Source: Arthrobacter sp. FW306-2-2C-D06B | Lineage (GTDB): Bacteria; Actinomycetota; Actinomycetes; Actinomycetales; Micrococcaceae | Length of the DNA: 64,000 nucleotides | NCBI RefSeq assembly: GCF_021789175.1 | Contig: NZ_CP084560.1 | Span: 1,116,001 to 1,180,000, forward strand | Direction of reading: 5' to 3' | Shown: positions 1 through 64,000 of the stretch, piece after piece | How the letters are laid out: each line of letters starts with the position of its first letter | Numbering within the stretch: the first letter of the stretch is position 1 | Program-made: the position numbers and the translations under genes | Notes under the pieces: model-generated | What the model was told of the DNA's origin: nothing | Databases searched by the model: none | What the model saw: the letters and a program-made list of their open reading frames with translations, nothing else

Positions 1-548
1 AGTGAGTCCCGATCGTTGAGACGCTTGAGAGTTTCAGCGCGCATGCTGTCCGCTGCCCCGTGGACTACCGTCGGCGGGCTCTGGGTTGATGAGGACGCCT
101 TTACCTCAGTCAGTGCAATCCCCATCGATTGAGTGAGCCCTAACACATCGAGACCACGTGACGGCGAACCAGCAACCTCCTTGTTTCGGATTCTCGACGA
201 TGGTACAGAAAACCCATGAATCTGCTGCAGAACGCGTATCGCTAAGACTTCGGCCACTTCGTTGCGTGGAACCTGCAAGTGCAATGGCTGGCTACTGCCC
301 GTGTTCATCTGGGGAATCACGGCCATGGCGACACGGTCCACCAAAGCGCAGATCTCTGCTTCATCGCAGACTTCATCTAAGCTCTGTGACGCCGTACGAA
401 GTTGCTCACCCAGGATGACATCTTCAACGTAAAGATCGCGGACGAGCGCAGCAATCTCCTCGATGAGAACTTCATCGCTCTCAAGGTCGTAGCATGCGAA
501 CGTATGTACCCCGAGTTGGGACGAGTCGACTGGTTTGAAGACAAGCAT
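1..548 (-). CDS. PD-(D/E)xK-type nuclease-like protein, 3' part outside window
   Basis: This frame is open from an ATG at 548 to the window edge, giving 182 residues without a stop. A perfect AGGAGG ribosome binding site lies just before the start. Around residues 125-150 it reads SRGLDVLGL followed by IALTEVKASSS, so D134 and E148-x-K150 form the D-x13-ExK pattern of PD-(D/E)xK nucleases. The layout (variable N-terminus, conserved KEVAGSPSRGLD segment, then ExK) resembles defence-associated nucleases such as the DUF1837/HamA group, but I cannot prove which family it is. If it is HamA-like, a helicase partner would lie beyond the left edge. Its position beside other defence genes supports a restriction or anti-phage role. 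Confidence 0.7.
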   Translation of the reverse strand, partial: MLVFKPVDSSQLGVHTFACYDLESDEVLIEEIAALVRDLYVEDVILGEQLRTASQSLDEVCDEAEICALVDRVAMAVIPQMNTGSSQPLHLQVPRNEVAEVLAIRVLQQIHGFSVPSSRIRNKEVAGSPSRGLDVLGLTQSMGIALTEVKASSSTQSPPTVVHGAADSMRAETLKRLNDRDS

Positions 549-981
549 GGCTGCCTCCTTTGCTGCCGAGTTTCCTGTTCCACATCGGGTTCTTGTTCCC
601 GGCACGATGCGTCCGGTCCAAAAGGATGGGCTCGTCCCCATCGTAGCAAGCTCGTACGACCTTTTTGGCTTGAGACACTTGGGTCGGGACGAGACAACAG
701 GGTTCAAACTAAGGGACAGGCGGGTGGACTACTCAAGCGTGTGAACCGAGAGCGACCGCTAATGGCCCTGCGGCTAATGATATTCGGATCGTGCAGTTCT
801 TTTCCTAGGCGGAGAAGCGGTTGTGGCGCCATGGTGGGCGCGAGCCTTGGTCTTTGAGTAATTGCTATTCCGGACCTGCAGTCGTCGCCGTTGACTAGTT
901 TCGACCTCAGCTAAACATCGGACTATTGGCGATTCATTCCAGTTTGTTGGTTTTGCTCGCTCCCGTCCCTACCCTGGCGAA
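549..981. other. Intergenic region, no convincing gene
   Basis: This stretch separates the leftward nuclease from the rightward helicase remnant. Frames here are short and their translations look like random high-GC sequence. It should hold the promoter of the nuclease gene and any surviving promoter of the remnant. I could not pick out convincing -35/-10 boxes. Confidence 0.5.
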
Positions 982-1527
982 GTGAATAACTTCATTGGGG
1001 AAGGGGCGGCGGATCAGCTGCCCGAGGGGTTGCATGAACTGCTCAACACGGATGCACTCGGCAAACTGTTAAACGAATCGGAGCTGCAACCAATCTTCGA
1101 GGATATTGACATCGAAGACACTGCGGACGCCTTGTCGCGCCACATTGCCACCGCTGTCCGCCAAGCCATCGCGGAAGCCTAACCAGAAGACAGGGTCCTC
1201 CTAGCCAACCGCCTTCTTCAGGAGCTAAAAACCGTGGACCGCATCGCACCGGGCCCCGCCTGGCTTCAATCACTCCATCGACCGGACACACTCAAACGGC
1301 GCAACCTGCGCCGCCCTACGACAAGGCTGAGCGATTCAGCCCTCCTCACCAACAGCAAAGACGCCCCGAACCTCGCGGCTGAAGTAAGAGCTGAGATTGA
1401 GTCCGCCAACACGGTCAATCTCCTCTGCGCCTTCGTTCGCTGGACGTGCCTCCGATTGCTCCAGCCCGCCCGGTCCGTCATAGTTAAACGGGTTCTTGAG
1501 GAACCACTTTTCGGAATCGGGAAATAA
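982..1527 (+). pseudogene. Remnant of DUF3427-type DEAD/DEAH helicase (N-terminal PLD region), in-frame stop
   Basis: A GTG at 982 opens a frame that ends at TAA 1180-1182 after 66 codons. The same frame continues without a shift: PEDRVLLANRLLQEL, then a GTG at 1234 and 97 more codons. The joined product matches the beginning of large helicases that start with a phospholipase-D-like domain: a short helical N-terminus, then SDSALLTN, EVRAEIESANTVNLLCAFVRW and LRLL. Similarity fades after about 1461, where the phospholipase-D and helicase domains should follow. The gene is therefore doubly broken: a nonsense codon plus loss of most of the coding region. It marks an older defence gene at this locus. 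Confidence 0.7.
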
Positions 1528-1824
1528 GTGAAAAAGGTGGTATGCGGATTGCCGTGCTTCGCGTATGTAGTCCCTATATTGTCCCTCGATCGTTGATGGT
1601 CGCTGCATCATGGTGTCTTCCCAATCGGCCGAAACCTCCTCCAGCACCCGAAGATACTCACGCAGCGTGCGGTTACGATCGTGACGTCTGATTCGCTGCT
1701 CCCTCACAGCAGCATCGAGTCGGTCGGCTTTGGCCTTCCGGACATTGAGCCAGTTAGTTACGCCGCTAGAGCCTAGTCCTACGACCAAACTAGCCCCTAT
1801 TGTCAGCCAATCTTTTAGTTCCAC
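1336..1824 (-). CDS. Small membrane-anchored hypothetical protein with coiled coil
   Basis: The 162-residue product starts at GTG 1824, with GGGGA seven bases upstream. One hydrophobic segment (about residues 8-25) is followed by a charged helical stretch rich in Arg and Glu (about 30-75), typical of a membrane-anchored cytoplasmic protein. No catalytic motif is visible. The last ~41 codons (1336-1461) are antisense to the recognisable helicase remnant, so the natural C-terminus has probably been lost and replaced by read-through into foreign DNA. The gene follows the DUF6308 gene on the same strand after 53 bp. Function unknown. Confidence 0.6.
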   Translation of the reverse strand: MELKDWLTIGASLVVGLGSSGVTNWLNVRKAKADRLDAAVREQRIRRHDRNRTLREYLRVLEEVSADWEDTMMQRPSTIEGQYRDYIREARQSAYHLFHLFPDSEKWFLKNPFNYDGPGGLEQSEARPANEGAEEIDRVGGLNLSSYFSREVRGVFAVGEEG

Positions 1825-1877
1825 TTACCATCCCCTGTCCGACTCCTCGATCCCGCGATGTGCGAGGCATGGGCGGG

Positions 1878-2519
1878 TTATGCCCGCCGATTACCCAACT
1901 CCCAGCCGATGATATCCAGCGCGCGTAGGGGCGTGATCTTCGGCCCCGGTGCCATAGCGGCGATTTCTTCCCAGTAAGGCAGTTGGGTCGCCAAATCTCG
2001 CTGAATGGCCTTGAGCCAAGCGTGCCGGTAGTCGGCGTGGCTTCGGCCGTCCTGGAACGGAACCGGCGCATCCTCACATTGGCTGTAGCAGTAGCCAATA
2101 TTGTCGTCGAACAGGGGGAGCAGGTTCGGGCGCTTTCGGTGAAGGACTTTGGAAAGCGTTGTCAGCCTGACGTACTTTACCGGAGTGCTTTCAAGCACTC
2201 CGAAGAGCCGGACGATCGCCTCGAGCGTTTTTTCGTCGGCGGTCGCCAGATCACCAACTATGGATGGGTCCGCCAGTCGCTCGTTAATTGATGCCATGAG
2301 GCGCTCAAGGCCGTAGTAGACGGGAATGGGATTATTGGAGACGTTGAGCAGCGAAACCGCCAGCAGGTCCTGGGCCCCAACCGATTCGCTTGGAGATCCT
2401 GGGTATCCATCGTAGGCCGGGTAAGCGGAGGTTCGAGGCCTCTCCATGAGATACGTTCGTGCCCAGACTTTTGCATCATCGAGGCCCACCGTTGCCCCAC
2501 CAACTTTCAATCTCGTCAT
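1878..2519 (-). CDS. DUF6308 family protein
   Basis: The predicted protein has 213 residues and begins MTRLKVGGATVGLDDAKVWA. The open frame extends upstream to 2957, but that extension overlaps the helicase gene antisense and lacks protein-like composition, so I chose ATG 2519. The body (LSKVLHRKRPNLLPLFDDNI and HAWLKAIQRDL) matches my recollection of the actinobacterial DUF6308 family, which has no established function. It is divergent from the DISARM-like operon across 150 bp. It could be an accessory of that system or an unrelated island gene. No signal peptide or membrane segment is seen. Confidence 0.7.
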   Translation of the reverse strand: MTRLKVGGATVGLDDAKVWARTYLMERPRTSAYPAYDGYPGSPSESVGAQDLLAVSLLNVSNNPIPVYYGLERLMASINERLADPSIVGDLATADEKTLEAIVRLFGVLESTPVKYVRLTTLSKVLHRKRPNLLPLFDDNIGYCYSQCEDAPVPFQDGRSHADYRHAWLKAIQRDLATQLPYWEEIAAMAPGPKITPLRALDIIGWELGNRRA

Positions 2520-2669
2520 CTTGCAAACACTAATCCGTAAGTGGCACACCCAGACGCCGAAGAGAATCGTGTCCCCCAAGATGAAGGGAGGGGCGCTGAG
2601 CAAGTTGGAGCGACTCCCCAGATAAGCTTCCCTGTAGTTATCGAATGTCATGTACACAGGGGAGCACGC
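2520..2669. promoter_or_regulatory. Divergent intergenic region of the defence operon
   Basis: These 150 bp separate the leftward DUF6308 gene from the rightward five-gene operon and must carry the operon promoter unless it starts inside DUF6308. AGGGGAG at 2658-2664 is the ribosome binding site for the ATG at 2670. I see no clear consensus promoter or operator palindrome. Confidence 0.45.
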
Positions 2670-5600
2670 ATGGATGCGTTCGGAATTCGTGAAAAGCTGA
2701 TCGCGGGCTACAGGTCCTTCACTGAGGGCTTTGTGGACATTCAAGATCAGCGGATCAAGGATGCCGTCGTCGAGCTCGGAGACAAGGGACGGCAGTGGCC
2801 CGACCCTTGGCTGTCCCTGAATCCCTCGTTCAGCTCCGGCGGCCGCATAGACGAGCTCGTCCGGCGTGGGCTCCTTCACCCCGACTGCGATGCCATTTTC
2901 AGGCCCAAGAAGGATGCCGGTGATCGTGGCTCGGCCCCCATCACCCTGCACAAGCATCAGCGCGATGCCATTGAAATCGCCGCCAAGAAGGATTCATATG
3001 TCCTAACAACGGGCACGGGCTCCGGAAAATCATTGGCGTACATAGTCCCGATTGTGGACCGCGTGCTCCGCGAAGGGACGGGTAAGGGCGTCAAGGCCAT
3101 CATCGTTTACCCGATGAACGCGTTGGCCAACAGCCAGATGGAGGAGCTATCTAAGTTCCTCGACAACGGGTTTGACGGCAAGCCGCCGGTCACTTTTGGG
3201 CGCTATACCGGCCAGGAACGCGGAGAAACCCGCGAGAACATCCTTAAGAACCCCCCGGACATCTTGCTGACTAACTACGTCATGCTTGAGTACGTCCTGA
3301 CCCGGCCGGAGGAACGGCAGTCCCTCGTCCGAGCGGCCTCCGGTCTCCAGTTCCTCGTTCTGGATGAACTGCACACGTATCGCGGCCGGCAGGGCGCCGA
3401 TGTTGCCATGCTCGTACGCCGCTTGCGGGACGCCTGTAACGCCCAGAGCACCTTGCAGTGCATTGGCACGTCCGCCACGATGTCGAGCGGTGGAACTGTG
3501 GCCCAGCAGCAGAGGGACGTCGCCGAGGTCGCTTCCCGGATTTTTGGAACCGTTGTTTCGCCGGATCACGTGGTGACCGAGACCTTGATCCAAGCGACCA
3601 CCAACCAGCACCGATCGGACCAGGATCTGAAGGCCGCTGTGAGAGAACGCGGCGATGCCGATTACAGCAGCCCGACGCTGGACGGCGGGTACACACTGAT
3701 GACCTCCGATCCGCTTGCATCTTGGATTGAGGACACGTTCGGCCTCACGACGGAGCCGGAATCCAACAAGATTATCCGCAGACAACCACAGACCGTTACC
3801 CATGCCGCAGAGGAACTGGCCAAGCAGACCGGGGAAACAGCAAGCAGTTGCGCCACAGCTATCCGCGCGACTCTCCTTGCGGGTTCGAAGGCAAAGCACA
3901 TTGAGACCAACCGACCGCTGTTCGCCTTCCGCCTTCACCAGTTCATTTCCAAGGCCGGTTCCCTGTATGCCACAGCGGAGTCTGAGGACACGAGACTCAT
4001 CGAGACCGACTTCCAGCTAACCGTCGGAGACGCGGAGAAGCGGCTCTATCCCCTCGCGTTCTGTCGCGAGTGCGGTCAGGAGTACCTCATGGCGCGGTTG
4101 ACGGAGGCCGGGGGCGACTTCCGATTCATCGCCCGTCACGAACTGAAAATGCAGGATACCGGCGGTCCGGACAATGGCCAGGACGGTTATCTGTACATCT
4201 CCACTGAGCAGGAATGGCCGGAGCAGGCTGTTGAGGCTGGCCGTATCCCCGCCTCCTGGCTCAACAACGCAGTCTCCGGGAATCCGATTATCGAGTCCAA
4301 GCGTGAGCGGATTCCATCTCGGTACCGGGTCCAGCCTGATGGCACAGCGGCCCGGGATGTCGAGTACACCCAGGAGGATGGCCAGCTCGCTGCATGGGTT
4401 CCGGGAAGCCTTGGTTTCTGCCTGAATTGCCAGGTCACCTATGAATCCGCGCGGAGTGGTGAATTCTCCAAGGTGGTGACTCTCGACCAAGAGGGCCGCA
4501 GCAGTGCAATGACAGTGATCGCAACGAAGCTCGTTCAGCTACTGAAGTCCGAGGCCGGCAGCGATTTGAGCCCGCGCGCCAAGAAACTGCTGACTTTCGT
4601 AGACAACAGACAGGACGCATCGCTTCAGGCCGGCCACCTGAACGACTTCGTTCAAGTGGCCCAGCTTCGCTCTGCCCTCTACCGCGCAGTCGCCTCAGCC
4701 GGCAACGCAGGAGTTGAGGCCATGGAACTGGGTGATGCGATCATCAAAACGCTCAGCCTGGCATGGTCCGACTATGCGCGCACTGAAGACCCGCTGGACC
4801 CCAAGCCAACTAAGCGGGCCCTCAACGAAGTCGTGACCTACCGCGCGCTGCGCGACCTGCAACGCGGGTGGCGAATCACCCTGCCAAACCTTGAACAGAC
4901 GGGTCTCCTGGTAGTGGACTACCCCCTCGCCAAGAACCTGGCGGAACAAGAGCGCCGCTGGGAAAAGGCTCACTACGTGCTCCGGGACGCGGACCCCGGC
5001 AAGCGCGAGGAGATTATCCGGGTTCTGCTGGATGAGTTCCGCCGCGTTCTTGCCATCGACGCCGAGGAACTCACGGCGGACTGGCTGGACCGCGTCAAGA
5101 ACCGCAGCCGCGAATTCCTGACGGGTATTTGGGCTTTGCCAGAGCAGGAATCCGCTGCCAGCGTCGGGCTCGTGACCACGGAGCCCAAGAAGATGGCTTA
5201 CCGGACGACTCTCCCCGTGACCTCTTATGGAACATTTGGCCGATGGCTAGCCAAGACAGCTTCGCCGGGCAACAAGCTCAAGCGCGCCGAAGTGGACGAA
5301 GTCATCGCTTCGCTATTCCAAATTCTGCTCGAGACCGGCTTCATTGCCGAGGTCGTCGAAGGCAAAGTCTCCGGCTACCGCCTCAAGCTGTCCAGCATGG
5401 TTTTGAGGAAGGGCGACGGCGAATACGGCGCCCCCGATTTGCTCCGCCGCACATATCATGCCGACCAGAAGCCGCGCGTCATTCAGTTCTTCAAGGACCT
5501 GTACCTGGAGCAAGGACAGGAACTGGCGGGCCTCAAGGCAGCGGAGCACACTGCCCAGGTGCGTGCAGAAGATCGGGAAGCCAGAGAACAGGCGTTTCGC

Positions 5601-7850
5601 GAAGCAGAGCTTCCCCTCTTGTTCTGTTCTCCAACCATGGAGCTGGGCGTCGACATCGCCGACCTCAATGCAGTGGCGATGCGCAACGTTCCGCCCACAC
5701 CGGCAAACTACGCGCAGCGCAGCGGCCGCGCGGGGCGCTCGGGCCAGCCGGCCCTGGTCCTGACCTACTGTGCCACAGGCAGCCCTCATGACTCCTATTA
5801 CTTCGAACGCTCGAACCTCATGGTTTCCGGTCAGGTACAGCCGCCGAGGTTGGACTTCGCCAACGAAGACCTAGTCAGGTCGCACGTCCACGCCATCTGG
5901 CTGGCTGAGGCCCTCGCCGCAACGAGCTCGGGTCTGGGTAAGTCCATGAGCGGGCTGCTCAAGCTTGAAGACAAGAGCTACCCCCTTCAGCCGGAGATCA
6001 GGTCTGTCCTAGCTGATGAACAAGCCGCGAAACGCGCCAAGGCATCGGCCGGGGTCCTCTTGCGGAGCATCGAAGGGGAACTGAAAGACACGTCGTGGTG
6101 GGCTGAATCATGGTCCGATGCCGTCATTGACAACGCCCTTGCCAACTTCGATCAGGCCTGCGAGAGGTGGCGTCAGCTCTACCGGAGCGCAATCACTGAG
6201 CAGGACGCCGCGCACCGAGCCAGCCAGGATCACTCCACAGACTCCAAACAACGCGAGGCCGCGGCCAACCGGCACCGCGAGGCCGGCCAGCGCCTGGAAA
6301 TCCTTCTCAATGACAGCGATTCAAAGGGTCAATCAGACTTCTACACCCTGCGTTACTTGGCTTCCGAGGGATTCCTCCCGGGATACTCGTTCCCCCGGCT
6401 GCCATTGGCTGCCTTCATCCCAGGCATCCGACGAGGCAAGGACAACAACAGCACCTGGCTGCAACGCTCGCGTTTCCTGGCCATCAGCGAGTTCGGCCCG
6501 GACTCGCTGATCTACCACGAAGGCGCCCGTTACCAGGTCAAGCGTGTCAGTCTCCCGCGCGACTCCGACGGCGCGGGCGTGGGAGACGTTGTCCTCGGTG
6601 AAGCCCGTGTCTGCGTTGCCTGTGGTTACTTGCATCAGCGCGAGGCCGGACTCGACATCTGTGAATCGTGCAACGAACCGCTGGTCGGCAGTTGGTCAAA
6701 CCTGATGCAGTTGCAGTCCGTCATCACGCGCCGCCGCGAACGGATCAGCGCGGACGAGGAAGAACGCAACCGCCAGGGATTCCAGCTAGTCACCAACTAT
6801 CGATTTGCGCCGCACGGTAAGAAGCCAGGCCGCTCCGATGCGCAGATGCTGAACGGGGAGGAAGTCATCGGTGCAGCGCACTACGGGGAGGGAGCCACTG
6901 TCCGAGTGACCAACCTGGGTCGCCGGAACCGGGCCAACCAGGATCGGCATGGGTTTTGGCTCGATCTCATTACTGGCGAATGGCTGTCGGAAAAGAAGGC
7001 CACCGCGGACACCGGAGACGCGGGTGACGCGACCGACGCGGATGACATGACCGTAGAACAGTCCAAGAAGAAGCAGATGGTGACGCCTTACGTTGAAGAC
7101 CGCCGCAACATAGCTGTGGTTCGGTGGGCGGAGGCTGTGACGCACGCCGAAGCCACCACGATGCAGTTCGCCGTGGAGCGCGGCATCGAGGCCGTGTTCC
7201 AGCTGGAGGATTCCGAGCTCTCAAGCGAGCTTTTGGCTGACAGTGACGATCGGGGACGTCTGCTGTTCATCGAGGCCGCAGAGGGCGGCGCCGGAGTGTT
7301 GCGCCGGCTGCAAAGCGAGCCGGACGCCATGGCTAGGGTCGCCGCCAAGGCGCTGGAAATTCTGCACGTCGATGCCGCGACGGGCGACGACATGGAAAAC
7401 AGCTGCGTCCGTGGTTGCTACCGGTGCCTGTTGTCCTACGGCAATCAGCGTGACCATGAAATCATCGACCGGAGGCTCGTCATAGACCGGCTGATGCAGT
7501 TGGCCGGCGCTGTCACGGTGGCCGCAGCACCGGCGCCGAAACCCAAGCACGCTATGCCTCCCGGAACTGTGGTTAGCCCGAGGGCCCAAAGCCTGTTGGA
7601 CTATCTGCTGCAGAACGGGCGAAATCTGCCCGATGAAATTGGCCCCAGTATTGAGGGGAATGTGGTGGATTTTATCTACACGGCTAAATTGTCGGTGGGC
7701 ACTGCAGTGATCGTGGAGGACGCGTCGAGACCTTCTGTCGATGACCTGGCGCTGACGTACGGCAACTGGAACGTCATCAGGTGCCGTCAGGACGAAGACA
7801 TTGAAGCATTTGTTGGTGGACACCCGAACGTATTTGGAGTGGTGGAGTGA
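2670..7850 (+). CDS. DEAD/DEAH-like helicase with C-terminal DUF1998 domain (DrmA-DrmB-like fusion)
   Basis: The product is 1726 residues from ATG 2670, which has AGGGGAG five bases upstream; the open frame reaches back to 2541 without a better start. Helicase motifs are clear: Walker A TGTGSGKS (114-121), a DELH box (232-235), SAT (268-270) and QRSGRAGR near 1016. Four Cys pairs are scattered through it (465/468, 584/587, 1315/1318, 1331/1334). A DUF1998 (MZB) signature CVRGCYRCLLSYGNQRDH starts at C1579. In DISARM the helicase (DrmA) and the DUF1998 protein (DrmB) are separate; here both lie in one chain. DruE of Druantia and DpdJ-like helicases share this architecture and are alternatives. 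It is the first gene of the operon and probably loads or translocates on DNA. The 110 residues after the zinc motif are unassigned. Confidence 0.88.
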   Translation: MDAFGIREKLIAGYRSFTEGFVDIQDQRIKDAVVELGDKGRQWPDPWLSLNPSFSSGGRIDELVRRGLLHPDCDAIFRPKKDAGDRGSAPITLHKHQRDAIEIAAKKDSYVLTTGTGSGKSLAYIVPIVDRVLREGTGKGVKAIIVYPMNALANSQMEELSKFLDNGFDGKPPVTFGRYTGQERGETRENILKNPPDILLTNYVMLEYVLTRPEERQSLVRAASGLQFLVLDELHTYRGRQGADVAMLVRRLRDACNAQSTLQCIGTSATMSSGGTVAQQQRDVAEVASRIFGTVVSPDHVVTETLIQATTNQHRSDQDLKAAVRERGDADYSSPTLDGGYTLMTSDPLASWIEDTFGLTTEPESNKIIRRQPQTVTHAAEELAKQTGETASSCATAIRATLLAGSKAKHIETNRPLFAFRLHQFISKAGSLYATAESEDTRLIETDFQLTVGDAEKRLYPLAFCRECGQEYLMARLTEAGGDFRFIARHELKMQDTGGPDNGQDGYLYISTEQEWPEQAVEAGRIPASWLNNAVSGNPIIESKRERIPSRYRVQPDGTAARDVEYTQEDGQLAAWVPGSLGFCLNCQVTYESARSGEFSKVVTLDQEGRSSAMTVIATKLVQLLKSEAGSDLSPRAKKLLTFVDNRQDASLQAGHLNDFVQVAQLRSALYRAVASAGNAGVEAMELGDAIIKTLSLAWSDYARTEDPLDPKPTKRALNEVVTYRALRDLQRGWRITLPNLEQTGLLVVDYPLAKNLAEQERRWEKAHYVLRDADPGKREEIIRVLLDEFRRVLAIDAEELTADWLDRVKNRSREFLTGIWALPEQESAASVGLVTTEPKKMAYRTTLPVTSYGTFGRWLAKTASPGNKLKRAEVDEVIASLFQILLETGFIAEVVEGKVSGYRLKLSSMVLRKGDGEYGAPDLLRRTYHADQKPRVIQFFKDLYLEQGQELAGLKAAEHTAQVRAEDREAREQAFREAELPLLFCSPTMELGVDIADLNAVAMRNVPPTPANYAQRSGRAGRSGQPALVLTYCATGSPHDSYYFERSNLMVSGQVQPPRLDFANEDLVRSHVHAIWLAEALAATSSGLGKSMSGLLKLEDKSYPLQPEIRSVLADEQAAKRAKASAGVLLRSIEGELKDTSWWAESWSDAVIDNALANFDQACERWRQLYRSAITEQDAAHRASQDHSTDSKQREAAANRHREAGQRLEILLNDSDSKGQSDFYTLRYLASEGFLPGYSFPRLPLAAFIPGIRRGKDNNSTWLQRSRFLAISEFGPDSLIYHEGARYQVKRVSLPRDSDGAGVGDVVLGEARVCVACGYLHQREAGLDICESCNEPLVGSWSNLMQLQSVITRRRERISADEEERNRQGFQLVTNYRFAPHGKKPGRSDAQMLNGEEVIGAAHYGEGATVRVTNLGRRNRANQDRHGFWLDLITGEWLSEKKATADTGDAGDATDADDMTVEQSKKKQMVTPYVEDRRNIAVVRWAEAVTHAEATTMQFAVERGIEAVFQLEDSELSSELLADSDDRGRLLFIEAAEGGAGVLRRLQSEPDAMARVAAKALEILHVDAATGDDMENSCVRGCYRCLLSYGNQRDHEIIDRRLVIDRLMQLAGAVTVAAAPAPKPKHAMPPGTVVSPRAQSLLDYLLQNGRNLPDEIGPSIEGNVVDFIYTAKLSVGTAVIVEDASRPSVDDLALTYGNWNVIRCRQDEDIEAFVGGHPNVFGVVE

Positions 7851-10702
7851 CTAGTACGACGGCGGAGCACAGTTTTGCGGTTGGCTCGCTGGTAGCGGCC
7901 CGCGGCCGGGAATGGGTGGTTCTTCCCGAGAGCACCCCCGACTTCCTTGTCCTGCAGCCCTTGGGAGGCACCACCGATGACATCGCAGGAGTCATCCCCT
8001 CCATTGAGGAAGTGAACCCGGCGTCCTTCGGCCTACCGCTGGCAACAGACCTCGGCGATGACCGCAGTGCCCGCTTGCTCCGCGACGCGCTTCGTATCGG
8101 GTTCCGCTCCAGCGGTGGTCCGTTCCGTTCCCTGGCAGGGTTGAACGTGAGCCCTCGCCCCTATCAGCTCGTCCCACTGCTACTGGCGCTACGCCAGGAT
8201 GTCGTGCGACTCCTCGTCGCCGACGACGTGGGAATTGGCAAGACCATCGAAGCCGGATTGATCGCCTCCGAGCTCCTGGCTCAAGGGGACGCCAGCGGAC
8301 TCGCTGTCCTGTGCCCGCCGAGCCTGGCCCAGCAGTGGAAGCAAGAGCTTTCTGAGAAGTTCGGTATTGACGCCGAGCTGGTCCTGCCAGGGACAGTGAA
8401 GCGACTGCAGAAGGAAGCCGGCTACGACAAGTCCATCTTTGAGTATTTCAAACACACAATCGTTTCCACTGACTTCATCAAGTCGGAGTCCAAGCGCCAT
8501 GACTTCATGCGGACGGCACCAGACCTGGTGATTGTTGACGAGGCCCATGGTGTCACCGCCGATGACTCCGGCAAAGGTGGCGTCGGCCGCACCCAGCGGT
8601 ACGAGCTGGTGCGGGGACTGGCCGACAATCCGAACCGTCACCTCGTGCTGGTGACGGCCACGCCGCATAGCGGCAACGACGGCGCCTTCCGCAACCTGAT
8701 CGGCCTGCTGGATGACAGTCTCAAGACTGTGGACCTAACCACTGAGGCGGGCCGCCGCAAACTCGCGGACCACATGGTCCAGCGCCGCCGCGTGGACATC
8801 CGCAGCTTCCTGAAGTCGGACACCAAGTTCCCGAGCGACCGCGAGACGGTAGAAGTGGCCTACGAGCTCTCGCCGCAACACCGGGCGCTCTTCGACGCCG
8901 TCCTGAACTACGTCCGCGGGCAGGTCCAGGACACCTCCGGCAGCAAACGCGACCAGCGCATCCGGTGGTGGTCCGCTCTGTCTTTGCTGCGCGCCATGGC
9001 GTCTTCGCCCGCCTCAGCCGCTGCGACGCTGAATACCCGAGCCGTGGCAGAGGACTCCGAATCGGACGCCGAGAAACGCGGAATGGCCGTCGTGATGGAT
9101 CAGGTAGAGGACGACGGCGGTGAGGGCATCGACGTTGTCCCCGGATCCCGACCTGATGCCTTGGACGAAACGTCCTGGGAGAAACGCCAACTCAATGCGT
9201 TCCTCAAGACCGCGGTGGAGCTCCAGGCGAACCCGGCCCAGGACGCAAAGCTGCAGCTGCTGATGAAGCGCATCAGCACGCTCCTCGCCGACGGCTTCCA
9301 GCCCATCGTGTTTTGCCGTTTCATCCCGACGGCACACTACGTCTCGGAGTACCTGCGCACCGCAGGGAAGAAAAAGTTCGATGTCGAAGTCGTCACCGGC
9401 GAACTGCCCTCAGAGGAACGCGCCGCTCGCATCGCCGCGCAGGCGGAACGCGCCGGCGAAACTCCGAAGGTACTGGTGGCCACAGACTGCCTATCCGAGG
9501 GCGTGAACCTGCAGGACGGCTTCCAAGCCGTAATCCACTATGACCTCGCCTGGAACCCCACCCGCCACGAACAGCGCGAAGGGCGGGTCGACCGGTTCGG
9601 ACAGCTCTCGGATACAGTCCGCGCCCTCACCATCTACGGTGATGACAACGGAATTGACGGCATAGTGCTGGATGTTCTCCTGCGCAAACATGAGAGCATC
9701 CGCCGGGACTTGGGCATCAGCGTACCCGTCCCGCCCCGCAGCGATCAGATCCTGTCCGCTCTCCTAGAGGGCATCATGATGCGCGGTAAGAACGGTGACC
9801 AGCTGGAGCTGTTCAGCCTCACCCCGGAAGCCGAGGAACTTGAAGCTGAGTGGCGAAGCAGCGCGGAACAAGAGAAGCTCAGCCGCTCCCGCTTCGCGCA
9901 GAACGCCATCCGCCCGGAAGAAGTACAGAAAGTCGTGGACGCGGCCCGACGCAGCCTGGGAGACCCCGGCGACGTGGCGGCCTTTGTGAAAGCCGCCCTT
10001 GAAGAAACGGGCGCGCACGTCGATACCATGCAGGATGGGCTGGTCGCCGAGCTAACAGCGGCTGTGCCGGGCATCCGCAATGCCCTGGGCTCGGATTCCA
10101 AGATCCGCTTCGTCAACGATTTCCCGGCCCCGCACCACACCTCCGTGCTGGTACGAACGGACCCCATCGTCGCTGCGGCAGCAAACTACGTCCTTAACTC
10201 CGCTCTGGACGCGCAACTCACGGGCAAGGCACGCCCAGCCCGCCGTTGCGGATTCATCAAAACCAACGCCGTGGACAAACTTACCGTGGCCCTCCTTGTC
10301 CGCTTCCGCACAAAGCTGGTACTTCCCGCGCGGCTTGGCGACAAGACAGATATGGCAGAGGAGGCCTGCATACTGGCCTTCACGGGCATGCCGCAGAACC
10401 CCGTCTGGCTCCCGGAAGAAGCCGTCGAAGCGTTGCTCCAGGCCAGACCGGACGCGAATGCCGGCGATGTCACCAACATGATGGCCGCCATCCTCGGATC
10501 TTTGGACCAGCTGAAGGACCAGCTGGAGCAGAAAGCCCAAGGCGTGGCCGAACAGATCCGTGATGCTCACCGCGAGGTCCGGATCGCTGCCCGTGGCGAC
10601 CGTGCGGGCCAGCTCGGAATCCGTGGCCTCACGATCGAACCGAATCTTCCCGCAGACATCTTGGGAGTCTACGTCTACAGCCCGGTCGGAGGCACCAAAT
10701 GA
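7847..10702 (+). CDS. SNF2-family helicase/ATPase (DrmD-like)
   Basis: The 951-residue protein starts at GTG 7847, overlapping the previous stop by 4 nt, which implies translational coupling. SNF2 motifs are Walker A DDVGIGKT (126-133), DEAH (231-234), VTATPHSG, and the C-terminal helicase signature HEQREGRVDRFGQ from H574. About 70 polar residues between the two helicase lobes (SDAEKRGMAVVMDQVEDDGG region) form a lineage-specific insert. SNF2-like helicases of this size are the DrmD subunit of class 1 DISARM, and similar proteins occur in other restriction systems. It probably remodels or translocates DNA for the methylase and nuclease subunits encoded downstream. Cytoplasmic; no membrane segments. 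Confidence 0.88.
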   Translation: MTSTTAEHSFAVGSLVAARGREWVVLPESTPDFLVLQPLGGTTDDIAGVIPSIEEVNPASFGLPLATDLGDDRSARLLRDALRIGFRSSGGPFRSLAGLNVSPRPYQLVPLLLALRQDVVRLLVADDVGIGKTIEAGLIASELLAQGDASGLAVLCPPSLAQQWKQELSEKFGIDAELVLPGTVKRLQKEAGYDKSIFEYFKHTIVSTDFIKSESKRHDFMRTAPDLVIVDEAHGVTADDSGKGGVGRTQRYELVRGLADNPNRHLVLVTATPHSGNDGAFRNLIGLLDDSLKTVDLTTEAGRRKLADHMVQRRRVDIRSFLKSDTKFPSDRETVEVAYELSPQHRALFDAVLNYVRGQVQDTSGSKRDQRIRWWSALSLLRAMASSPASAAATLNTRAVAEDSESDAEKRGMAVVMDQVEDDGGEGIDVVPGSRPDALDETSWEKRQLNAFLKTAVELQANPAQDAKLQLLMKRISTLLADGFQPIVFCRFIPTAHYVSEYLRTAGKKKFDVEVVTGELPSEERAARIAAQAERAGETPKVLVATDCLSEGVNLQDGFQAVIHYDLAWNPTRHEQREGRVDRFGQLSDTVRALTIYGDDNGIDGIVLDVLLRKHESIRRDLGISVPVPPRSDQILSALLEGIMMRGKNGDQLELFSLTPEAEELEAEWRSSAEQEKLSRSRFAQNAIRPEEVQKVVDAARRSLGDPGDVAAFVKAALEETGAHVDTMQDGLVAELTAAVPGIRNALGSDSKIRFVNDFPAPHHTSVLVRTDPIVAAAANYVLNSALDAQLTGKARPARRCGFIKTNAVDKLTVALLVRFRTKLVLPARLGDKTDMAEEACILAFTGMPQNPVWLPEEAVEALLQARPDANAGDVTNMMAAILGSLDQLKDQLEQKAQGVAEQIRDAHREVRIAARGDRAGQLGIRGLTIEPNLPADILGVYVYSPVGGTK

Positions 10703-13700
10703 GCACGGCATTCCAAGCCATCACCGTCGTCGGGGGAGTTGTTCCCCCATCCTTGCTGGGGCGTATCCAGGCCGGGGAGGTCAGCGATGCCAGGAGCTTG
10801 GCTCCGGCGAGCTTCCACCTTGCCGGCACGGAGACGGTCCGGGACGCTGCCTCACGGACATGGATTTACCTACAGGGTGCGTGGAGCGCCTGGCTCGAAT
10901 CCGACGCCACCAAACGCGCGGACGGGCAAGGCGCCGGTACCGGCGACGCCCGGCAGAAGTGGCTTCTGGTGCTCCTTCGCGAACTCGGCTATGGGCAGGT
11001 CCCTGCGACCCCCGGCGGCCTGACGAGCGGCAGCGAGGTATACCCCATCTCGCACCGTTGGGAGTCCGTGCCCATACACCTGCTTGGCCCTGGCGTGGAC
11101 CTGGACAAGCGAACCCCGAAGGTTGAAGGTGCTGCAAGGCGCGCGCCCCAGGCGATGCTGCAGGAATTTCTGAACCGTGAGGACACTTACCTCTGGGCCA
11201 TTCTCAGCAATGGTCTCAGGCTCCGTCTCCTGCGGGACTCCACAGCGCTGGCAGGCTCCGCATACATCGAATTCGATCTCGAGACCATCTTCGAGTCGGA
11301 TCTCTATTCCGAGTTCCAGCTGTTCTGGCAACTCTGCCACCAGTCCCGGCTGGACAAGCGCGGTGGCTCCGAAGCGCCCCCGTCTGACTGCTGGCTGGAA
11401 CACTGGCGAAGCGAATCCGTCGAGGCCGGAGCCCGTGCCCTCGACAAGCTGGGCGCCGGCGTCGAGAAGGCCCTGGGCTACCTGGGCTCAGGCTTTCTGC
11501 GCCACCCGGACAACCGCTGGCTCGTGGATGCCCTGCATTCCGGGGATCTAAGCCATCGCGACTTCCACAAGGCACTCCTTCGCACTGCATACCGCCTGCT
11601 GTTCCTGTTCGTGGTGGAGGATCGCGGCGCTCTCCTCGACCCGGCGGCGACCACCGATGCCCGCCATCGCTACGAGACCTACTTTTCGACGCAGCGGCTT
11701 CGGAAGATGTCCCGCGCCCGCGACGGAGGCCCGCACCCGGACCTGTGGCGTACCCAGAAACTCGTTCTGGGCGCCCTGGGCGGCGACGGCCTCGCAGCCG
11801 TGGGTCTGCCGGCACTCGGCGGCCTCTTTGACCCCGATTCCCGTGCCGTCCGGTTGGAAGCCCAGCCTCGTGACGACCTACTGCTGGGCGCCGAGATGGC
11901 AAACCAGGACTTCCTCAAGGCCATCCGCGGCCTAGGCTGGGTGGCTGGGAAGACCGGCCGTCTGCAGCCCGTGGACTACCGACATCTCGGGGCCGAGGAA
12001 TTAGGCTCCGTTTACGAATCCCTGCTGGAATTGGTGCCCCGCGTCGACACCGAGACGCGGTCCTTTGAGCTCGTTCACCTGGTTGGAAACGAGCGCAAGA
12101 CCACCGGCTCCTACTACACCCCACCAGGTCTGGTGTCCGCACTATTGGACACCGCCTTGGACCCGCTGCTGGACCAATCCGTCAACGGTGCAGCCGGACC
12201 GGACAACGCCGAGGAACGCCTCCTTAAGCTGACCGTTTGCGACCCAGCCTCCGGCTCCGGCGGCTTCCTGGTGGCCGCCGCCCGCCGAATTGCCCGTCGC
12301 CTGGCAGAGGTGCGCGCCGGCGAGAACGAGCCGACACCGGGCGAGGTGCAGAGCGCACTGCATGACGTGGTGGAACGCTGCATCTACGGCGTGGACATGA
12401 ACGACCTCGCCGCCGAACTTGCCAAAGTCTCCCTGTGGTTGGAAGCCATGCAACCCGGGAAACCGCTGGGCTTCCTGGACGCACGAATCAAGATCGGCAA
12501 CAGCCTGCTGGGAACAACGCCTGCGCTGCTCGCCGGCGGCGTACCAGAGGGGGCCTTCGCGGTCCTTGAGGGCGACGACAAGAAGTTTGCAGCGGAGGCC
12601 AATAAGCGGAACAAAGCCGAGAACAGCCGGAAAGCGGACAGGCTCTTTGGCTCGCTCGGGCAGGAAGCATTCAGTTTCGGTGGCACGAAGTCCGCAGTGG
12701 CCCAGCTGATCAGCCAGCGCCGCGAACTGGTCAAGCCCGTGACCAGCGCCGAGGAAGCACGCTTCCGGGCCGAGGCCTACGACGCGTTCGACCACTCCGC
12801 GGAAATGGAGCAGAAGAGGCTCCACGCCGATGCCTGGTGCGCAGCCTTCGTGTGGCCGCTCAAGGCCGGTGAGGCTGAGCCTCCTACGTCCTCCATCGTC
12901 CGGCAGCTGGGCGACTCCGGCACCTCGGCAGGATTTGCCCGGACAGTCACCCTGATCCAACAGCTGGCCGACGAGTACCGCTTTTTCCACTGGCACCTCG
13001 AGTTCCCGGAAATCTTTGGCGACCCGGAGTCCGGCGAGGACGTCGGCGCCGAGGGCTGGCCGGGGGGGTTCTCCTGCGTGCTAGGCAACCCGCCGTGGGA
13101 GCACATCGAGCTCAAGGAACAAGAGTTCTTTGCATCCGAAAATCTGGAGATCGCGGCTGCCACGGGAGCGAAACGAAAAAAACTCATCGCTGAGCTGCCA
13201 GAATCCGATCCAATCCTTGACGTCAAATTTCGATCGCGTAAGCGTGAAATCGATGGACTCCGCCACTTCGCCGCGAACTCGGGACGGTATCCGTTTTGCG
13301 GACGAGGAAGGGTCAAGACAGATCCACTCTTTGCCGAGCTTTTCCGGTCAATGACCCATCCATTGGGCCGAACTGGGGTCATTGTGCCGACCGGCATTGC
13401 AACTGATCACACGACCCAATACTTCTTCAACGACATGGTGGAGACAGCCTCCATTGCGGCGCTCTATGACTTCGAAAACGCTAAGCCTTTGTTTGAAGGC
13501 GTGCATCGAAGCTATAAATTTTGCTTGCTGACCCTGACGGGCCGGGTGGCCAAGGAGTCGGTTGCATCGTTTGCTTTCTTCCTCCATGATCCTGCCGACA
13601 TTTCGGCATCTGAGTTCGAGCTCACTCCAGATGAGATTAAGCTGCTGAATCCGAACACCGGAACGCTACCTATCTTCCGCACCCGCCGCGATGCTGAAAT

Positions 13701-14748
13701 CACCCTGGACATCTACCGGCGCGTCCCCGTCCTCATCAACGAGAACGACCCCGTTAACGGCAATCCGTGGGGTGTCTCGTTCATGCAGGGCCTCTTCAAC
13801 ATGACCTCCGATTCGCATTTATTTCACACCCGCGAGCAGCTGGAGAGCAAAGGTTGGACCCTGCAGGGGAACATTTTCGAGCGCACCGTCAACGGCAAGC
13901 CCGAGAAGATGTTGCCGCTGTACGAGGCCAAGATGATCCATCAGTTCGACCACCGCTGGGCGACTTACGACGGACAGGACGTGAGAGACGTGGGGATGGC
14001 CGAGAAGGCAGACCCCTCGTTTACGGTTCTCCCTCGATACTGGGTTCCCCGCGCAGAAGTCGATCCAGTGCTCAGTGGTAGCTGGATTGTCGGGTTCCGT
14101 GACATCGCCCGAGCAACCGACGAGCGGACCACGATTTGCGCCAATTTTCCTAGGTCGGGAGTAGGAAACAAGCTGCCAATACTTCAATCTTCTGACCCTG
14201 ATCTTTGGGTGCTTCCCACAGTAATGAACTCTTTTGCTCAGGACTTCATAAGTCGCACTAAGGTGAGCAGCACGTCCCTGAACTTCTTTATCGTGAAGCA
14301 ATTCCCTGTGCTGCCGCCTGAGGTCCTTAGGGGTGTAACGAAATGGAATGATCCATCACAAAGCTTTATTGATTGGATTCGGCCGCGTGTAGCAGAACTC
14401 GAATACACAACGTACGAAGCGATCTCAGATGCAGCGACCGGGCTAGAAAGAGGCGGTCCATTTCAGTGGAATCCTGACCGGCGGTCCCGAATTCGAGCAG
14501 AACTAGATGCCGCACTCTTTGTTGAATACGGGTATGACCGTGCAACGATTGACTACGTTTTGGAAGCTTTTCCCATCGTGATGCGCAAGGACTTGTCCCT
14601 ATTCGGGGAGTACCGCACCAAGCGCCTCATCCTCGAGGCCTATGACGCCATGCTGGAGGCCATCAAGACCGGAGTCCCGTTTGGGTCGACGCTTAACCCG
14701 CCGCCCGGCCAAGGCCCCCGCCACCCCGCCAAGGAGCTCTCCGCATGA
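10699..14748 (+). CDS. Large N6-adenine DNA methyltransferase (Eco57I/PglX/DrmMI-like)
   Basis: The 1349-residue protein starts at ATG 10699, overlapping the SNF2 gene by 4 nt. S-adenosylmethionine motif I is [12 protein letters not shown] (C514 onward) and the catalytic motif IV is NPPW (797-800), which together define gamma-class N6-adenine methylases. About 450 residues precede motif I. The C-terminal half should hold target recognition. Large methylases of this kind act in Type IIG enzymes, BREX (PglX) and class 1 DISARM (DrmMI). Here it presumably marks host DNA so the partner nuclease spares it. The region around 14150-14560 is visibly more AT-rich than the rest of the gene, as expected if the specificity segment was exchanged horizontally. 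I see no fused nuclease motif. Confidence 0.88.
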
Positions 14749-17700
14749 TCCAGAACTTGAACTGGACTCGGTTCATCGAGTTTGCCGGCAAATTTATCGA
14801 AACTGTCGACCTTCAGGCGGAAGAGAATGAATACAAGAAAGAATTGGCGGCAAAGCTCGCGGTAGTTCGGGACGAACTGCTGGCAGGGGATTCTGGATGG
14901 CACTCGCACTTCATTCGGGCCCTGCGGACGACGAACCTCGTCAACTACAGAACTATCGGTGCCATGGACAAGCTCGATGATGCCTCGTCGCAGAACCTGG
15001 AATCTCTCTTTACGCTGTTTTGGTCGGGGGAGCCCGAAACGGAGAAGCTGAATGCCTTGGTCGGCGGTCTTAAGGAGCTGAACTCTCGAGAACTTTCCGA
15101 CGGTATTGCCACCGGAGTGGGTTCTGTCCTGCTTATGGCTGTGGATCCGACCGAGTTCCCGCCCTACCGACCCGAAGCGGTCCGTCAGTTCTGGAACATC
15201 ATTGGCTTTGACTACAAGGAGACGGTCCGGACAGCTCGAGGCCGCTACGAGGCGTTCTTGGAAACCCTGGACGAACTGCGTGCGGAGCTGGCGGCTGCGG
15301 AGCTTGGCGAATTCAATCGGTTGGAGGCCCAAGGAGTGATGTGGTCGGTCATGAACACCGGCCCGGGCGACGACTGGACGCCGGAGCAGGCCGCGATCCT
15401 TCGGCAATGGCGGGGCGACAAAATTCCCTCCGCCGAGCTCGATCTGAACATTGCTGCTGCTACCATAGCTCCCGAGCTTGAGGCGGTAGCACGGCGGATC
15501 ATCGAAACCGGATTCCGCGGGGAACCTTCACTCTTTGACGGTATAACTGTGTTGTGGACCGTCGAGAACGCCCGCGAGCTGGCGGCCCGGGGTGAGCTGG
15601 ATGTGGGCCCCGGAACGTTTATGGCCAAGTTCGAGCGCCAGCTGCAGGGCGCAAACCGGGCCACTATCCTGCTGGCCGCCGAACTCGCCTACCTGCAAGT
15701 TCTGCCCCTCAGCAACGTTGGCGGGGCCACCAAAGTGGCCCGGGTGAACAAGATCCTGTCCTGGATCGATGACGCCCCGGTAACCCTCCCAATCGGGCTT
15801 ACTGAAGGTCTGGGAGCGGAGGGCGCGTTTCACGGCGGCGTCGGATTCAACATCCAAGTGGCAGAGCACATGAAATGGCTGTCCAGGCTCGTTGAGCATG
15901 TCGCGGGTCAGCCCATGAGCCTAATCGCAGCCGGGCTGGAAGATCCTTGGACGTTCCGCGATATTTCCCAGTCGGTGCCGGACGACAGGCCAATGATCCG
16001 GTACAGCATCGACTACCTGGCATGGCCGGGCTACCTTCCACCTGTGGTCAAGCGCGATCATCGGATCGAGATCTGGCAAGCCTTCGCAGGCGTCATCGGT
16101 GGGGCGACCGGCCGGAACATCAACGACGAAGGTGCGATCGCCAAGGACCTGCATGCCATTCGTCTAGTTCAACAGGGCAACACCAACCAATTCGTCGAGT
16201 GGTACCGGGAACCGTACCTGAGTCAATGGCGGACAGGCTCCGAAGATTCTGGCCAACGCGCTTGGCTAGTGCGGCAAAGCCAGGCCGGATCCGCGATGCT
16301 TCATCCCTGGTTGGAGGACGGCTTCGTATCCACTCCGGCACAGCACCTGGGATCACCCGCACCCGGGTCGACAGTGAGCCAAATCCAGACGGCCGTCAAC
16401 AAGGGCTACCAGCACATCGAATACTCGGAACGGAAACTCCGGGCCATGGAGTACCACCGATTCCTCAGCATCATGAAGGCGGACGACTTCGTGGTCACTG
16501 CATTCGAGGACGCCCTCTACCTCGGCATCGTGACAGGTGAGGCTCATTACGCGGACGATGCTTCATCGCGCCTGCGACGCTCAGTGGCATGGCAGAAGAC
16601 TCCCATCAGCAATGAGGATGTTCCCGCGCCGTTGCCCCGGCTCTTGGCCGAGCAGGGAGCGGTGGTTGACCTCACGGAAGCTTTTTCCATCATTGCGTCT
16701 TGGTACGGCGCGGAATCTGATATTGACGATGAAACTGAAGACGCGGCACCTGCGCCGCAGATCGCCATCGTGCCTCGGCTGCGACTCGCAACGCCGGAAC
16801 TTGCCCGAAAACTGAACGTGGAACAGGGGCACCTCCAAGAGGTGATCCGGCTACTTCAGACGCGGCAGCAGGTTGTGTTCTACGGCCCTCCCGGTACCGG
16901 CAAGACTTATCTGGGAACGGCGATCGCTAAGTTCGTTGCGGGGGAGGAGCACGCGGACCACGTCAAGACGGTCCAGTTCCATCCCTCCTATGCCTATGAG
17001 GACTTCTTTGAGGGGTATCGTCCAGCGAAGAGCCAGGATGGAAATGTCGGGTTCAGTCTGGAGGCAGGGCCTTTGAGGCGAATCGCCGACGAGGCCGCAT
17101 CCGACGGCAACCGTGATAAGCCGTACTTCCTCGTCATCGACGAGATGAATCGCGGAAATTTGGCCAAGATCTTTGGCGAGTTGTATTACCTGCTTGAGTA
17201 CCGGAATGAGGGGATTAATCTCCAATACAACCCGGAAAAGGTCTTTGCGCTCCCGCCCAACCTGTTCATTATCGGAACGATGAACACTTCGGACAGGTCA
17301 ATTGCAATGGTGGACGCGGCCATTCGGCGTCGATTTGCGTTCATTGAGTTGCACCCGCAGGACGGCATGATTTCGGGGCTGCTGGAACGCTTCCTCAAGG
17401 CGAACGGAAAGCCTTCTTTGCGGGCAGAACTGCTGAATGCCTTGAACAGCGAGATTGAGGAGACTAACCGTGATCTCATGATCGGGCCGTCCTACTTCAT
17501 GAAGCCCCATGCTGAGACCGACGAAGGACTCGAGGAGATCTGGAAATACGAGCTGCTGCCGCTGCTCGAAGAACAGTATTTTGGACGTCTGAAGCGGAAC
17601 CAGATCCGGGAGAAGTTTGGGTTGGCGGCGATGCGCCGCAAGGCGGCGAGCAGGGTCGGGCCGGTGGACCTTTCCTTGGCGTCTGCTGAGCAGGTCCTAG

Positions 17701-17762
17701 ATGGTGAGGGCGCCGATGAGTTCGAGCAGCTGTTGACGGACTCGGAAGACACGTCCACCTGA
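14745..17762 (+). CDS. McrB-type AAA+ GTPase subunit with extended N-terminus
   Basis: The 1005-residue protein starts at ATG 14745, 4 nt inside the methylase gene. The AAA+ module is C-terminal: Walker A GPPGTGKT (714-721), DEMNRGNLAKIFGELYYLLE as the Walker B/linker segment, and the McrB signature GTMNTSDRSI (M846-N847) with an arginine-rich RRRF end. Its partner McrC is encoded immediately downstream. In classical McrBC, McrB is about 450 residues with a 160-residue DNA-binding domain that reads methylated cytosine. Here about 700 residues precede the AAA+ core, so DNA or partner recognition must differ. Placement behind a methylase suggests it senses a methylation state or a helicase signal. 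It should be a nucleotide-driven translocase with McrC. Confidence 0.88.
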   Translation: MIQNLNWTRFIEFAGKFIETVDLQAEENEYKKELAAKLAVVRDELLAGDSGWHSHFIRALRTTNLVNYRTIGAMDKLDDASSQNLESLFTLFWSGEPETEKLNALVGGLKELNSRELSDGIATGVGSVLLMAVDPTEFPPYRPEAVRQFWNIIGFDYKETVRTARGRYEAFLETLDELRAELAAAELGEFNRLEAQGVMWSVMNTGPGDDWTPEQAAILRQWRGDKIPSAELDLNIAAATIAPELEAVARRIIETGFRGEPSLFDGITVLWTVENARELAARGELDVGPGTFMAKFERQLQGANRATILLAAELAYLQVLPLSNVGGATKVARVNKILSWIDDAPVTLPIGLTEGLGAEGAFHGGVGFNIQVAEHMKWLSRLVEHVAGQPMSLIAAGLEDPWTFRDISQSVPDDRPMIRYSIDYLAWPGYLPPVVKRDHRIEIWQAFAGVIGGATGRNINDEGAIAKDLHAIRLVQQGNTNQFVEWYREPYLSQWRTGSEDSGQRAWLVRQSQAGSAMLHPWLEDGFVSTPAQHLGSPAPGSTVSQIQTAVNKGYQHIEYSERKLRAMEYHRFLSIMKADDFVVTAFEDALYLGIVTGEAHYADDASSRLRRSVAWQKTPISNEDVPAPLPRLLAEQGAVVDLTEAFSIIASWYGAESDIDDETEDAAPAPQIAIVPRLRLATPELARKLNVEQGHLQEVIRLLQTRQQVVFYGPPGTGKTYLGTAIAKFVAGEEHADHVKTVQFHPSYAYEDFFEGYRPAKSQDGNVGFSLEAGPLRRIADEAASDGNRDKPYFLVIDEMNRGNLAKIFGELYYLLEYRNEGINLQYNPEKVFALPPNLFIIGTMNTSDRSIAMVDAAIRRRFAFIELHPQDGMISGLLERFLKANGKPSLRAELLNALNSEIEETNRDLMIGPSYFMKPHAETDEGLEEIWKYELLPLLEEQYFGRLKRNQIREKFGLAAMRRKAASRVGPVDLSLASAEQVLDGEGADEFEQLLTDSEDTST

Positions 17763-18997
17763 TGCTCCGATCGATCGTCCTCGACGAGCTACAAAGTTCG
17801 GCAGATCCAGTTGAACTGGATCCGGAAGTGGCCGCCACACTCCGGGACACCGGGCTGGTGACGGTACTGCCTGCTCACGGCGGATTGTGGACGGTGCTCC
17901 CGGCGGGAACCGTAGGGGCTGTCCAGGTGGGAAACCTTCTGGTCGAGGTCAAGCCAAAACAGAAGGTTGGTCTCAGCCGGCTGCTGTTCCTGCTCAGCTA
18001 CGCCGCGAACCCGGGCTTCCGTCCGGAAGACATTGCGGGCATCGAAGACACCGACCTGTTCGCCGCCCTCGGCGAATCCCTGGCCCGCCAGGGGTTGCGG
18101 GCGCTGGAACGCGGTGCGCTCAGTGGGTACGTCCACGTTGAGGACGCCCTCCGCACAGTCCGAGGGCGGATCCGTGTGGGCGACCAGATGACCCGCCGCC
18201 CCGGGATGCTCCTGCCCTTGGAGGTCGCCTACGACGACTTCACAGTTGACATCGCCGAGAATCGTATCCTGCGGGCCGCCATACGCTTGATGATGCAGGT
18301 CCCGAGGCTTTCCCATGACGTGCGCTGGAAGCTGGCCCACTTGGATTCGAAGCTGGACGGAGTCTCGGAGCTACGGTTCGGAGCCACGCTACCTCCTTGG
18401 ACAGAATCGCGTCTCAACGAGCGCTATGTTCCTGCCCTCCGCTTGGCGGAGATCATACTTCGGAACATGTCGGCCGAGGCCGGTATCGGACGCCATTCCG
18501 TCGCCTCTTTCGTTGTGAACATGGCCAAGGTGTTCGAGGACTTCGTTACAACTTCACTTCGCGAGGCCCTTGATGGCTATCCCGGCGAAACCAGCGGGCA
18601 ATACGAGACGTTCTTAGACGAGTCTGAAGTTGGCCAGACTGGGAATCGTGTCCGCATGTCAGTGGACATCGTTCATTCGGTACGCGGCGTTCCCGCGATG
18701 GTGTTCGACGCGAAGTACAAAGCAGCGTCTGCGGCCGACGGGTATCCCAATGCTGACTACTATCAAATGCTCGCCTATTGCACGGCGTTAACTGTGCCGA
18801 CGGCATGGCTGATTTATGCGGGGCCAGGAAAACCGCGCGTGCGCCAAGTCAGAAACACAGAGATTTCAGTCGTGGAGTTTCCGCTTGATCTTTCACAAGC
18901 GCCGAATGACTTGTTAGCCAGGGTGAAACGCTTGGCAGACTCGGCATTTAACGAATGGCGGGCAACTGCTGTTATAGGCCTTCCAAGCGCGTCTTAG
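17762..18997 (+). CDS. McrC-like nuclease subunit of the McrBC complex
   Basis: The 411-residue protein starts at ATG 17762 and shares one base with the McrB stop codon (TGATG). The C-terminal PD-(D/E)xK centre is seen as VDIVHS with D302, then VFDAKYK with D316-A-K318, followed by the McrC-typical tail NADYYQMLAYCTAL. The N-terminal part (GAVQVGNLLVEVKPK) fits the McrC beta domain that docks on the McrB hexamer. McrC is the endonuclease subunit of McrBC-type restriction. It is the last gene of the operon and stands where a phospholipase-D protein (DrmC) would be expected in DISARM. No terminator with a T-run is obvious after it. Confidence 0.88.
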   Translation: MLRSIVLDELQSSADPVELDPEVAATLRDTGLVTVLPAHGGLWTVLPAGTVGAVQVGNLLVEVKPKQKVGLSRLLFLLSYAANPGFRPEDIAGIEDTDLFAALGESLARQGLRALERGALSGYVHVEDALRTVRGRIRVGDQMTRRPGMLLPLEVAYDDFTVDIAENRILRAAIRLMMQVPRLSHDVRWKLAHLDSKLDGVSELRFGATLPPWTESRLNERYVPALRLAEIILRNMSAEAGIGRHSVASFVVNMAKVFEDFVTTSLREALDGYPGETSGQYETFLDESEVGQTGNRVRMSVDIVHSVRGVPAMVFDAKYKAASAADGYPNADYYQMLAYCTALTVPTAWLIYAGPGKPRVRQVRNTEISVVEFPLDLSQAPNDLLARVKRLADSAFNEWRATAVIGLPSAS

Positions 18998-19220
18998 GTA
19001 TTCCGCTGTCGCTGATGGCAGGCGGAAACTTACTTCAACGCTGCGGGCGGTTAGCCTGTCACCGGTCCCGAGCGATCGGAGAGGCACGGTTCCCGATATC
19101 TCGCTCTGAACGGCACCGATCCTGACCAAACCCACGTGTGCCCCCCGAGCGGCCAGATGCAGAGTGACCTAGAGGAAGCAGGTGGGGAGCCGCAGCTGGC
19201 ACACCACCTGCCCTCGTCTG

Positions 19221-19940
19221 CTACCCGATTTTCGTCCAAGCGGTGCAGCTCGTCGATTCGAATACCTCGCCATTCGCGAGCGTCACAGTGGCCGTACCTT
19301 GGACAATGTTGTTGTCCTTAATGCTGGCGTCGCTGCCAGTGCCCGTCTTCCAGGCGTAGTAGCAGCCGACCGAGTTGGTTCCGTCGGGACCCGTTGTTGT
19401 GTACGTGCCGGGCTGCACGTCCCCACCAACAACGTGAAGGCCGCTCTTGATCTGACTGGCCGCAACCTGCTTCGTCGCATCGCTGAGCTTCTGTTCACGG
19501 GAGGCCAGGTCCGCTTCTTTGCTGGCCAAGGTTTTCTCCTTGTCAGCCAACTGTTGCTGCAGGGTCTTCACGCCGGCGGCTGCTGATTGCAACGTGCTGA
19601 TCTGGGCGTCCTTGTCCGACGCCGCGGCGCGCAGCTTGCTGATGGTTGCGTCTCCGCTGGTGATTTTGGCGGTGAGCTCGTCGTTCAGTGCCGCGTATTC
19701 TTTCGTCGAACTGACGGCTGGCCGCGTCGCGAAACCGAGTGCTGTCCCGCCGATGAGCCCGGCGAAAAGCGCGATGGGCACCACCACTCGAGCCCATCGG
19801 GGGACCTGTTTGAACATTCTGGGAAAGAAGGCACTTTGGCGGCCGGCCGGCGTCGTGCCCTCCGCGGGGGTGCCGACCTGCGGCGCCCGCGTTGGCATTT
19901 CCGGTGCTGCGGATGGCCCGGGTTCAGATGGTGTGTTCAT
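19221..19940 (-). CDS. Membrane-anchored coiled-coil protein with extracytoplasmic C-terminal domain
   Basis: The predicted 239-residue protein starts at ATG 19940. A Pro-rich cytoplasmic segment (1-45) precedes one transmembrane helix (about 50-70). A long coiled coil follows, built from repeats such as LADKEKTLASKEADLASREQ (about 80-160). The C-terminal 75 residues (GGDVQPGTYTTTGPDG, VGCYYAWKTG, FESTSCTAW) form a small beta domain with two conserved cysteines, seen at the end of many actinobacterial surface proteins. Function is unknown; a cell-surface role is inferred. It is 223 bp beyond the McrC gene and convergent with it, so it is not part of that operon. Confidence 0.75.
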   Translation of the reverse strand: MNTPSEPGPSAAPEMPTRAPQVGTPAEGTTPAGRQSAFFPRMFKQVPRWARVVVPIALFAGLIGGTALGFATRPAVSSTKEYAALNDELTAKITSGDATISKLRAAASDKDAQISTLQSAAAGVKTLQQQLADKEKTLASKEADLASREQKLSDATKQVAASQIKSGLHVVGGDVQPGTYTTTGPDGTNSVGCYYAWKTGTGSDASIKDNNIVQGTATVTLANGEVFESTSCTAWTKIG

Positions 19941-19985
19941 TATCTTTCATCCCCATTCACGATTCTTGAGTCCCTGCGCTATGAG

Positions 19986-20026
19986 GGATCCGGTGCCCTA
20001 GCCGCTTGGGCTAGGCCACCGGATCC
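19986..20026. terminator. Strong hairpin, probable terminator
   Basis: An inverted repeat with arms GGATCCGGTGCCCTAGCC and its complement pairs 10 bp, one mismatch and 7 bp around a 5-base loop. It lies 17 bp beyond the stop of the leftward gene ending at 20043. It lacks a clear T-run, which is common for actinobacterial terminators. Confidence 0.6.
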
Positions 20027-20042
20027 TGCGATCAAACAGGTG

Positions 20043-20633
20043 CTACTTGCTGCTGCCGGTGCAGGATGCCATGGCGGTGGTTCCGGAGCCGCTATTCTTT
20101 GACACGCTTTGGCCGTCGACCAGGATTTCGCAGGTGACGTTGGTCGGGCTCGAGTAATCACCCGTGACGATCAAAGAGCTCAGGTTGAAGCCCTTGGCGG
20201 TGACGTCCTTCTTCCAGTTGGCCGTGATGTCCTCGTTCGAGGTGCCTCCATCGGTCCAGTAGGAGACATGAGCCTTTCCGGTGACGGTGACGACGTACTC
20301 GATCTTGTGTTCCTTGTTCACCGAGTCGCTGACGCTCTGAGCCGCAGCGCCGATGATGGCAGTCACGATGATGGCGATGATCACGGAGAGAACGCCCAGG
20401 ATAAGTCCGGCAGCAGAGGTTCCCTTCTTGGAGAACTTACGGGTCAACCCAATGACGCCGAAAATGATGGCAAGTGGGCCGAGCAGAAAGGCGACGAAGC
20501 CGACGATCGGGATGATCGAAAAGACGATGGCAAGAATACCCAGCACGAGGGCGGCGGTGCCGAAGCCGCTGCCCTTCGAGGGCGCGGGGACGGCCGGTGC
20601 AGGCTGGGCGTACGGTGCGAGTGGTTCGGTCAT
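20043..20633 (-). CDS. DUF4190-like membrane protein with MmpS-like extracellular domain
   Basis: The 196-residue protein starts at ATG 20633. After a Pro/Ala-rich cytoplasmic start, two hydrophobic hairpins (about 25-60 and 72-98) match the DUF4190 arrangement. The rest lies outside the membrane: YVVTVTGKAHVSYWTDGG, then VTCEILVDGQSV and a final Cys, resembling the MmpS small beta domain of actinobacteria. Two cysteines may form a disulphide. The role is unknown; MmpS-like domains accompany membrane transport or envelope maintenance. It is followed by the hairpin at 19986-20026. Confidence 0.75.
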   Translation of the reverse strand: MTEPLAPYAQPAPAVPAPSKGSGFGTAALVLGILAIVFSIIPIVGFVAFLLGPLAIIFGVIGLTRKFSKKGTSAAGLILGVLSVIIAIIVTAIIGAAAQSVSDSVNKEHKIEYVVTVTGKAHVSYWTDGGTSNEDITANWKKDVTAKGFNLSSLIVTGDYSSPTNVTCEILVDGQSVSKNSGSGTTAMASCTGSSK

Positions 20634-21270
20634 GATAGATCCTTCGGGTTGAGCGATTCGGAGACAATGCAGGGCCGCGAGTGCGAAAGCGTTGAAATTA
20701 CCCCTGCTCTTACTCTCGGCAGCCTGCTGTGCTCACGTTAGGATCTGGGTCGGACATTTTAGGGGAGATTCTTGAAAACGCCAGTCAACTCCCTGCGTTC
20801 CGCCCACCCGCACAAGTTCGTGGGCGCCGGAGTATTCAAGCCGTCGCTGTTTCAACCTCTGTGCTGGCGGGTGAGGGGATTCGGGCACGTTTGCGGGCCA
20901 GCCTCTGGTGCAAGCCGCAACGAAGTTCTGCCGGGAGGGTGGGCTGCCCTTGGACAGCGGGCGGCTCGGGTGTTGCCAAGGGTTCGGCGAAGTCGTCCGT
21001 GAAGGTTTGGCTCGCCGTCGTTGACTGCTTCCAGGTGCTCGCGCTGCCGGATGCCATTACGGCCGAGCTCGCGGGTGGGGGTGTCGTGGCGCTATCGTCA
21101 CGGGAAGCAGGGTGCACCTTGCGAACCGACTTCGCAAGGTGACCCCGGTCAGCCGCTTGCAGAATTACTCGAATCCACAAGCGACCGACCGGTCCGCGAC
21201 AATCAATGTAAGGTCGTCCAGCGCGGGCCGCCTACGTCCAGGACTTACTGACCCGCCCGGCCCAAGTTGC
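20634..21270. other. Long intergenic stretch with a possible decayed small gene
   Basis: No convincing conserved gene is seen in these 637 bp. One candidate is a TTG-start frame at 20772-21002 with a good AGGGGAG site; it encodes 76 residues beginning MKTPVNSLRSAHPHKFVG. A hydrophobic, signal-peptide-like stretch (AVAVSTSVLAGEG) appears only in the neighbouring frame, suggesting a frameshifted secreted protein. A perfect 11-bp hairpin sits at 21115-21141. The region should carry the promoter of the leftward gene starting at 20633. Confidence 0.35.
21115..21141. repeat. Perfect 11-bp inverted repeat
   Basis: CACCTTGCGAA and its complement TTCGCAAGGTG flank the loop CCGAC. There is no T-run on either side. 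It could be an attenuated terminator for the leftward gene ending at 21271, which lies 130 bp away, or an operator. Confidence 0.5.
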
Positions 21271-21501
21271 CTACTTCTTTCTTGTCGGGAACCAAGGAAC
21301 TCCTGGCTTGATGGCAAGGACGAAGAAAAGGAAGATGATGCTGAACATTACCAAGCTGGCTAGAGTCGGCTTGGGTGTCCAACCAGAAGTGGCCCAGTAA
21401 AGCAACCATTGCGCTGCCCACATACCGCCCACCGAAGCGAGGTAGACATAAAGTCGTCCCCACACGGTCTTCGGGGTCAATAACTTAGGTCTGGCCGACA
21501 T
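21271..21501 (-). CDS. Small membrane protein downstream of bacteriocin-like precursor (possible immunity protein)
   Basis: The 76-residue product starts at ATG 21501, 15 bp after the stop of the bacteriocin-like gene on the same strand, so the two are probably co-transcribed. Two hydrophobic helices (about 16-38 and 47-66) are flanked by basic ends (MSARPKLLTPK and PTRKK). That is the typical build of a bacteriocin immunity protein, but no family motif is recognised and the role is inferred from context. A degraded copy of its last ~40 bp occurs at 26879-26920. Confidence 0.6.
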   Translation of the reverse strand: MSARPKLLTPKTVWGRLYVYLASVGGMWAAQWLLYWATSGWTPKPTLASLVMFSIIFLFFVLAIKPGVPWFPTRKK

Positions 21502-21516
21502 TGTCCCGTTCCTGTC

Positions 21517-22248
21517 TTACCTGCAAGCGTCATTCCAGTTTATTCCCGCGCCAAATGCTCCGAACCCGGCACAAGTTACCCACCCGATGCCGAGACTGAA
21601 CGCCCCGACGGCTCCGCAGATCGCCCCCGTCGCAGCCGAATAGCCTCCCATCGCGAACCACCCTTGCCAGCAGGACGGGCCCGACCAGCCTGCGGTGGTG
21701 ATCGTTGCCCGGGAGTTAGCGGTAGAGGCAAGGGTGGCCGCCCCGGTTTGAGCAGGTTGTTTCTTGGTGCTAAGAGCAACGGCCGGTTTGCCGTCCTTGC
21801 CGGTAATGACTTCGAACGTTTTCCCCTTGATGCTCGCGACGAAGGCGTTGATCTGTTGCTGCGTAAGGACGGCCGCTAGTCCTTCGCCACCTCCCGCCTC
21901 GACGGAACCGGCCCTCGAGATGAGGAAGCTGGAGAACTCGGGGCTAGATTTCAACGTATTTAGTCGGGCGGCAAATCCTCCGGGATCGGTGTCCTTCACC
22001 TTATGGATGATCACAGAAATCGGCACCCCGTTGGGGTTGCTCACTTTTGCAGCGCCAGCCTCGCCGTCTGTGTACTTTGTCGCGGCGTTGCTTACCAACG
22101 GCGAATCGATGTGAATGTCGCCGTGAGCAGACGGCCCTGTGGTTGAACTGGTGGCTGCGCCCAAGGAATACGACGAGACACCAATTGCGAGTGCAGCCCC
22201 GATTCCAAGCACCGTCCTGATGGTCTTCTTCGGCCCAAACGCTCTCAT
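21517..22248 (-). CDS. Secreted bacteriocin-like precursor with Cys/Gly-rich C-terminus
   Basis: I chose ATG 22248 because GGGGAG lies four bases upstream; the frame also contains an ATG at 22260. The 243-residue product has a basic start and a signal sequence (TVLGIGAALAIGVSSYSLGA). A ~165-residue soluble pro-region follows. The last ~50 residues contain four cysteines in a Gly/Ala-rich hydrophobic setting: GPSCWQGWFAMGGYSAATGA, ICGAVGAF, VTCAGFGAFGAG and NDACR at the very end. This resembles halocin C8-like and other Cys-rich secreted bacteriocins released from a long precursor. A small membrane protein follows. Motif array A lies 111 bp upstream. The bacteriocin assignment is an inference from architecture. 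Confidence 0.6.
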   Translation of the reverse strand: MRAFGPKKTIRTVLGIGAALAIGVSSYSLGAATSSTTGPSAHGDIHIDSPLVSNAATKYTDGEAGAAKVSNPNGVPISVIIHKVKDTDPGGFAARLNTLKSSPEFSSFLISRAGSVEAGGGEGLAAVLTQQQINAFVASIKGKTFEVITGKDGKPAVALSTKKQPAQTGAATLASTANSRATITTAGWSGPSCWQGWFAMGGYSAATGAICGAVGAFSLGIGWVTCAGFGAFGAGINWNDACR

Positions 22249-22358
22249 AATTCTCCCCAATCTTTGAGTATGACTTCATTTCCGTCGGGGTCAGGGATAC
22301 GGCAGTTGGATCCTGCGGCACCCGATTCCCGGGAACAAAATAAGCCGAAGATTTTCCA

Positions 22359-22465
22359 TCTAAGTGTGGAGGTGGTCCCATCTACGTGCATTTTGGCCGG
22401 TTTTCGGGCCGATCTCAGTGTGAATTCCGCAAAAATCAGTGTGGCTCAGCATGCTTCTACGTGTT
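22359..22465 (+). promoter_or_regulatory. Motif array A: five 10-bp sites at helical spacing
   Basis: Sites start at 22359 (TCTAAGTGTG), 22381 (TCTACGTGCA), 22413 (TCTCAGTGTG), 22434 (AATCAGTGTG) and 22456 (TCTACGTGTT). Spacings are 22, 32, 21 and 22 bp, i.e. two or three helical turns. The motif strand is opposite to the leftward bacteriocin-like gene starting at 22248. A rightward membrane gene starts at 22645, so it could also be a target. Confidence 0.7.
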
Positions 22466-22644
22466 CGACTACGTTCTCCTTGGCAGCGAGGTCCGTCCAT
22501 GGATCGCGGGTAGGACTCCGAAGACTTCGACCGGATACGGTCAGGAGTCCCACCGCTGGCATTGCGTTCCTGAACCGAACCATGGAAGCAATAGACTTTG
22601 GGTAGTTGCGCCATTCTGAACGCTCGCGAGAGACGGAGGAAACG

Positions 22645-23031
22645 TTGAACAGAGCAGTAAACAGGGGATTATTGTTCGGGGCCGGGTTCGGATGCGCATA
22701 TGTGCTGGCGGTTCTTCTCTTGGACGGGCCTGGCGGCCCCGGATTGACGATACTCAGCGGGCTCGGCGGCGCGATGGTAGGTGCCGTGTCGGGTTGCATC
22801 AATGCCGCATTGACCTTTTGGGCGTGTCGCCTGACTAGAATTCGCCGTGATCTTGAAAATGCTACGGCCGCCGGTATCACCGCGGTTTCGACTTTGCTGA
22901 TCCTTATGGCCTTGGCTTCGGCATCCGATTCGAGGTGGCCGTGGTGGACGAATCTTGTTTCGGCGGTTGCGGCAGCTGCCATTGGCGGATTGGCGTGGCC
23001 TCGGACGAAAACTGTGATGCTCCGCGACTGA
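22645..23031 (+). CDS. Small integral membrane protein, unknown function
   Basis: I chose TTG 22645 because GGAGG lies five bases upstream; the frame is open from 22606. The 128-residue product has four hydrophobic helices (around 6-27, 33-55, 75-95, 103-120 of the chosen start), with a basic loop RLTRIRRDLE between the second and third. No family is recognised. It is divergent from the bacteriocin-like gene across array A and could be a transporter accessory or immunity protein, but nothing beyond position supports that. Confidence 0.55.
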   Translation: MNRAVNRGLLFGAGFGCAYVLAVLLLDGPGGPGLTILSGLGGAMVGAVSGCINAALTFWACRLTRIRRDLENATAAGITAVSTLLILMALASASDSRWPWWTNLVSAVAAAAIGGLAWPRTKTVMLRD

Positions 23032-23162
23032 ACCACGCAGTACCGGAACGCCACCGCTCCGGTGCCGGGCGGCGTCGTACATCTCAACCAGGGCGTTTAG
23101 AACGCCGGAGTTCGCGGACTGCCCCAACGTCTCTCCGCACACCATCGGGGAGGTTCGCTCTG

Positions 23163-23352
23163 ATGGCCGGACATTTTGAAGTGTTCACTGACAACGGCGG
23201 CAGCTGCAGGGTCAGGCTGGTTGACGAGTTCGGCAGGGTGCTCGCAGTGTCAGGCCCCTTCCATGACAAGGACGCCGCAGCCCGCGGGATCTACGCTTTC
23301 CGTGACAACGAACGCGAGCGGCCTCATCGAGGTCCACACGTCCACATTCTGA
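23163..23352 (+). pseudogene. YegP/DUF1508-like small protein, frameshifted copy
   Basis: ATG 23163 follows GGGGAGG and encodes MAGHFEVFTDNGGSCRVRLV, nearly identical to the intact gene at 32377. At about 23310 this copy has one extra base: TTCCGTGACAACGAACGC replaces TTCCGTGAGATCGCG. Restoring the frame gives ASGLIEVHTSTF and a stop at 23350-23352, matching the end of the intact paralogue. In the raw frame the product runs to 23537 with an unrelated tail. DUF1508 proteins are small beta-strand proteins of unclear function. Either the copy is dying or the base is a sequence error. Confidence 0.7.
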
Positions 23353-23364
23353 ACGGTTCCACGA

Positions 23365-24654
23365 TTACAGCGACGAGCCAACGCACTCGCGTTCCCCGGA
23401 TGGCGCCTGGCCGGCGTTCGCGCTTGTCCGCGAGGCTCGGCGCTGGCCGGCCGCCAGCACCCCGAGCGAAACGATGGTCAAAGACGCGATCGCCGCTCCG
23501 ACTGCCGGTGGCCCGGTTTCGCCTGCCGCGGAGCTGAGGGCCAGGCCCGCCGCCCACGAGCCGGCGGCAATGCCGAAGTTGAACGAGGCCGTGGTCAGCG
23601 CGGACGCAAGCGTCGGGGCCTTGCCAGCGAACTTGACCGCAAGCGCGAACGCCACGGGATTCACCACGAACCCGGCGAAGCCTGCCAGGGTGATCAGGAT
23701 GACGACAGGCAGGGCCTGCTCCGAAAACACGCACAATGCGAGAAGGAAGAGCGTGGCCGCGACGGCAGCTGTGATGGTGGTGGCGTACGGCCGGTGGTCT
23801 CCGAGCCTGCCTCCCGTGTAATTGCCGAGGAGCGCGCCCACGCCGAAGCAGCACAGCACCCACGGCAGCATCGCAGCCGGGACGCCGGCACGGTCCGTCA
23901 ACAGGGGCGCGATATAGCTGTACGTGGCCAGGACGCCTCCCATGATCAAGGCACAGGAGGCCAGGGCCAGCCCCAATCGTCCGGACCGGAGTGCCGCGAA
24001 CTCAGAGCTCAGGGACGGCGTCGCCCCGGCGGGCTCTTCGTGCGGGACGAAGCGGACGATAAACACCGCGGCGGCGGCCGCGAGGATGGCCAAGGCCCAG
24101 AAAGGAGCCCGCCAGCCGGCGATCTGCCCCGCGAACGCCCCGAGCGGGACGCCAACCACTGTCGCCAGGCTTCCTCCACCCATGACGACGCCGAGCGCGC
24201 GCGATCCGGCCGCGGGGCCTGCCGCTCGGGTCGCCACCACGACGGCGACGGACCAGAAGGCGCCTGTAGCACAGGCTGTGACAAACCGGGCCGCGAAGAT
24301 GACTTCGAAGCTCGGGCTAACGGCGACCAGGACATGACCGACCGCGAACAGCAGGAGCGAGAGCATCAGGGTGAGCCGACGCTGGAGGCGCAGGGTCAAG
24401 ATGATCATCGCCGGTGATCCGATGATCATCCCTACGGCGAAGATGGTGATGAGGAGGCCCGCGTGCGGAACGCTGACCCGGAGGTCGCTGGCGAGTTCGG
24501 GCAGCAGACCGGCTATGAAGAACTCGGTTGTCTGCATCAGGAATGTTCCGGCGGTGAGAACGAACACCACCGGTGGCAGTCCGCCGCGTGAATGTACGGC
24601 GCTTTTCAACCCGGCCGCTTTGAGATCCGTTGATGGCATGCTTTGAGGCACCAC
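23365..24654 (-). CDS. MFS drug-type exporter (DHA1 family)
   Basis: The 429-residue protein has twelve predicted transmembrane helices starting near residue 28, typical of the DHA1 drug:proton antiporters (Cmx/CmrA/AraJ-like). The first half reads MQTTEFFIAGLLPELASDL and the loop 2-3 region contains an Arg-rich segment (LRLQRRLTL). The track start is GTG 24654; ATG 24639 is an equally good alternative. The gene is divergent from an XRE regulator, so that regulator may control it. Substrate unknown: probably a small toxic molecule. Confidence 0.85.
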   Translation of the reverse strand: MVPQSMPSTDLKAAGLKSAVHSRGGLPPVVFVLTAGTFLMQTTEFFIAGLLPELASDLRVSVPHAGLLITIFAVGMIIGSPAMIILTLRLQRRLTLMLSLLLFAVGHVLVAVSPSFEVIFAARFVTACATGAFWSVAVVVATRAAGPAAGSRALGVVMGGGSLATVVGVPLGAFAGQIAGWRAPFWALAILAAAAAVFIVRFVPHEEPAGATPSLSSEFAALRSGRLGLALASCALIMGGVLATYSYIAPLLTDRAGVPAAMLPWVLCCFGVGALLGNYTGGRLGDHRPYATTITAAVAATLFLLALCVFSEQALPVVILITLAGFAGFVVNPVAFALAVKFAGKAPTLASALTTASFNFGIAAGSWAAGLALSSAAGETGPPAVGAAIASLTIVSLGVLAAGQRRASRTSANAGQAPSGERECVGSSL

Positions 24655-24833
24655 TTTCTAGGGGAACACAGAAGGCAACGCCCGAGGCGTGCTGGGGATG
24701 GGGGAGGGTCAAATTCACGGTATCGGAGTAGAAGCGAACACTGAGAGGCCCCCTTAGAACCCCTCACCCGGGTCCAAAAGGGGCCCCGGCAGGGCCTCCC
24801 ACTGTTGCCGGTCCACGCCCTACCGTGGAAGGT

Positions 24834-25772
24834 ATGAGTTCGAAAGATGAAGTGCGGGCGTTTCTGATGTCCCGCCGCGCCAACATCACGCCGTCCCAGA
24901 CCGATCTGCAGGATTTCGGCGGGCAGCGCCGCGTACCCGGCCTCCGACGCTCAGAAGTGGCCATGCTTGCAGGGGTTAGCCTCGACTACTACACCCGTCT
25001 TGAGAGGGGGAACCTCCGCGGGGTGTCAGAGCATGTACTGAACGCCCTCGCCAATGCCCTGCAGCTCAACGAGCTCGAACGGGAATATCTTTTCGGACTC
25101 GCCCGCACCGCTACGGCGCCCACCGCCGCCGCCCGGACAGTGCAGAAGAAGCCGGTAGTGCGCGAATCGGTGCAACGGGTTTTGGACAGCATGGGCGTTC
25201 CGGCCGTGGTGTGGAACCGTCAACATGACCTCGTCGCCTCCAACCTCATGGGGCGGGCGTTGTACTCGCCGCAGTTCGAATCCGACAGTCCCAACCTCGC
25301 GAGGTTTATCTTCCTGGACCCCCGGGCGAAAGACTATTACGTGGACTGGCCGCTGGCCAGGCAGATGACAGCAGCAATGCTCCGCATGGAAGCAGGACGC
25401 GATCCGCTGAACGCCGAGCTGACCGCCCTGATCGGGGAGCTCTCCACCCGCAGCCCGGAGTTCCGTTCGAACTGGGCTGAGCGAGACGTGCACGAGCACC
25501 GCACCGGCCGGAAGCTGTTCAAGCATCCGGTGGTGGGGGTTGTTGACGTTACATACGATGTGTTTGAGATGCCGGGGGAGAAGGGGCTATGGATCGGGAT
25601 CTATAGCGTCGAGGAGGATAGCGAATCCGCGGAGAAGTTCGCACTCCTCGCCAGCTGGGCCGCCACCAACGACCAGCTCGCCGCGCAAGGGCCCGCGCCG
25701 CCGTCGTCCGTTCATCCAGACCAGAACCAAACACTCACAGCTAAATCATCACGAAGCACTGGAGAGCAATGA
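24834..25772 (+). CDS. XRE-type transcriptional regulator with MmyB-like ligand-binding domain
   Basis: The 312-residue protein starts at ATG 24834; the frame extends to GTG 24825, but family members usually begin MSSKDEVRAFLMSRR. The helix-turn-helix is at about 35-75 (RRSEVAMLAGVSLDYYTRLE). The C-terminal half (WNRQHDLVASNLMGRALYS to HPVVGVVDVTYDVFEMPG) is the MmyB-like sensor region common in actinobacteria. Its stop overlaps the start of the next gene by 4 nt, so regulator and NAD-epimerase are coupled. It probably controls this pair and the divergent MFS gene. Confidence 0.85.
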   Translation: MSSKDEVRAFLMSRRANITPSQTDLQDFGGQRRVPGLRRSEVAMLAGVSLDYYTRLERGNLRGVSEHVLNALANALQLNELEREYLFGLARTATAPTAAARTVQKKPVVRESVQRVLDSMGVPAVVWNRQHDLVASNLMGRALYSPQFESDSPNLARFIFLDPRAKDYYVDWPLARQMTAAMLRMEAGRDPLNAELTALIGELSTRSPEFRSNWAERDVHEHRTGRKLFKHPVVGVVDVTYDVFEMPGEKGLWIGIYSVEEDSESAEKFALLASWAATNDQLAAQGPAPPSSVHPDQNQTLTAKSSRSTGEQ

Positions 25773-26755
25773 AGGTCATCGTCATCGGCGGCAGCGGTCA
25801 CATCGGATCTTTCCTCGTGCCCCGGCTGGTGCGCGCCGGCCATGAAGTCATCAACATCAGCCGTGGCACCCACAAAAGCTATGGCGACGCGCCCGAATGG
25901 CAGCAGGTGAGCCAGGTCATCGCCGACCGGCAGCAAGAGGACCGGGACGGCACTTTCGGTGACAGGGTCGCGGCGCGGCAGGCCGACGTCGTCGTCGATC
26001 TGGTCTGTTTCACGCTCGAATCGGCGAGCTTGCTCGTCAACCGGCTCCGCGGGGAGGCCGGGCACCTGCTGCACTGCGGCTCGGTGTGGCGGTACGGCCA
26101 GAGCCTCAAGCTGCCGATCGCTGAGGCGTCCGGATCGGCGGCAGCCCCGTTCGGCGAGTACGGCATCCAGAAGGACCGGATCGCGCGGATGCTGAAAGAG
26201 GAGACCGACGACGGCGGACTGGTCACCACGTCCGTGCACCCTGGCCATATCGTCGGGCCCGGTTGGCACCCGATCGGCCCGCTCGGGAACCTCGACCCCG
26301 CCGTCTGGTACACCCTCTCTGCCGGCCAGCCGCTGCAAGTCCCCGGAAGCGGCTCCGAACTGATGCACCACGTGCACGCGGACGACGTCGCCCAAGCGTT
26401 CGAGAAAGCCATCCAGAACCGCGACGCGGCAGCAGGCGAGGACTTCAACATCGTCGCCCCCACAGCGCTCACCGTCCGCGGATACGCCGACATCGCCGCC
26501 GGCTGGTTCGGCCAGTCAGCAACGTTGGAGACGGTCACGTGGGGACACCTCCGCGAATCGACCACACCGGAGTACGCCGAGTCGAGCTGGGGCCACCTCT
26601 ACCGCAGCCATTGCTTCACGACCGAGAAGGCCAAGTCCCTGTTGGGCTACGCTCCCCGGTACCAGCCCGAAGAAGCTGTGCTGGAATCCATCACCTGGCT
26701 GATCGAGCGCGGGCAGCTCCGCGTCGCAAATCCGCTAAGGGTCCTGGCGGGCTGA
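25769..26755 (+). CDS. NAD-dependent epimerase/dehydratase family protein
   Basis: The 328-residue protein starts at ATG 25769, inside the regulator's stop (ATGA). It has the Rossmann motif GGSGHIGS (7-14) and a Y131-x3-K135 pair (YGIQK), as in extended short-chain dehydrogenases. The C-terminal substrate-binding part (HHVHADDVAQAFEKAI, YRSHCFTTEKAKSLLGY) is complete. Acting on a nucleotide-sugar or similar substrate is expected for the family; the substrate cannot be read from the sequence. Coupling to the XRE gene is a frequent actinobacterial pairing. Confidence 0.85.
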   Translation: MKVIVIGGSGHIGSFLVPRLVRAGHEVINISRGTHKSYGDAPEWQQVSQVIADRQQEDRDGTFGDRVAARQADVVVDLVCFTLESASLLVNRLRGEAGHLLHCGSVWRYGQSLKLPIAEASGSAAAPFGEYGIQKDRIARMLKEETDDGGLVTTSVHPGHIVGPGWHPIGPLGNLDPAVWYTLSAGQPLQVPGSGSELMHHVHADDVAQAFEKAIQNRDAAAGEDFNIVAPTALTVRGYADIAAGWFGQSATLETVTWGHLRESTTPEYAESSWGHLYRSHCFTTEKAKSLLGYAPRYQPEEAVLESITWLIERGQLRVANPLRVLAG

Positions 26756-26878
26756 TCGTTCACGTGGACAGCGCCGGATGTGTCTGGCGGTCGTGGGACA
26801 TGAGCACCTTAACGACTCCGCGCACCTTAACAGATGCGTTTCAGGTCAAACATCGCCCGTCGCCCGACTGAACTAACA

Positions 26879-26920
26879 TGCCTACTTCTTCCGTGTCGGG
26901 AGCAAGGAACTCCTGGTTCG
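26879..26920. repeat. Degenerate copy of the 3' end of the small membrane gene at 21271
   Basis: TGCCTACTTCTTCCGTGTCGG and the following bases match 21268-21310 over about 42 bp with a few differences and one gap. On the minus strand both encode a PGVP segment near the end of the protein. It is probably the leftover of a duplicated bacteriocin-immunity-like gene. Confidence 0.6.
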
Positions 26921-26983
26921 TTGCTCGGTGGTGTAGCGGTAGAAGGGTAGGCCTCACTTTGACCACCCCTCAAATAGGCGCGA

Positions 26984-27247
26984 CTACGATCTTCTGTACT
27001 GCGTTCCGAGCCCCCGGTGCCGTACTTGTGAGTAGACAATCCAACCGACTGAGCCTACAAACGGCAACACAAAGATCGCGACGGCAATGGCTACTTTGGC
27101 TAGAGCGGGGATCCACTTTGATGCCATAAGCGATGCAAGCGCGACGACTACCAACACCATATAGACGATGCCAAGAACGGGAGTAACCCAGGAGTCGACG
27201 TCTGGGTTAACCGGATCAGTTGGACCCAGCGCGACCGCCAAGTTCAT
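26984..27247 (-). CDS. Small membrane protein, PLDc_N-like
   Basis: The 87-residue product starts at ATG 27247 with AAAGG upstream. Two hydrophobic segments (about 20-42 and 50-75) contain VAIFVLPFVGSVGWIVYSQV, close to the two-helix PLDc_N domain (short membrane anchors seen before phospholipase-D and as stand-alone proteins). In bacteriocin loci PLDc_N-like proteins can act in immunity, but that is an inference. It lies downstream of a secreted bacteriocin-like gene and another small membrane protein on the same strand. Confidence 0.65.
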   Translation of the reverse strand: MNLAVALGPTDPVNPDVDSWVTPVLGIVYMVLVVVALASLMASKWIPALAKVAIAVAIFVLPFVGSVGWIVYSQVRHRGLGTQYRRS

Positions 27248-27440
27248 GTCTAGTGCCTTTCTTTAGAAGTTACAGTTGTTGATCTCGAGGCCCGCGGTTG
27301 TCGCTTGGATTCCAGCCCGGCTGGCCGGACAAACACGCCGCGAAACTTCTGGAAGAGAACCCCGCCCGAAGGCCGTGCGGACTCACCATGCCTAAGCGCG
27401 TAGCCAGCAAACGACTCTGGAGTTGCGCTAACCACACCCC

Positions 27441-27671
27441 CTAAAGAGCGCGGCCCTGACCGGCTTTTCTTAACCGGTAGCGATAAATCGCCGGGACCCC
27501 AAGAAAGATGTACCCAAACGCTATTGCTGGATATCCGGTCCACAACGGGCCAAGCAACTCGCGAACTGGGCTAATGAAAATCATGGCAACGCCCAGGAGG
27601 ATTATTGCGAGCGTCAGCCAGCCGCTCCAACCGTGAAGCATCACGTAGCGGGCTTGTTCTGCAGTGATCAT
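27441..27671 (-). CDS. Small membrane protein next to secreted precursor (possible immunity protein)
   Basis: ATG 27671 is preferred because GAGGAG lies seven bases upstream; the frame also has ATG 27686. The 76-residue product has two hydrophobic helices (about 16-35 and 43-62) and a basic end (YRYRLRKAGQGRAL). It begins 23 bp after the stop of the secreted precursor at 27695. The pairing mirrors 21517/21271: secreted Cys-containing protein, then a two-helix membrane protein of the same size. Sequence similarity between the two small proteins is not obvious. Immunity is inferred. Confidence 0.65.
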   Translation of the reverse strand: MITAEQARYVMLHGWSGWLTLAIILLGVAMIFISPVRELLGPLWTGYPAIAFGYIFLGVPAIYRYRLRKAGQGRAL

Positions 27672-27694
27672 TTCACAGCTCCTCATGCCACGTG

Positions 27695-28651
27695 CTACCT
27701 ACAATTGCTGCCATTGTAGATGACAGGGAATGACACCTGACCAGCAAACCGTGGCGTCCGGATGCCTACGCATTCGCCCTGGTTGTGAGCTTGCGACGCA
27801 GTAATCGTGACAGCCCCTCCAATGGCACCGCACAGCACGGCCATTCCCGGGGTCAGCAACCCGCACCCGATGGAGATGACTCCAGTTGCCTGCCATCCAT
27901 TGTCCGCGATGGTCTTGGTTTCGGATCTATTGAATTCCACTGTGCAAAACCAAGGGTCGCAGGCCGTCTGTGGGTCGGCAACCACGGGGAAGGTCGCTCC
28001 CTGCAAATTGACCTCCTGTCGGAGGATGTTCCCATTGACTGAGTATGACGTCGACAGATTCTTGTCAGTGGCATCAACAGCCCAGGCCGGGAGTATCGCG
28101 TTGACCAGTGTGCCGTCGACGGAATAGACCGCGACACCACCATTGCTTCGCGGCTCGAGGACGGCTGGGGCTCCGTTAACAAGGAATTCGTATTCGAAAC
28201 TGCTCTTATTGGCAGAGTTGATGATTGTGTATCCCGCGAGCCGACCGTTGATTGAACCTGCCGCGTAGTTGTAGTCCGAGGACTTCGACCCGAATACGGT
28301 CAGGGTCCCATTGCTGGCAGCGGCTTCCTGAACGGAATCATCGCGGAAGCGGATCTGGAGCGTGGCACCTGGCAGATCGACTTCCGTTCCTCGATCGACG
28401 AGACGAATTGAGCGCCCGAGAGTCGACTGTGAATCGACCTTGCGCTCCCCATCGACAGATGACCGAGCCGCCGCCCTGGCGCTTGAGTCTTGGTGTGCGA
28501 TTTCGGAATGCTCGACGGCTCGTTCCAGTGCACTGAGCGCTCGCGCCGATTGATCCGAAGGCAGCTCGGCCGCCGCGGAAGGAAGAGCGGACACCAAAAG
28601 CCCTGCAGCTACAAGCATTGCGGTCGATAACACTTTTCCTCTGAACTTCAT
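27695..28651 (-). CDS. Secreted precursor protein with Cys/Gly-rich C-terminal segment (bacteriocin-like)
   Basis: ATG 28651 is chosen because GGGGGA precedes it and a classic signal peptide follows (MKFRGKVLSTAMLVAAGLLV, then SALPSAAA). The 318-residue product has a ~200-residue pro-region rich in Ser, Asp and small residues, with a two-Cys motif CDPWFCTVEF. A hydrophobic Gly-rich segment follows (GVISIGCGLLTPGMAVLCGA), and the chain ends YNGSNCR. The layout parallels the bacteriocin-like protein at 21517, which also ends in CR. Array B lies 216 bp upstream. Function is inferred; it could also be a secreted structural or toxin-like protein. Confidence 0.55.
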   Translation of the reverse strand: MKFRGKVLSTAMLVAAGLLVSALPSAAAELPSDQSARALSALERAVEHSEIAHQDSSARAAARSSVDGERKVDSQSTLGRSIRLVDRGTEVDLPGATLQIRFRDDSVQEAAASNGTLTVFGSKSSDYNYAAGSINGRLAGYTIINSANKSSFEYEFLVNGAPAVLEPRSNGGVAVYSVDGTLVNAILPAWAVDATDKNLSTSYSVNGNILRQEVNLQGATFPVVADPQTACDPWFCTVEFNRSETKTIADNGWQATGVISIGCGLLTPGMAVLCGAIGGAVTITASQAHNQGECVGIRTPRFAGQVSFPVIYNGSNCR

Positions 28652-28866
28652 TTCGTTCCCCCAGATGGTTCGAATTGATTCATTTCTTTGGATAGGGCAG
28701 TCGTTCACCTTCCACCGGTAAGCCTCGGGTGTTCTTGCCCATGACCCGAAAGCCATATCCGTCAGAGAGGGTGATGCATCTGACCCAATTTGGTTAGGAA
28801 AGTTCGGTCAGCCGTTGAGCTGCTGACGGCTCCGTCCTGAGAGAAAGATAAACCTGCGAAACCCCG

Positions 28867-28961
28867 TCTCCGTGTGGATTGGTTGAATCTCCGTGCGTTT
28901 TGAGCGAATCTCCGTGTGAAAATCGCAAAATTCAGTGGAGACGAGCGGGCGTCTACGTGTT
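28867..28961 (+). promoter_or_regulatory. Motif array B: five 10-bp sites at 21-22 bp spacing
   Basis: Sites start at 28867 (TCTCCGTGTG), 28888 (TCTCCGTGCG), 28909 (TCTCCGTGTG), 28930 (ATTCAGTGGA) and 28952 (TCTACGTGTT), spaced 21, 21, 21 and 22 bp. The array lies between the stop of a leftward gene (28992) and the start of the leftward secreted precursor (28651), so the precursor is the only evident target. Confidence 0.75.
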
Positions 28962-28991
28962 TGATATCCCCGCCAGAGACGCAAGCCGCGC

Positions 28992-29315
28992 CTAGTCGTC
29001 AGACTCCGGCAGTTCCCGCGTCCCGGATCCGGGTTCCTTCCTCGGGGAGTCGCCATCCGGGCCGAGCTCATCGGAGTAGGGGGCGTGCCCTTGCGGGAAT
29101 TTGTTGATGAGTTCGTTGGCGGCCATGGCCAGGAGGTCACGTTGTAAGACGGGCAGGGAGAGGAGGCCTTGGAGATAGGCTTCCACCTCGTATTCGCCAA
29201 CTTCGCCGCCTAGGCTGAAGTACTTGAGCCAGAGTTCGCCGACGTTGATTTGTGCTGACTTCATGGCAGCGGCCAGCATGCGCTGCTGTTGTGGTTCGTG
29301 CGGATCGAAGCCCAC
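28992..29315 (-). CDS. Conserved hypothetical small acidic protein
   Basis: The 107-residue product starts at ATG 29315, 9 bp after the stop of the GAF-ANTAR gene on the same strand, so it is probably co-transcribed with it. The central part (NVGELWLKYFSLGGEVGEYE, LLSLPVLQRDLLAMAANELI) is predicted helical, followed by a disordered acidic tail. No known domain or membrane segment is recognised. Such small helical proteins beside ANTAR regulators are common in Arthrobacter relatives, in my recollection; function unknown. Confidence 0.65.
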   Translation of the reverse strand: MGFDPHEPQQQRMLAAAMKSAQINVGELWLKYFSLGGEVGEYEVEAYLQGLLSLPVLQRDLLAMAANELINKFPQGHAPYSDELGPDGDSPRKEPGSGTRELPESDD

Positions 29316-29324
29316 GGGCCGGCC

Positions 29325-30008
29325 TTAGTCCAGGGCCGCCGGAATCCCGGCGACGAGATCGGCACTGATCTGGCCCAGTGTGCTGTTCTGGCGCCGGGCG
29401 CGGCGCATCAGTTCGGCAAGGGCTAGGTCAACGGTCAAGGAATGGCGCTGCATCAGTATGCCGCAGGCCCGGTTGACCAAGTCGCGACTATGGAGGGATT
29501 CAGCCAAGGCTCCGCTGATGCGATGGGGGGCTTCGCTGGTCTGGATGTTCGCAAGCAACGTGGCAGCGGGGGCGGCAAATAGTTCCAACACACAGGCCGC
29601 GTCCTCCCCGAAAGCGCCGGCAAGGTCCGAATAGATCTTCAAGGCACCAATGCATTCTTGCTCGGCAAGCAAGGGAGTGCTGACCACCGAACGGATGGAC
29701 ATGTCCTTCACAGCGTCAGTCCAGTCCGGCCAGCGCGGATCTGTTGCGACGTACTGGACGATCACTGTTTCTTCCATGGCCCAGGCTGTCAGGCAGGGCC
29801 CTTGGCCCAGGTCGTACTGGAGGGCATCCGCAAGGGTGACCATTTCGTCCGTGGAGGCGCTGCTGGTTCGCCTGCCCCTCGAATCCAGAAGAGAGACCCC
29901 CGCGCCGGTGGCTCCGGACACGGAATCCTTGATGGCTCGGGCCAGCAACTGCACGGCGCGGTCCACTTTCTCTTCCGTGAGCAGCAGGCCGTGGATTCGC
30001 GCAATCAC
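29325..30008 (-). CDS. GAF-ANTAR RNA-binding antiterminator, 5' end frameshifted
   Basis: The 227-residue frame from GTG 30008 has a GAF domain (about 15-150: TLADALQYDLGQGPCLTAWA) and a C-terminal ANTAR domain (about 165-222: RDLVNRACGILMQRHSLTVD). ANTAR domains bind paired hairpins in nascent RNA and act as antiterminators. The true start is probably ATG 30045 (MARK), but one extra A in GGAAAACT breaks the frame. Deleting it gives MARKLPLDELSTVIARIHGL, a typical family N-terminus. Thus the gene is either weakly expressed from GTG, damaged, or carries a homopolymer sequence error. Confidence 0.8.
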   Translation of the reverse strand: MIARIHGLLLTEEKVDRAVQLLARAIKDSVSGATGAGVSLLDSRGRRTSSASTDEMVTLADALQYDLGQGPCLTAWAMEETVIVQYVATDPRWPDWTDAVKDMSIRSVVSTPLLAEQECIGALKIYSDLAGAFGEDAACVLELFAAPAATLLANIQTSEAPHRISGALAESLHSRDLVNRACGILMQRHSLTVDLALAELMRRARRQNSTLGQISADLVAGIPAALD

Positions 30009-30161
30009 GGTCGACAGTTCGTCCAGCGGTAGTTTTCCGCGCCATGGTCCTCATTCATCTAGGTCGAGTGCATCGAGCCGCAGCGTTCCTGTGAAAGAGA
30101 ATCCAGCACGGCAGTTGGTGCGCTGTTCCTAGCTTAGTCCGCACCATTCCCCACGCTTTGG

Positions 30162-30941
30162 CTATTCGTCGAAGTAGACTGCCGGATCCGTCTCGCCCGA
30201 CACAGAGGCAACGACATGAGCGGCTATATCCCGGAGTTTGACGTTTCGACTGTTCGAGGCCCGGGTCAAAACCTTGAAGGCAGCGTCGCGTCCGAATCGG
30301 TTCTGCGCCATGACAATCCCGACGGCGGTATCGATCGTCGAGCGGGACTGCATGGCAGCGGTGAGATCGTCCCGGGCGTTACGCAACTGGGAGATCATCA
30401 AAGCCAGACTCAGGGACTTCGCCGCACTGTAGGCGAAGTCTTCCGCGGCTGTAATGTCCGGTCCGGTAAACCCGTGCGGCGTGGTCGAATAGAGGTTCAT
30501 GACGGCCTCGGCATCACCAGCCACATCGAGCGGCACTGCCAGGACAGATCCAATGCCGTTCCGCCAGACGGCCTCCATGTAGTCACTCCAACGGCTTTCG
30601 CCGCGGGTATCGGCCACAAGAATCAGTGAACTGTGCCGAAGCGCCGTAAGGCACGGCCCGTCGCCGAATTCAATTTGCAGTTCATCGAGCGCCCGCACCC
30701 GCTCATCGCTGCTGGCTGTGGTGAAGCCCTTTTTCTTCGTGATCACGGTGAGACCGCATGAGACGCCATTGGAGGCAGTTGTGAGTGCGGCCGCTGCCAG
30801 ATTGGCTAAGGCACCAAGGAATTCGTCGACGTCGGCAGTCTCCAAGACAAGGGCCTGCAGGGTGATGCCAAGGTCCTGGTTCGGGTCGGCAACCAATCCG
30901 GCCAACCCAGTGTGGGTTGGCCTCGGCTCCGAATTAGTCAT
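30162..30941 (-). CDS. GAF and ANTAR domain protein
   Basis: I chose ATG 30941 (MTNSEPRPTH), which overlaps the stop of the upstream gene by 8 nt; an ATG at 30950 is also in frame. The 259-residue protein has a GAF sensor (about 35-175; LQIEFGDGPCLTALRHSSLI) and an ANTAR domain (about 195-250; RSTIDTAVGIVMAQNRFGRD). It is coupled to the next GAF-ANTAR gene upstream (30934-31668). A signal-dependent antiterminator role is expected from the family. Ligand and target RNA unknown. Confidence 0.85.
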   Translation of the reverse strand: MTNSEPRPTHTGLAGLVADPNQDLGITLQALVLETADVDEFLGALANLAAAALTTASNGVSCGLTVITKKKGFTTASSDERVRALDELQIEFGDGPCLTALRHSSLILVADTRGESRWSDYMEAVWRNGIGSVLAVPLDVAGDAEAVMNLYSTTPHGFTGPDITAAEDFAYSAAKSLSLALMISQLRNARDDLTAAMQSRSTIDTAVGIVMAQNRFGRDAAFKVLTRASNSRNVKLRDIAAHVVASVSGETDPAVYFDE

Positions 30942-31668
30942 GGACCGCACTGGAGGAAGTCCAATCCCGGGGGACTGATGCGCTCAAAATATCGGTGGCG
31001 ATGTCGTGAAGCCGCCGGCTGCTATCCCGCGCCGCGAGCTGGAGCAGTTCCATGGCGCGGTCCCGTCCACAACGATTCTGGAGCATGATCAAGGACAAAG
31101 CAGCGTCCACCACGGCTCGCGATTGCAAGGCGGATCGCAGGTGTTCAGGGTGCGGCTCCGGGACATGAAGCCGCAGCGCCAACCTCAGTGTTTTCGAGAT
31201 TGTTTCGGCATGCTCTAGCACGCGGGAAACGGTGGCCTCGTTGAAGATTCCGGTGGTATAGGCGTAGCAATTGAGGGCTGCGCGTGACGACGAGTCTGTT
31301 TGGATTGGCACCGCCAGCACAGAGCGAATACCTTCGCCTTCCACCTGGTGGGCGTACTGTGCCCAACGGCCATCGGCCTGCAGATCATCAATCAGCACGC
31401 GATGTTGGTGACGCAACGCCGTAAGGCAAGGGCCGTCGTCGAACGTGTATTGCTTTTCGTCCAAGCGCTGCGCCGCAGCCGTACTACTGGCCACCGTTGA
31501 GGGACCGCCATCCCGCTCCACAGTGATGGCGCACAAAAGAGGTTCCCGACCGTCCAACAAGGACGCTGAGATGGTGGCCAAGCCTAGGAGAAATTCGGTG
31601 AAGCCGGGACTTTCAAGCAGGAGGTCCTGCAATTGCTCTGTAGTGGGAACTGCGTTATTACTGGCCAT
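30934..31668 (-). CDS. GAF and ANTAR domain protein
   Basis: The 244-residue protein starts at ATG 31668. It has a GAF-like region (about 20-165; YTFDDGPCLTALRHQHRVLI) and a C-terminal ANTAR domain (about 180-235; RAVVDAALSLIMLQNRCGRD). The alanine-rich loop of ANTAR seems intact. It is the first of two overlapping genes of the same type and the third GAF-ANTAR gene within 2.4 kb. Paralogues probably answer different signals. No membrane segment. Confidence 0.85.
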   Translation of the reverse strand: MASNNAVPTTEQLQDLLLESPGFTEFLLGLATISASLLDGREPLLCAITVERDGGPSTVASSTAAAQRLDEKQYTFDDGPCLTALRHQHRVLIDDLQADGRWAQYAHQVEGEGIRSVLAVPIQTDSSSRAALNCYAYTTGIFNEATVSRVLEHAETISKTLRLALRLHVPEPHPEHLRSALQSRAVVDAALSLIMLQNRCGRDRAMELLQLAARDSSRRLHDIATDILSASVPRDWTSSSAVHD

Positions 31669-31963
31669 ACGGCCTCGATTCCAAGGGGCGCCCGGGATCC
31701 GAACCCAAGCCGGTAGCCCTGCCCGCTCGCGCGCTGCACGGCCCTTATATTCAATCCCTGGACCCGAACGGCCATCCTGAAATCTCCTACTTCGACACTA
31801 CGCCCTCCTGGAAGCTTTGGACACGAGCCCGGGCCCCGGCGTTCAGCGATCCAGCTGCGGTCCGAAATAAAGTCAAGTCGATTGGCATGACCTAAGTCAC
31901 ATTCGATATGCTGGTATAGGTCAAGCAGCTGGCTTTCTCGATTTTCGTACGGGGAGGTCAGTC

Positions 31964-32377
31964 ATGGCACCTATTCAACCCAGTCACCCCCATCTTCATG
32001 GTCAAAGGGCCGTCCACCTCGATGTCCGCGCTGCACGGCGCGGTGCGGCCTGGACGGCGGACACCTCCAGTGAAGCCTTACGGGGCTACCTGCCCAGGCC
32101 GAGCGCGGTTCAACAACTGTTTCGGCGATGGCCATTCGTGCCCTCGCGGGAATTGGAACGCATCCGTCTAGTGCTTCTTCATTGCGACGAAATAGCCCAC
32201 CCGGCCGCAACCCGCCGGCTCTCCGAACCGGCCCAGGCGTTGCTGGATCTCGTGACGGGCGAGTTGGAGCGGCGACGCGAACCAGGACATCATCAGCCGC
32301 TCGACGGCAGCCCCGCTACCGGGCATGCCGGACCGCCCACGCTTGCTCGCGGTCGCCGTCGGGGAGGACTTCTCTGA
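31964..32377 (+). CDS. Hypothetical protein, coupled to YegP-like gene
   Basis: ATG 31964 follows GGGGAGG at good spacing. The 137-residue product is Arg/His/Ala-rich, with a helical centre (RRWPFVPSRELERIRLVLLH and SEPAQALLDLVTGELERR). No family is recognised. The stop shares its last base with the start of the next gene (TGATG), which favours a real gene co-translated with the DUF1508 protein. The compositional bias leaves doubt. Confidence 0.5.
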   Translation: MAPIQPSHPHLHGQRAVHLDVRAARRGAAWTADTSSEALRGYLPRPSAVQQLFRRWPFVPSRELERIRLVLLHCDEIAHPAATRRLSEPAQALLDLVTGELERRREPGHHQPLDGSPATGHAGPPTLARGRRRGGLL

Positions 32378-32565
32378 TGGCGGGACACTTTGAAGTGTTC
32401 ACTGACAACGGAGGCAGCTGCAGGGTGCGGCTGGTTGACGAGTTCGGGAAAGAGCTTGCCGTCTCCTCACCATTCCGGGACACGGACGCAGCGGTCCGCG
32501 GGATCTATACCTTCCGTGAGATCGCGGCGAGCGGGCTGATCGAAGACCATACTTCCCGATTTTGA
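32377..32565 (+). CDS. YegP/DUF1508-like small protein (intact copy)
   Basis: The 62-residue protein starts at ATG 32377 after GGGGAGG. It reads MAGHFEVFTDNGGSCRVRLV, then FRDTDAAVRGIYTFREIAAS, the single DUF1508 repeat (a four-strand beta sheet with a helix). Family members are small cytoplasmic proteins of unknown function. Another copy at 23163 carries a frameshift; the two share more than 80 per cent of their first 45 residues by eye. It is the second gene of a two-gene unit. Confidence 0.75.
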   Translation: MAGHFEVFTDNGGSCRVRLVDEFGKELAVSSPFRDTDAAVRGIYTFREIAASGLIEDHTSRF

Positions 32566-32602
32566 GCTCTTGTCCTTGCTGGTGGCATCGCCACTGCGGC
32601 AG

Positions 32603-32968
32603 CTACTTCTTGGGGGAACGGGGTTTTGCGGCTTTCGGTGGGAGGGTTGCGACGTACTCGAAGGCTTTCTCGATCCATTCTGCTGTTTGCTCGTCCTTGT
32701 CGCTCAAAGCTTCGGGCAGCCCGACGTAGCCACCCATGGCGCGACCTTCGGGTCCGAACGGAAGCGTTTGGTGAGCGGCCTCGAGTGCCTCGCGATCGGC
32801 GTCGGAAAGCTTGACGCCGATCATCGGTCCGAACAGTCCGGCGAACATATTGCCGTTCACGAATGCACCCAGGTTCCCGAACATCGGCTTGACGACGACA
32901 TCAGGGTTCTCTGGCACCACCGCGCGGAAGCGGTCTTTGTCGGCGTCGGACGGTTTGGGGATCTGCAT
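32603..32968 (-). CDS. TfoX N-terminal domain family protein
   Basis: The 121-residue protein starts at ATG 32968 and reads VVKPMFGNLGAFVNGNMFAG, the typical core of stand-alone TfoX_N proteins (KxMFGxxxxxxNGxMF). The tail is basic (PPKAAKPRSPKK). In proteobacteria TfoX regulates competence, but the stand-alone actinobacterial family has no proven function. It is convergent with the DUF1508 gene and not obviously in an operon. Confidence 0.8.
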   Translation of the reverse strand: MQIPKPSDADKDRFRAVVPENPDVVVKPMFGNLGAFVNGNMFAGLFGPMIGVKLSDADREALEAAHQTLPFGPEGRAMGGYVGLPEALSDKDEQTAEWIEKAFEYVATLPPKAAKPRSPKK

Positions 32969-33090
32969 GTGCGTACTCCGCGGTAGGGGATCAAAAGCCT
33001 AGGACTGCATGCAGCATACGACGGCGGGATGCGGGCCGCCAGCGTCGGGGCACCGTTCTCCCTGGCAAACGAGGAAAGTAGGATGGGAGG

Positions 33091-33843
33091 ATGTCGAGTT
33101 CACCGGAAAACGAGCCTGCAGACGAGCTTCAAGGCATTTTGGAACTTCAGTCTGTTCTGGTGGGCGCAGGGAATGCATCTGAATTCCTGACCGGGCTCTC
33201 TAGACTCGCTGCGGCCTCGATCTCTGAGGCTTCCGGCGACGAGATCGACTGCGCAGTCACCGTCAAAGTCAGGCGCCGGCCCCTTACTGCAGCCGGCAGC
33301 AGCGCACGCGCCGTGGAGCTTGACCGGCTTGAGCAGGCTATCGGTGACGGCCCCTGCATCAAGGCACTCCGGGAGATGTCCCCTGTGATCATCGACGACG
33401 GTTCGACCGATCTGCGCTGGCCGGAGGTCACGAAAAAATTCGCCGAGATGGGCATTCATAGCTCGTTGGGGATTCCCATGGAAATCAGCGACGACGCCAG
33501 CGCCGCACTGAACTTTTTCGCATCCAGGCCAGGCGCGTTCACCCCGGATGTCTTCGACAAGGCCGTGGGCTTTGCGGCCGCCGCCCGCAACATACTCCAC
33601 CTGTCTGTGCGCATCGACTCGGCCCACAACCGGGCGAAGGACCTGGAATCGGCCATGCAAAGCAGGACCGCCATCGACATGGCCTGCGGCGTCATCATGG
33701 CGCAAAACCGATGCTCGCAGGCTCAAGCGATGGAAATCCTTACAAAGGTCTCCAGCAACCGCAACCGCAAACTGCGGGACGTCGCCGCCGAACTGATCGA
33801 ACAGGTCTCGGGGAGCGCGATCGAAACTCACTTCGAGGGGTAG
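33091..33843 (+). CDS. GAF and ANTAR domain protein
   Basis: The 250-residue protein starts at ATG 33091. Its GAF-like region spans about 20-170 (LEQAIGDGPCIKALREMSPV) and the ANTAR domain about 188-240 (RTAIDMACGVIMAQNRCSQA, RKLRDVAAEL). It is the fourth GAF-ANTAR gene in under 5 kb and the only one on the plus strand. RNA antitermination is the expected role. Ligand unknown. Confidence 0.85.
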   Translation: MSSSPENEPADELQGILELQSVLVGAGNASEFLTGLSRLAAASISEASGDEIDCAVTVKVRRRPLTAAGSSARAVELDRLEQAIGDGPCIKALREMSPVIIDDGSTDLRWPEVTKKFAEMGIHSSLGIPMEISDDASAALNFFASRPGAFTPDVFDKAVGFAAAARNILHLSVRIDSAHNRAKDLESAMQSRTAIDMACGVIMAQNRCSQAQAMEILTKVSSNRNRKLRDVAAELIEQVSGSAIETHFEG

Positions 33844-33895
33844 GAACGGGCTCAGCCGGAGTACCGTGGCAGTTTGGATGGCCCCGGTAGGACCG

Positions 33896-35083
33896 TTACT
33901 TGTGGATGGGCTTGGTCACCGCGAGGCTGATTGTCTGGCCCGGGGCGAGCTCACCGGTGGGTGGGTCGGTAAAGGCGTACCAGACACGGTCGGTGCCGGT
34001 GAGCGGTCGGTTCGCCCACTCCAGATCAGGCATTCCGAAACGGAACGAGATCTGGCGTTCGGTGTCCCCGGGGGCGGTGGTGTACGTGAGTGGAATCCCG
34101 TCGGCGTCGGCAGTGAAGCTGCCTTGAGCGCCGTCGATCTTCAGCTCTCCTGGTATCAGTCTCACCCTGGTACCCGCGGGGATGGGCCGGTCCGCGGCCA
34201 AGGAAGTGTTGTACTGCAGCAACTGCTCGGTGGTGCATCGGAATTTGTAGCCGATGCTGTCGAATGAGTCGCCCTCGACAGTGGTGTAGAAGATGGTCTG
34301 CCCGGATGAATTGTTGACGGTTTTTCCTCGACCGGATCTGCTGTCGACGGGATTTTTCTGCAGCTGGATGTGGTTCCCGGCGCGGACAAAGTAGGTGTTG
34401 CCCTTCTCGTACACGTACGGGACCTTGTTCGCTTCGGCCAACTGCTCGCCGGTGATTCCAAACCGGTAGGTGATCCCGCCCAGAGTGTCACCGGATTCAA
34501 TGACGTAACTGGTGGGGATACCGTTCCCATCGACGGTAGCCGTCCCTTTCGCGCCGTAGATCGGACCCGGAACCGGGATCAGCCGAAGCTTCGTGTTGGG
34601 TGCCAATGCGTTCACGGGCTGAAGTTCATTGAATTCGGCGAGTTCCTTCTCCGTGATGTGGAACGATGCGGCCACCGCTGCCACAGTGTCTCCGGAGACG
34701 GTGGTGTAGTAATCCACGTTTCCAAATGAATCGGTAATCGTGGGCCCCGACAAGGAAGGCTTCCCGGCGTCGTACGGTGTCGCCACAGCGGTGACGGTCG
34801 GAGCCGCAGCCGTGTTGAGCGGACCCGCTACGAAACTCGAGGCCACGAGTACGCAGGCCGCGACCGCAGCTGCCGCAAGCCCCGCAGCGGCGAAACGCAC
34901 CCAATGACGTTTCGCCCGTGTGCGGTGGAAGTCGTGGACGGATCCGCCGACCGCGATGTGAGTCACATCGGAATTCATGAACGACAGGGACCGATCGCGG
35001 CTGCGCTCCAATTCTTCGTCGGTGATCATGAGTGCAGGATCGGCGGCTGAAACCAGATCGGCGAGGGACAGGTCCTTGCTCAT
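33896..35083 (-). CDS. Membrane-anchored LysM-repeat protein, probable anti-sigma factor
   Basis: The 395-residue protein starts at ATG 35083, overlapping the sigma factor stop by 4 nt. The first ~60 residues are cytoplasmic (an anti-sigma-like position), followed by one transmembrane helix (about 63-86). Outside the membrane are LysM-like units, e.g. YYTTVSGDTVAAVAASFHIT, YVIESGDTLGGITYRFGITG and FYTTVEGDSFDSIGYKFRCT, plus a fourth weaker one near 335-365. LysM binds peptidoglycan. Coupling to an ECF sigma gene suggests it senses the wall and holds the sigma factor. The N-terminus lacks a recognisable zinc anti-sigma motif, so that role is inferred. Confidence 0.8.
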   Translation of the reverse strand: MSKDLSLADLVSAADPALMITDEELERSRDRSLSFMNSDVTHIAVGGSVHDFHRTRAKRHWVRFAAAGLAAAAVAACVLVASSFVAGPLNTAAAPTVTAVATPYDAGKPSLSGPTITDSFGNVDYYTTVSGDTVAAVAASFHITEKELAEFNELQPVNALAPNTKLRLIPVPGPIYGAKGTATVDGNGIPTSYVIESGDTLGGITYRFGITGEQLAEANKVPYVYEKGNTYFVRAGNHIQLQKNPVDSRSGRGKTVNNSSGQTIFYTTVEGDSFDSIGYKFRCTTEQLLQYNTSLAADRPIPAGTRVRLIPGELKIDGAQGSFTADADGIPLTYTTAPGDTERQISFRFGMPDLEWANRPLTGTDRVWYAFTDPPTGELAPGQTISLAVTKPIHK

Positions 35084-35604
35084 TCCGTTGCTCCTTCTGA
35101 CACTTTCTGCTCCTGAAGTAGTCGGCCTAGTTCCTTGCGGGCCCGGTGCAGGCGCATTCGCACGGCAGTCGCCGTCGTGTCGAGGAGATGGGACACTTCG
35201 ACGGCGGTGAGTCCGTCCCAGTACGTCAGCAGCAGCACCTCCCGTTCCTTCGGGCCTAGGTGGTCGATGGCATCCCGCACGGAGGATTCCACGGCGGGTG
35301 TTGCGGGGATAGGCTCAAACCGCAAAGCACCGATGAGCCCGGCCGACCGGGACAAGGACCTGTCATGGTTTCGGAGCACGTTCTTGGCTATTCCGAAAAT
35401 GACGAGCACCGGGAGCTCAGCGTCCTGTCCGGACTTCTCCCAGACAATCCTGAAAACCTCCGCGCACAGATCCTCCGCGGTGGCGGGGCCATCCGTCCTC
35501 CGCCGGAAATAGCGGTAGATACGGTCGTGGGACCCCGTGTGGGCGGCAAGGAACCGTTTTTCCCTCTCCAGATCCACCCGTTCCCCCATTGTTTGCAAGC
35601 TCAT
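35080..35604 (-). CDS. ECF-type RNA polymerase sigma factor
   Basis: The 174-residue protein has region 2 (YRYFRRRTDGPATAEDLCAE, about 30-60) and region 4 (LGPKEREVLLLTYWDGLTAV, about 110-165, with the helix-turn-helix VSHLLDTTATAVRMRLHRAR). The start is ATG 35604 or 35589. It is translationally coupled to the LysM membrane protein. Target promoters probably include this operon and wall-stress genes. No C-terminal extension. Confidence 0.85.
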   Translation of the reverse strand: MSLQTMGERVDLEREKRFLAAHTGSHDRIYRYFRRRTDGPATAEDLCAEVFRIVWEKSGQDAELPVLVIFGIAKNVLRNHDRSLSRSAGLIGALRFEPIPATPAVESSVRDAIDHLGPKEREVLLLTYWDGLTAVEVSHLLDTTATAVRMRLHRARKELGRLLQEQKVSEGATE

Positions 35605-35747
35605 GCCCAGTTAATGTCCGGCAGCCAACAAACTGTAACGAGAATCTTGAAAGAATCTGGGCCATTCAGAAGATGCCCGGCGAGTCACGAAGTGGGGGCC
35701 AGCGATTGCCGAGCAGTTAACAGAACCATTCGTGCAAGAATCGCGGC

Positions 35748-36020
35748 ATGGATGAGGATGAGCGGCAGACAAGGGAACAATTGGTGGTCCTCGAGGCTCT
35801 CGAGCAGGCGATGGATCGGCGGGGCGAGGTCTTCCAGGTGGTCGAGGATTCAGAGGACGTGGACGAAGCAATCCGTCGGGTGGGTCAGCTGTTGGGCCTG
35901 GGAGAGCTGGGCAGCCGTGCAGTCCTCGACCTGCAGGTCAAAAGACTCACCCGCGACCAGCGTCAGGCCATCGCTTCCTATGCAGAAGAACTTAGATCAA
36001 GGTTGCCCGATGGGCGCTGA
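35748..36020 (+). CDS. Stand-alone GyrA/ParC coiled-coil-like small protein
   Basis: The 90-residue protein starts at ATG 35748. It resembles the coiled-coil 'tower' segment of type II topoisomerase A subunits: LEALEQAMDRRGEVFQVV, AIRRVGQLLGLGELGSRAVL, then DLQVKRLTRDQRQAI. In GyrA this is about residues 370-470 and ends in LxxRLTxxE. There is no catalytic tyrosine domain or DNA-wrapping domain. It may bind gyrase or be a repurposed fragment. The neighbours (ECF sigma, lipoprotein) give no hint. Confidence 0.65.
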   Translation: MDEDERQTREQLVVLEALEQAMDRRGEVFQVVEDSEDVDEAIRRVGQLLGLGELGSRAVLDLQVKRLTRDQRQAIASYAEELRSRLPDGR

Positions 36021-36120
36021 ACTGGTCGCGTGCGGTTGATCGTCCTGGGCCTCGCTCCCGAGCTTTCAGCGCAATGAAGTGCATTATGACCTCCGTGGCG
36101 GCGACGGCCCACGGGGAAGT

Positions 36121-36672
36121 TTAGCCCTCGACGACGGACATCGGCAGGCCGCCTCCGTGCACGCTAGGGGCGATGCTGTCTAGCTGCCAAGCGTCTCCAG
36201 ATGACCGGAACGTCGCGGTCTGGACCAGCGAGTACCCCGACGGGATGCTGCTCGGCCCATTCGCCGTCGAGGCCTGGTATTCCTCAGTCAATTCCTTGAA
36301 CCGGACGCTCGCCTCCGAACCGGTCACCTCGACCGATTCCACGGTTATTTTCGTCGAAAATGACGTATACCAGAAGCCCATTGCCTTGAATCCGGCCTTC
36401 GAACGGGCCACCTTTGAGAGGTCCCGCTCGCGCTTGGACAGGTAGGCCGCCGTCATATGCTCTCCGGCAAGTCTCATGGCAGGGGGAGTGTCGAGGACTG
36501 TACCGTTTCGATCCTCGACGGCTGCCTGGATGATGGCCGCCAGCTCGGACGGTGAGGGGCTCGAGGCTGCCCCGGGCGATCCCACCGTGATCGGACCCGC
36601 GGTGGGCTGGCATCCGGCAAGGGCTAGTCCGAGCACAGCCGCCGCGGCGACCGTGCACATCGGGCGCTTCAT
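36121..36672 (-). CDS. Predicted lipoprotein
   Basis: ATG 36672 follows GGGGACC; the frame also has a start at 36702. The 183-residue product has a lipoprotein signal (MKRPMCTVAAAAVLGLALAG followed by the Cys of the LAGC lipobox). A Ser/Pro linker and a beta-rich domain follow (WYTSFSTKITVESVEVTGSE). It resembles small NTF2-like secreted domains of actinobacteria. It should be anchored outside the membrane; function unknown. Confidence 0.75.
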   Translation of the reverse strand: MKRPMCTVAAAAVLGLALAGCQPTAGPITVGSPGAASSPSPSELAAIIQAAVEDRNGTVLDTPPAMRLAGEHMTAAYLSKRERDLSKVARSKAGFKAMGFWYTSFSTKITVESVEVTGSEASVRFKELTEEYQASTANGPSSIPSGYSLVQTATFRSSGDAWQLDSIAPSVHGGGLPMSVVEG

Positions 36673-36742
36673 CGTGGTCCCCCTTGCCGTGGATGTCCTC
36701 ACAGCCTGCCGTGCCTACCCGACCCCGTCAACGGGCGCTCAC

Positions 36743-37501
36743 TCAGGGTGGGGATGTGAGAAGCGCTTTCGACCAAAGATCCCGATGACGCTGTGCGTAG
36801 TCGGTTGCGGCCCGCCAGTGGTCCCCATGGCCTTCGACGTACATCGAGCCCCACGGTTGACGCCCAGCGTCATGGGAAGACTTTAGAAGGTGATACATCG
36901 CCGCGGCGCGCTGAAACATCGCTTGTGGAAGTTGTTCGCGCGTACGTCGATCCGCATCGTACCCACCAATGAAGGCCGTCAAATTCTGCGCGGCTTCCTC
37001 CGGCGCTTGGTTCGTATCTGAGAGCGTGAATCCCTGGGCGGCGTAGGCCAAGTCCCACAGTCGTGTGCTCGGTGCGGCAGCGTCCCAATCGATGAACGTC
37101 CAACGATCACCGATGATGAGATTCCACGGCGCCAGATCGTTATGGCAGATCAACTCTTCGCCCGGTGAAGGGATCGCTACGGTCCACCGTGCGCCGCGCG
37201 GTGGAACGAATGACTCGCTCGCGTCGTGGATCGCGCGGACCATCGCTCCGACACGATGAAGTTCCGAATGCGTGAGTGGCTCTGACCCGAGCGCGAGTCG
37301 CCCCGGAATGAACTCGGTGATTTGTCGGCCCTGCTCATCCTGGCCTAGGACCGCTGGCACATCGACGCCGGCTTCCCTAACAGCTGTCATGAACTCGAAG
37401 ACGCTCGGGGTCGAGTCCATCCACGGCTTGCGGACCGTCGATCCAATGCGTACGACGCCATCGCTGGCATTGCCACCTTCGAGTATCTGCTCGGCATCCA
37501 T
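36743..37501 (-). CDS. Aminoglycoside phosphotransferase (APH) family protein
   Basis: The 252-residue protein starts at ATG 37501. The kinase catalytic motif is ICHNDLAPWNLII (H120-N-D122) and the metal-binding motif is FIDWD (D138). The N-terminal ATP lobe lacks the usual long glycine loop and is short. Family members phosphorylate aminoglycosides, choline, fructosamine or other small substrates, and the substrate cannot be read here. It is monocistronic with possible regulation from the upstream intergenic region. Confidence 0.8.
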   Translation of the reverse strand: MDAEQILEGGNASDGVVRIGSTVRKPWMDSTPSVFEFMTAVREAGVDVPAVLGQDEQGRQITEFIPGRLALGSEPLTHSELHRVGAMVRAIHDASESFVPPRGARWTVAIPSPGEELICHNDLAPWNLIIGDRWTFIDWDAAAPSTRLWDLAYAAQGFTLSDTNQAPEEAAQNLTAFIGGYDADRRTREQLPQAMFQRAAAMYHLLKSSHDAGRQPWGSMYVEGHGDHWRAATDYAQRHRDLWSKALLTSPP

Positions 37502-37536
37502 TACTCGATGCTAGCTCCGTCCGTAAGCCGATCCAC

Positions 37537-38214
37537 TTACGGGCTCCAGTCATACATGGCGCGAAATTGACGGCTTGGTCCCGTCATAGGCTGAGGTTCG
37601 CTGAAAGGGAAGCGAGATGTGGTGTCCCAAGTGAAGGTGCCTCGGTTGACGTCCTGGTGGACGGCTATGAAGTGCACCTCGTTGATGGTCAGGGGAGGCA
37701 GTGCGGGGGCCCTCAGACGGTCGGACGCTTGTTGAATAAGTTCGGTACTTCCTTCGGCCAGGGCGTAGCCCAAGGTGAGATGAGGGTTGAAGGGGGCTCC
37801 GGGCAGGGGGTGGCTCTTGTTGATGGTGTCGGCGGCCGCGTCGCGGACCGCCGCCGTCAGTTTCGCCCATGATGACGTAATCGTCCCTCTGACCCCGAGC
37901 GAGTAATCATCCGCTTCCGGTTCGCCCAGCTCGACGCTGAACGGCTTGGTTTCGGCGGTGAGGCTCTTGAGCCTGGCCATGAAGGCGTCTATTTCTTCGG
38001 GGCTGACCTCCTCGGAGGTAACCGCGAACTGCTGCACCGTTGCATGCAGGTACTCGGCTGGCTGGATGGAGCAGTAGTCGAATGCCTCCAGGACCCGCTG
38101 ACGTTCTTCCAGCGCCGATCGGAGGTCGGGGGCGGGCAGTGCGTAGACGTGCAGGCGGTTCCGCATAGACGGCCACAAGGTCATGGGGTGCCCAAAAAAG
38201 CGCTTCACGGGCAA
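37537..38214 (-). CDS. 2'-5' RNA ligase / 2H phosphoesterase family protein
   Basis: The 225-residue protein has both HxT motifs of the 2H fold: LHATVQQF (H57, T59) and PHLTLGYA (H145, T147). ATG 38214 starts the longest frame, but ATG 38166 (MRNRLHVYAL) is nearer the fold's first strand and may be the real start. Family enzymes act on 2'-3' cyclic phosphates of RNA or nucleotides. It follows the APH gene on the same strand. Cytoplasmic. Confidence 0.8.
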   Translation of the reverse strand: MPVKRFFGHPMTLWPSMRNRLHVYALPAPDLRSALEERQRVLEAFDYCSIQPAEYLHATVQQFAVTSEEVSPEEIDAFMARLKSLTAETKPFSVELGEPEADDYSLGVRGTITSSWAKLTAAVRDAAADTINKSHPLPGAPFNPHLTLGYALAEGSTELIQQASDRLRAPALPPLTINEVHFIAVHQDVNRGTFTWDTTSRFPFSEPQPMTGPSRQFRAMYDWSP

Positions 38215-38312
38215 ACCGTAGCGTCATCGTATGAATCGGAGGTGAACCGCCTGCTTCGTGGGCAGCACGGCGCAATCGTCGGGGTGGCCTCGTTGGATTC
38301 CACGGTCACCCC

Positions 38313-38837
38313 TTAGCGGCTAAGCACCGAATCCGCAATGTGCTGCGCGGCTTGCTCCGGCGTGATGTGTGTGGTGTCGATGACCTCGGCTTCATCGTGC
38401 AACCAAGTACGAGCTGCCTCGGCGTATGGCTCCAAGTACGCGAAGCGGAACGTCGAGGGGCCGAGGTCTTTGTCGTTCTGTATGCGATCGCGGAGCGTCG
38501 CCTGATCAGCGTGGAGCACGAAATGCTGGATCGGTATGCCGTGCTCCGTAAGACCATCGCTGATCTCCCGCCAGTAGCTCTCAACCAAGACAGTCATCGG
38601 CATCACGAGTGTGCCTCCGGTGTATTCGAGCACTCGTCGAGCCGTTTCGACAACGAGCCCCCGCCACGGTTCCCAGTGCTGGAAGTTGTCCGTTGCAGGA
38701 AGCCCCGGCTTGATGTCCATGAGCACGTCACCGACCTTCTCGGCGTCGAGGACGCGCGCGTCGGGCAGCAATTGCTGCACGAGCGCGCTCGTCGTCGTCT
38801 TTCCCACTCCATGGGTGCCATTGAGCCAAACGATCAT
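38313..38837 (-). CDS. P-loop nucleotide kinase-like protein (TmrB-like)
   Basis: The 174-residue protein starts at ATG 38837. Walker A is GTHGVGKT (7-14), and it begins MIVWLNGTHGVGKTTTS, like the tunicamycin-resistance ATP-binding protein TmrB. A lid segment (RDRIQNDKD) and the motif VIDTTHITPEQAAQHI follow. TmrB-like proteins give resistance to tunicamycin in Bacillus; in actinobacteria many copies have no known substrate. It lies divergent from the next kinase. Confidence 0.75.
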   Translation of the reverse strand: MIVWLNGTHGVGKTTTSALVQQLLPDARVLDAEKVGDVLMDIKPGLPATDNFQHWEPWRGLVVETARRVLEYTGGTLVMPMTVLVESYWREISDGLTEHGIPIQHFVLHADQATLRDRIQNDKDLGPSTFRFAYLEPYAEAARTWLHDEAEVIDTTHITPEQAAQHIADSVLSR

Positions 38838-38923
38838 GGACCGAACTCTAGCGCCAAGAAGTGTCTTTCACGGGCACCCGATAGCCGATCCCGCTGGGAC
38901 ATGGCCTCTGTTAAGGTCGAAAC

Positions 38924-39409
38924 ATGCTCGTCGTCCTGCGTGGAAACTCCGGTTCCGGTAAGAGCACCGTCGCGGCCGCGCTACAGCGAGAGCTGGGCTG
39001 GCCGACTGCGATCCTCAGCCAGGATCATTTTCGGCGAATCGTCTATCGGGAGCGGGAACAGGAGAGCCTCGCCCACGCGGACCTTCTCGAAGTCGCGGCA
39101 GCTCACTGCCTCAGCGCCGGGCATCACGTCATCCTCGAAGGGATATTCAACGCCGAGCGGTATTCAGCGATGCTCGAACGCATCGCCGCCCAAAGCGACG
39201 ACGCGAGGTTCTTTGCCTTCGACCTTACGTTCGATGAAACCGTCCGCAGGCACGCTTTGCGGCCACAAGCGAGAGATTTCACCGAGGACGAGATGCGGGC
39301 CTGGTACCACGGCTGGCAGCCGCTATCGTTCGTGGAAGAGGAGCGCATCAACGCATCGGAATCGCCGGGCCGCATCGTGGCGCGCATTCTCGGCACGGCC
39401 GCCCGATAG
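38924..39409 (+). CDS. P-loop ATP-binding kinase-like protein
   Basis: The 161-residue protein starts at ATG 38924. Walker A is GNSGSGKS (7-14). The central segment AGHHVILEGIFNAERYSAML holds the Walker B-like acidic residue, and RRHALRPQARDFTEDEMRAW forms an Arg-rich lid. It resembles small zeta-toxin-like or nucleoside kinases annotated as AAA family. Substrate unknown. Divergent from the TmrB-like gene across 86 bp. Confidence 0.75.
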   Translation: MLVVLRGNSGSGKSTVAAALQRELGWPTAILSQDHFRRIVYREREQESLAHADLLEVAAAHCLSAGHHVILEGIFNAERYSAMLERIAAQSDDARFFAFDLTFDETVRRHALRPQARDFTEDEMRAWYHGWQPLSFVEEERINASESPGRIVARILGTAAR

Positions 39410-39493
39410 CCGATCCTCCGTGATGCAGTTCGTGAGGTCTTTGGGTACCGCTATGCGCGGCACGCCCGAAAAAGGTTCTGCCCTGGGTGAGGA

Positions 39494-40402
39494 TTGAGCC
39501 ATGGCAAAGCACATCCGCGGCCTATCCGCCGCGATCTACAAGCAGACTGGGTCCGTGCCCCTGTTCCAAAGTTCATCTTTATGAAGCAGATGAGGCTCCG
39601 GTACGCCGGAGTGTGCAGGGCGTGCGATGTCTCACTTCCGGCCGGGACAGAAGCTATTTATGAGAGCGAGACGAAGACCGTCCTCTGTTTGGATTGTGCC
39701 ACCGAGGCTACGGAAGCCATGTCCCCAGACCTGGAACCACCTTCTTATGATTCGTTGGCCGCTGAGTCCGGAGTAGCCGGGTCGTCCGCCCGACGCGAAT
39801 ATGAGCGCCGCAAGACGAAGGACGAAGAAAGGCTTCGCGAGAAATGGGGTCGCTTCGGTGGCCTCGCAGTCGCCCTCTCTGACGAGCGGCAAAGCACCAA
39901 GGCCTGGGACAAGGGTGCGATTGGTGAAGAACGCCTCGGCGCTCGGCTGAATGCCCTGGCCGCCGAGGACCTCGCTGTCCTTCACGACCGGCGCATTCCC
40001 GGCTCGAAGGCCAACATCGACCACATCGCCATCACTCGCGGTGGAATCTTGGTGATCGACGCCAAGCGGTACAAGGGACGGCCTGAACTGAAGGTCGAGG
40101 GCGGCATCCTTCGCCCACGGGTCGAGAAACTCCTGGTCGGCCGGCGTGACTGCACGAAACTGGTCGATGGGGTGCTCAAACAGGTCGACGTCGTGCGGGA
40201 CCTCGTTGGGGATGTTCCGGTCACCGGGGCATTGTGCTTCATCGAAGCAGATTGGCCCCTAATCGGGGGCGCGTTCTCAACTCAAGGCGTTCATGTGCTC
40301 TGGCCGAAACGGTTAGCCAAAGTGCTTTTAGAGCAGACAGCCGGCGAGGTTGATGTGGCGACGATGCGTGAGGCGTTAGCCTCGCGGTTCAAGTCTGCGT
40401 GA
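39494..40402 (+). CDS. NERD domain-containing nuclease-related protein
   Basis: The frame starts at TTG 39494 with GAGG upstream; ATG 39581 is also possible because a 27-codon frame (ATG 39501) ends across it as ATGA. The N-terminus has a CRACD..LCLDC zinc-ribbon-like pair (about 38-75). The NERD core is GAIGEERLGARL, then NIDHIAITRGGILVIDAKRY, with the D..DxK nuclease-like residues. NERD proteins are linked to DNA processing and occur near defence genes. Length of 302 residues is typical. The mid region is charged and helical. Confidence 0.8.
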   Translation: MSHGKAHPRPIRRDLQADWVRAPVPKFIFMKQMRLRYAGVCRACDVSLPAGTEAIYESETKTVLCLDCATEATEAMSPDLEPPSYDSLAAESGVAGSSARREYERRKTKDEERLREKWGRFGGLAVALSDERQSTKAWDKGAIGEERLGARLNALAAEDLAVLHDRRIPGSKANIDHIAITRGGILVIDAKRYKGRPELKVEGGILRPRVEKLLVGRRDCTKLVDGVLKQVDVVRDLVGDVPVTGALCFIEADWPLIGGAFSTQGVHVLWPKRLAKVLLEQTAGEVDVATMREALASRFKSA

Positions 40403-40611
40403 CGTCAGGCGTCAATGTTCGATGCTGTCCGGAAGCACGCTAAGGGATCCTCCAGCGGGCGCTCTCGACGCTCTGAACAAAATCTGTCTTCAGGGATTGG
40501 GTGCGCACCCTCGAAAATGCGACGTCACGAAGGACCTCCCGGCTAGCTGTCGGGCGAAGCTGGGGAAGTCCCGAAGAGCATATTGCCCATTGCTGGTTCC
40601 ATAATCAATGC

Positions 40612-40857
40612 ATGGACAGAAAGCAGCTCGAACTCACCCTTGCGGCAGAAGGTTTCTCACCGGATTCTTACGTCATGCACGGCAGCGACCGGAACGACAC
40701 GTTGAACATCGAACAGCAAGGGTCCAAGTTCGTTGTCTGTCACACAGAGCGTGGATCCCGGAGCGATGTACACGAATTTCTTTCTGAAGCTGATGCTTGT
40801 GACTACTTTTTAGAATCAATGAGACGCGCCTACCCGAGCGCAAAACGCTCCGGTTAA
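40612..40857 (+). CDS. Small hypothetical protein
   Basis: ATG 40612 is preferred because the upstream part of the frame (to 40501) looks non-coding. The 81-residue product (MDRKQLELTLAAEGFSPDSY, then FVVCHTERGSRSDVHEFLSE) has a mixed alpha/beta composition typical of immunity-like or small accessory proteins. No family is recognised. It follows the NERD gene by 209 bp. No signal or membrane segment. Confidence 0.55.
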   Translation: MDRKQLELTLAAEGFSPDSYVMHGSDRNDTLNIEQQGSKFVVCHTERGSRSDVHEFLSEADACDYFLESMRRAYPSAKRSG

Positions 40858-40903
40858 CCAGCCGAGTCCGTAGACAACTGGGGGGAAGAATTCTGCTACC
40901 CTG

Positions 40904-40980
40904 CCTGGCGCGTGAGCCGAGAGGTATCCGCTGTAACCCGCGCGAACCGTCCGGTGGGGGATCCCCTACAGGGCGCCAGG
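40904..40980. other. Possible structured RNA or attenuator element
   Basis: CCTGGCGC (40904-40911) and GCGCCAGG (40973-40980) can close a ~77-nt structure. Inside, GTGGGGGATCCCCTAC forms a perfect inner hairpin and GCGAACCGTCCGGT another. It lies between a plus-strand small gene and the end of a minus-strand kinase gene, so it may simply be a bidirectional terminator. I do not recognise a riboswitch class. Confidence 0.3.
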
Positions 40981-40999
40981 GCGTCCGTTGAACCACCGG

Positions 41000-41527
41000 C
41001 TAACGGGCGGAGTCTCCTACTGCTCCACTCAAGGTCAGGAGCTCGTCGACAACGTGCGCGAGCGGAGCGGTGGCATCGATGGCGATGCCACCGCGCGGAA
41101 TGTCCGCCTTCGTGCGATGCAACCGGAGTATGAGGTCCCGTTCCGCTTGCCGGCCCTGTCCTCCCCACTCGTCGTCCCGCCGGTCGTCGAGCCGGCGAGC
41201 CAAGGTTTCGGTGTCGATTTCGAGCACGAAGACGCCGTTGAACAGATCAATAAACTTCGCGAAGTTTCGCGATCCCCCACACAAGAACGTCACCGCCTCG
41301 CGCTGATCTGCGACGAGCGCCTTCACTTTGTCGACCCGCCATAGGTGGTGATCGTGAACGGCAAGACCAGTGACGTCCTCCACCGGTGCCCCGGTCTCCG
41401 GATCACCCTGGTACGCGAGTTCGCGATCGCCGTGAACTACGTGGTAACCGCGCCTTGCCAACTCCTCGCACACAGAGGTTTTCCCGGTTCCGGAACCGCC
41501 TTCAATGAGGAAGTTTCTCTTGCCCAT
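41000..41527 (-). CDS. P-loop ATP-binding nucleotide kinase-like protein
   Basis: The 175-residue protein starts at ATG 41527 and reads MGKRNFLIEGGSGTGKTSVC (Walker A GGSGTGKT, 10-17), then YHVVHGDRELAYQGDP. LDDRRDDEWGGQGRQAERDL forms the Arg-rich lid. It resembles AAA/nucleoside kinase-like proteins of about this size in actinobacteria. Substrate unknown. Divergent from the membrane protein gene starting at 41605. Confidence 0.7.
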   Translation of the reverse strand: MGKRNFLIEGGSGTGKTSVCEELARRGYHVVHGDRELAYQGDPETGAPVEDVTGLAVHDHHLWRVDKVKALVADQREAVTFLCGGSRNFAKFIDLFNGVFVLEIDTETLARRLDDRRDDEWGGQGRQAERDLILRLHRTKADIPRGGIAIDATAPLAHVVDELLTLSGAVGDSAR

Positions 41528-41604
41528 AGTGAATGGTAGTCAGACACTGCACCACGCGAGCGTTCGGGGATCCAATACCAGGGCAGAGGCCTACACTTTC
41601 AGGC

Positions 41605-42495
41605 ATGGGGGACTCAGAGTCAGACGTCGGGGCAACTCCGGTGATCGGGCGGGTCGCTGTCGGCGTCTGCGCCGCGGCCAACCTGACCATCCTGGGTGCG
41701 ATCATCACAGACGCGGTATCCAGCAGCGCCTCCGCGGTGCTGTCCGGCACGGCCCAATCAGGGCCCCTCGGGCTGCTGGCCTTCGGGCTCCACGCTTCCA
41801 TCATCCTCGGCCTCATCTTCGCGGTGAACTCCCTGACCGGTCCCACCCCCGACTACGGGAAGATTCTGAGTCTCTTCAGGCGCAACGACCTCAAGGGATT
41901 GAGCGAAGCCGCACCAGCCATGCCGCTCTTGAGTTTTTCGTTCCTGACTTATTGGCTTGGTTTCATGGGCGTCTCCTGGTTCGCGTGGAGACGCCACGAG
42001 CCGGCGTCTGCCATGGCCGAGGGGAGCGCCGCCCTCACACTTGTCGGCGCTGCCGGCTTGGCTCTGTGGCTGATCCAGGTGGCTCTCGGCAAGAGGTCAC
42101 CGCACTCCGCGGGAAATGGCGCGCAGGAGCACGGGGCAGTCCTTTTGGCGAACACACTCAGCCGACCGGGGAGCCGAAGGCCGATAGAGCCTTATCGAAG
42201 TAATGTCGGCATCGAGTACCAGGCAATCCGAGCCACGATACCGCTCGTAGAACTCAGCGCGACCTCAGAGGAGCTCCATTTTAGGTTTCGGTTCGGTCTT
42301 GGACTCATTTTCGGACCATGGCACTTCCGCAGGGAACAGGTATCCGAGGTGTTGACAACACGCAGACTATTTTCCACGCGAATCCACATCCGCGGGGAAG
42401 GCTTTGAGATCTATGTCTATGCGTCACCTCCGGAACCGCTGCTCCTAACTCTCGAGGAACTCGGCTACCCCGTGGACTGGATCATGCGACGATGA
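41605..42495 (+). CDS. Membrane protein with C-terminal PH-like domain
   Basis: ATG 41605 (MGDSESDVGATPVIGRVAVG) is the likely start; the open frame reaches 41533. The 296-residue product has about four hydrophobic helices (20-42, 50-80, 110-128, 140-160). A soluble C-terminus follows from about 195 (FRFRFGLGLIFGPWHFRREQ, ILHIRG-like strands), which looks like a small PH-like beta domain. No family is recognised with certainty and there is no operon partner. Confidence 0.65.
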   Translation: MGDSESDVGATPVIGRVAVGVCAAANLTILGAIITDAVSSSASAVLSGTAQSGPLGLLAFGLHASIILGLIFAVNSLTGPTPDYGKILSLFRRNDLKGLSEAAPAMPLLSFSFLTYWLGFMGVSWFAWRRHEPASAMAEGSAALTLVGAAGLALWLIQVALGKRSPHSAGNGAQEHGAVLLANTLSRPGSRRPIEPYRSNVGIEYQAIRATIPLVELSATSEELHFRFRFGLGLIFGPWHFRREQVSEVLTTRRLFSTRIHIRGEGFEIYVYASPPEPLLLTLEELGYPVDWIMRR

Positions 42496-42626
42496 CAGCG
42501 CCGGAATGCGCAGGTGGGTTCGGGTGCACGGTGAAGGATCCTTTACCGGACACTTAATGGCTCCTCTCTATTTTGGGATGGAGCTGGGCAAGTGCTTCGC
42601 GAGGAATATCCTCTCGCAGATCAGGG

Positions 42627-43280
42627 CTACGAATCATCTGTACTGCTTTGCTCCTGAGTAAGTGTCAGGAAACGCCCCGCACGCCGAAAGCCACGTACGA
42701 AAAAACCAATGCCTATGACTATCACTGCCGTGCCGATAGTCATCAACCACCCGAACAGGCTGTCGCCGCGTTCGGCAAAGTTCAGGGCCTGTGGAATAAA
42801 AAAGAGCGGCACCATCGGTTGCACGAGCAGTGCCGTGGCAAGGTTCTTTCGGAGTTGCACCGCGGCGGCCCGAATGACCGGAAGGTGGTCTGTATCCAGG
42901 GGTGCTTTTCCTGCGATCTGCCGGCGGACGTGCTTTCGTTCATCGTTGTCCAATGAGAGCAGCACATCGATCTTCCCCGACTGCGCGGCAGGTACAACTT
43001 TCTTCGCGTTATAGATTAGTCCGCCAATCAAGGCACTGAAGGCCGCAAGGGCAATCCCGGCCCCCAGAAGGGCAGGTGCATTGCCTGTAATGTCAGGAAA
43101 GACCAAAGCTCCGATGACTGCGCCGACGGCGACGGATAGGGCCAGTTCGACCGGGAAATAGCGGGTGTAATAGGTTCTTACGGCCTCACCGAGGCCGATG
43201 TCCTGAACGCCCTCGGATCGTCTCAGGGCCACTGTCCAGCGCTCATTGGACTCCGCCATGAGGTCGTCAATTCCGCTCAC
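42627..43280 (-). CDS. Membrane protein of unknown function
   Basis: The frame extends to 43424, but the first part looks non-coding. I place the start at GTG 43280, with GGGAAGAAG upstream; ATG 43259 is an alternative. The ~217-residue product has two pairs of hydrophobic helices (GAVIGALVFP and IALAAFSALIGGLI; VQPMVPLFFIPQ and IGTAVIVIGIGFFVRGF). Between them is a soluble helical segment with LLSLDNDERKHVRRQIAGKA. It is probably an integral inner-membrane protein. Function unknown. Confidence 0.55.
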   Translation of the reverse strand: MSGIDDLMAESNERWTVALRRSEGVQDIGLGEAVRTYYTRYFPVELALSVAVGAVIGALVFPDITGNAPALLGAGIALAAFSALIGGLIYNAKKVVPAAQSGKIDVLLSLDNDERKHVRRQIAGKAPLDTDHLPVIRAAAVQLRKNLATALLVQPMVPLFFIPQALNFAERGDSLFGWLMTIGTAVIVIGIGFFVRGFRRAGRFLTLTQEQSSTDDS

Positions 43281-43755
43281 AGTCTTCTTCCCATGGACAT
43301 TTCTAACGCGAATAGAAGAGTGCTGTAAATCCCAGCTGACCAAATCTTTGGGAAAAGTCAATGAGCAGAAAAGCGCGCGCACGAACTTTCGCATACGCGG
43401 GGTTTTGAGGAAGGTCTCACGCACATCGTCGTTGATAAGAGATCATTGGATTCCGCGTCGAGATCTTCAAGCCTGCACACCACATGGACTTTCGCGTGTT
43501 CGGTGCATCCGCGGGCTCAGCGCCCGCACCTCAAAGTTGATCGTCATCGCTCCGGCCGTACAGGTGCAGTGTTCCTACCAGCTGGCATTTTGGGGTTGCG
43601 GAGAACGTGGGTCAGCGGCGCCCGTAACCCGGTCGATCACCGTGCCGCGGTAACCCGCCGGTCCGGCCCGCGGAATTGCTGATCACGGCCATGTACGCAA
43701 GACCCGCACGATGAAACGCTCGATGACGGCGGGGTGGGATTATCGCAACCATTTC
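43281..43755. other. Intergenic region, no gene seen
   Basis: This ~475-bp stretch between two leftward genes has no credible coding frame: the apparent frames are shadows of the FAD monooxygenase or random. A 7-bp inverted repeat (GGCGGGG/CCCCGCC) near 43730-43780 could end the monooxygenase transcript. No promoter consensus is seen. Confidence 0.5.
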
Positions 43756-45054
43756 TCACCGCCCCGCCACTTGCCCCGCAACATACTCCGCATCCACGCC
43801 CACGCCGCCGACGATCGACGAGTAGTGCCCCGTCAGCCACGGCAGCCCGACCACGTAAAGGCCCGGACATTCGGTGACGCCGCGGACTTGTCGCGGGTAG
43901 CTCCACGCGTCCAAAACAGGAATGTCCACAAAACCAAGGTCGAGCTTGTAGCCGGTGGCCCAGAGCACCGAGGTGATGTTTTCGGCGGCTAGGTTGACCC
44001 GCGCCGGTGAGGCAACAGGTAGCCAGTCGTCCGCCGGTGCCGGCTGCTGTTCGGGCGCGTCGATTCCCGCGCTGGCGATGTAGGCGTCGAGCGCCCGCCC
44101 CATGCGCTGGCCGAACCCGGCCTCGACTGTTGCCAAGCGTTCGGGGAGGTCGTCCGTGAAGGTGAGTTCGCCGTCGTCGGCTGCTTCCAGATGGCCGTGC
44201 AGCCGGATGCCTTGGCGGCCGAGTTCGCGGAGGTGGATGTCGTGGCCGCCGTCGGTGCCGGAGAGCAGGGGGTTGCAGGCGAACCGTGCCGCGGGGGAGG
44301 GCAGCTGCCCGACCGTCAGGGCGTTGACCCCGTACTCGGGCCCGTAGATTCCGGCTTGCAGGATCCAATAAATGGTGTCGTGCCCGCGATACCGGCGCGG
44401 CGCCTCCGGACACATCGACACTGCCAGATGCACCTCACGCCCGGCGGCAAGCAGGTCTTCCGCGATCTGCCCGCCTGACTGCCCGGTCCCGACAATCAGC
44501 ACGGCGCCGTCGGGCAGTTGTTCCGGATTGCGATAGTCGTGCGTGTGAAGCTGCAGGACGCTCCCGGGAAGCCCGGCGGCCAGCGCCGGGATCTTCGGTA
44601 TTTGATACGCGCCGGTCGCCAGCACTACATTGCGTGCCCGCCAGCCGCCGTCGGACGTTTCGACGCTGAAGCCGCCATCCGACGTCGAGATCCGCGTGAC
44701 GTCGGTGCCGGTCCGGACCGGGGCGTCGATCCTCCGCGCATAGTCGCGGAAATAGTTCACGGCGTCGTCACGCGCCATGAACGCCTCCGGCTCCGGCCCC
44801 GTATACGGCATGCCCGGCAAGTCCAGTGAGAAGTTCGGGGTGTTCAGCACGAACGCATCCCAGCGATCCTGCCACGCGCCACCCAGCGCGGCTCGCCGTT
44901 CAAGGACCAAGTGCTCGACGCCGGCCCGGCTGAGGAAGTAGCTCGTGGCCAGTCCCGCTTGGCCTCCACCGACAACGAGCGTGTCGATTTCGAGGGGGCG
45001 GTTTTGATGCGCGGCTCTGTTCTTTTGTGCGGCCCTGGGCTGTTCAGTCTCCAT
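43756..45054 (-). CDS. FAD-dependent flavin-containing monooxygenase family protein
   Basis: The 432-residue protein starts at ATG 45054. It has two dinucleotide-binding motifs: VVGGGQAGLA (about 27-36) for FAD and IVGTGQSGGQIAEDL (about 187-201) for NADPH. LGGAWQDRWDAF is the typical motif of CzcO/FMO-like enzymes, and ATGYKLDLGF is the conserved distal motif. The reaction is NADPH-dependent oxygenation of an unknown substrate. It is convergent with nothing nearby on its 3' side. Cytoplasmic. Confidence 0.85.
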   Translation of the reverse strand: METEQPRAAQKNRAAHQNRPLEIDTLVVGGGQAGLATSYFLSRAGVEHLVLERRAALGGAWQDRWDAFVLNTPNFSLDLPGMPYTGPEPEAFMARDDAVNYFRDYARRIDAPVRTGTDVTRISTSDGGFSVETSDGGWRARNVVLATGAYQIPKIPALAAGLPGSVLQLHTHDYRNPEQLPDGAVLIVGTGQSGGQIAEDLLAAGREVHLAVSMCPEAPRRYRGHDTIYWILQAGIYGPEYGVNALTVGQLPSPAARFACNPLLSGTDGGHDIHLRELGRQGIRLHGHLEAADDGELTFTDDLPERLATVEAGFGQRMGRALDAYIASAGIDAPEQQPAPADDWLPVASPARVNLAAENITSVLWATGYKLDLGFVDIPVLDAWSYPRQVRGVTECPGLYVVGLPWLTGHYSSIVGGVGVDAEYVAGQVAGR

Positions 45055-45198
45055 GAGCGGTCCTTCCGGTCCCTTGGCAGAACTTTACGCCCGGAGATTC
45101 GGGTGCGGGAGGTGGACAGCACTGTGGGCCGCGTGGTTGCGTGGAACCGGCGCACGAACTTGATGCGATCCTCCGGAATCAGTCCTAGAGTGTTGGCC

Positions 45199-45558
45199 AT
45201 GGCTATCGCACGCTTCCCCGTCGTCGTACTCGACTGCCCTGACCCCAAGGCCCTGGCTGAGTTTTACAGCGCCCTTCTTGAGTGGAAAATCGAGCGGAAC
45301 GACGACGACTGGTGGTCCGTCCGCGCCGAGTACGGCGATTCGCTGGCCTTCCAGAAAGTCGACTCCTACAGGGCGCCACAGTGGCCCGGCCAGGAGGTTC
45401 CGCAGCAGATGCACCTCGACGTCGTGGTCGATGACCTCGACACCGCTGAGGCAGCCGTGCTCGAACTCGGCGCGACCAAGCACGAAAACCAGCCGGGAAC
45501 GACGTTCCGTGTGTTCCTTGATCCGGCCGGTCATCCTTTGTGCCTCTGCCTGGACTGA
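45199..45558 (+). CDS. VOC superfamily (glyoxalase-like) protein
   Basis: ATG 45199 (MAIARFPVVVLDCPDPKALA) is the natural start; the longer frame reaches 44911. The 119-residue protein has the paired beta-alpha-beta-beta-beta units of the VOC fold, with QQMHLDVVVDDLDTAEAAVL and the closing FVLDPAGHPLCLC-like strand. Family members include dioxygenases, glyoxalases and fosfomycin- or bleomycin-binding proteins. The metal-binding residues cannot be assigned safely. Divergent from the monooxygenase. Confidence 0.75.
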   Translation: MAIARFPVVVLDCPDPKALAEFYSALLEWKIERNDDDWWSVRAEYGDSLAFQKVDSYRAPQWPGQEVPQQMHLDVVVDDLDTAEAAVLELGATKHENQPGTTFRVFLDPAGHPLCLCLD

Positions 45559-45648
45559 TTGAGCATCGGTCAGGATCGGAGAAGCGGTCAGTGGGGCCTC
45601 GGCATAAAGTCGAAATCACAAAGCAACCCACTCACTAAAGGACCTGTC

Positions 45649-46260
45649 ATGACCGCCATCGAATCAGTCACCCTCGAAGTTCCTGACCCCGCGGCTGCCA
45701 CCGCTTTCTACGACGCCGCCTTCGGATTGGGCCCGCGTGTGCGCGTGCGGGCCTCCGATGCTCCTACTGACGGCTTCCGCGGGTTCACGCTGTCGCTCGT
45801 AGTGTCACAGCCGTCCACCGTTAGCAGCCTCATCGATTCCGCTGTGGAAGCCGGTGCCACGACGCTCAAGCCAGTGGCGAAGTCCTTGTGGGGCTACGGC
45901 GGCGTCGTTCAGGCTCCGGATGGCGCGATCTGGAAGGTCGCGACGTCGGCGAAGAAGGACAGCGGTCCGGCCACCCGGGAGGTCGACAAGATCGTGCTCC
46001 TGATGGCAGTCGCGGACGTTGCCGCGAGCAAACGGTTCTACGGCGAGCGGGGCCTCGCCGTCGGGAAGAGCTTCGGAAAGTACGTTGAGTTCGCCATGCC
46101 GTCGAGTCCCGTCCAGCTCGGGCTTTACGCGCGCCGCGCCCTCGCCAAGGACGCCGGTGTCTCTCCCGACGGCACCGGCTCGCACCGACTCGCGATCGGC
46201 AGCGCAGCCGGCCCGTTCACCGACCCGGACGGGTTCGCGTGGGAGGCCGCCTCAGCGTGA
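45649..46260 (+). CDS. Glyoxalase/VOC family protein, two-domain
   Basis: ATG 45649 follows AAAGGA at good spacing. The 203-residue protein has two VOC-like units: TAIESVTLEVPDPAAATAFY and a second one from DKIVLLMAVADVAASKRFYG. The fold suggests small-molecule binding or isomerase activity. It is 90 bp after the other VOC gene on the same strand, which may be an operon. The repeat probably comes from internal duplication. Confidence 0.75.
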   Translation: MTAIESVTLEVPDPAAATAFYDAAFGLGPRVRVRASDAPTDGFRGFTLSLVVSQPSTVSSLIDSAVEAGATTLKPVAKSLWGYGGVVQAPDGAIWKVATSAKKDSGPATREVDKIVLLMAVADVAASKRFYGERGLAVGKSFGKYVEFAMPSSPVQLGLYARRALAKDAGVSPDGTGSHRLAIGSAAGPFTDPDGFAWEAASA

Positions 46261-46307
46261 GGCGGGCTCGACGTCTCGGCGCCCGGCGCGGATTCCGCCG
46301 TCGGGCG

Positions 46308-47090
46308 TTACCGCGAGTTCCATCGGAACCAGCGGATTCCGATGAAGGCGAACACGACGACGTATCCCACGCAGGCCAAGAGCGAATAGGTGTCCTGACC
46401 GCCCCAGGCAGACTGGTTCAAGACATCCGAGAAGAGTGCCAGGAGGGCTCCGACGGGGGACCAGCCCGAGATGGTTTGCATCGCGTCCCCGAGGATGCCG
46501 CTTCCTCCGAGGAGGCCGAGGAGCAGGAGGAAGATCATGAGCAGCCGGCCGATCGCGCTGACGGCGTTGGTGGACTGAACCAAGCCGACCAGGGCTTGTC
46601 CGATGGCCAGGAACATAGCCGCTCCGAGGACCGCAATGGTGATGACCAAGAGGTATTGGCCGATGTTGAGCGTGAGCCCGTGAACGATGGCGCCGACGAT
46701 GACGACAATGATGGACGCGAGCAGGTTCGTGGCTATTTGGACGACAAGGCGGCTGGTCATGATCATCCAGTTGGGCGCCGGGGTGACGCGGAGCCTTTGC
46801 AGCACACCGATCTCACGGTCGTGGGCCAGGGCCAAGGTGAATCCGAGCAGGCACGAGGTGAGTAGTCCAAGGGTCAACGCCAATCCGATGAGGAGGTTTG
46901 ACCCTCCGAGCCGCGATTGTGATTTGCCAAAGCTTGTGACCACAAGGATGACGACCGGCAGCAGGGCGCTCAAAACAAGTGAAGTCTTACTGTTGAGCAT
47001 CACAATTGAGTCCGCGCGAAGCAACGAACCCATGGCGAGGCCGCGGGGTGGGCGGACAGTGGCGACGCTGGTGTTAGTCACGGATCTCAC
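46308..47090 (-). CDS. ABC-2 type transporter permease
   Basis: The 260-residue protein starts at ATG 47090, overlapping the ATPase gene by 17 nt. It has six predicted transmembrane helices, beginning near residue 36 and ending in CVGYVVVFAFIGIRWFRW. The mid-segment HDREIGVLQRLRVTPAPNWM is the typical ABC-2 coupling region. With the upstream ATPase it forms an exporter of a drug, lipid or polymer. The substrate is not deducible. Integral membrane. Confidence 0.85.
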   Translation of the reverse strand: MRSVTNTSVATVRPPRGLAMGSLLRADSIVMLNSKTSLVLSALLPVVILVVTSFGKSQSRLGGSNLLIGLALTLGLLTSCLLGFTLALAHDREIGVLQRLRVTPAPNWMIMTSRLVVQIATNLLASIIVVIVGAIVHGLTLNIGQYLLVITIAVLGAAMFLAIGQALVGLVQSTNAVSAIGRLLMIFLLLLGLLGGSGILGDAMQTISGWSPVGALLALFSDVLNQSAWGGQDTYSLLACVGYVVVFAFIGIRWFRWNSR

Positions 47091-47862
47091 TCCCAGTCAG
47101 TCCGATGAACACGTCTTCCAAGGTCGGTGCGCCGTGGGCGACCGAAAGCACCCGCGGATCGTCCCTGTGTTTGTCGATCAATTCCGACGGCTTGCCGATG
47201 GTGAGCAGTACCCCGTGATCGATGATCGCGACCCGGTCACACACGGCCTGAGCCTCCTCCATCGAGTGCGTGGTCAGAAGAATGCTGTTGCCTTCGCCAC
47301 GGAGTTCCTCGATGCGACGCCATAGTCCACGGCGTGACTGGGGGTCCAGTCCGGCGGTCGGTTCGTCCAGCAAGAGCAGGAGGGGGTTGTGAATCGTGGC
47401 AATGAACAGTGCAAGCCGCTGCTGCTGCCCACCCGACAACTGTTTGAACCTTTTGCCCAGTTCTTCTTCAAGCCCTATGGAACGCATGCTCGTGCCGATT
47501 TGCTTGCGCGAGAGTTGTACTCCGTAAAGCCCGCCGTAGAGCTTCGCGATCTGTTGAATAGTCAGTTCGGCCTGGAAACTGGAGGACTGCAATTGCACCC
47601 CGAGCCGCGCTTTCGCGTCCAGGGGCTCTTCTTGAACGTCGATTCCGTCCACCAGCAGCCGCCCGGATTTCGGCGTAACCAACCCTTCGATGGCGCTGAG
47701 TGTGCTCGTCTTCCCCGCACCGTTCGGGCCTAGCAGTCCGAAGATCTCACCGCGGTGAATCTGAAAACTCACGCCGTCGACGACGGTCCGCGCACCATAC
47801 GCGACGTGCAAGTCGCTGATGTCCAAAACCGGCCGTTGTGCCGGCACATTCACTTCACTCAT
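47074..47862 (-). CDS. ABC transporter ATP-binding protein
   Basis: The 262-residue protein starts at ATG 47862. It has Walker A GPNGAGKTS, Q-loop VQLQSSSFQAE, signature LSGGQQQRLAL and Walker B LLLLDEPTAGLD, all complete. It is the DrrA/CcmA type of drug or antibiotic exporter ATPase. It precedes and overlaps the permease gene, so the pair is translated together. The C-terminal ~50 residues (LSVAHGAPTLEDVFIGLTG) match the dimerisation tail of this class. Confidence 0.88.
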   Translation of the reverse strand: MSEVNVPAQRPVLDISDLHVAYGARTVVDGVSFQIHRGEIFGLLGPNGAGKTSTLSAIEGLVTPKSGRLLVDGIDVQEEPLDAKARLGVQLQSSSFQAELTIQQIAKLYGGLYGVQLSRKQIGTSMRSIGLEEELGKRFKQLSGGQQQRLALFIATIHNPLLLLLDEPTAGLDPQSRRGLWRRIEELRGEGNSILLTTHSMEEAQAVCDRVAIIDHGVLLTIGKPSELIDKHRDDPRVLSVAHGAPTLEDVFIGLTGSEIRD

Positions 47863-47967
47863 CGAGCCGCATCCCCCTTAGGGTGGCCAAGCGGCCCCAG
47901 GGCAGGGCGCCGTTGCGATGAGTCTATATCCGGGAACCTGATGTTTTCGTGAGAGCGGGGAGTGCCC

Positions 47968-48732
47968 CTAAATAACCCGATCCGCACGTTCCCAATGGTC
48001 CCGGAGCAACGCGGCAAGGCGCTCGGGTTCGATCCGGTGCGGGGGATCGAAGTGGTGGCGGTCCGGGAAGACTTCGAGGCGGAAGTCCGGGAACACCGTG
48101 GACAGCCGCTCGGCAACCTCGCCATAGTCGTCCGGATTGCTCAGTCCGCCAAGGGCGAAGAACACTGGCCGATCGAACGCAGCCAGTCGCGCCCTGTCCA
48201 GATCGTAAATCGTGAAGTCCCGCAGAAACGCCCTGATCCCCGCCGGGCGCTTGGCCATCCACGGGGGCGGTCCGCCCTCGGGCGGTGGCGGAAGGACGAC
48301 GTCGGGCTTCACTCCCAGCCTCATGAATGCGGCCATGAACTGATCAGGCGGCAGCGTTTCCAGGGCTTCATATTCCTTCCAGAGTTGGGTGTGCGCCGGA
48401 CTCCAGTCCCAACTGCCGGCCCAGGCGGGCTCCAGGAGCGTGAGACTGAGCAGTCGCTGTGGATGCTTGGCGGTGAATGCCAAGGACGCTGCCCCGCCTC
48501 CCGAATAACCGAGCAGGTGGAACGTTTCCCAGCCGCGGGCGTCGGCCTCGCGAAGCACACCGTCGATTTCGGTGTCCAAGCTCCAGCCCGGCGGCGGCTC
48601 ATCGCCGTCGTACAGTTCCAGGTCTTTCGCGACGGCGTCGACGTCGGGACCCAGCGCTTCGATCAGCGCACCGTAGGCGGGTTGGGCGGGAAGGACGCTC
48701 CCGGGAACGAGGATTACTCGAATCGGCTCCAT
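47968..48732 (-). CDS. Alpha/beta hydrolase
   Basis: The 254-residue protein starts at ATG 48732. The nucleophile elbow is GYSGGG (about 96-101) after the strand GWETFHLLGYSG. A late histidine (about 231; DRHHFDPPH) is the likely catalytic base, and an Asp lies in the DRPVFFALGG region. Substrate unknown; the family includes esterases and lactonases. It has no partner in an operon. Confidence 0.8.
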   Translation of the reverse strand: MEPIRVILVPGSVLPAQPAYGALIEALGPDVDAVAKDLELYDGDEPPPGWSLDTEIDGVLREADARGWETFHLLGYSGGGAASLAFTAKHPQRLLSLTLLEPAWAGSWDWSPAHTQLWKEYEALETLPPDQFMAAFMRLGVKPDVVLPPPPEGGPPPWMAKRPAGIRAFLRDFTIYDLDRARLAAFDRPVFFALGGLSNPDDYGEVAERLSTVFPDFRLEVFPDRHHFDPPHRIEPERLAALLRDHWERADRVI

Positions 48733-48780
48733 GGCGGAACTCTACGCCGGTTGGTGCGCGAAGGGAGGGGGTGAGAAGGG

Positions 48781-48984
48781 CTATTTTCCGGGCGAGAGGA
48801 CAGGGATGCCGGCGTCAACCGCAGCGGCGAGAAGCTCGCCGTCGTACGCGATCATCAGATCAGCCTGGAGCCTGATCGCTGTTGCCAGATGGATCGCATC
48901 CGCGCTCCGCAGGCGGCCCGGAAGGGCGGCCGCATACATTAGGTCGGAGCGGGCAGCATCGACCAGATTGATACCGCTCAGCAC
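48781..48984 (-). pseudogene. PIN-domain toxin (VapC-like), C-terminal remnant
   Basis: The frame GTG 48984 reads LRSADAIHLATAIRLQADLM and IAYDGELLAAAVDAGIPVLS, the C-terminal half of a VapC-type PIN ribonuclease with its conserved acidic residues. Upstream, the same frame stays open (RRGLGAEPVNTVLSGINLVD) to a stop near 49052, but no start codon or N-terminal PIN motif (DTSA) is found. No antitoxin gene lies next to it. It is therefore probably a truncated toxin-antitoxin remnant. Confidence 0.6.
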
Positions 48985-49249
48985 GGTATTGACTGGTTCT
49001 GCGCCCAGTCCCCGCCGCCGTGCCGCGCAGATCTTCCAACATGTCCGAGGTGCTCATCTCGCTCTTGATGCGGGGCACAAGCCTGAAATCCACGGGACTC
49101 TCAGCGGCAGGGTGGATGCCGCCTGACTGCAGCAGCCGTTCGAACGGCGAAGAGTGGCCGGGATTGTGGCATGGCGAGGCATCGGCGCAGAGCACAGGAG
49201 GGGCCCTCGGCGGCGCGCGGCAGATGAAGGTTTTTGACAAATAGTGGCC

Positions 49250-49420
49250 ATCCGCCCAAAGGCCTGTATGCTTGTAGCTGTTGTTGTGTTTGGCATTTGG
49301 TAGTTCAGGCAGTTCCCGCGGTTCATCAACCGCGACCTTCTGAAGTAACGGTGGAGAACACCCCACACCGGAGGCCCGACAGTCGGGACAACCTCCACCT
49401 TCAGTAAGGAAACTGAAAAA
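49250..49420 (+). promoter_or_regulatory. Cold-shock gene 5' untranslated region
   Basis: About 170 bp precede the cspA-like gene. It contains the hairpin CGCGGTT-CATC-AACCGCG (49317-49334) and a short GCCCGACAGTCGGGAC hairpin near the start. Long structured leaders are usual for cold-shock mRNAs. TTGACA at 49234 and TATGCT at 49267 are 27 bp apart, too far for a standard promoter; the true promoter is unclear. Confidence 0.45.
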
Positions 49421-49624
49421 ATGGCTACAGGTATCGTCAAGTGGTTCAACTCCGAAAAGGGCTTCGGCTTCATCTCCCCGGAAGATGGCAGCCAGGACGT
49501 TTTCGCTCACTACTCTGCAATTAACTCGGGCGGCTACCGCTCCCTCGAAGAGAACCAGAAGGTTTCCTTCGATGTCGAGCAGGGCCCCAAGGGTCCCCAG
49601 GCAGTAAACATCCAGGCTCTCTAA
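49421..49624 (+). CDS. cspA: Cold-shock protein
   Basis: The 67-residue protein starts at ATG 49421. It has both RNA-binding motifs: KGFGFISPE (RNP1-like) and DVFAHYSAI (RNP2-like). It begins [16 protein letters not shown] like canonical CspA. It acts as an RNA chaperone and may be regulated by its long structured leader. A strong terminator follows at 49641. Length is typical. Confidence 0.9.
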
Positions 49625-49640
49625 GCTTCGGATCTCAAAA

Positions 49641-49673
49641 AGCAGGGCCGGTCATTGACCGGCCCTGCTTTTT
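49641..49673 (+). terminator. Rho-independent terminator of the cold-shock gene
   Basis: GCAGGGCCGGTC and its complement form a perfect 12-bp stem with loop ATT, followed by TTTTTT. It lies 17 bp after the stop codon. Confidence 0.95.
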
Positions 49674-49737
49674 TGTGCCCATTTCCGGGTTGAGTGACTA
49701 CTTCGCGACAGGCAAATTGCCCGGGGATGCGCTCGGC

Positions 49738-49771
49738 CCCTGCCGACACCTGGATCCAGGTGTCGGCAGGG
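49738..49771. repeat. Perfect 34-bp palindrome
   Basis: The arms are CCCTGCCGACACCTGGA and its exact complement, with no loop. It sits in the convergent gap between the cold-shock gene and the leftward excalibur gene, 98 bp after the cold-shock terminator's T-run begins. It could be a protein-binding site or an IS-type scar. Confidence 0.75.
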
Positions 49772-49858
49772 ATTTGGCGTGTCGTCCAGCTTTTGCTGTA
49801 GCGCTCGGCCCTGGGTTTGGTCATGTCCCTCCATGGACCGTCTTCGCCCGGAGGTGTG

Positions 49859-49951
49859 GGATTCTGCTCAATCACTCGAATGGACAAATTGCCGGGCCCG
49901 CAAAATCACGGGACCGGCAACTTCGGCGAAGAGAGTGATCCAGCAGAATCC
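49859..49951. repeat. Long nested hairpin (19-bp outer, 12-bp inner stem)
   Basis: The outer arms start GGATTCTGCT at 49859 and pair with 49933-49951 over 19 bp with two mismatches. The inner arms TTGCCGGGCCCG and CGGGACCGGCAA pair with one mismatch. It lies 32 bp beyond the stop of the leftward gene at 49983 and may terminate it, although it has no T-run. A small mobile element is an alternative. Confidence 0.65.
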
Positions 49952-49982
49952 GACTGTGTCCCTAGGTTGTCCTGGGTAACCC

Positions 49983-50684
49983 CTATTCGCAGGCTATGCC
50001 GTCGCCATCCCTGTCCAGGGCGGGCCGGTAGCCTGGCTGCCCCCGATAGATCGGTGCGGCGCCGGCCGCCCGGGCGGCCGTACAGTTCGCGTAGTAAACC
50101 GACGACGGCGCCACGGGCGGCGCGACCGGCTGTGCCTGCCTGGCCTGGGCTTGGTCTTGTTGTGCCTTCACTGCAGCAGCATCGGCGTCAGCCTTTGCCT
50201 GGGCAGCCTGAGCTGCCGCTGCCTGAGCTGCTGCGGCATCGGCAGCCGCTTTGTCGGATGCAGCCTTGTCTGCCGCCGCCTTCGCCGCCGCAGCGGTTGC
50301 TGCCGCACGTGCATCCGTCACTCGCTTGGACTCTGAGCTTTCCATCCAGAGGAGGACTCCCGTGTCCGACTTGGTGCAAATGAACTGCTTGGGTGGATAG
50401 CTCTCTGTTGCGCTCTCCGTCACGCAGGACGCAGATTTTGGCGCAGTCGGCGTCGGTGTCGGCGTCGGCGTTGGGGTGGGAGTCGCCGAAGCCGAAGCCG
50501 AAGCCGATTGGGTGGCGCCGGCCTGCGAAATTGTTGAGCCAGCTCCGCCGCATGCGGCAAGGGAGAGCGCTGCGGCAGTTGAGGTGACGATGGCAAAGAC
50601 CTTGAAGCTGGCCTTGCGAGATTTCAAAAAGTCGTGCGACGCGTGCTTTATTTCCCCGTTGTTTTTTGGCGCGCGAGTATTCAT
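49983..50684 (-). CDS. Excalibur domain lipoprotein
   Basis: The 233-residue protein starts at ATG 50684. It has a signal with lipobox (SLAAC, Cys near 45), then a Thr-Pro repeat (TPTPTPTPTPT), then a long Ala/Lys-rich coiled-coil region (about 120-185). It ends in the excalibur calcium-binding motif YYANCTAARAAG and DRDGDGIACE. It is anchored at the outside of the membrane. Function is unknown; excalibur domains bind calcium in wall proteins. Confidence 0.85.
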   Translation of the reverse strand: MNTRAPKNNGEIKHASHDFLKSRKASFKVFAIVTSTAAALSLAACGGAGSTISQAGATQSASASASATPTPTPTPTPTPTAPKSASCVTESATESYPPKQFICTKSDTGVLLWMESSESKRVTDARAAATAAAAKAAADKAASDKAAADAAAAQAAAAQAAQAKADADAAAVKAQQDQAQARQAQPVAPPVAPSSVYYANCTAARAAGAAPIYRGQPGYRPALDRDGDGIACE

Positions 50685-51291
50685 TTATTGCCCCCAATGA
50701 TTCAGTTTTCGACGTGAATGTCAGCAGATCCTAGCATCTGAAATGCGAGAAAAGAAGAAGTTGTCCACATGGACGAGGAAGCCTCTTGACTGCGACCTCA
50801 TGAGCGCGACGCAAAATCGAGATTAGAAAATATGTTCGATCATGAAAAAGAAGATTCGAATAAATATCCACATGCGCGAGGTTCGGTCTAGAGGCGGCCA
50901 CGAAACCCCCGTAGCGTCGAAAGCAACAGACCACCACCAGGAGAGCCATGGAGAAACCATTGCCAAACCCGAGATCCTTGGACGCCGGGGAAACACTGAG
51001 TTTTCGCTTGCGCACACGGAGATGCGGAACAAAACCCCACGTCGGCACACGTAGACGCCTCCTCGCGCACACTGAGTTTCGCCAAAACCACACGTAGATG
51101 GAGGTTTCGGACTTTACGGTTTCCCTTGGAACGAGGTTCGTCAGCGCACCCGGGGGGATTCCGCGGGAGTACTTGGGAGTCCGCCTGCCAACGCCCGGCT
51201 TTGGGCAGGAGACAGTTGAATCGTCTGGACCTCGCACCACTTAGGGCCCGGAGAGTGCTGAATCAGCGCATCAGAGAAAGTTGGATCGCGA
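50685..51291. other. Long intergenic region holding motif array C
   Basis: This 607-bp gap separates the leftward lipoprotein from the rightward LAL regulator. It contains array C (50992-51098). Frames on either strand look like shadows. The promoters of both genes must lie here. Confidence 0.6.
50992..51098 (-). promoter_or_regulatory. Motif array C: five 10-bp sites on the minus strand
   Basis: Read on the minus strand, sites begin at 51098 (TCTACGTGTG), 51077 (ACTCAGTGTG), 51055 (TCTACGTGTG), 51022 (TCTCCGTGTG) and 51001 (ACTCAGTGTT). Spacings are 21, 22, 33 and 21 bp. A degenerate extra site lies near 51045. The nearest rightward gene is the LuxR regulator starting 194 bp further on; a leftward lipoprotein starts 308 bp away. 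Confidence 0.75.
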
Positions 51292-53874
51292 GTGTTCGAT
51301 CAGGAAGTTCGGCGAACGCTGGACTACGTTGCTCGCGGAATGATGGTTCGAATTGTCGGTGCACCTGGCAGCGGCCGCACGAGCGTCGCGCAAAAGGCTA
51401 TCGCCGATCTGGAAAACACCGGAGCAACGGTTTACTCCATTTCGGGACTCCGCTCACATCGCGGAATACCATTTGGTGGAATACATAGCCTGAGCCTGGA
51501 TATTCGAATAGGCCAATTGGGAGTTCTAGGTGTGGCTGACACCCTCGCAAGCCGACTCTCGAGGCCAGGTGAGCGCGTGCTCGTGGTCGATGACCTCGAG
51601 TTCGTCGACACGGAGACTGTAGCGGTTCTGGACGCCGTCCGGCGCCGGACGAAACGGCCCATGATCGTCACCATGAGCGAGTCTTCCATCTACTCGATGG
51701 CACAGCCTGCGGTGCTCAGCCCCGGCCCGGAAGCCAGGGTTCACCTGAATCCGCTTCGCTACGAGCAGGTGAACGAGCTCCTCACCGAGATTCTGGGAGC
51801 TCCTGCGGACGCCGACACCACTGCGCGGATCCTGACGAAATCGGCGGGGAACCCCCGGCTTGTGGTTCGCATCGCGGAGACTGCTTCCCTCGCTGGCTTG
51901 ATTGTCCTTCGACATCGTCAATGGCACATGACAGGCGACACCCTGTGGAACGAGCACCTTCACGGCACGGTGGAATCCCTCCTCGAAGGACTTGAACCCG
52001 ACGAACTCAATGGCCTTCAGGCCATGGCCATCGCCGGGACGACGCCCCTCGATGTACTGCAACAGGTAGTCCATTCCGACGTTCTCGACAGGCTCGAACA
52101 GCGCGGCCTCATTTCCGTCACGGAAGATCTCCACAACACCGTTTGTGCTTCGATCACCCCGCCGGTCCTGGCCGACTATTTCCGCGGTCAAAGGGTATTC
52201 ACAAGCAGGCGCGTCCTGAAGAGTCGAATAACACGAGCCCTCAGCGGTTTGCCGCAGGAGTCCCGCATCGACCTCAACTCAGCCGATTCGTTGATGAGGG
52301 TCCTGGCCGCGCTGCGCCTTGAACGGAGCTCCGACGATGCGGCCACGGCACGCCATTTTCACGAGCAGATCTCCGTCCTGGAGCGCCAGCGCTACGAGCT
52401 GTGGGATGGCGACCGATCGGTGTCGAATGCGGTCGCACTCCTGGGCGTCTACTGGGGCTCGCCCATTGACGCATCGAGAATCGAGCGCGTGATCGCGCAG
52501 ACGTTGACCTCCGAGGGAGAATCGTGCGATCTCCTGTTCCTGGCATTTACCAAAGCGCTTTGGGCGATCCATAAAGGCAAAGGACTGGATTCTGCAGCCG
52601 GCGCCCTCAGGAGCTTCGGGAAGGAACGTCCCAAATGGTCCGCCGAAGCCGAAGCGGCGGAGCTTTTCCTCGTGGCGTCCTATGACCGAATGCCGGAGAA
52701 TCTCGATGAAATCTTCGCTCGGCTGCACGATCGTCACCCGGAAAGCGGTGTCATATCCAGCATCCGAGGCATCCTGGAACTCTACCGATTCAACCCTTCC
52801 GCCGCGCTCAGAGCCATCGACACTTCAGGCGGCTTAAGAGGCATCCCGGGAATCGAACCGTTCATCCGTGGAATGGCCTTGTTCAGCTCGGGACGGATCG
52901 AGGAAGCAATTGTCTTTGCGCTTGACCAGCGCGCAGAAGCCCGCCGCAACCTGGACCAATTCGGGATGGTTTCCAACACGTACGTGGCTGCCCAAGCCCT
53001 GATCTACCGCGGCTTTTTCGACGACGCCGAATACCTCATGGGCAGTGTCTTTGCCATGGGGCGCCCAGGTTTCCTGGTGGCTTCCCTCCACGATGCCATG
53101 CTCAGGCTCGCCGGGCTAAGGACGGCGACGTCCGCGATCTTGCCTGCGGCGACCCTTGCCACCCAGGCGAGGCGCGAAGCTGAAGACATCGGTCCACTCC
53201 CCGGAACCGCGAGAGGCGTGTACGAACTCGTCGCCGCGCGTCCGCTCATCCCCGCTGTATTCGACGGGAAGGCCGCGAAACTCATTGAACGGCAGCTCGA
53301 ACGCGGCTATGTCCTCGAGGCGATCTATTCCGCACTGTTCTTCACGTGCCTGCTCCCGGGCCGAAAGGTTCTCGAACTCCTCCGGCAGACCCTGAAGGAG
53401 TATCCGTCCATTTCGCACGATCAGCTTTTGGCAATTGCCACGGCGGTGGTGGAGGACGACCACCAGATGCTCGGCGTGCTGCTCGAGCATTACGAGCCCG
53501 ACGTCGATTTCTACCAGGTACGGATGCTGCTCCGCGGTGCTTTCAAGCGGTATGCATTCGTGGACGACACCATCGGCGCGGCAGCGATGGACCGGGCGTA
53601 CTCCGTGTTCGCGACACGATTTCCCTCGGAGGATGAACCCGTCGCGTTTAGTTCCGGAAGCTACTCGCCCCTGACGGTCCGGGAAATTGAGATAGCAGCC
53701 CTGGCCGGTCATCGCTCCAATCCCGAGATCGCCGAGCATCTGGGAATAAGTATCCGGACCGTTGAAAGCCACATCTCCAACGCGCTGCGCAAGACAGGAA
53801 GCCCCTCTCGCACGGCCCTCTTTGACTTAGTCCGGGATTCGTCTCCGTTCCGCGAGAAGCGGCTTTCCGAGTGA
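51292..53874 (+). CDS. LAL-type LuxR transcriptional regulator
   Basis: The 860-residue protein starts at GTG 51292; no strong ribosome binding site is seen. The N-terminal AAA/NTPase has Walker A GAPGSGRTS (23-31) and Walker B RVLVVDDLE (D100). A long helical middle follows. The C-terminus has a LuxR helix-turn-helix from about 794: LTVREIEIAALAGHRSNPEI with EHLGISIRTVESHISNALRK. LAL proteins are large ATP-dependent activators of antibiotic or sugar clusters. Array C lies upstream. It is convergent with the bacteriocin ABC ATPase gene with a 19-bp gap, so it is a natural candidate regulator of that cluster. Confidence 0.88.
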   Translation: MFDQEVRRTLDYVARGMMVRIVGAPGSGRTSVAQKAIADLENTGATVYSISGLRSHRGIPFGGIHSLSLDIRIGQLGVLGVADTLASRLSRPGERVLVVDDLEFVDTETVAVLDAVRRRTKRPMIVTMSESSIYSMAQPAVLSPGPEARVHLNPLRYEQVNELLTEILGAPADADTTARILTKSAGNPRLVVRIAETASLAGLIVLRHRQWHMTGDTLWNEHLHGTVESLLEGLEPDELNGLQAMAIAGTTPLDVLQQVVHSDVLDRLEQRGLISVTEDLHNTVCASITPPVLADYFRGQRVFTSRRVLKSRITRALSGLPQESRIDLNSADSLMRVLAALRLERSSDDAATARHFHEQISVLERQRYELWDGDRSVSNAVALLGVYWGSPIDASRIERVIAQTLTSEGESCDLLFLAFTKALWAIHKGKGLDSAAGALRSFGKERPKWSAEAEAAELFLVASYDRMPENLDEIFARLHDRHPESGVISSIRGILELYRFNPSAALRAIDTSGGLRGIPGIEPFIRGMALFSSGRIEEAIVFALDQRAEARRNLDQFGMVSNTYVAAQALIYRGFFDDAEYLMGSVFAMGRPGFLVASLHDAMLRLAGLRTATSAILPAATLATQARREAEDIGPLPGTARGVYELVAARPLIPAVFDGKAAKLIERQLERGYVLEAIYSALFFTCLLPGRKVLELLRQTLKEYPSISHDQLLAIATAVVEDDHQMLGVLLEHYEPDVDFYQVRMLLRGAFKRYAFVDDTIGAAAMDRAYSVFATRFPSEDEPVAFSSGSYSPLTVREIEIAALAGHRSNPEIAEHLGISIRTVESHISNALRKTGSPSRTALFDLVRDSSPFREKRLSE

Positions 53875-53893
53875 GCCGCGCCTGGGCTTCGGT

Positions 53894-54538
53894 CTACAAC
53901 GTTCCTCCTTCCTGTTTGAAGACGAAGGAATGTCTGATGGCCAGTTGCTCCGGAACCGTGTGCGAGATGAGGACAACTACCTTGTGCTGTGCCCACTCGC
54001 CGAGTTCGTCGATGAGGGCCTCGATCCCTCGAACGTCCATACCGTTGAAGGGCTCATCGATGGCGACTACAGGGGTTTCGGCGACAGTGCACATGAGCAG
54101 CCAGAGCTTCCGGATATTGCCCGTCGAAAGCATGGAGATGGGCTGTTCCGCCCAGTCCTCCAGTCCGTACCGGGCCAGTCGGGCGAGCCCGGCCTCCGGG
54201 CCAACCTGACGGCTACGGGCCGCAAGAGCCAGATGGTCGTGAACGGTCATGGACGGGTAGAGCGCCGGTGTCGTACGGCAGACGCTGCGCACGTGGCGCG
54301 CGTCGGGAGAGCCGGCGTCGATTCCGCAAAGGCGGACGCTTCCGGTCCATGGTTCGAGGAAGCCGCTGATGAGCTCCAGGAGAGTCGATTTCCCGCTGCC
54401 ATTGCTGCCGGCCACCCGGTAGAGCCCCGGCTCGTTCATGCTGAGACTGATTCCTTCCAGGACGGGTGAGCCTTGCCGGTAGCCGGCGGTTACAGAATCA
54501 ATTTCGAGCGAAGCCTCAAAAGTCGTTGGTGTAGGCAT
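53894..54538 (-). CDS. ABC transporter ATPase of the circular bacteriocin cluster
   Basis: The 214-residue protein starts at ATG 54538, after GGGAG. It has Walker A GSNGSGKST (44-52) and Walker B VVAIDEPFNGMD (D161, E162). The signature is LSTGN (137-141) rather than LSGGQ, an unusual form. It overlaps the upstream permease gene by 49 nt. In circular bacteriocin clusters such as AS-48 an ATPase of this type works with membrane partners in export and self-protection. It ends convergent with the LAL regulator. Confidence 0.8.
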   Translation of the reverse strand: MPTPTTFEASLEIDSVTAGYRQGSPVLEGISLSMNEPGLYRVAGSNGSGKSTLLELISGFLEPWTGSVRLCGIDAGSPDARHVRSVCRTTPALYPSMTVHDHLALAARSRQVGPEAGLARLARYGLEDWAEQPISMLSTGNIRKLWLLMCTVAETPVVAIDEPFNGMDVRGIEALIDELGEWAQHKVVVLISHTVPEQLAIRHSFVFKQEGGTL

Positions 54539-56019
54539 ACGGCGGCTCCCAGGATCAAAAGGATGGAATAGCCCGACAACAGCACGGTGCTGAACTCAGG
54601 ACTGACGACAAGAATGAGCGAGCAAGGAGAAATCAGGAGGAGTGTGAAAAGGCCGTCCATCACATCGTTGGATTTGGTGCCGTCCGTTGTGGTTGGCGGA
54701 CGGGAGAGCGATTCCGCGACGACTCCGGACGCTGCGACGATCAAGCCCGCGAGGACAGTACCGGGAGCCGTAATGTCCAGGGCGAGAACCGCCCCTAGGA
54801 AAACAAATCCACCGATGGCGGCCCCCGCCATAACGTAAATCCCTACGAGCCGGACAACGATCGCGGCGGCGGAGAAGCCGTTCTCCCACGCAAAGCGGTA
54901 GTGGTACAGCTTCGCAGTGGGCCCGATCCGATAGAGCATCGGTTCCGTGACGCCCAAGCTCAAGAGCACGGCGACGCCGACCAAGGATTTGTGCATTTCC
55001 CCTATGCCGAGAGCCGAGTGCAGGGGGAGAGCGCCCCTCGCTCCCAGGAGAACGCCAACGACGGCGATCCAGGCGAGCACAATGGTGGTGATTACCGAGC
55101 CCTGTTTGCTGCTCAACAGATCAGTGACAACGAATTGCCCGAAGTTCGTCACGGCTCGTTGGCTGCCGCCCTGTCCGGTGCCGAGGGAAATCCTGCGGTA
55201 GCTCAGGCGGCGCCAAGCGCGGACGCCGAGGACGATCAATGTCCCGGAAGCGGCTGCCGCGAGCACGTACAACGCTGGAAGGAAGCGCGACGGGTCCTCG
55301 GCGAGTCCGTCGAGCCGGGAGAGCTGGGGCAGGAGAAAGCCAGTGGCACCTCCGAGCAACAACCCGAGGATGAGAGCCAAGAGGCAATACTGCCAATGGA
55401 GGCCTATTCGTCGTGCAGGAGTAGAAGCGAAATGGAGAACGCAGAAGGCGCACGCACAGGAGGCGAGAGCCAGAACGGAGACCGAAGCCACCACGACGTT
55501 GAGGTAGTTCGATGTTTCCTCGAAAAAGACCAAGAGGAATACCGCAGCCGAATACCAAAGTATTCCTGTCCGGCGGAGTGCCGGGATCAGACCGTATCTC
55601 ACCACAACCTGCGGGAGGGGAAGTTCCATCGTCCGGAAGAGCTCCAAATGCGGCGCGCCGGATACTGCCAGTCGTCGACCGGAAACTACCTCGGTGAGCA
55701 CTGTCGCCACAGCGGAGTAGAGGATTGCAAGGAATCCCCAATTAAGTACAGCGGAAGTGTCATGGCGGAGCGGGCCGTCGCGGAGAACAGACATCGTGGA
55801 CGCGAACGCCATAGTTCCAAGCAGGCCCAAGGCTATCGATCCGAAGATCACGAGGGCCCTGAAGCCATCCAGCGTGAGCGGCAAACGCATCGCGTTGACG
55901 ATTTCGAATGCCCGGAAGTCCCGCAGGATTCGGTAATCGGACTGCCTGACCGACGCGGCAGTGACTCCGGCGTTCGAGACCTGGCCCACGACGTCGGCGC
56001 GAGAGGCTTTGGTCCTCAT
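54490..56019 (-). CDS. Large membrane protein, probable ABC permease of the bacteriocin cluster
   Basis: The 509-residue protein starts at ATG 56019, 6 bp after the stop of the upstream gene. It has about twelve hydrophobic helices in two blocks. The soluble middle region (ISLGTGQGGSQRAVTNFGQF) resembles an intracellular loop. It has no nucleotide-binding domain, so it would use the ATPase encoded next. Export of the mature peptide or self-immunity is inferred from the cluster. Confidence 0.75.
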   Translation of the reverse strand: MRTKASRADVVGQVSNAGVTAASVRQSDYRILRDFRAFEIVNAMRLPLTLDGFRALVIFGSIALGLLGTMAFASTMSVLRDGPLRHDTSAVLNWGFLAILYSAVATVLTEVVSGRRLAVSGAPHLELFRTMELPLPQVVVRYGLIPALRRTGILWYSAAVFLLVFFEETSNYLNVVVASVSVLALASCACAFCVLHFASTPARRIGLHWQYCLLALILGLLLGGATGFLLPQLSRLDGLAEDPSRFLPALYVLAAAASGTLIVLGVRAWRRLSYRRISLGTGQGGSQRAVTNFGQFVVTDLLSSKQGSVITTIVLAWIAVVGVLLGARGALPLHSALGIGEMHKSLVGVAVLLSLGVTEPMLYRIGPTAKLYHYRFAWENGFSAAAIVVRLVGIYVMAGAAIGGFVFLGAVLALDITAPGTVLAGLIVAASGVVAESLSRPPTTTDGTKSNDVMDGLFTLLLISPCSLILVVSPEFSTVLLSGYSILLILGAAVCLHQRLLRLRSKLIL

Positions 56020-56025
56020 CAGCGC

Positions 56026-56433
56026 CTAGAACTTGCTCCGCGGACTCTTCTTCTGGACTGAGTCCATGAAGGCCACAATGGTGAGGACCGCGAGTCCGAG
56101 CGCACAGACGGCGGCGAGGGCCGACGTCGTTCCCTGGAACGGGACAACTATCACCGGGCTGAGGACCGCTGCGTTGGCAAAACCGGCGACGGCGAAAACG
56201 GCCGCTTTGAGCGGTAGCCATTTCCCGGCCGGGCTGAAAGCCGCAATCAGGGGTGCTGCCACTCCGAAGACGAGAAGTACGGTGACCGTTGTGTTCTTCA
56301 GGACGAGCGGATCAATATTGTTGAGGCTTTCCGGCGCAGGAGAGGCCCAAATCAGGCCGAGGGAAATGCAGGAGAATGCAGCGACCAAGAGGCCCACGAT
56401 TCGTAGAAGAAGGCTGTAAAGCTGAGTAGTCAT
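56026..56433 (-). CDS. Small membrane protein of the bacteriocin cluster
   Basis: The 135-residue protein starts at ATG 56433. It has four hydrophobic helices (about 9-30, 48-66, 75-92, 100-122) and a basic end (VQKKSPRSKF). No family is recognised. Small, basic, multi-helix proteins of this kind serve as immunity factors in circular bacteriocin loci. Position in the leftward operon supports that role, but it is an inference. Confidence 0.7.
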   Translation of the reverse strand: MTTQLYSLLLRIVGLLVAAFSCISLGLIWASPAPESLNNIDPLVLKNTTVTVLLVFGVAAPLIAAFSPAGKWLPLKAAVFAVAGFANAAVLSPVIVVPFQGTTSALAAVCALGLAVLTIVAFMDSVQKKSPRSKF

Positions 56434-56469
56434 TGAGGTTTTCTGTCCGTGGGTGGTGGTTGGGGGAGG

Positions 56470-57081
56470 TCAGCCGATGGCAACTATTGTTGACAGAGCT
56501 ATGGCTGAAAGCACAACGAGGATCATCCTGCCTGTGGAAAACCCGCGCCAATGTCGGTAGAAGATCGCCAGGGCAAGAACAGCCATCGAGGGGAAATAGG
56601 CCCAATATCCGGGGACCTCCCGCGGTTGGATGACACCGAAAACCACGCTGAATAGATTCACCGGGATCGTGGCGAGAATGGCGATCACAAAGAAGGCCCC
56701 GATATTGAAGCGACCGGCGAGTACCGATTTTCCCGGGATCACGCGCTTGTCCAAGAAGGCGGCGAGGGAAAAGTACAAAGCGATGATTACCGCGTAGACA
56801 AGAAAGAACAAAACGGTGCCCACCGTCATGGAGAGATTCAGCAGGCGATCGTCCCCGATTTCCGACCGCACGTCCGCCGGAACGTTCGCGCTGAGATGCC
56901 TCCTGGTCAGGGGAAGCCGCAGAGCCACCAAAGCCATCAGCAGAATGTAGCCCGCGATCCACAGACCGCGGGACGTGGAGACCAATTCCCTGGCTGTTGC
57001 CGATGGCTCAGGCCGCAACTTTCCCACCTTCGCGACGCTGATCACGGTTTCGGACTCTCGGCCGTCTTCCGTGCTGGTCAT
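56470..57081 (-). CDS. Membrane protein of the bacteriocin cluster
   Basis: The 203-residue protein starts at ATG 57081, 10 bp after the stop of the SpoIIM-family gene. About 40 cytoplasmic residues precede five hydrophobic helices, including VGTVLFFLVYAVIIALYFSL and FPSMAVLALAIFYRHW. It resembles Yip1-like or small membrane proteins of bacteriocin operons without a clear family. It is likely to act in export, maturation or immunity. Confidence 0.7.
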   Translation of the reverse strand: MTSTEDGRESETVISVAKVGKLRPEPSATARELVSTSRGLWIAGYILLMALVALRLPLTRRHLSANVPADVRSEIGDDRLLNLSMTVGTVLFFLVYAVIIALYFSLAAFLDKRVIPGKSVLAGRFNIGAFFVIAILATIPVNLFSVVFGVIQPREVPGYWAYFPSMAVLALAIFYRHWRGFSTGRMILVVLSAIALSTIVAIG

Positions 57082-57091
57082 GAATTCCTCC

Positions 57092-57652
57092 TCAGGTCTT
57101 TAGCTGGATCACGATGGCCTCGATGGCGGCACCGAGGACTATCAGGGCGATGGCAATGAGCAAGGTGCCGAGGGAACGGGCCATGTCGTCGATGAACGAG
57201 CGCACAGTTGCGGGCTCGTTCTTCATCAGCAGCCTGCGGGCGAGGCCCGCGGCGGGCTGGAATCCGGCGGTCGCCGCCATCACCAGGCCGAAGAATTCGA
57301 ACGGGACATACCAAATCACGTCTGCAACCAGGCCGGTCCCGCCGACGGAATGCACCCCGAGGGATACCGTCGCTCCGACATACAGCGCCAGGATTCCGGC
57401 TCCGAGAAGCGTAGTCAGCCCAAGGGTCGCGACCCCGGAATAGAGCACCAAGGCCGCGCCGACGTTCCGTCCAAGGATCTGGAGGAAGTCTTTGCTGTAG
57501 AGGGGACTCCCACCCATATCCCTGGCGTCCCGGATCCAGGACAAGTCCACGGCCGAGTAGCCGAAGACGGCAATGGCTGCCATGGCCAGGCCCGTGCTTG
57601 GGAGCAACCATCCAGGGATGCTCCCAAGCACGCGTGCTGTCTTAGCAAGCAT
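57092..57652 (-). CDS. Stage II sporulation protein M family (DUF95) membrane protein
   Basis: The 186-residue protein starts at ATG 57652, 4 bp after the bacteriocin precursor stop. It has about five membrane helices and the DUF95 pattern (FLQILGRNVGAALVLYSGVA, LGLTTLLGAGILALYVGATV, WYVPFEFFGLVMAATAGFQ). DUF95/SpoIIM proteins are hallmark members of circular bacteriocin clusters (AS-48 C1, circularin A CirB type). They are needed for maturation or transport. This placement right after a circular precursor strongly supports the cluster call. Confidence 0.82.
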   Translation of the reverse strand: MLAKTARVLGSIPGWLLPSTGLAMAAIAVFGYSAVDLSWIRDARDMGGSPLYSKDFLQILGRNVGAALVLYSGVATLGLTTLLGAGILALYVGATVSLGVHSVGGTGLVADVIWYVPFEFFGLVMAATAGFQPAAGLARRLLMKNEPATVRSFIDDMARSLGTLLIAIALIVLGAAIEAIVIQLKT

Positions 57653-57656
57653 CGAT

Positions 57657-57923
57657 TTAGGCGACTGCTTGCGCCCGGCCGATGCGGAAGAGGATGCTTC
57701 GAGCCGTTGCGATCAAGGCACCAGTGATTCCTGCCCCGAAGATTGTGCCGATGACAACGAGGGCCCAGCCTCCGACCTCGATGGCGTGCATGATCTGGGA
57801 CGCCGCCGCGGCAGAGATGCCAAGGGACCCCGCGATCCATGAAACAGCCAAGCTCGCACCGAAGATGCCAACCACAGCCAGCGCAGCCGCGGCCGCAGCC
57901 TGAAGCCCGGTCCTTTTCGTCAT
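57657..57923 (-). CDS. Circular bacteriocin precursor (AS-48/uberolysin-like)
   Basis: I place the start at ATG 57923 (MTKRTGLQ), giving 88 residues; the frame is open to 58019. A ~29-residue hydrophobic leader is followed by a hydrophobic core from about I30/A31 to the C-terminus. The core aligns by eye with AS-48: GSLGISAAAASQIMHAIEVG with GWALVVIGTIFGAG, as in FGIPAAVAGTVLNVVEAGGW of AS-48. It ends RIGRAQAVA, a compact C-terminus suited to head-to-tail cyclisation. Cleavage site is inferred. DUF95 and membrane genes follow in an operon. Array D lies upstream. Confidence 0.8.
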   Translation of the reverse strand: MTKRTGLQAAAAAALAVVGIFGASLAVSWIAGSLGISAAAASQIMHAIEVGGWALVVIGTIFGAGITGALIATARSILFRIGRAQAVA

Positions 57924-58030
57924 TGTTGATTCCACTTCAACCCCATTTCTTGAGTAGAACGACCAGCGGTATCGCTGGCCTTGAATTGCGGTGCCCTCCC
58001 AAAAAGGAAGGCCATCCACGATTCAGATTC

Positions 58031-58163
58031 TCTCGGTGAAAATGGCGTCTACGTGTAGAAAAGGGAAAAATCAGTGTGCCAAAGGCCGTTTCTCAGTGTG
58101 AACAAGCCGGATCTCAGTGTGCGTGCGGGCCCGTCTACGTGTTTAAAGGCAAAAACACTGAGA
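58031..58163 (+). promoter_or_regulatory. Motif array D: sites at 21-22 bp spacing
   Basis: Sites start at 58048 (TCTACGTGTA), 58069 (AATCAGTGTG), 58091 (TCTCAGTGTG), 58112 (TCTCAGTGTG) and 58134 (TCTACGTGTT), spaced 21, 22, 21 and 22 bp. A weak TCTCGGTGAA starts at 58031, and an inverted TCTCAGTGTT occupies 58154-58163. The array lies between the UDP-glucose dehydrogenase stop (58198) and the bacteriocin start (57923), so the bacteriocin operon is the only evident target. Confidence 0.8.
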
Positions 58164-58197
58164 GCCGGTTGCGGCCTTCATCATGGCCGCGGCAACG

Positions 58198-59637
58198 CTA
58201 CCGTCGCGTCGACGGCGCCTTGGCCGGAGAACCGACAATGAACGGCCGCGTGTTGAGCGGTTCGACGGGAACGACTGGAGGCTTGACGTCAGCCATCGGC
58301 GCCGAAGACTCAGCGTGGGAACCGGTTCCGAGCCCCCGAACCGTCCAGCCCTGCGCCCGCCACACTCCGGCGTCCAGGACGTTCCGCGCATCCAGCACCA
58401 TCCGGCGTCGTACGAGCGAGCCGACAGCGGCTGGTGAGAGGGCTCGGTATTCGTCCCATTCGGTGAGCAGCAGCACCAACTCAGCGCCTTCGAGCGCGCG
58501 TGTGGTGGACGCTTCGAAGCGGAGCTGGGGGTAGCGCATCCAAGCATTGTTGATGGCCTTGGGATCGGTCACGGTGACGTGGGCGCCGGCCGCGGCCAGT
58601 TGGAGAGCGACGTCAAGGGCGGGGGAGTCACGGATGTCGTCGGTGTCCGGTTTGAAGGCCGCGCCCAGCACCGTGACGGTGCGGCCGGACAGGAAGCCCT
58701 TGCACATTTCACGGGCGACGTCCACGGCGCGGGCGCGCTGGCCCAGGTTGATGGAATCGACCGTCCCCATCCACTCATCAAGGGAAGGCACGGACAGCGC
58801 TTGTGCCTGTGCGCGGAACGAGCGGATGTCCTTCGGCAAGCAGCCGCCGCCGAAACCCAGGCCAGCGTGGAGATACCGGTTGCCGATGCGCGGATCCAGT
58901 CCCATCGCCTCGCTGAGCTCGGTAACGTCGGCCCCTGAGGCGTCGCAAAGCTCGGCTATCGCGTTGATGAAGCTGAGCTTCGTGGCGAGGTACGCATTTG
59001 AGGCGGACTTGATGAGCTCGGCCGTCGCGAAGTTGCAGACCAGCCGCGGGATCCCGGCGGAAATCAGCGGTTCGTAGACGGCGTCGAGCGCAGCCGTGAC
59101 CGGGGCCCCGGCGGCGGAGTCCTTGCCGCCCGGAACGCCGTACACCAAGCGATCCGGTACCAGGGAGTCCTTCACTGCCGTGCCTTGGCGCAGGAATTCG
59201 GGGTTCCAGCCGAGCAGGACGTCGGGCCTGCGGGCAAGGATGCCGCGGAGCATGTCCACTGTTCCCACCGGAACGGTGGATTTGCCGACGACGGCGGCGC
59301 CCCTTGCGAGGTGCGGGAGGAGGCTCTTCGTGGCCGCGATCACGTAGGAGAGGTCCGCGGTGTCCGAGGTCTTGGACTGCGGGGTGCCCACGCAGAGGAA
59401 GTGCGTCTGGGCATCGGCGGCATCGGCGAAATCGGTGGAGAACGTGAGCCGCTTGGTAGCGAAGCCGTCGCGGAGAAGTTCATCAAGGCCCGGTTCGTGG
59501 AAGGGCGCGAAACCCTTGTTCAGGTGGGCCACCTTCTGGGCGTCGACGTCGATGCCCACCACGGTGTGGCCCATCGACGCGAGCGTTGCGGCGTGCACTG
59601 CGCCAAGATAGCCGCAGCCTACAACGGAGATTTTCAT
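58198..59637 (-). CDS. UDP-glucose 6-dehydrogenase
   Basis: The 479-residue protein starts at ATG 59637. The NAD motif is VVGCGYLGAVHA (5-16). The catalytic cysteine is C266 in GGGCLPKD, and FLCVGTPQSK is a typical active-site strand. It oxidises UDP-glucose to UDP-glucuronate for polysaccharide synthesis. It overlaps the upstream glycosyltransferase gene by 4 nt, so the two are in one operon. The C-terminal ~35 residues are a variable Pro-rich tail. Confidence 0.9.
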   Translation of the reverse strand: MKISVVGCGYLGAVHAATLASMGHTVVGIDVDAQKVAHLNKGFAPFHEPGLDELLRDGFATKRLTFSTDFADAADAQTHFLCVGTPQSKTSDTADLSYVIAATKSLLPHLARGAAVVGKSTVPVGTVDMLRGILARRPDVLLGWNPEFLRQGTAVKDSLVPDRLVYGVPGGKDSAAGAPVTAALDAVYEPLISAGIPRLVCNFATAELIKSASNAYLATKLSFINAIAELCDASGADVTELSEAMGLDPRIGNRYLHAGLGFGGGCLPKDIRSFRAQAQALSVPSLDEWMGTVDSINLGQRARAVDVAREMCKGFLSGRTVTVLGAAFKPDTDDIRDSPALDVALQLAAAGAHVTVTDPKAINNAWMRYPQLRFEASTTRALEGAELVLLLTEWDEYRALSPAAVGSLVRRRMVLDARNVLDAGVWRAQGWTVRGLGTGSHAESSAPMADVKPPVVPVEPLNTRPFIVGSPAKAPSTRR

Positions 59638-60887
59638 GCTGGGAGTCCTTTGCTGGAAGTCACGGAAATGGTGGCAGGCTCGGCCGGCTGAAACGCGGTT
59701 GCCTGAAGTTCGGTTGCCTGAAACTCGGCTGCCTGAACCGGGTGGCTGGGAGCAGTGGCCGGCTCCGCAAGCGCTTCACCGGAGATCACTGCCTCGTAAT
59801 GCTCGACGAGTTGGGCGCTCAGCACCGGCCAGGTCCGTCCTTGGACCGACGCGAGCGCTGCCAGTCCGAACGCGCGGCGTTTGGCATCGTCGCCCACCAG
59901 GTCCTGCACGTAGGCCCGCAGCTGTTCGAGATCTCCCGGCTCGTAAAGCCAGCCGGTGCGCGAGTTCTCCACGAGATCGAGGGGACCGCCCCGGCCGGTG
60001 GCCACGACGGGAACGCCGGACGCCATGGCTTCCTGGATCGTCTGGCAAAACGTTTCGAACTCGCCGGGATGGACGAAGAGGTCAAAGCCGGCCACAACTT
60101 GAGCCAATTCGTCGCCGCCCAGGAAGCCGGTGAAGAAGGCGTTCGGCAGTGCCGCTTCGAGGGCAGCGCGTTGCGGGCCGTCGCCCACAATGACAAGCCT
60201 GGTTCCCGGCAGATCCGCCAAGACGGCAAGGTCCTCCACCTGTTTCTCGATCGCGAGGCGGCCGACGTAGCCGATGATGCGCTCGCCGTGGGGCGCCACC
60301 GAGGCGCGCCACGCCGTCGAGCGCTTGGTGGGGGAGAACCGCGCGGTATCCACACCGCGCCGCCACATGCCCACCCTGAGGATCCCGCGGCCGCGCAACT
60401 GGTTGAGGGCGAACGTGGACGGGACCAGTGTCCGGTCTGCACGAAGATGGATGTTGTCTACCCGGTTCCATGCCCAGTTCTCCAGCATGGGGAGGCCATA
60501 CCGGGCGGCGTAGCTGGGGACCTCGGTTTGATAGATGGCAACCGTGGGGATGCCGAGTTGGTGCGCAGCCTGCACTGCCCGCCATCCGAGGACGAACGGG
60601 GATGCGAGGTGGACGACGTCCGGTGCGTAGTCGGCAAGGATTCTCTTGACCCGGCTCACACCGCCCAACGCCACCCGCACATTTGTGTATCCGGCCAGCG
60701 GCACGGAGGGGAGGCGGTGGACAAAAGCGCCGTTCACGACGTCGGAGACAGCGGTGTCCGACGTCGACGGCGCAATCACCATCACTTCGTCGCCTCGCTC
60801 TTGCAGATGCTCCAGCACCCGCAGGATGGAGTGCGTGACCCCGTTCATGAGCGGCAGGAATGATTCGGCAACGATAGCGATCCTCAC
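59634..60887 (-). CDS. Glycosyltransferase family 1/4 (GT-B, MgtA-like)
   Basis: The 417-residue protein starts at ATG 60887. The N-lobe begins MRIAIVAESFLPLMNGVTHS, typical of alpha-mannosyltransferases such as MgtA. The C-lobe has the EX7E-like motif GEFETFCQTIQEAMASG. It transfers a sugar from a nucleotide donor to lipid or polysaccharide; the donor is not clear. The C-terminal tail contains three copies of a five-residue repeat (FQATE-like) encoded by a 15-bp tandem repeat. Coupled to UDP-glucose dehydrogenase, so both may serve an envelope glycan. Confidence 0.85.
   Translation of the reverse strand: MRIAIVAESFLPLMNGVTHSILRVLEHLQERGDEVMVIAPSTSDTAVSDVVNGAFVHRLPSVPLAGYTNVRVALGGVSRVKRILADYAPDVVHLASPFVLGWRAVQAAHQLGIPTVAIYQTEVPSYAARYGLPMLENWAWNRVDNIHLRADRTLVPSTFALNQLRGRGILRVGMWRRGVDTARFSPTKRSTAWRASVAPHGERIIGYVGRLAIEKQVEDLAVLADLPGTRLVIVGDGPQRAALEAALPNAFFTGFLGGDELAQVVAGFDLFVHPGEFETFCQTIQEAMASGVPVVATGRGGPLDLVENSRTGWLYEPGDLEQLRAYVQDLVGDDAKRRAFGLAALASVQGRTWPVLSAQLVEHYEAVISGEALAEPATAPSHPVQAAEFQATELQATAFQPAEPATISVTSSKGLPA
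59688..59747. repeat. 15-bp tandem repeat, four copies
   Basis: Units start at 59688, 59703, 59718 and 59733 with consensus CTGAAACTCGGTTGC; the last is degenerate. They encode the variable tail of the glycosyltransferase and may vary in copy number between strains. Confidence 0.75.
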
Positions 60888-61259
60888 CCCTCCACGGTGT
60901 GCGCGGAGGTTGGCGAAGCGGGGGAATGGGCGTGACTGCGAGGGGAAGGTTTGGTTAACAAATTGCTGTTGTTTCCCCGAGTGGAGGATCCGTACCGACG
61001 GAAAATGCGCAACTCTAGGTAATTACGCAGCTGAAAGACGGGTAGAAGTCACTCTTATTCCCTACCATCGGCCCGATTTACGGTGACAACGGTAATGAAC
61101 CTCGTGGCCATGACTGGGGCTTGTCCCGGGCACCGGGGTATTTCGGCAAGAGGGCGATGACTGGGCGGCGCGCCCTCACAGGCTGAACAGCGCTGGGTGC
61201 ATCACCCTGCGCCGCCCGCATGTCCGGCCAGGCCGTTGTCTAGAATCGAGCCAGACCCT
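60888..61259. other. Intergenic promoter region
   Basis: These 372 bp separate the divergent glycosyltransferase and deacetylase genes and should hold both promoters. No repeats or RNA elements stand out. Frames reaching into it look like extensions without good starts. Confidence 0.5.
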
Positions 61260-63152
61260 ATGAAACTCTTCTACCGTACTGACCAGGTTGACCAGCACCG
61301 GACGTTCCAAGAGACGATCCGCGGTAAGTGGTTCACCTGGTTCTCCACCCTTGTGGTGGTACTTGCTTTCACCGGCGTCACCGCCGGGATCACCGCACCC
61401 GCGGCCCAAGCCGCTAATCCCACCGTGGTCACGTTGACCTTTGACGACGCAAATGCCGACCAACTCACCGCCGCGCAGACCATGCAGAGCCTGGGCCTGG
61501 TGGGTACTTTCTTCACGCCGTCCGGATTCATCAACAACCCCAATTACATGACGACGAGCGACATGCAGGGCCTCGTGGCGAATGGCAATGAGATTGCCGG
61601 CCACACTGTCACCCACCCGGACCTGACCACTGTGACGCTGGATGAGGCAACACGCCAGATTTGCAACGACAGGGTGAACCTCACAAACCTTGGATTCACG
61701 ATCACTGACTTCGCGTATCCGTTCGCTGCCGAGAACGCATCCCTCGAAACCGTAGTCAAGAACTGCGGGTTCAATAGCGCCCGCAATCTTGGTGACATCA
61801 AGACGCGGTTCAGCTGCGCGGGGTGCCCGCTCGCCGAGACCATCCCTCCTGCCAACCCTTACAACACCGCGGCCCCGGATGAAGTCGACAACACTTGGAC
61901 CCTCGCAGACCTGCAAAAGTCAGTCACCCAGGCGGAGCCGGCAGGCGGGTGGGTCCAGCTCACCTTCCACCACATTTCAGCTACCAGCACGGATCCGCTG
62001 AATATCACCCCGACCCTGTTCAACCAATTCGCCACGTGGCTCAAGTCCAGGCCCGCAACCACCACGGTCAAGACGGTGGCCCAAGTGATTGGCGGAACCG
62101 TCAAGCCGCTTGTCTCGGGACCACCGGCGCCACCGGAGGGTACCGGCAACCTGGTCAAGAACCCAAGCCTTGAAACCTTGGTCAACGGGGCTCCGCAGTG
62201 CTGGGCCGCAGCAGGGTATGGCACCAACACCGCAGCCTTCTCCACCGTCAGGCAGGCACACACAGGAAAAGTCGCCGAACAGCTCGTGGTCACCAACTAT
62301 GTCGACGGTGACGCGAAGTTGCTGCCCACCCTTGACCTAGGCGGGTGCTCGCCCACAGCCACACCCGGGAACTCCTATTCAATAGGTGCCTGGTATAAAT
62401 CGACCACAAGCACCCAGTTCGAGCTCTACTACCGGATCGGCGTGGGCTCGTGGAAGTACTGGACATCGAGCCCCTGGTTCTCAGCGGCCACGACCTTTCA
62501 AAAGGCCACGTGGACAACGCCTCCACTGCCTGCTGGAGCGAGCGGCATCAGCTTCGGGCTGAACCTGTTCAGCAACGGCACGCTCACCACCGATGACTAC
62601 GAGATGTTCGACGTCGGCACGCCGCCACCTCCTCCGCCGCCGCCACCAGCCGGCGGCAACCTGGTACAAAACCCCAGCCTTGAAACGGCCGGTACGGGCT
62701 CGTTCCCGCAGTGCTGGCAGGCCGGTGGATACGGCACGAACACCGCCACGTTCAGCACGGTTGCTACCGCGCACACCGGTACCAAAGCGGAGAAACTCAC
62801 CATCACGGGATACTCCAGCGGTGACGCGAAACTGCTGCCCACCATGGACACCAGTACGTGCCCACCTGCGGCCGTCGCAGGACACACCTACTCGGTGCGT
62901 GTTTGGTACACCTCCACAGCCGTCACACAGTTCGCTTTGTATTACCGTGACGCCTCGAACAACTGGGTGTACTGGACCTCCGGACCGTGGCTGAATACCG
63001 CCACTACCTATACACAGGCAAGCTTCACGACGCCGGCGCTTCCTGCCGGGGCCACTGCCATCAGTTTCGGGTTGAGCTTGTTCAGCAACGGATCGGTCAC
63101 CACCGACGACTATGCGATGTACGACAGCGTGGGAGCTCCGCCGCTGGGCTGA
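61260..63152 (+). CDS. Secreted polysaccharide deacetylase with two jelly-roll repeats
   Basis: ATG 61260 is chosen over the longer frame (61197) because a signal peptide follows (TWFSTLVVVLAFTGVTAGIT to AQA). The 630-residue protein has a NodB-type deacetylase domain: TFDD (D62, D63), HTVTH (H115, H119) and FAYPF. A Pro-rich linker separates two ~150-residue carbohydrate-binding-like repeats (GNLVKNPSLET and GNLVQNPSLET), similar over most of their length. It should remove acetyl groups from a wall or extracellular polysaccharide. The two repeats probably bind carbohydrate. Confidence 0.85.
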   Translation: MKLFYRTDQVDQHRTFQETIRGKWFTWFSTLVVVLAFTGVTAGITAPAAQAANPTVVTLTFDDANADQLTAAQTMQSLGLVGTFFTPSGFINNPNYMTTSDMQGLVANGNEIAGHTVTHPDLTTVTLDEATRQICNDRVNLTNLGFTITDFAYPFAAENASLETVVKNCGFNSARNLGDIKTRFSCAGCPLAETIPPANPYNTAAPDEVDNTWTLADLQKSVTQAEPAGGWVQLTFHHISATSTDPLNITPTLFNQFATWLKSRPATTTVKTVAQVIGGTVKPLVSGPPAPPEGTGNLVKNPSLETLVNGAPQCWAAAGYGTNTAAFSTVRQAHTGKVAEQLVVTNYVDGDAKLLPTLDLGGCSPTATPGNSYSIGAWYKSTTSTQFELYYRIGVGSWKYWTSSPWFSAATTFQKATWTTPPLPAGASGISFGLNLFSNGTLTTDDYEMFDVGTPPPPPPPPPAGGNLVQNPSLETAGTGSFPQCWQAGGYGTNTATFSTVATAHTGTKAEKLTITGYSSGDAKLLPTMDTSTCPPAAVAGHTYSVRVWYTSTAVTQFALYYRDASNNWVYWTSGPWLNTATTYTQASFTTPALPAGATAISFGLSLFSNGSVTTDDYAMYDSVGAPPLG

Positions 63153-63170
63153 GCATCTGAGATTCACTGA

Positions 63171-63208
63171 AACAACTGAGGGCGGCTGACTAGCCGCCCT
63201 CAGTTGTT
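63171..63208. terminator. Strong bidirectional terminator hairpin
   Basis: AACAACTGAGGGCGGCT and its complement form a perfect 17-bp stem with a 4-base loop and a run of T after it. It lies between two convergent genes, ending 1 bp before the stop of the leftward gene. Confidence 0.9.
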
Positions 63209-63451
63209 TTATCTGGCAGCCTTCAGAACGTCCGGCAGCTCGTCAACGAATACGGTCCCGGGCGGCTCGTAGTAGATGACAAGCACCTCGTCACCCACGT
63301 TGAAAACACTGCTCTTGTCGAAGGGATACGCGTGGAAGGCGCTCGTGCCGCCGTGGAACGGCAGCATTACTTCCCCCACAGTGCCTGGCCCGATTCGACC
63401 CGTAACCCTACCGATTTTGCCCGTCAGGCTCCGATCAACCTCTTTGTGCAT
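63209..63451 (-). CDS. NfeD-like small protein
   Basis: The 80-residue protein starts at ATG 63451 and reads LTGKIGRVTGRIGPGTVGEV with NVGDEVLVIYYEPPGTVFVD, the OB-fold pattern of NfeD C-terminal domains. NfeD-type proteins accompany flotillins. It is 8 bp downstream of the flotillin gene on the same strand, so the two form one operon. It lacks a membrane segment, unlike full NfeD. Confidence 0.75.
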   Translation of the reverse strand: MHKEVDRSLTGKIGRVTGRIGPGTVGEVMLPFHGGTSAFHAYPFDKSSVFNVGDEVLVIYYEPPGTVFVDELPDVLKAAR

Positions 63452-63459
63452 CGGTGTCC

Positions 63460-64000
63460 CTATGCATCAGGGGTTTTGGTGGGCCGCTTGGGCGGCTCCT
63501 TGCCGTTCTTGAGGGCTGCAGTGATCGAGGGCAGGTAGTTGCCCACCTGGGAAAGGATCCCGCCCACCATGCTGTTGAGGCCCTCGCCACCGTTGAGGAC
63601 CGTCAGGTTTCCCACGTGGGCAAAGGGTTCGGCCGCGGCTGCCACGATCGCAGGCATGTTCTCGGCAAGCTGCTGGGAGATAACGGCCTCTTGGTTGGTT
63701 CCGAGAGCCTCGGCACGGGCCTTGATGCCGTCCGCTTCCGCCAAGGATTTGGCCTTGATGGCGGAGGCTGCAGCATCACCCCGGGCCTTGGTGGCTGCCG
63801 CTTCAGCTTCACCGGTGATCTTCGTAGCTCCCGCAATGGCGGCCGCCGCCGTGGCGTTGGCCTGCGCTTCGACTTCCACTTTGCGGGCGTTCGCCTGGGC
63901 CTCGAGTTCCGTGCGCCGTGCCCGCGCCTCGGACGCGCTGATGTCGGCAGCCTTTTGGGCTTCCGCCTCGGTCCGCTGGGCGTACGCCTTTGCGTCGGCA
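63460..64000 (-). CDS. Flotillin (SPFH family), C-terminal part; start outside window
   Basis: The frame is open from the window edge to the stop at 63460, giving 179 residues. It reads an Ala/Glu/Lys-rich helix with EAQANA repeats (AEAEAQKAADISASEARARR), the typical coiled-coil C-terminus of flotillins. A Gly-rich segment (GNLTVLNGGEGLNSMVGGIL) follows. Flotillins organise membrane microdomains. The N-terminal SPFH domain and membrane anchor lie beyond 64000. An NfeD-like gene follows directly. Confidence 0.8.
   Translation of the reverse strand, partial: ADAKAYAQRTEAEAQKAADISASEARARRTELEAQANARKVEVEAQANATAAAAIAGATKITGEAEAAATKARGDAAASAIKAKSLAEADGIKARAEALGTNQEAVISQQLAENMPAIVAAAAEPFAHVGNLTVLNGGEGLNSMVGGILSQVGNYLPSITAALKNGKEPPKRPTKTPDA

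Follow-up and report, generated by a model that had tools for sequence, protein, structure and literature searches.

Phased ten-base box arrays beside peptide genes suggest a dispersed, self-activating LAL regulon in Arthrobacter

The window analysed here, a stretch of 64,000 nucleotides from Arthrobacter sp. FW306-2-2C-D06B whose numbering is used throughout, contains four arrays of ten-base boxes upstream of peptide and regulator genes, raising the question of which protein reads these arrays and with what effect. Comparison with related genomes makes it probable that they are read by the LAL regulator encoded at 51292-53874, which would act as the self-activating switch of a dispersed bacteriocin/RiPP regulon whose operators changed along with the LAL.

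Array A (22359-22465, plus strand) has boxes starting at 22359, 22381, 22413, 22434, and 22456, with steps of 22, 32, 21, and 22 bp and a chain score of 75.2. Array B (28867-28961, plus strand) scores 67.9, with starts at 28867, 28888, 28909, 28930, and 28952 and steps of 21, 21, 21, and 22 bp. Upstream of the LAL gene, array C (50992-51098, minus strand) has starts at 51089, 51068, 51046, 51013, and 50992, steps of 21, 22, 33, and 21 bp, and a score of 79.6. Array D (58048-58143, plus strand) shows starts at 58048, 58069, 58091, 58112, and 58134, steps of 21, 22, 21, and 22 bp, and a score of 75.2. The steps correspond to about two or three helical turns each, with the long step confined to A and C. 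An additional box-like site lies past array D on the opposite strand (58154-58163).

An earlier note, made from the sequence alone, had described four five-box arrays at these places, spaced 21-22 bp with one 32-33 bp step in A and C, on the strand opposite to the target gene and 110-216 bp from it, without a comparable array elsewhere in the window. These features were all recovered, with array edges 111 (A), 216 (B), 194 (C), and 125 bp (D) from the start codon, and the matrix built on this genome's arrays yielded no chain besides A-D in the window at a threshold of 14. The proposed consensus TCT[CA][AC]GTGTG fits 9 of the 20 boxes exactly but fails as a strict rule, as 11 are mismatched (six at one position, four at two, and one at four).

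The chain scores of 67.9-79.6 lie above the highest value, 16.6, among 120 simulated strands with the dinucleotide frequencies of the window, although they are no blind test because the scoring matrix was trained on A-D and three other arrays. The matrix was accompanied by a motif-free search, a backward control, and simulated sequences as controls. The motif-free search also recovered array C upstream of the LAL gene, at 33.1 against a null maximum of 20.6 (60 shuffles). Against the array model, A (E 2.6e-12) and C (E 7.5e-7, in two pieces) were detected while absent from the model, whereas B (E 2.1e-23) and D (E 4.9e-25) are themselves part of it. The same matrix found no chain reaching threshold in the 18 and 19 kb flanking the window on either side, and a matrix derived from relatives gave three extra chains in the window at chance level (14.1-15.5).

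Array A precedes a secreted-type precursor of 243 aa (21517-22248, minus strand) with a conserved C-terminal four-cysteine domain of about 55 aa, aligned from the query and 9 of its 13 relatives besides the own copy, none of which has a function name. Array B precedes a secreted-type, cysteine-rich precursor of 318 aa (27695-28651, minus strand); neither precursor matched Pfam or NCBIfam. The target of array D is a predicted uberolysin-like circular bacteriocin precursor (57657-57923, minus strand), scoring 25.0 bits with PF09221, over the cut-off of 23.6, and 22.3 bits with TIGR03651, under the cut-off of 30.7. The rest of its operon (53894-57652, minus strand) encodes a SpoIIM-like protein (PF01944, SpoIIM/DUF95, 25.7 bits, just under 26.9), three further membrane-type proteins, and an ABC ATPase (PF00005, 68.4 bits, over cut-off), in a gene order also found in locus L049 of genome G021. 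Rfam gave nothing over the gathering score in the window.

LAL regulators are large proteins of about 850-950 aa, and the product of 51292-53874 (plus strand), at 860 aa, falls within this size class. It combines a putative N-terminal AAA-type ATPase region (PF13191, AAA_16, E 5e-4, 21.0 bits, below the cut-off of 32.6) with a C-terminal GerE/LuxR helix-turn-helix (HTH) (PF00196, E 2.3e-9, 37.1 bits over 23.5, residues 793-845). The Walker A motif reads GAPGSGRT, with lysine changed to arginine, in this LAL and in that of G021, and GxPGSGKT in four orthologues of 52-55% identity. The HTH region (53653-53841, plus strand) aligns with the HTH domains of solved response regulators, including EsrB, and its recognition helix, RTVESHISNAL, carries Ser where the alignment shows Asn in G021 and more distant LALs.

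The arrays occupy a fixed position relative to candidate promoters. A -10 element of the form TANNNT lies 26 bp from the proximal box at array A (TATTTT, 22337-22342, minus strand), array B (TATCTT, 28845-28850, minus strand), and the LAL promoter behind array C (TACGGT, 51115-51120, plus strand); array D, with GAATCT at about the same place (58025-58030, minus strand), is the only array of this genome without TANNNT there, leaving nine of ten with the element at 25-26 bp. In 51 of 66 non-identical arrays, TANNNT lies 25-26 bp from the box nearest the gene, against eight occurrences at all other offsets combined, although orthologous arrays are not independent trials in these counts or in the array counts below. 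A -10 element at this distance places the proximal box at -35, as expected for an activator.

Scanning the whole genome with the array model gave ten arrays, A-D and six elsewhere, with 51 boxes in total. By our own gene calls, every array precedes either a peptide gene, an ABC-type cluster for peptide export, or the LAL gene, so that arrays are not abundant apart from peptide genes. Besides the LAL gene, the ten arrays front scattered genes for predicted small peptides and exporters, including one or more predicted bacteriocins. In a relative, G008, an array precedes a daptide cluster, with NF041823 (daptide RiPP recognition protein) at 211.5 bits and NF041821 (aminotransferase) at 565.8 bits, both over cut-off.

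Across 206 congeners, a three-box pattern occurred in 35 of the 50 genomes whose LAL is at least 52% identical, against 13 of the 156 others (p = 3e-17), leaving 15 LAL genomes without a match; the backward control matched 5 of 50 and 24 of 156. The individual matches were inspected in 27 of these 35 genomes, and those of two, G032 and G182, resemble coding sequence. The array model found nothing at E 1 in eight LAL-less congeners, and its rows below E 0.04 comprised eleven in G107 and five in G021, both with the LAL. An array was present within 320 bp upstream of every LAL examined, 39 distinct sequences in all. Motif-free searches of six LAL promoters beat all 60 shuffles in four, the null standing at L051 and L052, and LAL paralogues of 40-44% identity showed no array by matrix or motif-free search. 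The proposal of the earlier note that the LAL runs a regulon of peptide genes including its own thus gains comparative support, with arrays following the LAL and 39 of 39 LAL promoters bearing one. The constant -10 spacing, the altered boxes of relatives, and the daptide and structured-RNA targets found in those relatives go beyond that note.

A break in this link was considered and rejected. A strict own-type pair pattern, applied to 59 relatives, matched only this genome and one place in G032, where the boxes (TCAAGGTGTG) are unlike the arrays, and no own-type boxes were found on the upstream side of the 81%-identical LAL of G021. The link was restored because a looser scan revealed arrays of changed sequence in G021, where the LAL array, like the circular-bacteriocin array, has the G-bearing form in four of its five boxes.

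This change in sequence parallels the recognition helix. In LAL-promoter arrays, boxes with G at positions 3-4 make up 1 of 55 for Ser LALs and 108 of 111 for Asn LALs, the two box forms being TCTAGGTGGT and TCTCAGTGTG. Of 59 loci, all but L024, L093, and L150 gave a direct reading of the residue, and that of L150, whose LAL is identical to that of L093, was taken from the alignment. LAL2 paralogues also have G-bearing boxes, found with a pattern requiring purines at positions 3-4, and the helix, read in seven of these nine paralogues, has Asn in all seven. Exceptions are 3 of the 51 boxes of this genome with G at positions 3-4, one TTTAGGTGG box in another array of the Ser genome G084, and a CTCAGTGTG box in one LAL2 array. 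A single origin would account for the Ser/Asn change (support 67/19, with just one change in 75% of bootstrap trees), and therefore the association between residue and box may represent one evolutionary event.

In Paenarthrobacter-type genomes, arrays also precede a conserved structured RNA, about 120 nt long, that lies next to the LAL gene. This RNA scored 25.9 bits against 6C RNA in Rfam, under the cut-off of 47, and was not found in this genome. A fuller history, put forward tentatively as somewhat less likely than not, is that the LAL lost its preference for G at positions 3-4 when Asn in its recognition helix changed to Ser, and that about ten dispersed promoters (51 boxes) were rewritten to match. 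Several relatives would retain a second, Asn-type LAL together with G-bearing boxes of its own, which would insulate two LAL circuits within one cell, and Paenarthrobacter-type arrays would also drive the structured RNA.

The arrays could instead bind a different regulator, encoded elsewhere and inherited with the LAL, which would then be a mere target. An array at the LAL promoter is what such a target would show, and the genome (G000) holds eight LAL-like matches including the LAL itself, the others distant. The reading is nevertheless unlikely: array distribution follows the LAL over the 206 genomes, the boxes differ where its recognition helix differs, and every one of the 36 congeners searched has distant LAL-like matches, although most of these genomes have no array. 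Less likely again is that the boxes are repressor operators through which the LAL shuts off the peptide genes and itself. Autoregulation is commonly negative, and a protein bound at the proximal box, which overlaps the -35 region, could block polymerase; however, the remaining boxes run on upstream for about 120 bp or more in helical phase, as seen with activators, and the promoters share a -10 element while a box occupies the place of the -35. MalT is an activator, and excerpts of PMC6099782 describe TpdR as one.

It is highly improbable that the arrays are ends of transposable elements with multiple repeats, as in IS21- or Tn7-type elements. Repeats of 21-22 bp are also found at such ends, and the genome has a pair of near-identical arrays separated by 2.7 kb, at 3205 and 3208 kb, yet the fixed distance from array to -10 element and the presence of two arrays at the same genes in G021 argue against this origin. 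An IS21 end was discarded as a candidate: at this genome's istA/istB-like locus there is one isolated site without any chain over threshold, and one-mismatch sites there form no run of three at 21-22 bp.

In the preferred reading, that of the LAL as activator, LAL protomers would bind boxes on one face of the DNA and then oligomerise. The candidate promoters behind the arrays lack a good -35, and the proximal box would take its place: 25-26 bp ahead of the -10, it would cover the -35 region and recruit RNA polymerase. The LAL would thereby turn on its own gene along with no fewer than nine dispersed transcription units for peptides, bacteriocins, or peptide exporters, giving a self-amplifying, all-at-once antimicrobial response, with the inducing signal probably acting via the ATPase and central region. 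We infer LAL binding, oligomerisation, activation rather than repression, an inducing signal, and an antimicrobial role of most target peptides.

MalT of Escherichia coli is the LAL prototype, a large ATPase-LuxR regulator activating maltose promoters. Its targets are catabolic, and its sites differ in sequence and layout from the arrays described here, where usually five phased boxes stand at a constant distance from a -10 element and the targets are peptide genes. Several helically phased direct-repeat boxes upstream of a promoter nonetheless match a MalT-like operator layout, and a passage of PMC6099782 likewise supports the likeness of ten-base sites in direct repeat at activator promoters. 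Excerpts of the same paper describe TpdR/PTTMP of Rhodococcus jostii as an actinobacterial LAL activator whose direct repeats span -51 to -37, covering the -35, and -79 to -65; TpdR differs in using a pair of 15-base repeats, spaced by 28 bp, at a single catabolic promoter, and these excerpts describe no dispersed TpdR regulon (PMC6099782). In the portions available of PMC5930380, PimR-type SARP-LAL regulators of Streptomyces use direct repeats at helical spacing, with presumed cooperative binding and antibiotic targets, but contact DNA via the SARP domain, lack a LuxR-type HTH, and recognise heptamers every 11 bp in two or three copies at one target gene. The LAL described here, unlike the PimR type, has a C-terminal HTH, and the 12 Pfam families listed for it at E 0.1 or better include no SARP domain. 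Streptococcal Blp/Com-type regulons also use one regulatory system to drive several bacteriocin loci, with unrelated regulators, inducing peptides, and operators. Titles and abstract openings in the literature searched yielded no description of a regulon like the present one, excerpts of the daptide literature yielded nothing on cluster regulation, and the portion available of the Arthrobacter UMCV2 luxR paper makes no mention of repeats or bacteriocin.

The arrays offer a sequence handle for antimicrobial-peptide clusters that family searches miss, as A and B each flag a precursor unmatched in Pfam and NCBIfam. The 81%-identical LALs on either side of the Ser/Asn change provide a natural case for a regulator and its sites changing together, and the findings suggest one switch through which many silent peptide clusters of Arthrobacter may be activated.

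The position, spacing, number and distribution of the arrays, their promoter geometry and the association between regulator residue and box sequence were all obtained by computation. A pattern search and a matrix-and-spacing scan bore out the four arrays described in the earlier note: A, B, C and D hold five boxes each, a box being a direct-repeat unit of about 10 bp, spaced by 21-22 bp except for a single 32-33 bp step that only A and C have. The statement that the window holds no comparable array elsewhere stood in the matrix-and-spacing scan, where A-D were the only chains over threshold, and none exceeded it in the flanks, 18 and 19 kb on either side. Over the whole genome, a single contig of 4.56 Mb in which the window occupies positions 1116001-1180000, a pair pattern and a three-box pattern found five places beyond A-D. 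The genome-wide scan for more copies that the note had proposed, run with a sequence-only array model trained on eight arrays (six from this genome), returned 11 rows representing 10 arrays, C being split in two: A-D and those near 1229, 1691, 3205, 3208, 3259 and 4031 kb. The ten arrays contain 51 boxes, with six in one array, and G occurs at positions 3-4 in three of the 51. The arrays at 3205 and 3208 kb (L014:5314-5409 and 8035-8130) are near-identical, have similar flanks and lie 2.7 kb apart.

Target genes were called annotation-free, from open frames and third-position G+C, and by these calls each of the ten arrays stands before a gene for a peptide or an exporter, or before the LAL gene, which encodes a large ATP-binding LuxR regulator (window 51292-53874, plus strand) and has array C upstream. 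At 1229 kb the first gene after the array encodes a 79-aa membrane-type peptide, and an ABC ATPase and a permease-like protein come next; the array at 1691 kb precedes an 84-aa membrane-type peptide, and that at 3205 kb a small membrane-type protein. An ABC transporter with an apparently truncated ATPase gene (L014:7708-7911) follows the array at 3208 kb; an operon for an acyltransferase, a MacB/FtsX-type ABC transporter and a ThiF-family protein follows that at 3259 kb; and for the array at 4031 kb the series is a secreted-type 160-aa protein, one of 579 aa and an ABC transporter. Bacteriocin identity by family match applies to the target of D only, the circular bacteriocin, whose operon includes a membrane-type gene at window 56026-56433; the other target peptides would be bacteriocins judging from how large they are, from signal or membrane segments and from the genes next to them. 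Arrays A and B each stand before a gene for a Cys-rich precursor. Apart from itself, the precursor of A has 13 relatives, all lacking a function name; across ten aligned family members, the four Cys within its last 55 residues never vary.

An array was found in the promoter of each LAL orthologue examined. Among 27 matches in named records, 26 belong to Arthrobacter and Paenarthrobacter (the 27th, a Xanthomonas HTH, was left out), and all 26 loci carry an array directly upstream of LAL. The same holds within 320 bp upstream for 39 of 39 distinct LAL sequences from 58 loci, with lowest scores of 22.9 (L111) and 23.7 (L159). Six of these promoters were also given a motif-free search, which exceeded all 60 shuffles in four; at the L051 and L052 promoters not all 60 were exceeded, and at four LAL paralogues of about 40-44% identity the search found no array.

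Arrays also follow the LAL across genomes. LAL at 52% identity or more is present in 50 of 206 genomes of the genus, G005 (relatives of 44% and 41% only) being classed as LAL-less. Of the 50 LAL genomes, 35 contain the three-box pattern, as do 13 of the 156 others (p = 3e-17); for the backward control pattern the figures are 5 of 50 and 24 of 156. Ten of the 13 LAL-less matches were inspected (all but G190, G195 and G211) and resemble coding sequence or tandem repeats; among the 35 LAL genomes, inspected apart from G191, G198, G199, G200, G217, G222, G225 and G227, the matches of G032 and G182 resemble coding sequence. The array model gave no match at E 1 in eight LAL-less genomes, five rows below E 0.04 in G021, and 11 in G107 (LAL 96% identical), two of these being parts of one array; orthologous arrays should not be counted as independent trials.

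Box sequence varies with one residue of the recognition helix, RTVExHISNAL, which is Ser in the LAL of this genome and Asn in that of G021 and more distant LALs. Alignment with solved response-regulator HTH domains places this residue directly before the conserved His, and we take it to correspond to Val189 of NarL, which contacts bases. In LAL promoters, G at box positions 3-4 is found in 1 of 55 boxes for Ser LALs (11 of 39 sequences) and in 108 of 111 boxes for Asn LALs (28 of 39), the latter count covering boxes with a GTG core and leaving out 29 of 140. G084 and G085, with LALs 80-81% identical to that of this genome, have Ser and G-poor LAL-promoter boxes, though a different array in G084 contains a TTTAGGTGG box; G021, G161 and G189, at 81-83% identity, have Asn and mostly G-bearing boxes. 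The HTH regions of this genome's LAL and that of G021 differ at three residues only. A single origin of Ser agrees with the tree (support 67/19, 75% of bootstrap trees), which falls short of proving it.

In 51 of 66 non-identical arrays read in gene orientation, TANNNT, the usual actinobacterial -10, starts 25 (22 cases) or 26 (29 cases) bases past the first base of the proximal, gene-nearest box, against eight cases at all other offsets of the stretch examined. Three of the eight (L086, L088 and L090) lie at offset 46-47, in L086 because a sixth, proximal box is present. Nine of the ten arrays of this genome have the motif at 25 or 26, and circular-bacteriocin arrays of its type carry GAATCT at the -10 place instead. 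With TANNNT as the -10, the proximal box runs from about -38 to -28, where a -35 element would lie.

Other cargo is found behind arrays in relatives. In G008, an array lacking TANNNT at 25-26 stands directly upstream of genes for a daptide RiPP recognition protein and an aminotransferase (L088:4463-6822) by an NCBIfam scan that covered this pair only, and in G021 an array directly precedes a similar gene pair (L089:7528-9951). The arrays of L015 (5574-5669) and L089 (6729-6825) both lie near a hydroxypyruvate-isomerase-like gene, a like place in two species with different genes behind, as if cargo had been exchanged behind a kept promoter. Many Asn-type loci have a second array 1.5-3 kb beyond LAL, with no evident open frame where it points; what lies there is an RNA, GC-rich and about 120 nt long (L051:12840-12956, minus strand; also L050, L052, L053, L101-L110 and L112-L116). 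The consensus from 15 sequences has 37 pairs, seven of which have both partners changed in one or more sequences, and its match to 6C RNA is weak and under the cut-off. The RNA model matches four of 59 relatives, all four with LAL, and gives no match in the genome of the window. The conserved, structured RNA probably starts next to the LAL gene, at a promoter driven by the array, though it might instead be the terminator of the adjoining transporter gene. In Asn-type loci the RNA-driving array has beside it a gene (L051:13069-13488) that resembles the membrane-type one at window 56026-56433 in the circular bacteriocin operon and may be left over from that cluster.

A second paralogue, LAL2, is 46-49% identical to LAL and coexists with it; nine were sampled from eight genomes (L175-L183). 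Its helix residue is Asn in all seven read of these nine. Upstream lie one to four T[GA][AG]GTGK sites each, a pattern that presupposes purines there, and one LAL2 array also contains a CTCAGTGTG box; a motif-free test exceeded the null in four of nine. LAL and LAL2 are possibly two insulated circuits.

LAL is proposed to bind the arrays, activate transcription and sense a signal. In the Walker A motif of this LAL (residues about 22-31) and that of G021, GAPGSGRT, Arg stands where the four more distant orthologues in the alignment keep Lys, perhaps a sign of altered ATP use. The arrays are placed in the same kind as LAL/MalT-type direct-repeat activation, but differ from those systems in a usually five-fold phased array, a dispersed peptide regulon and a changed operator.
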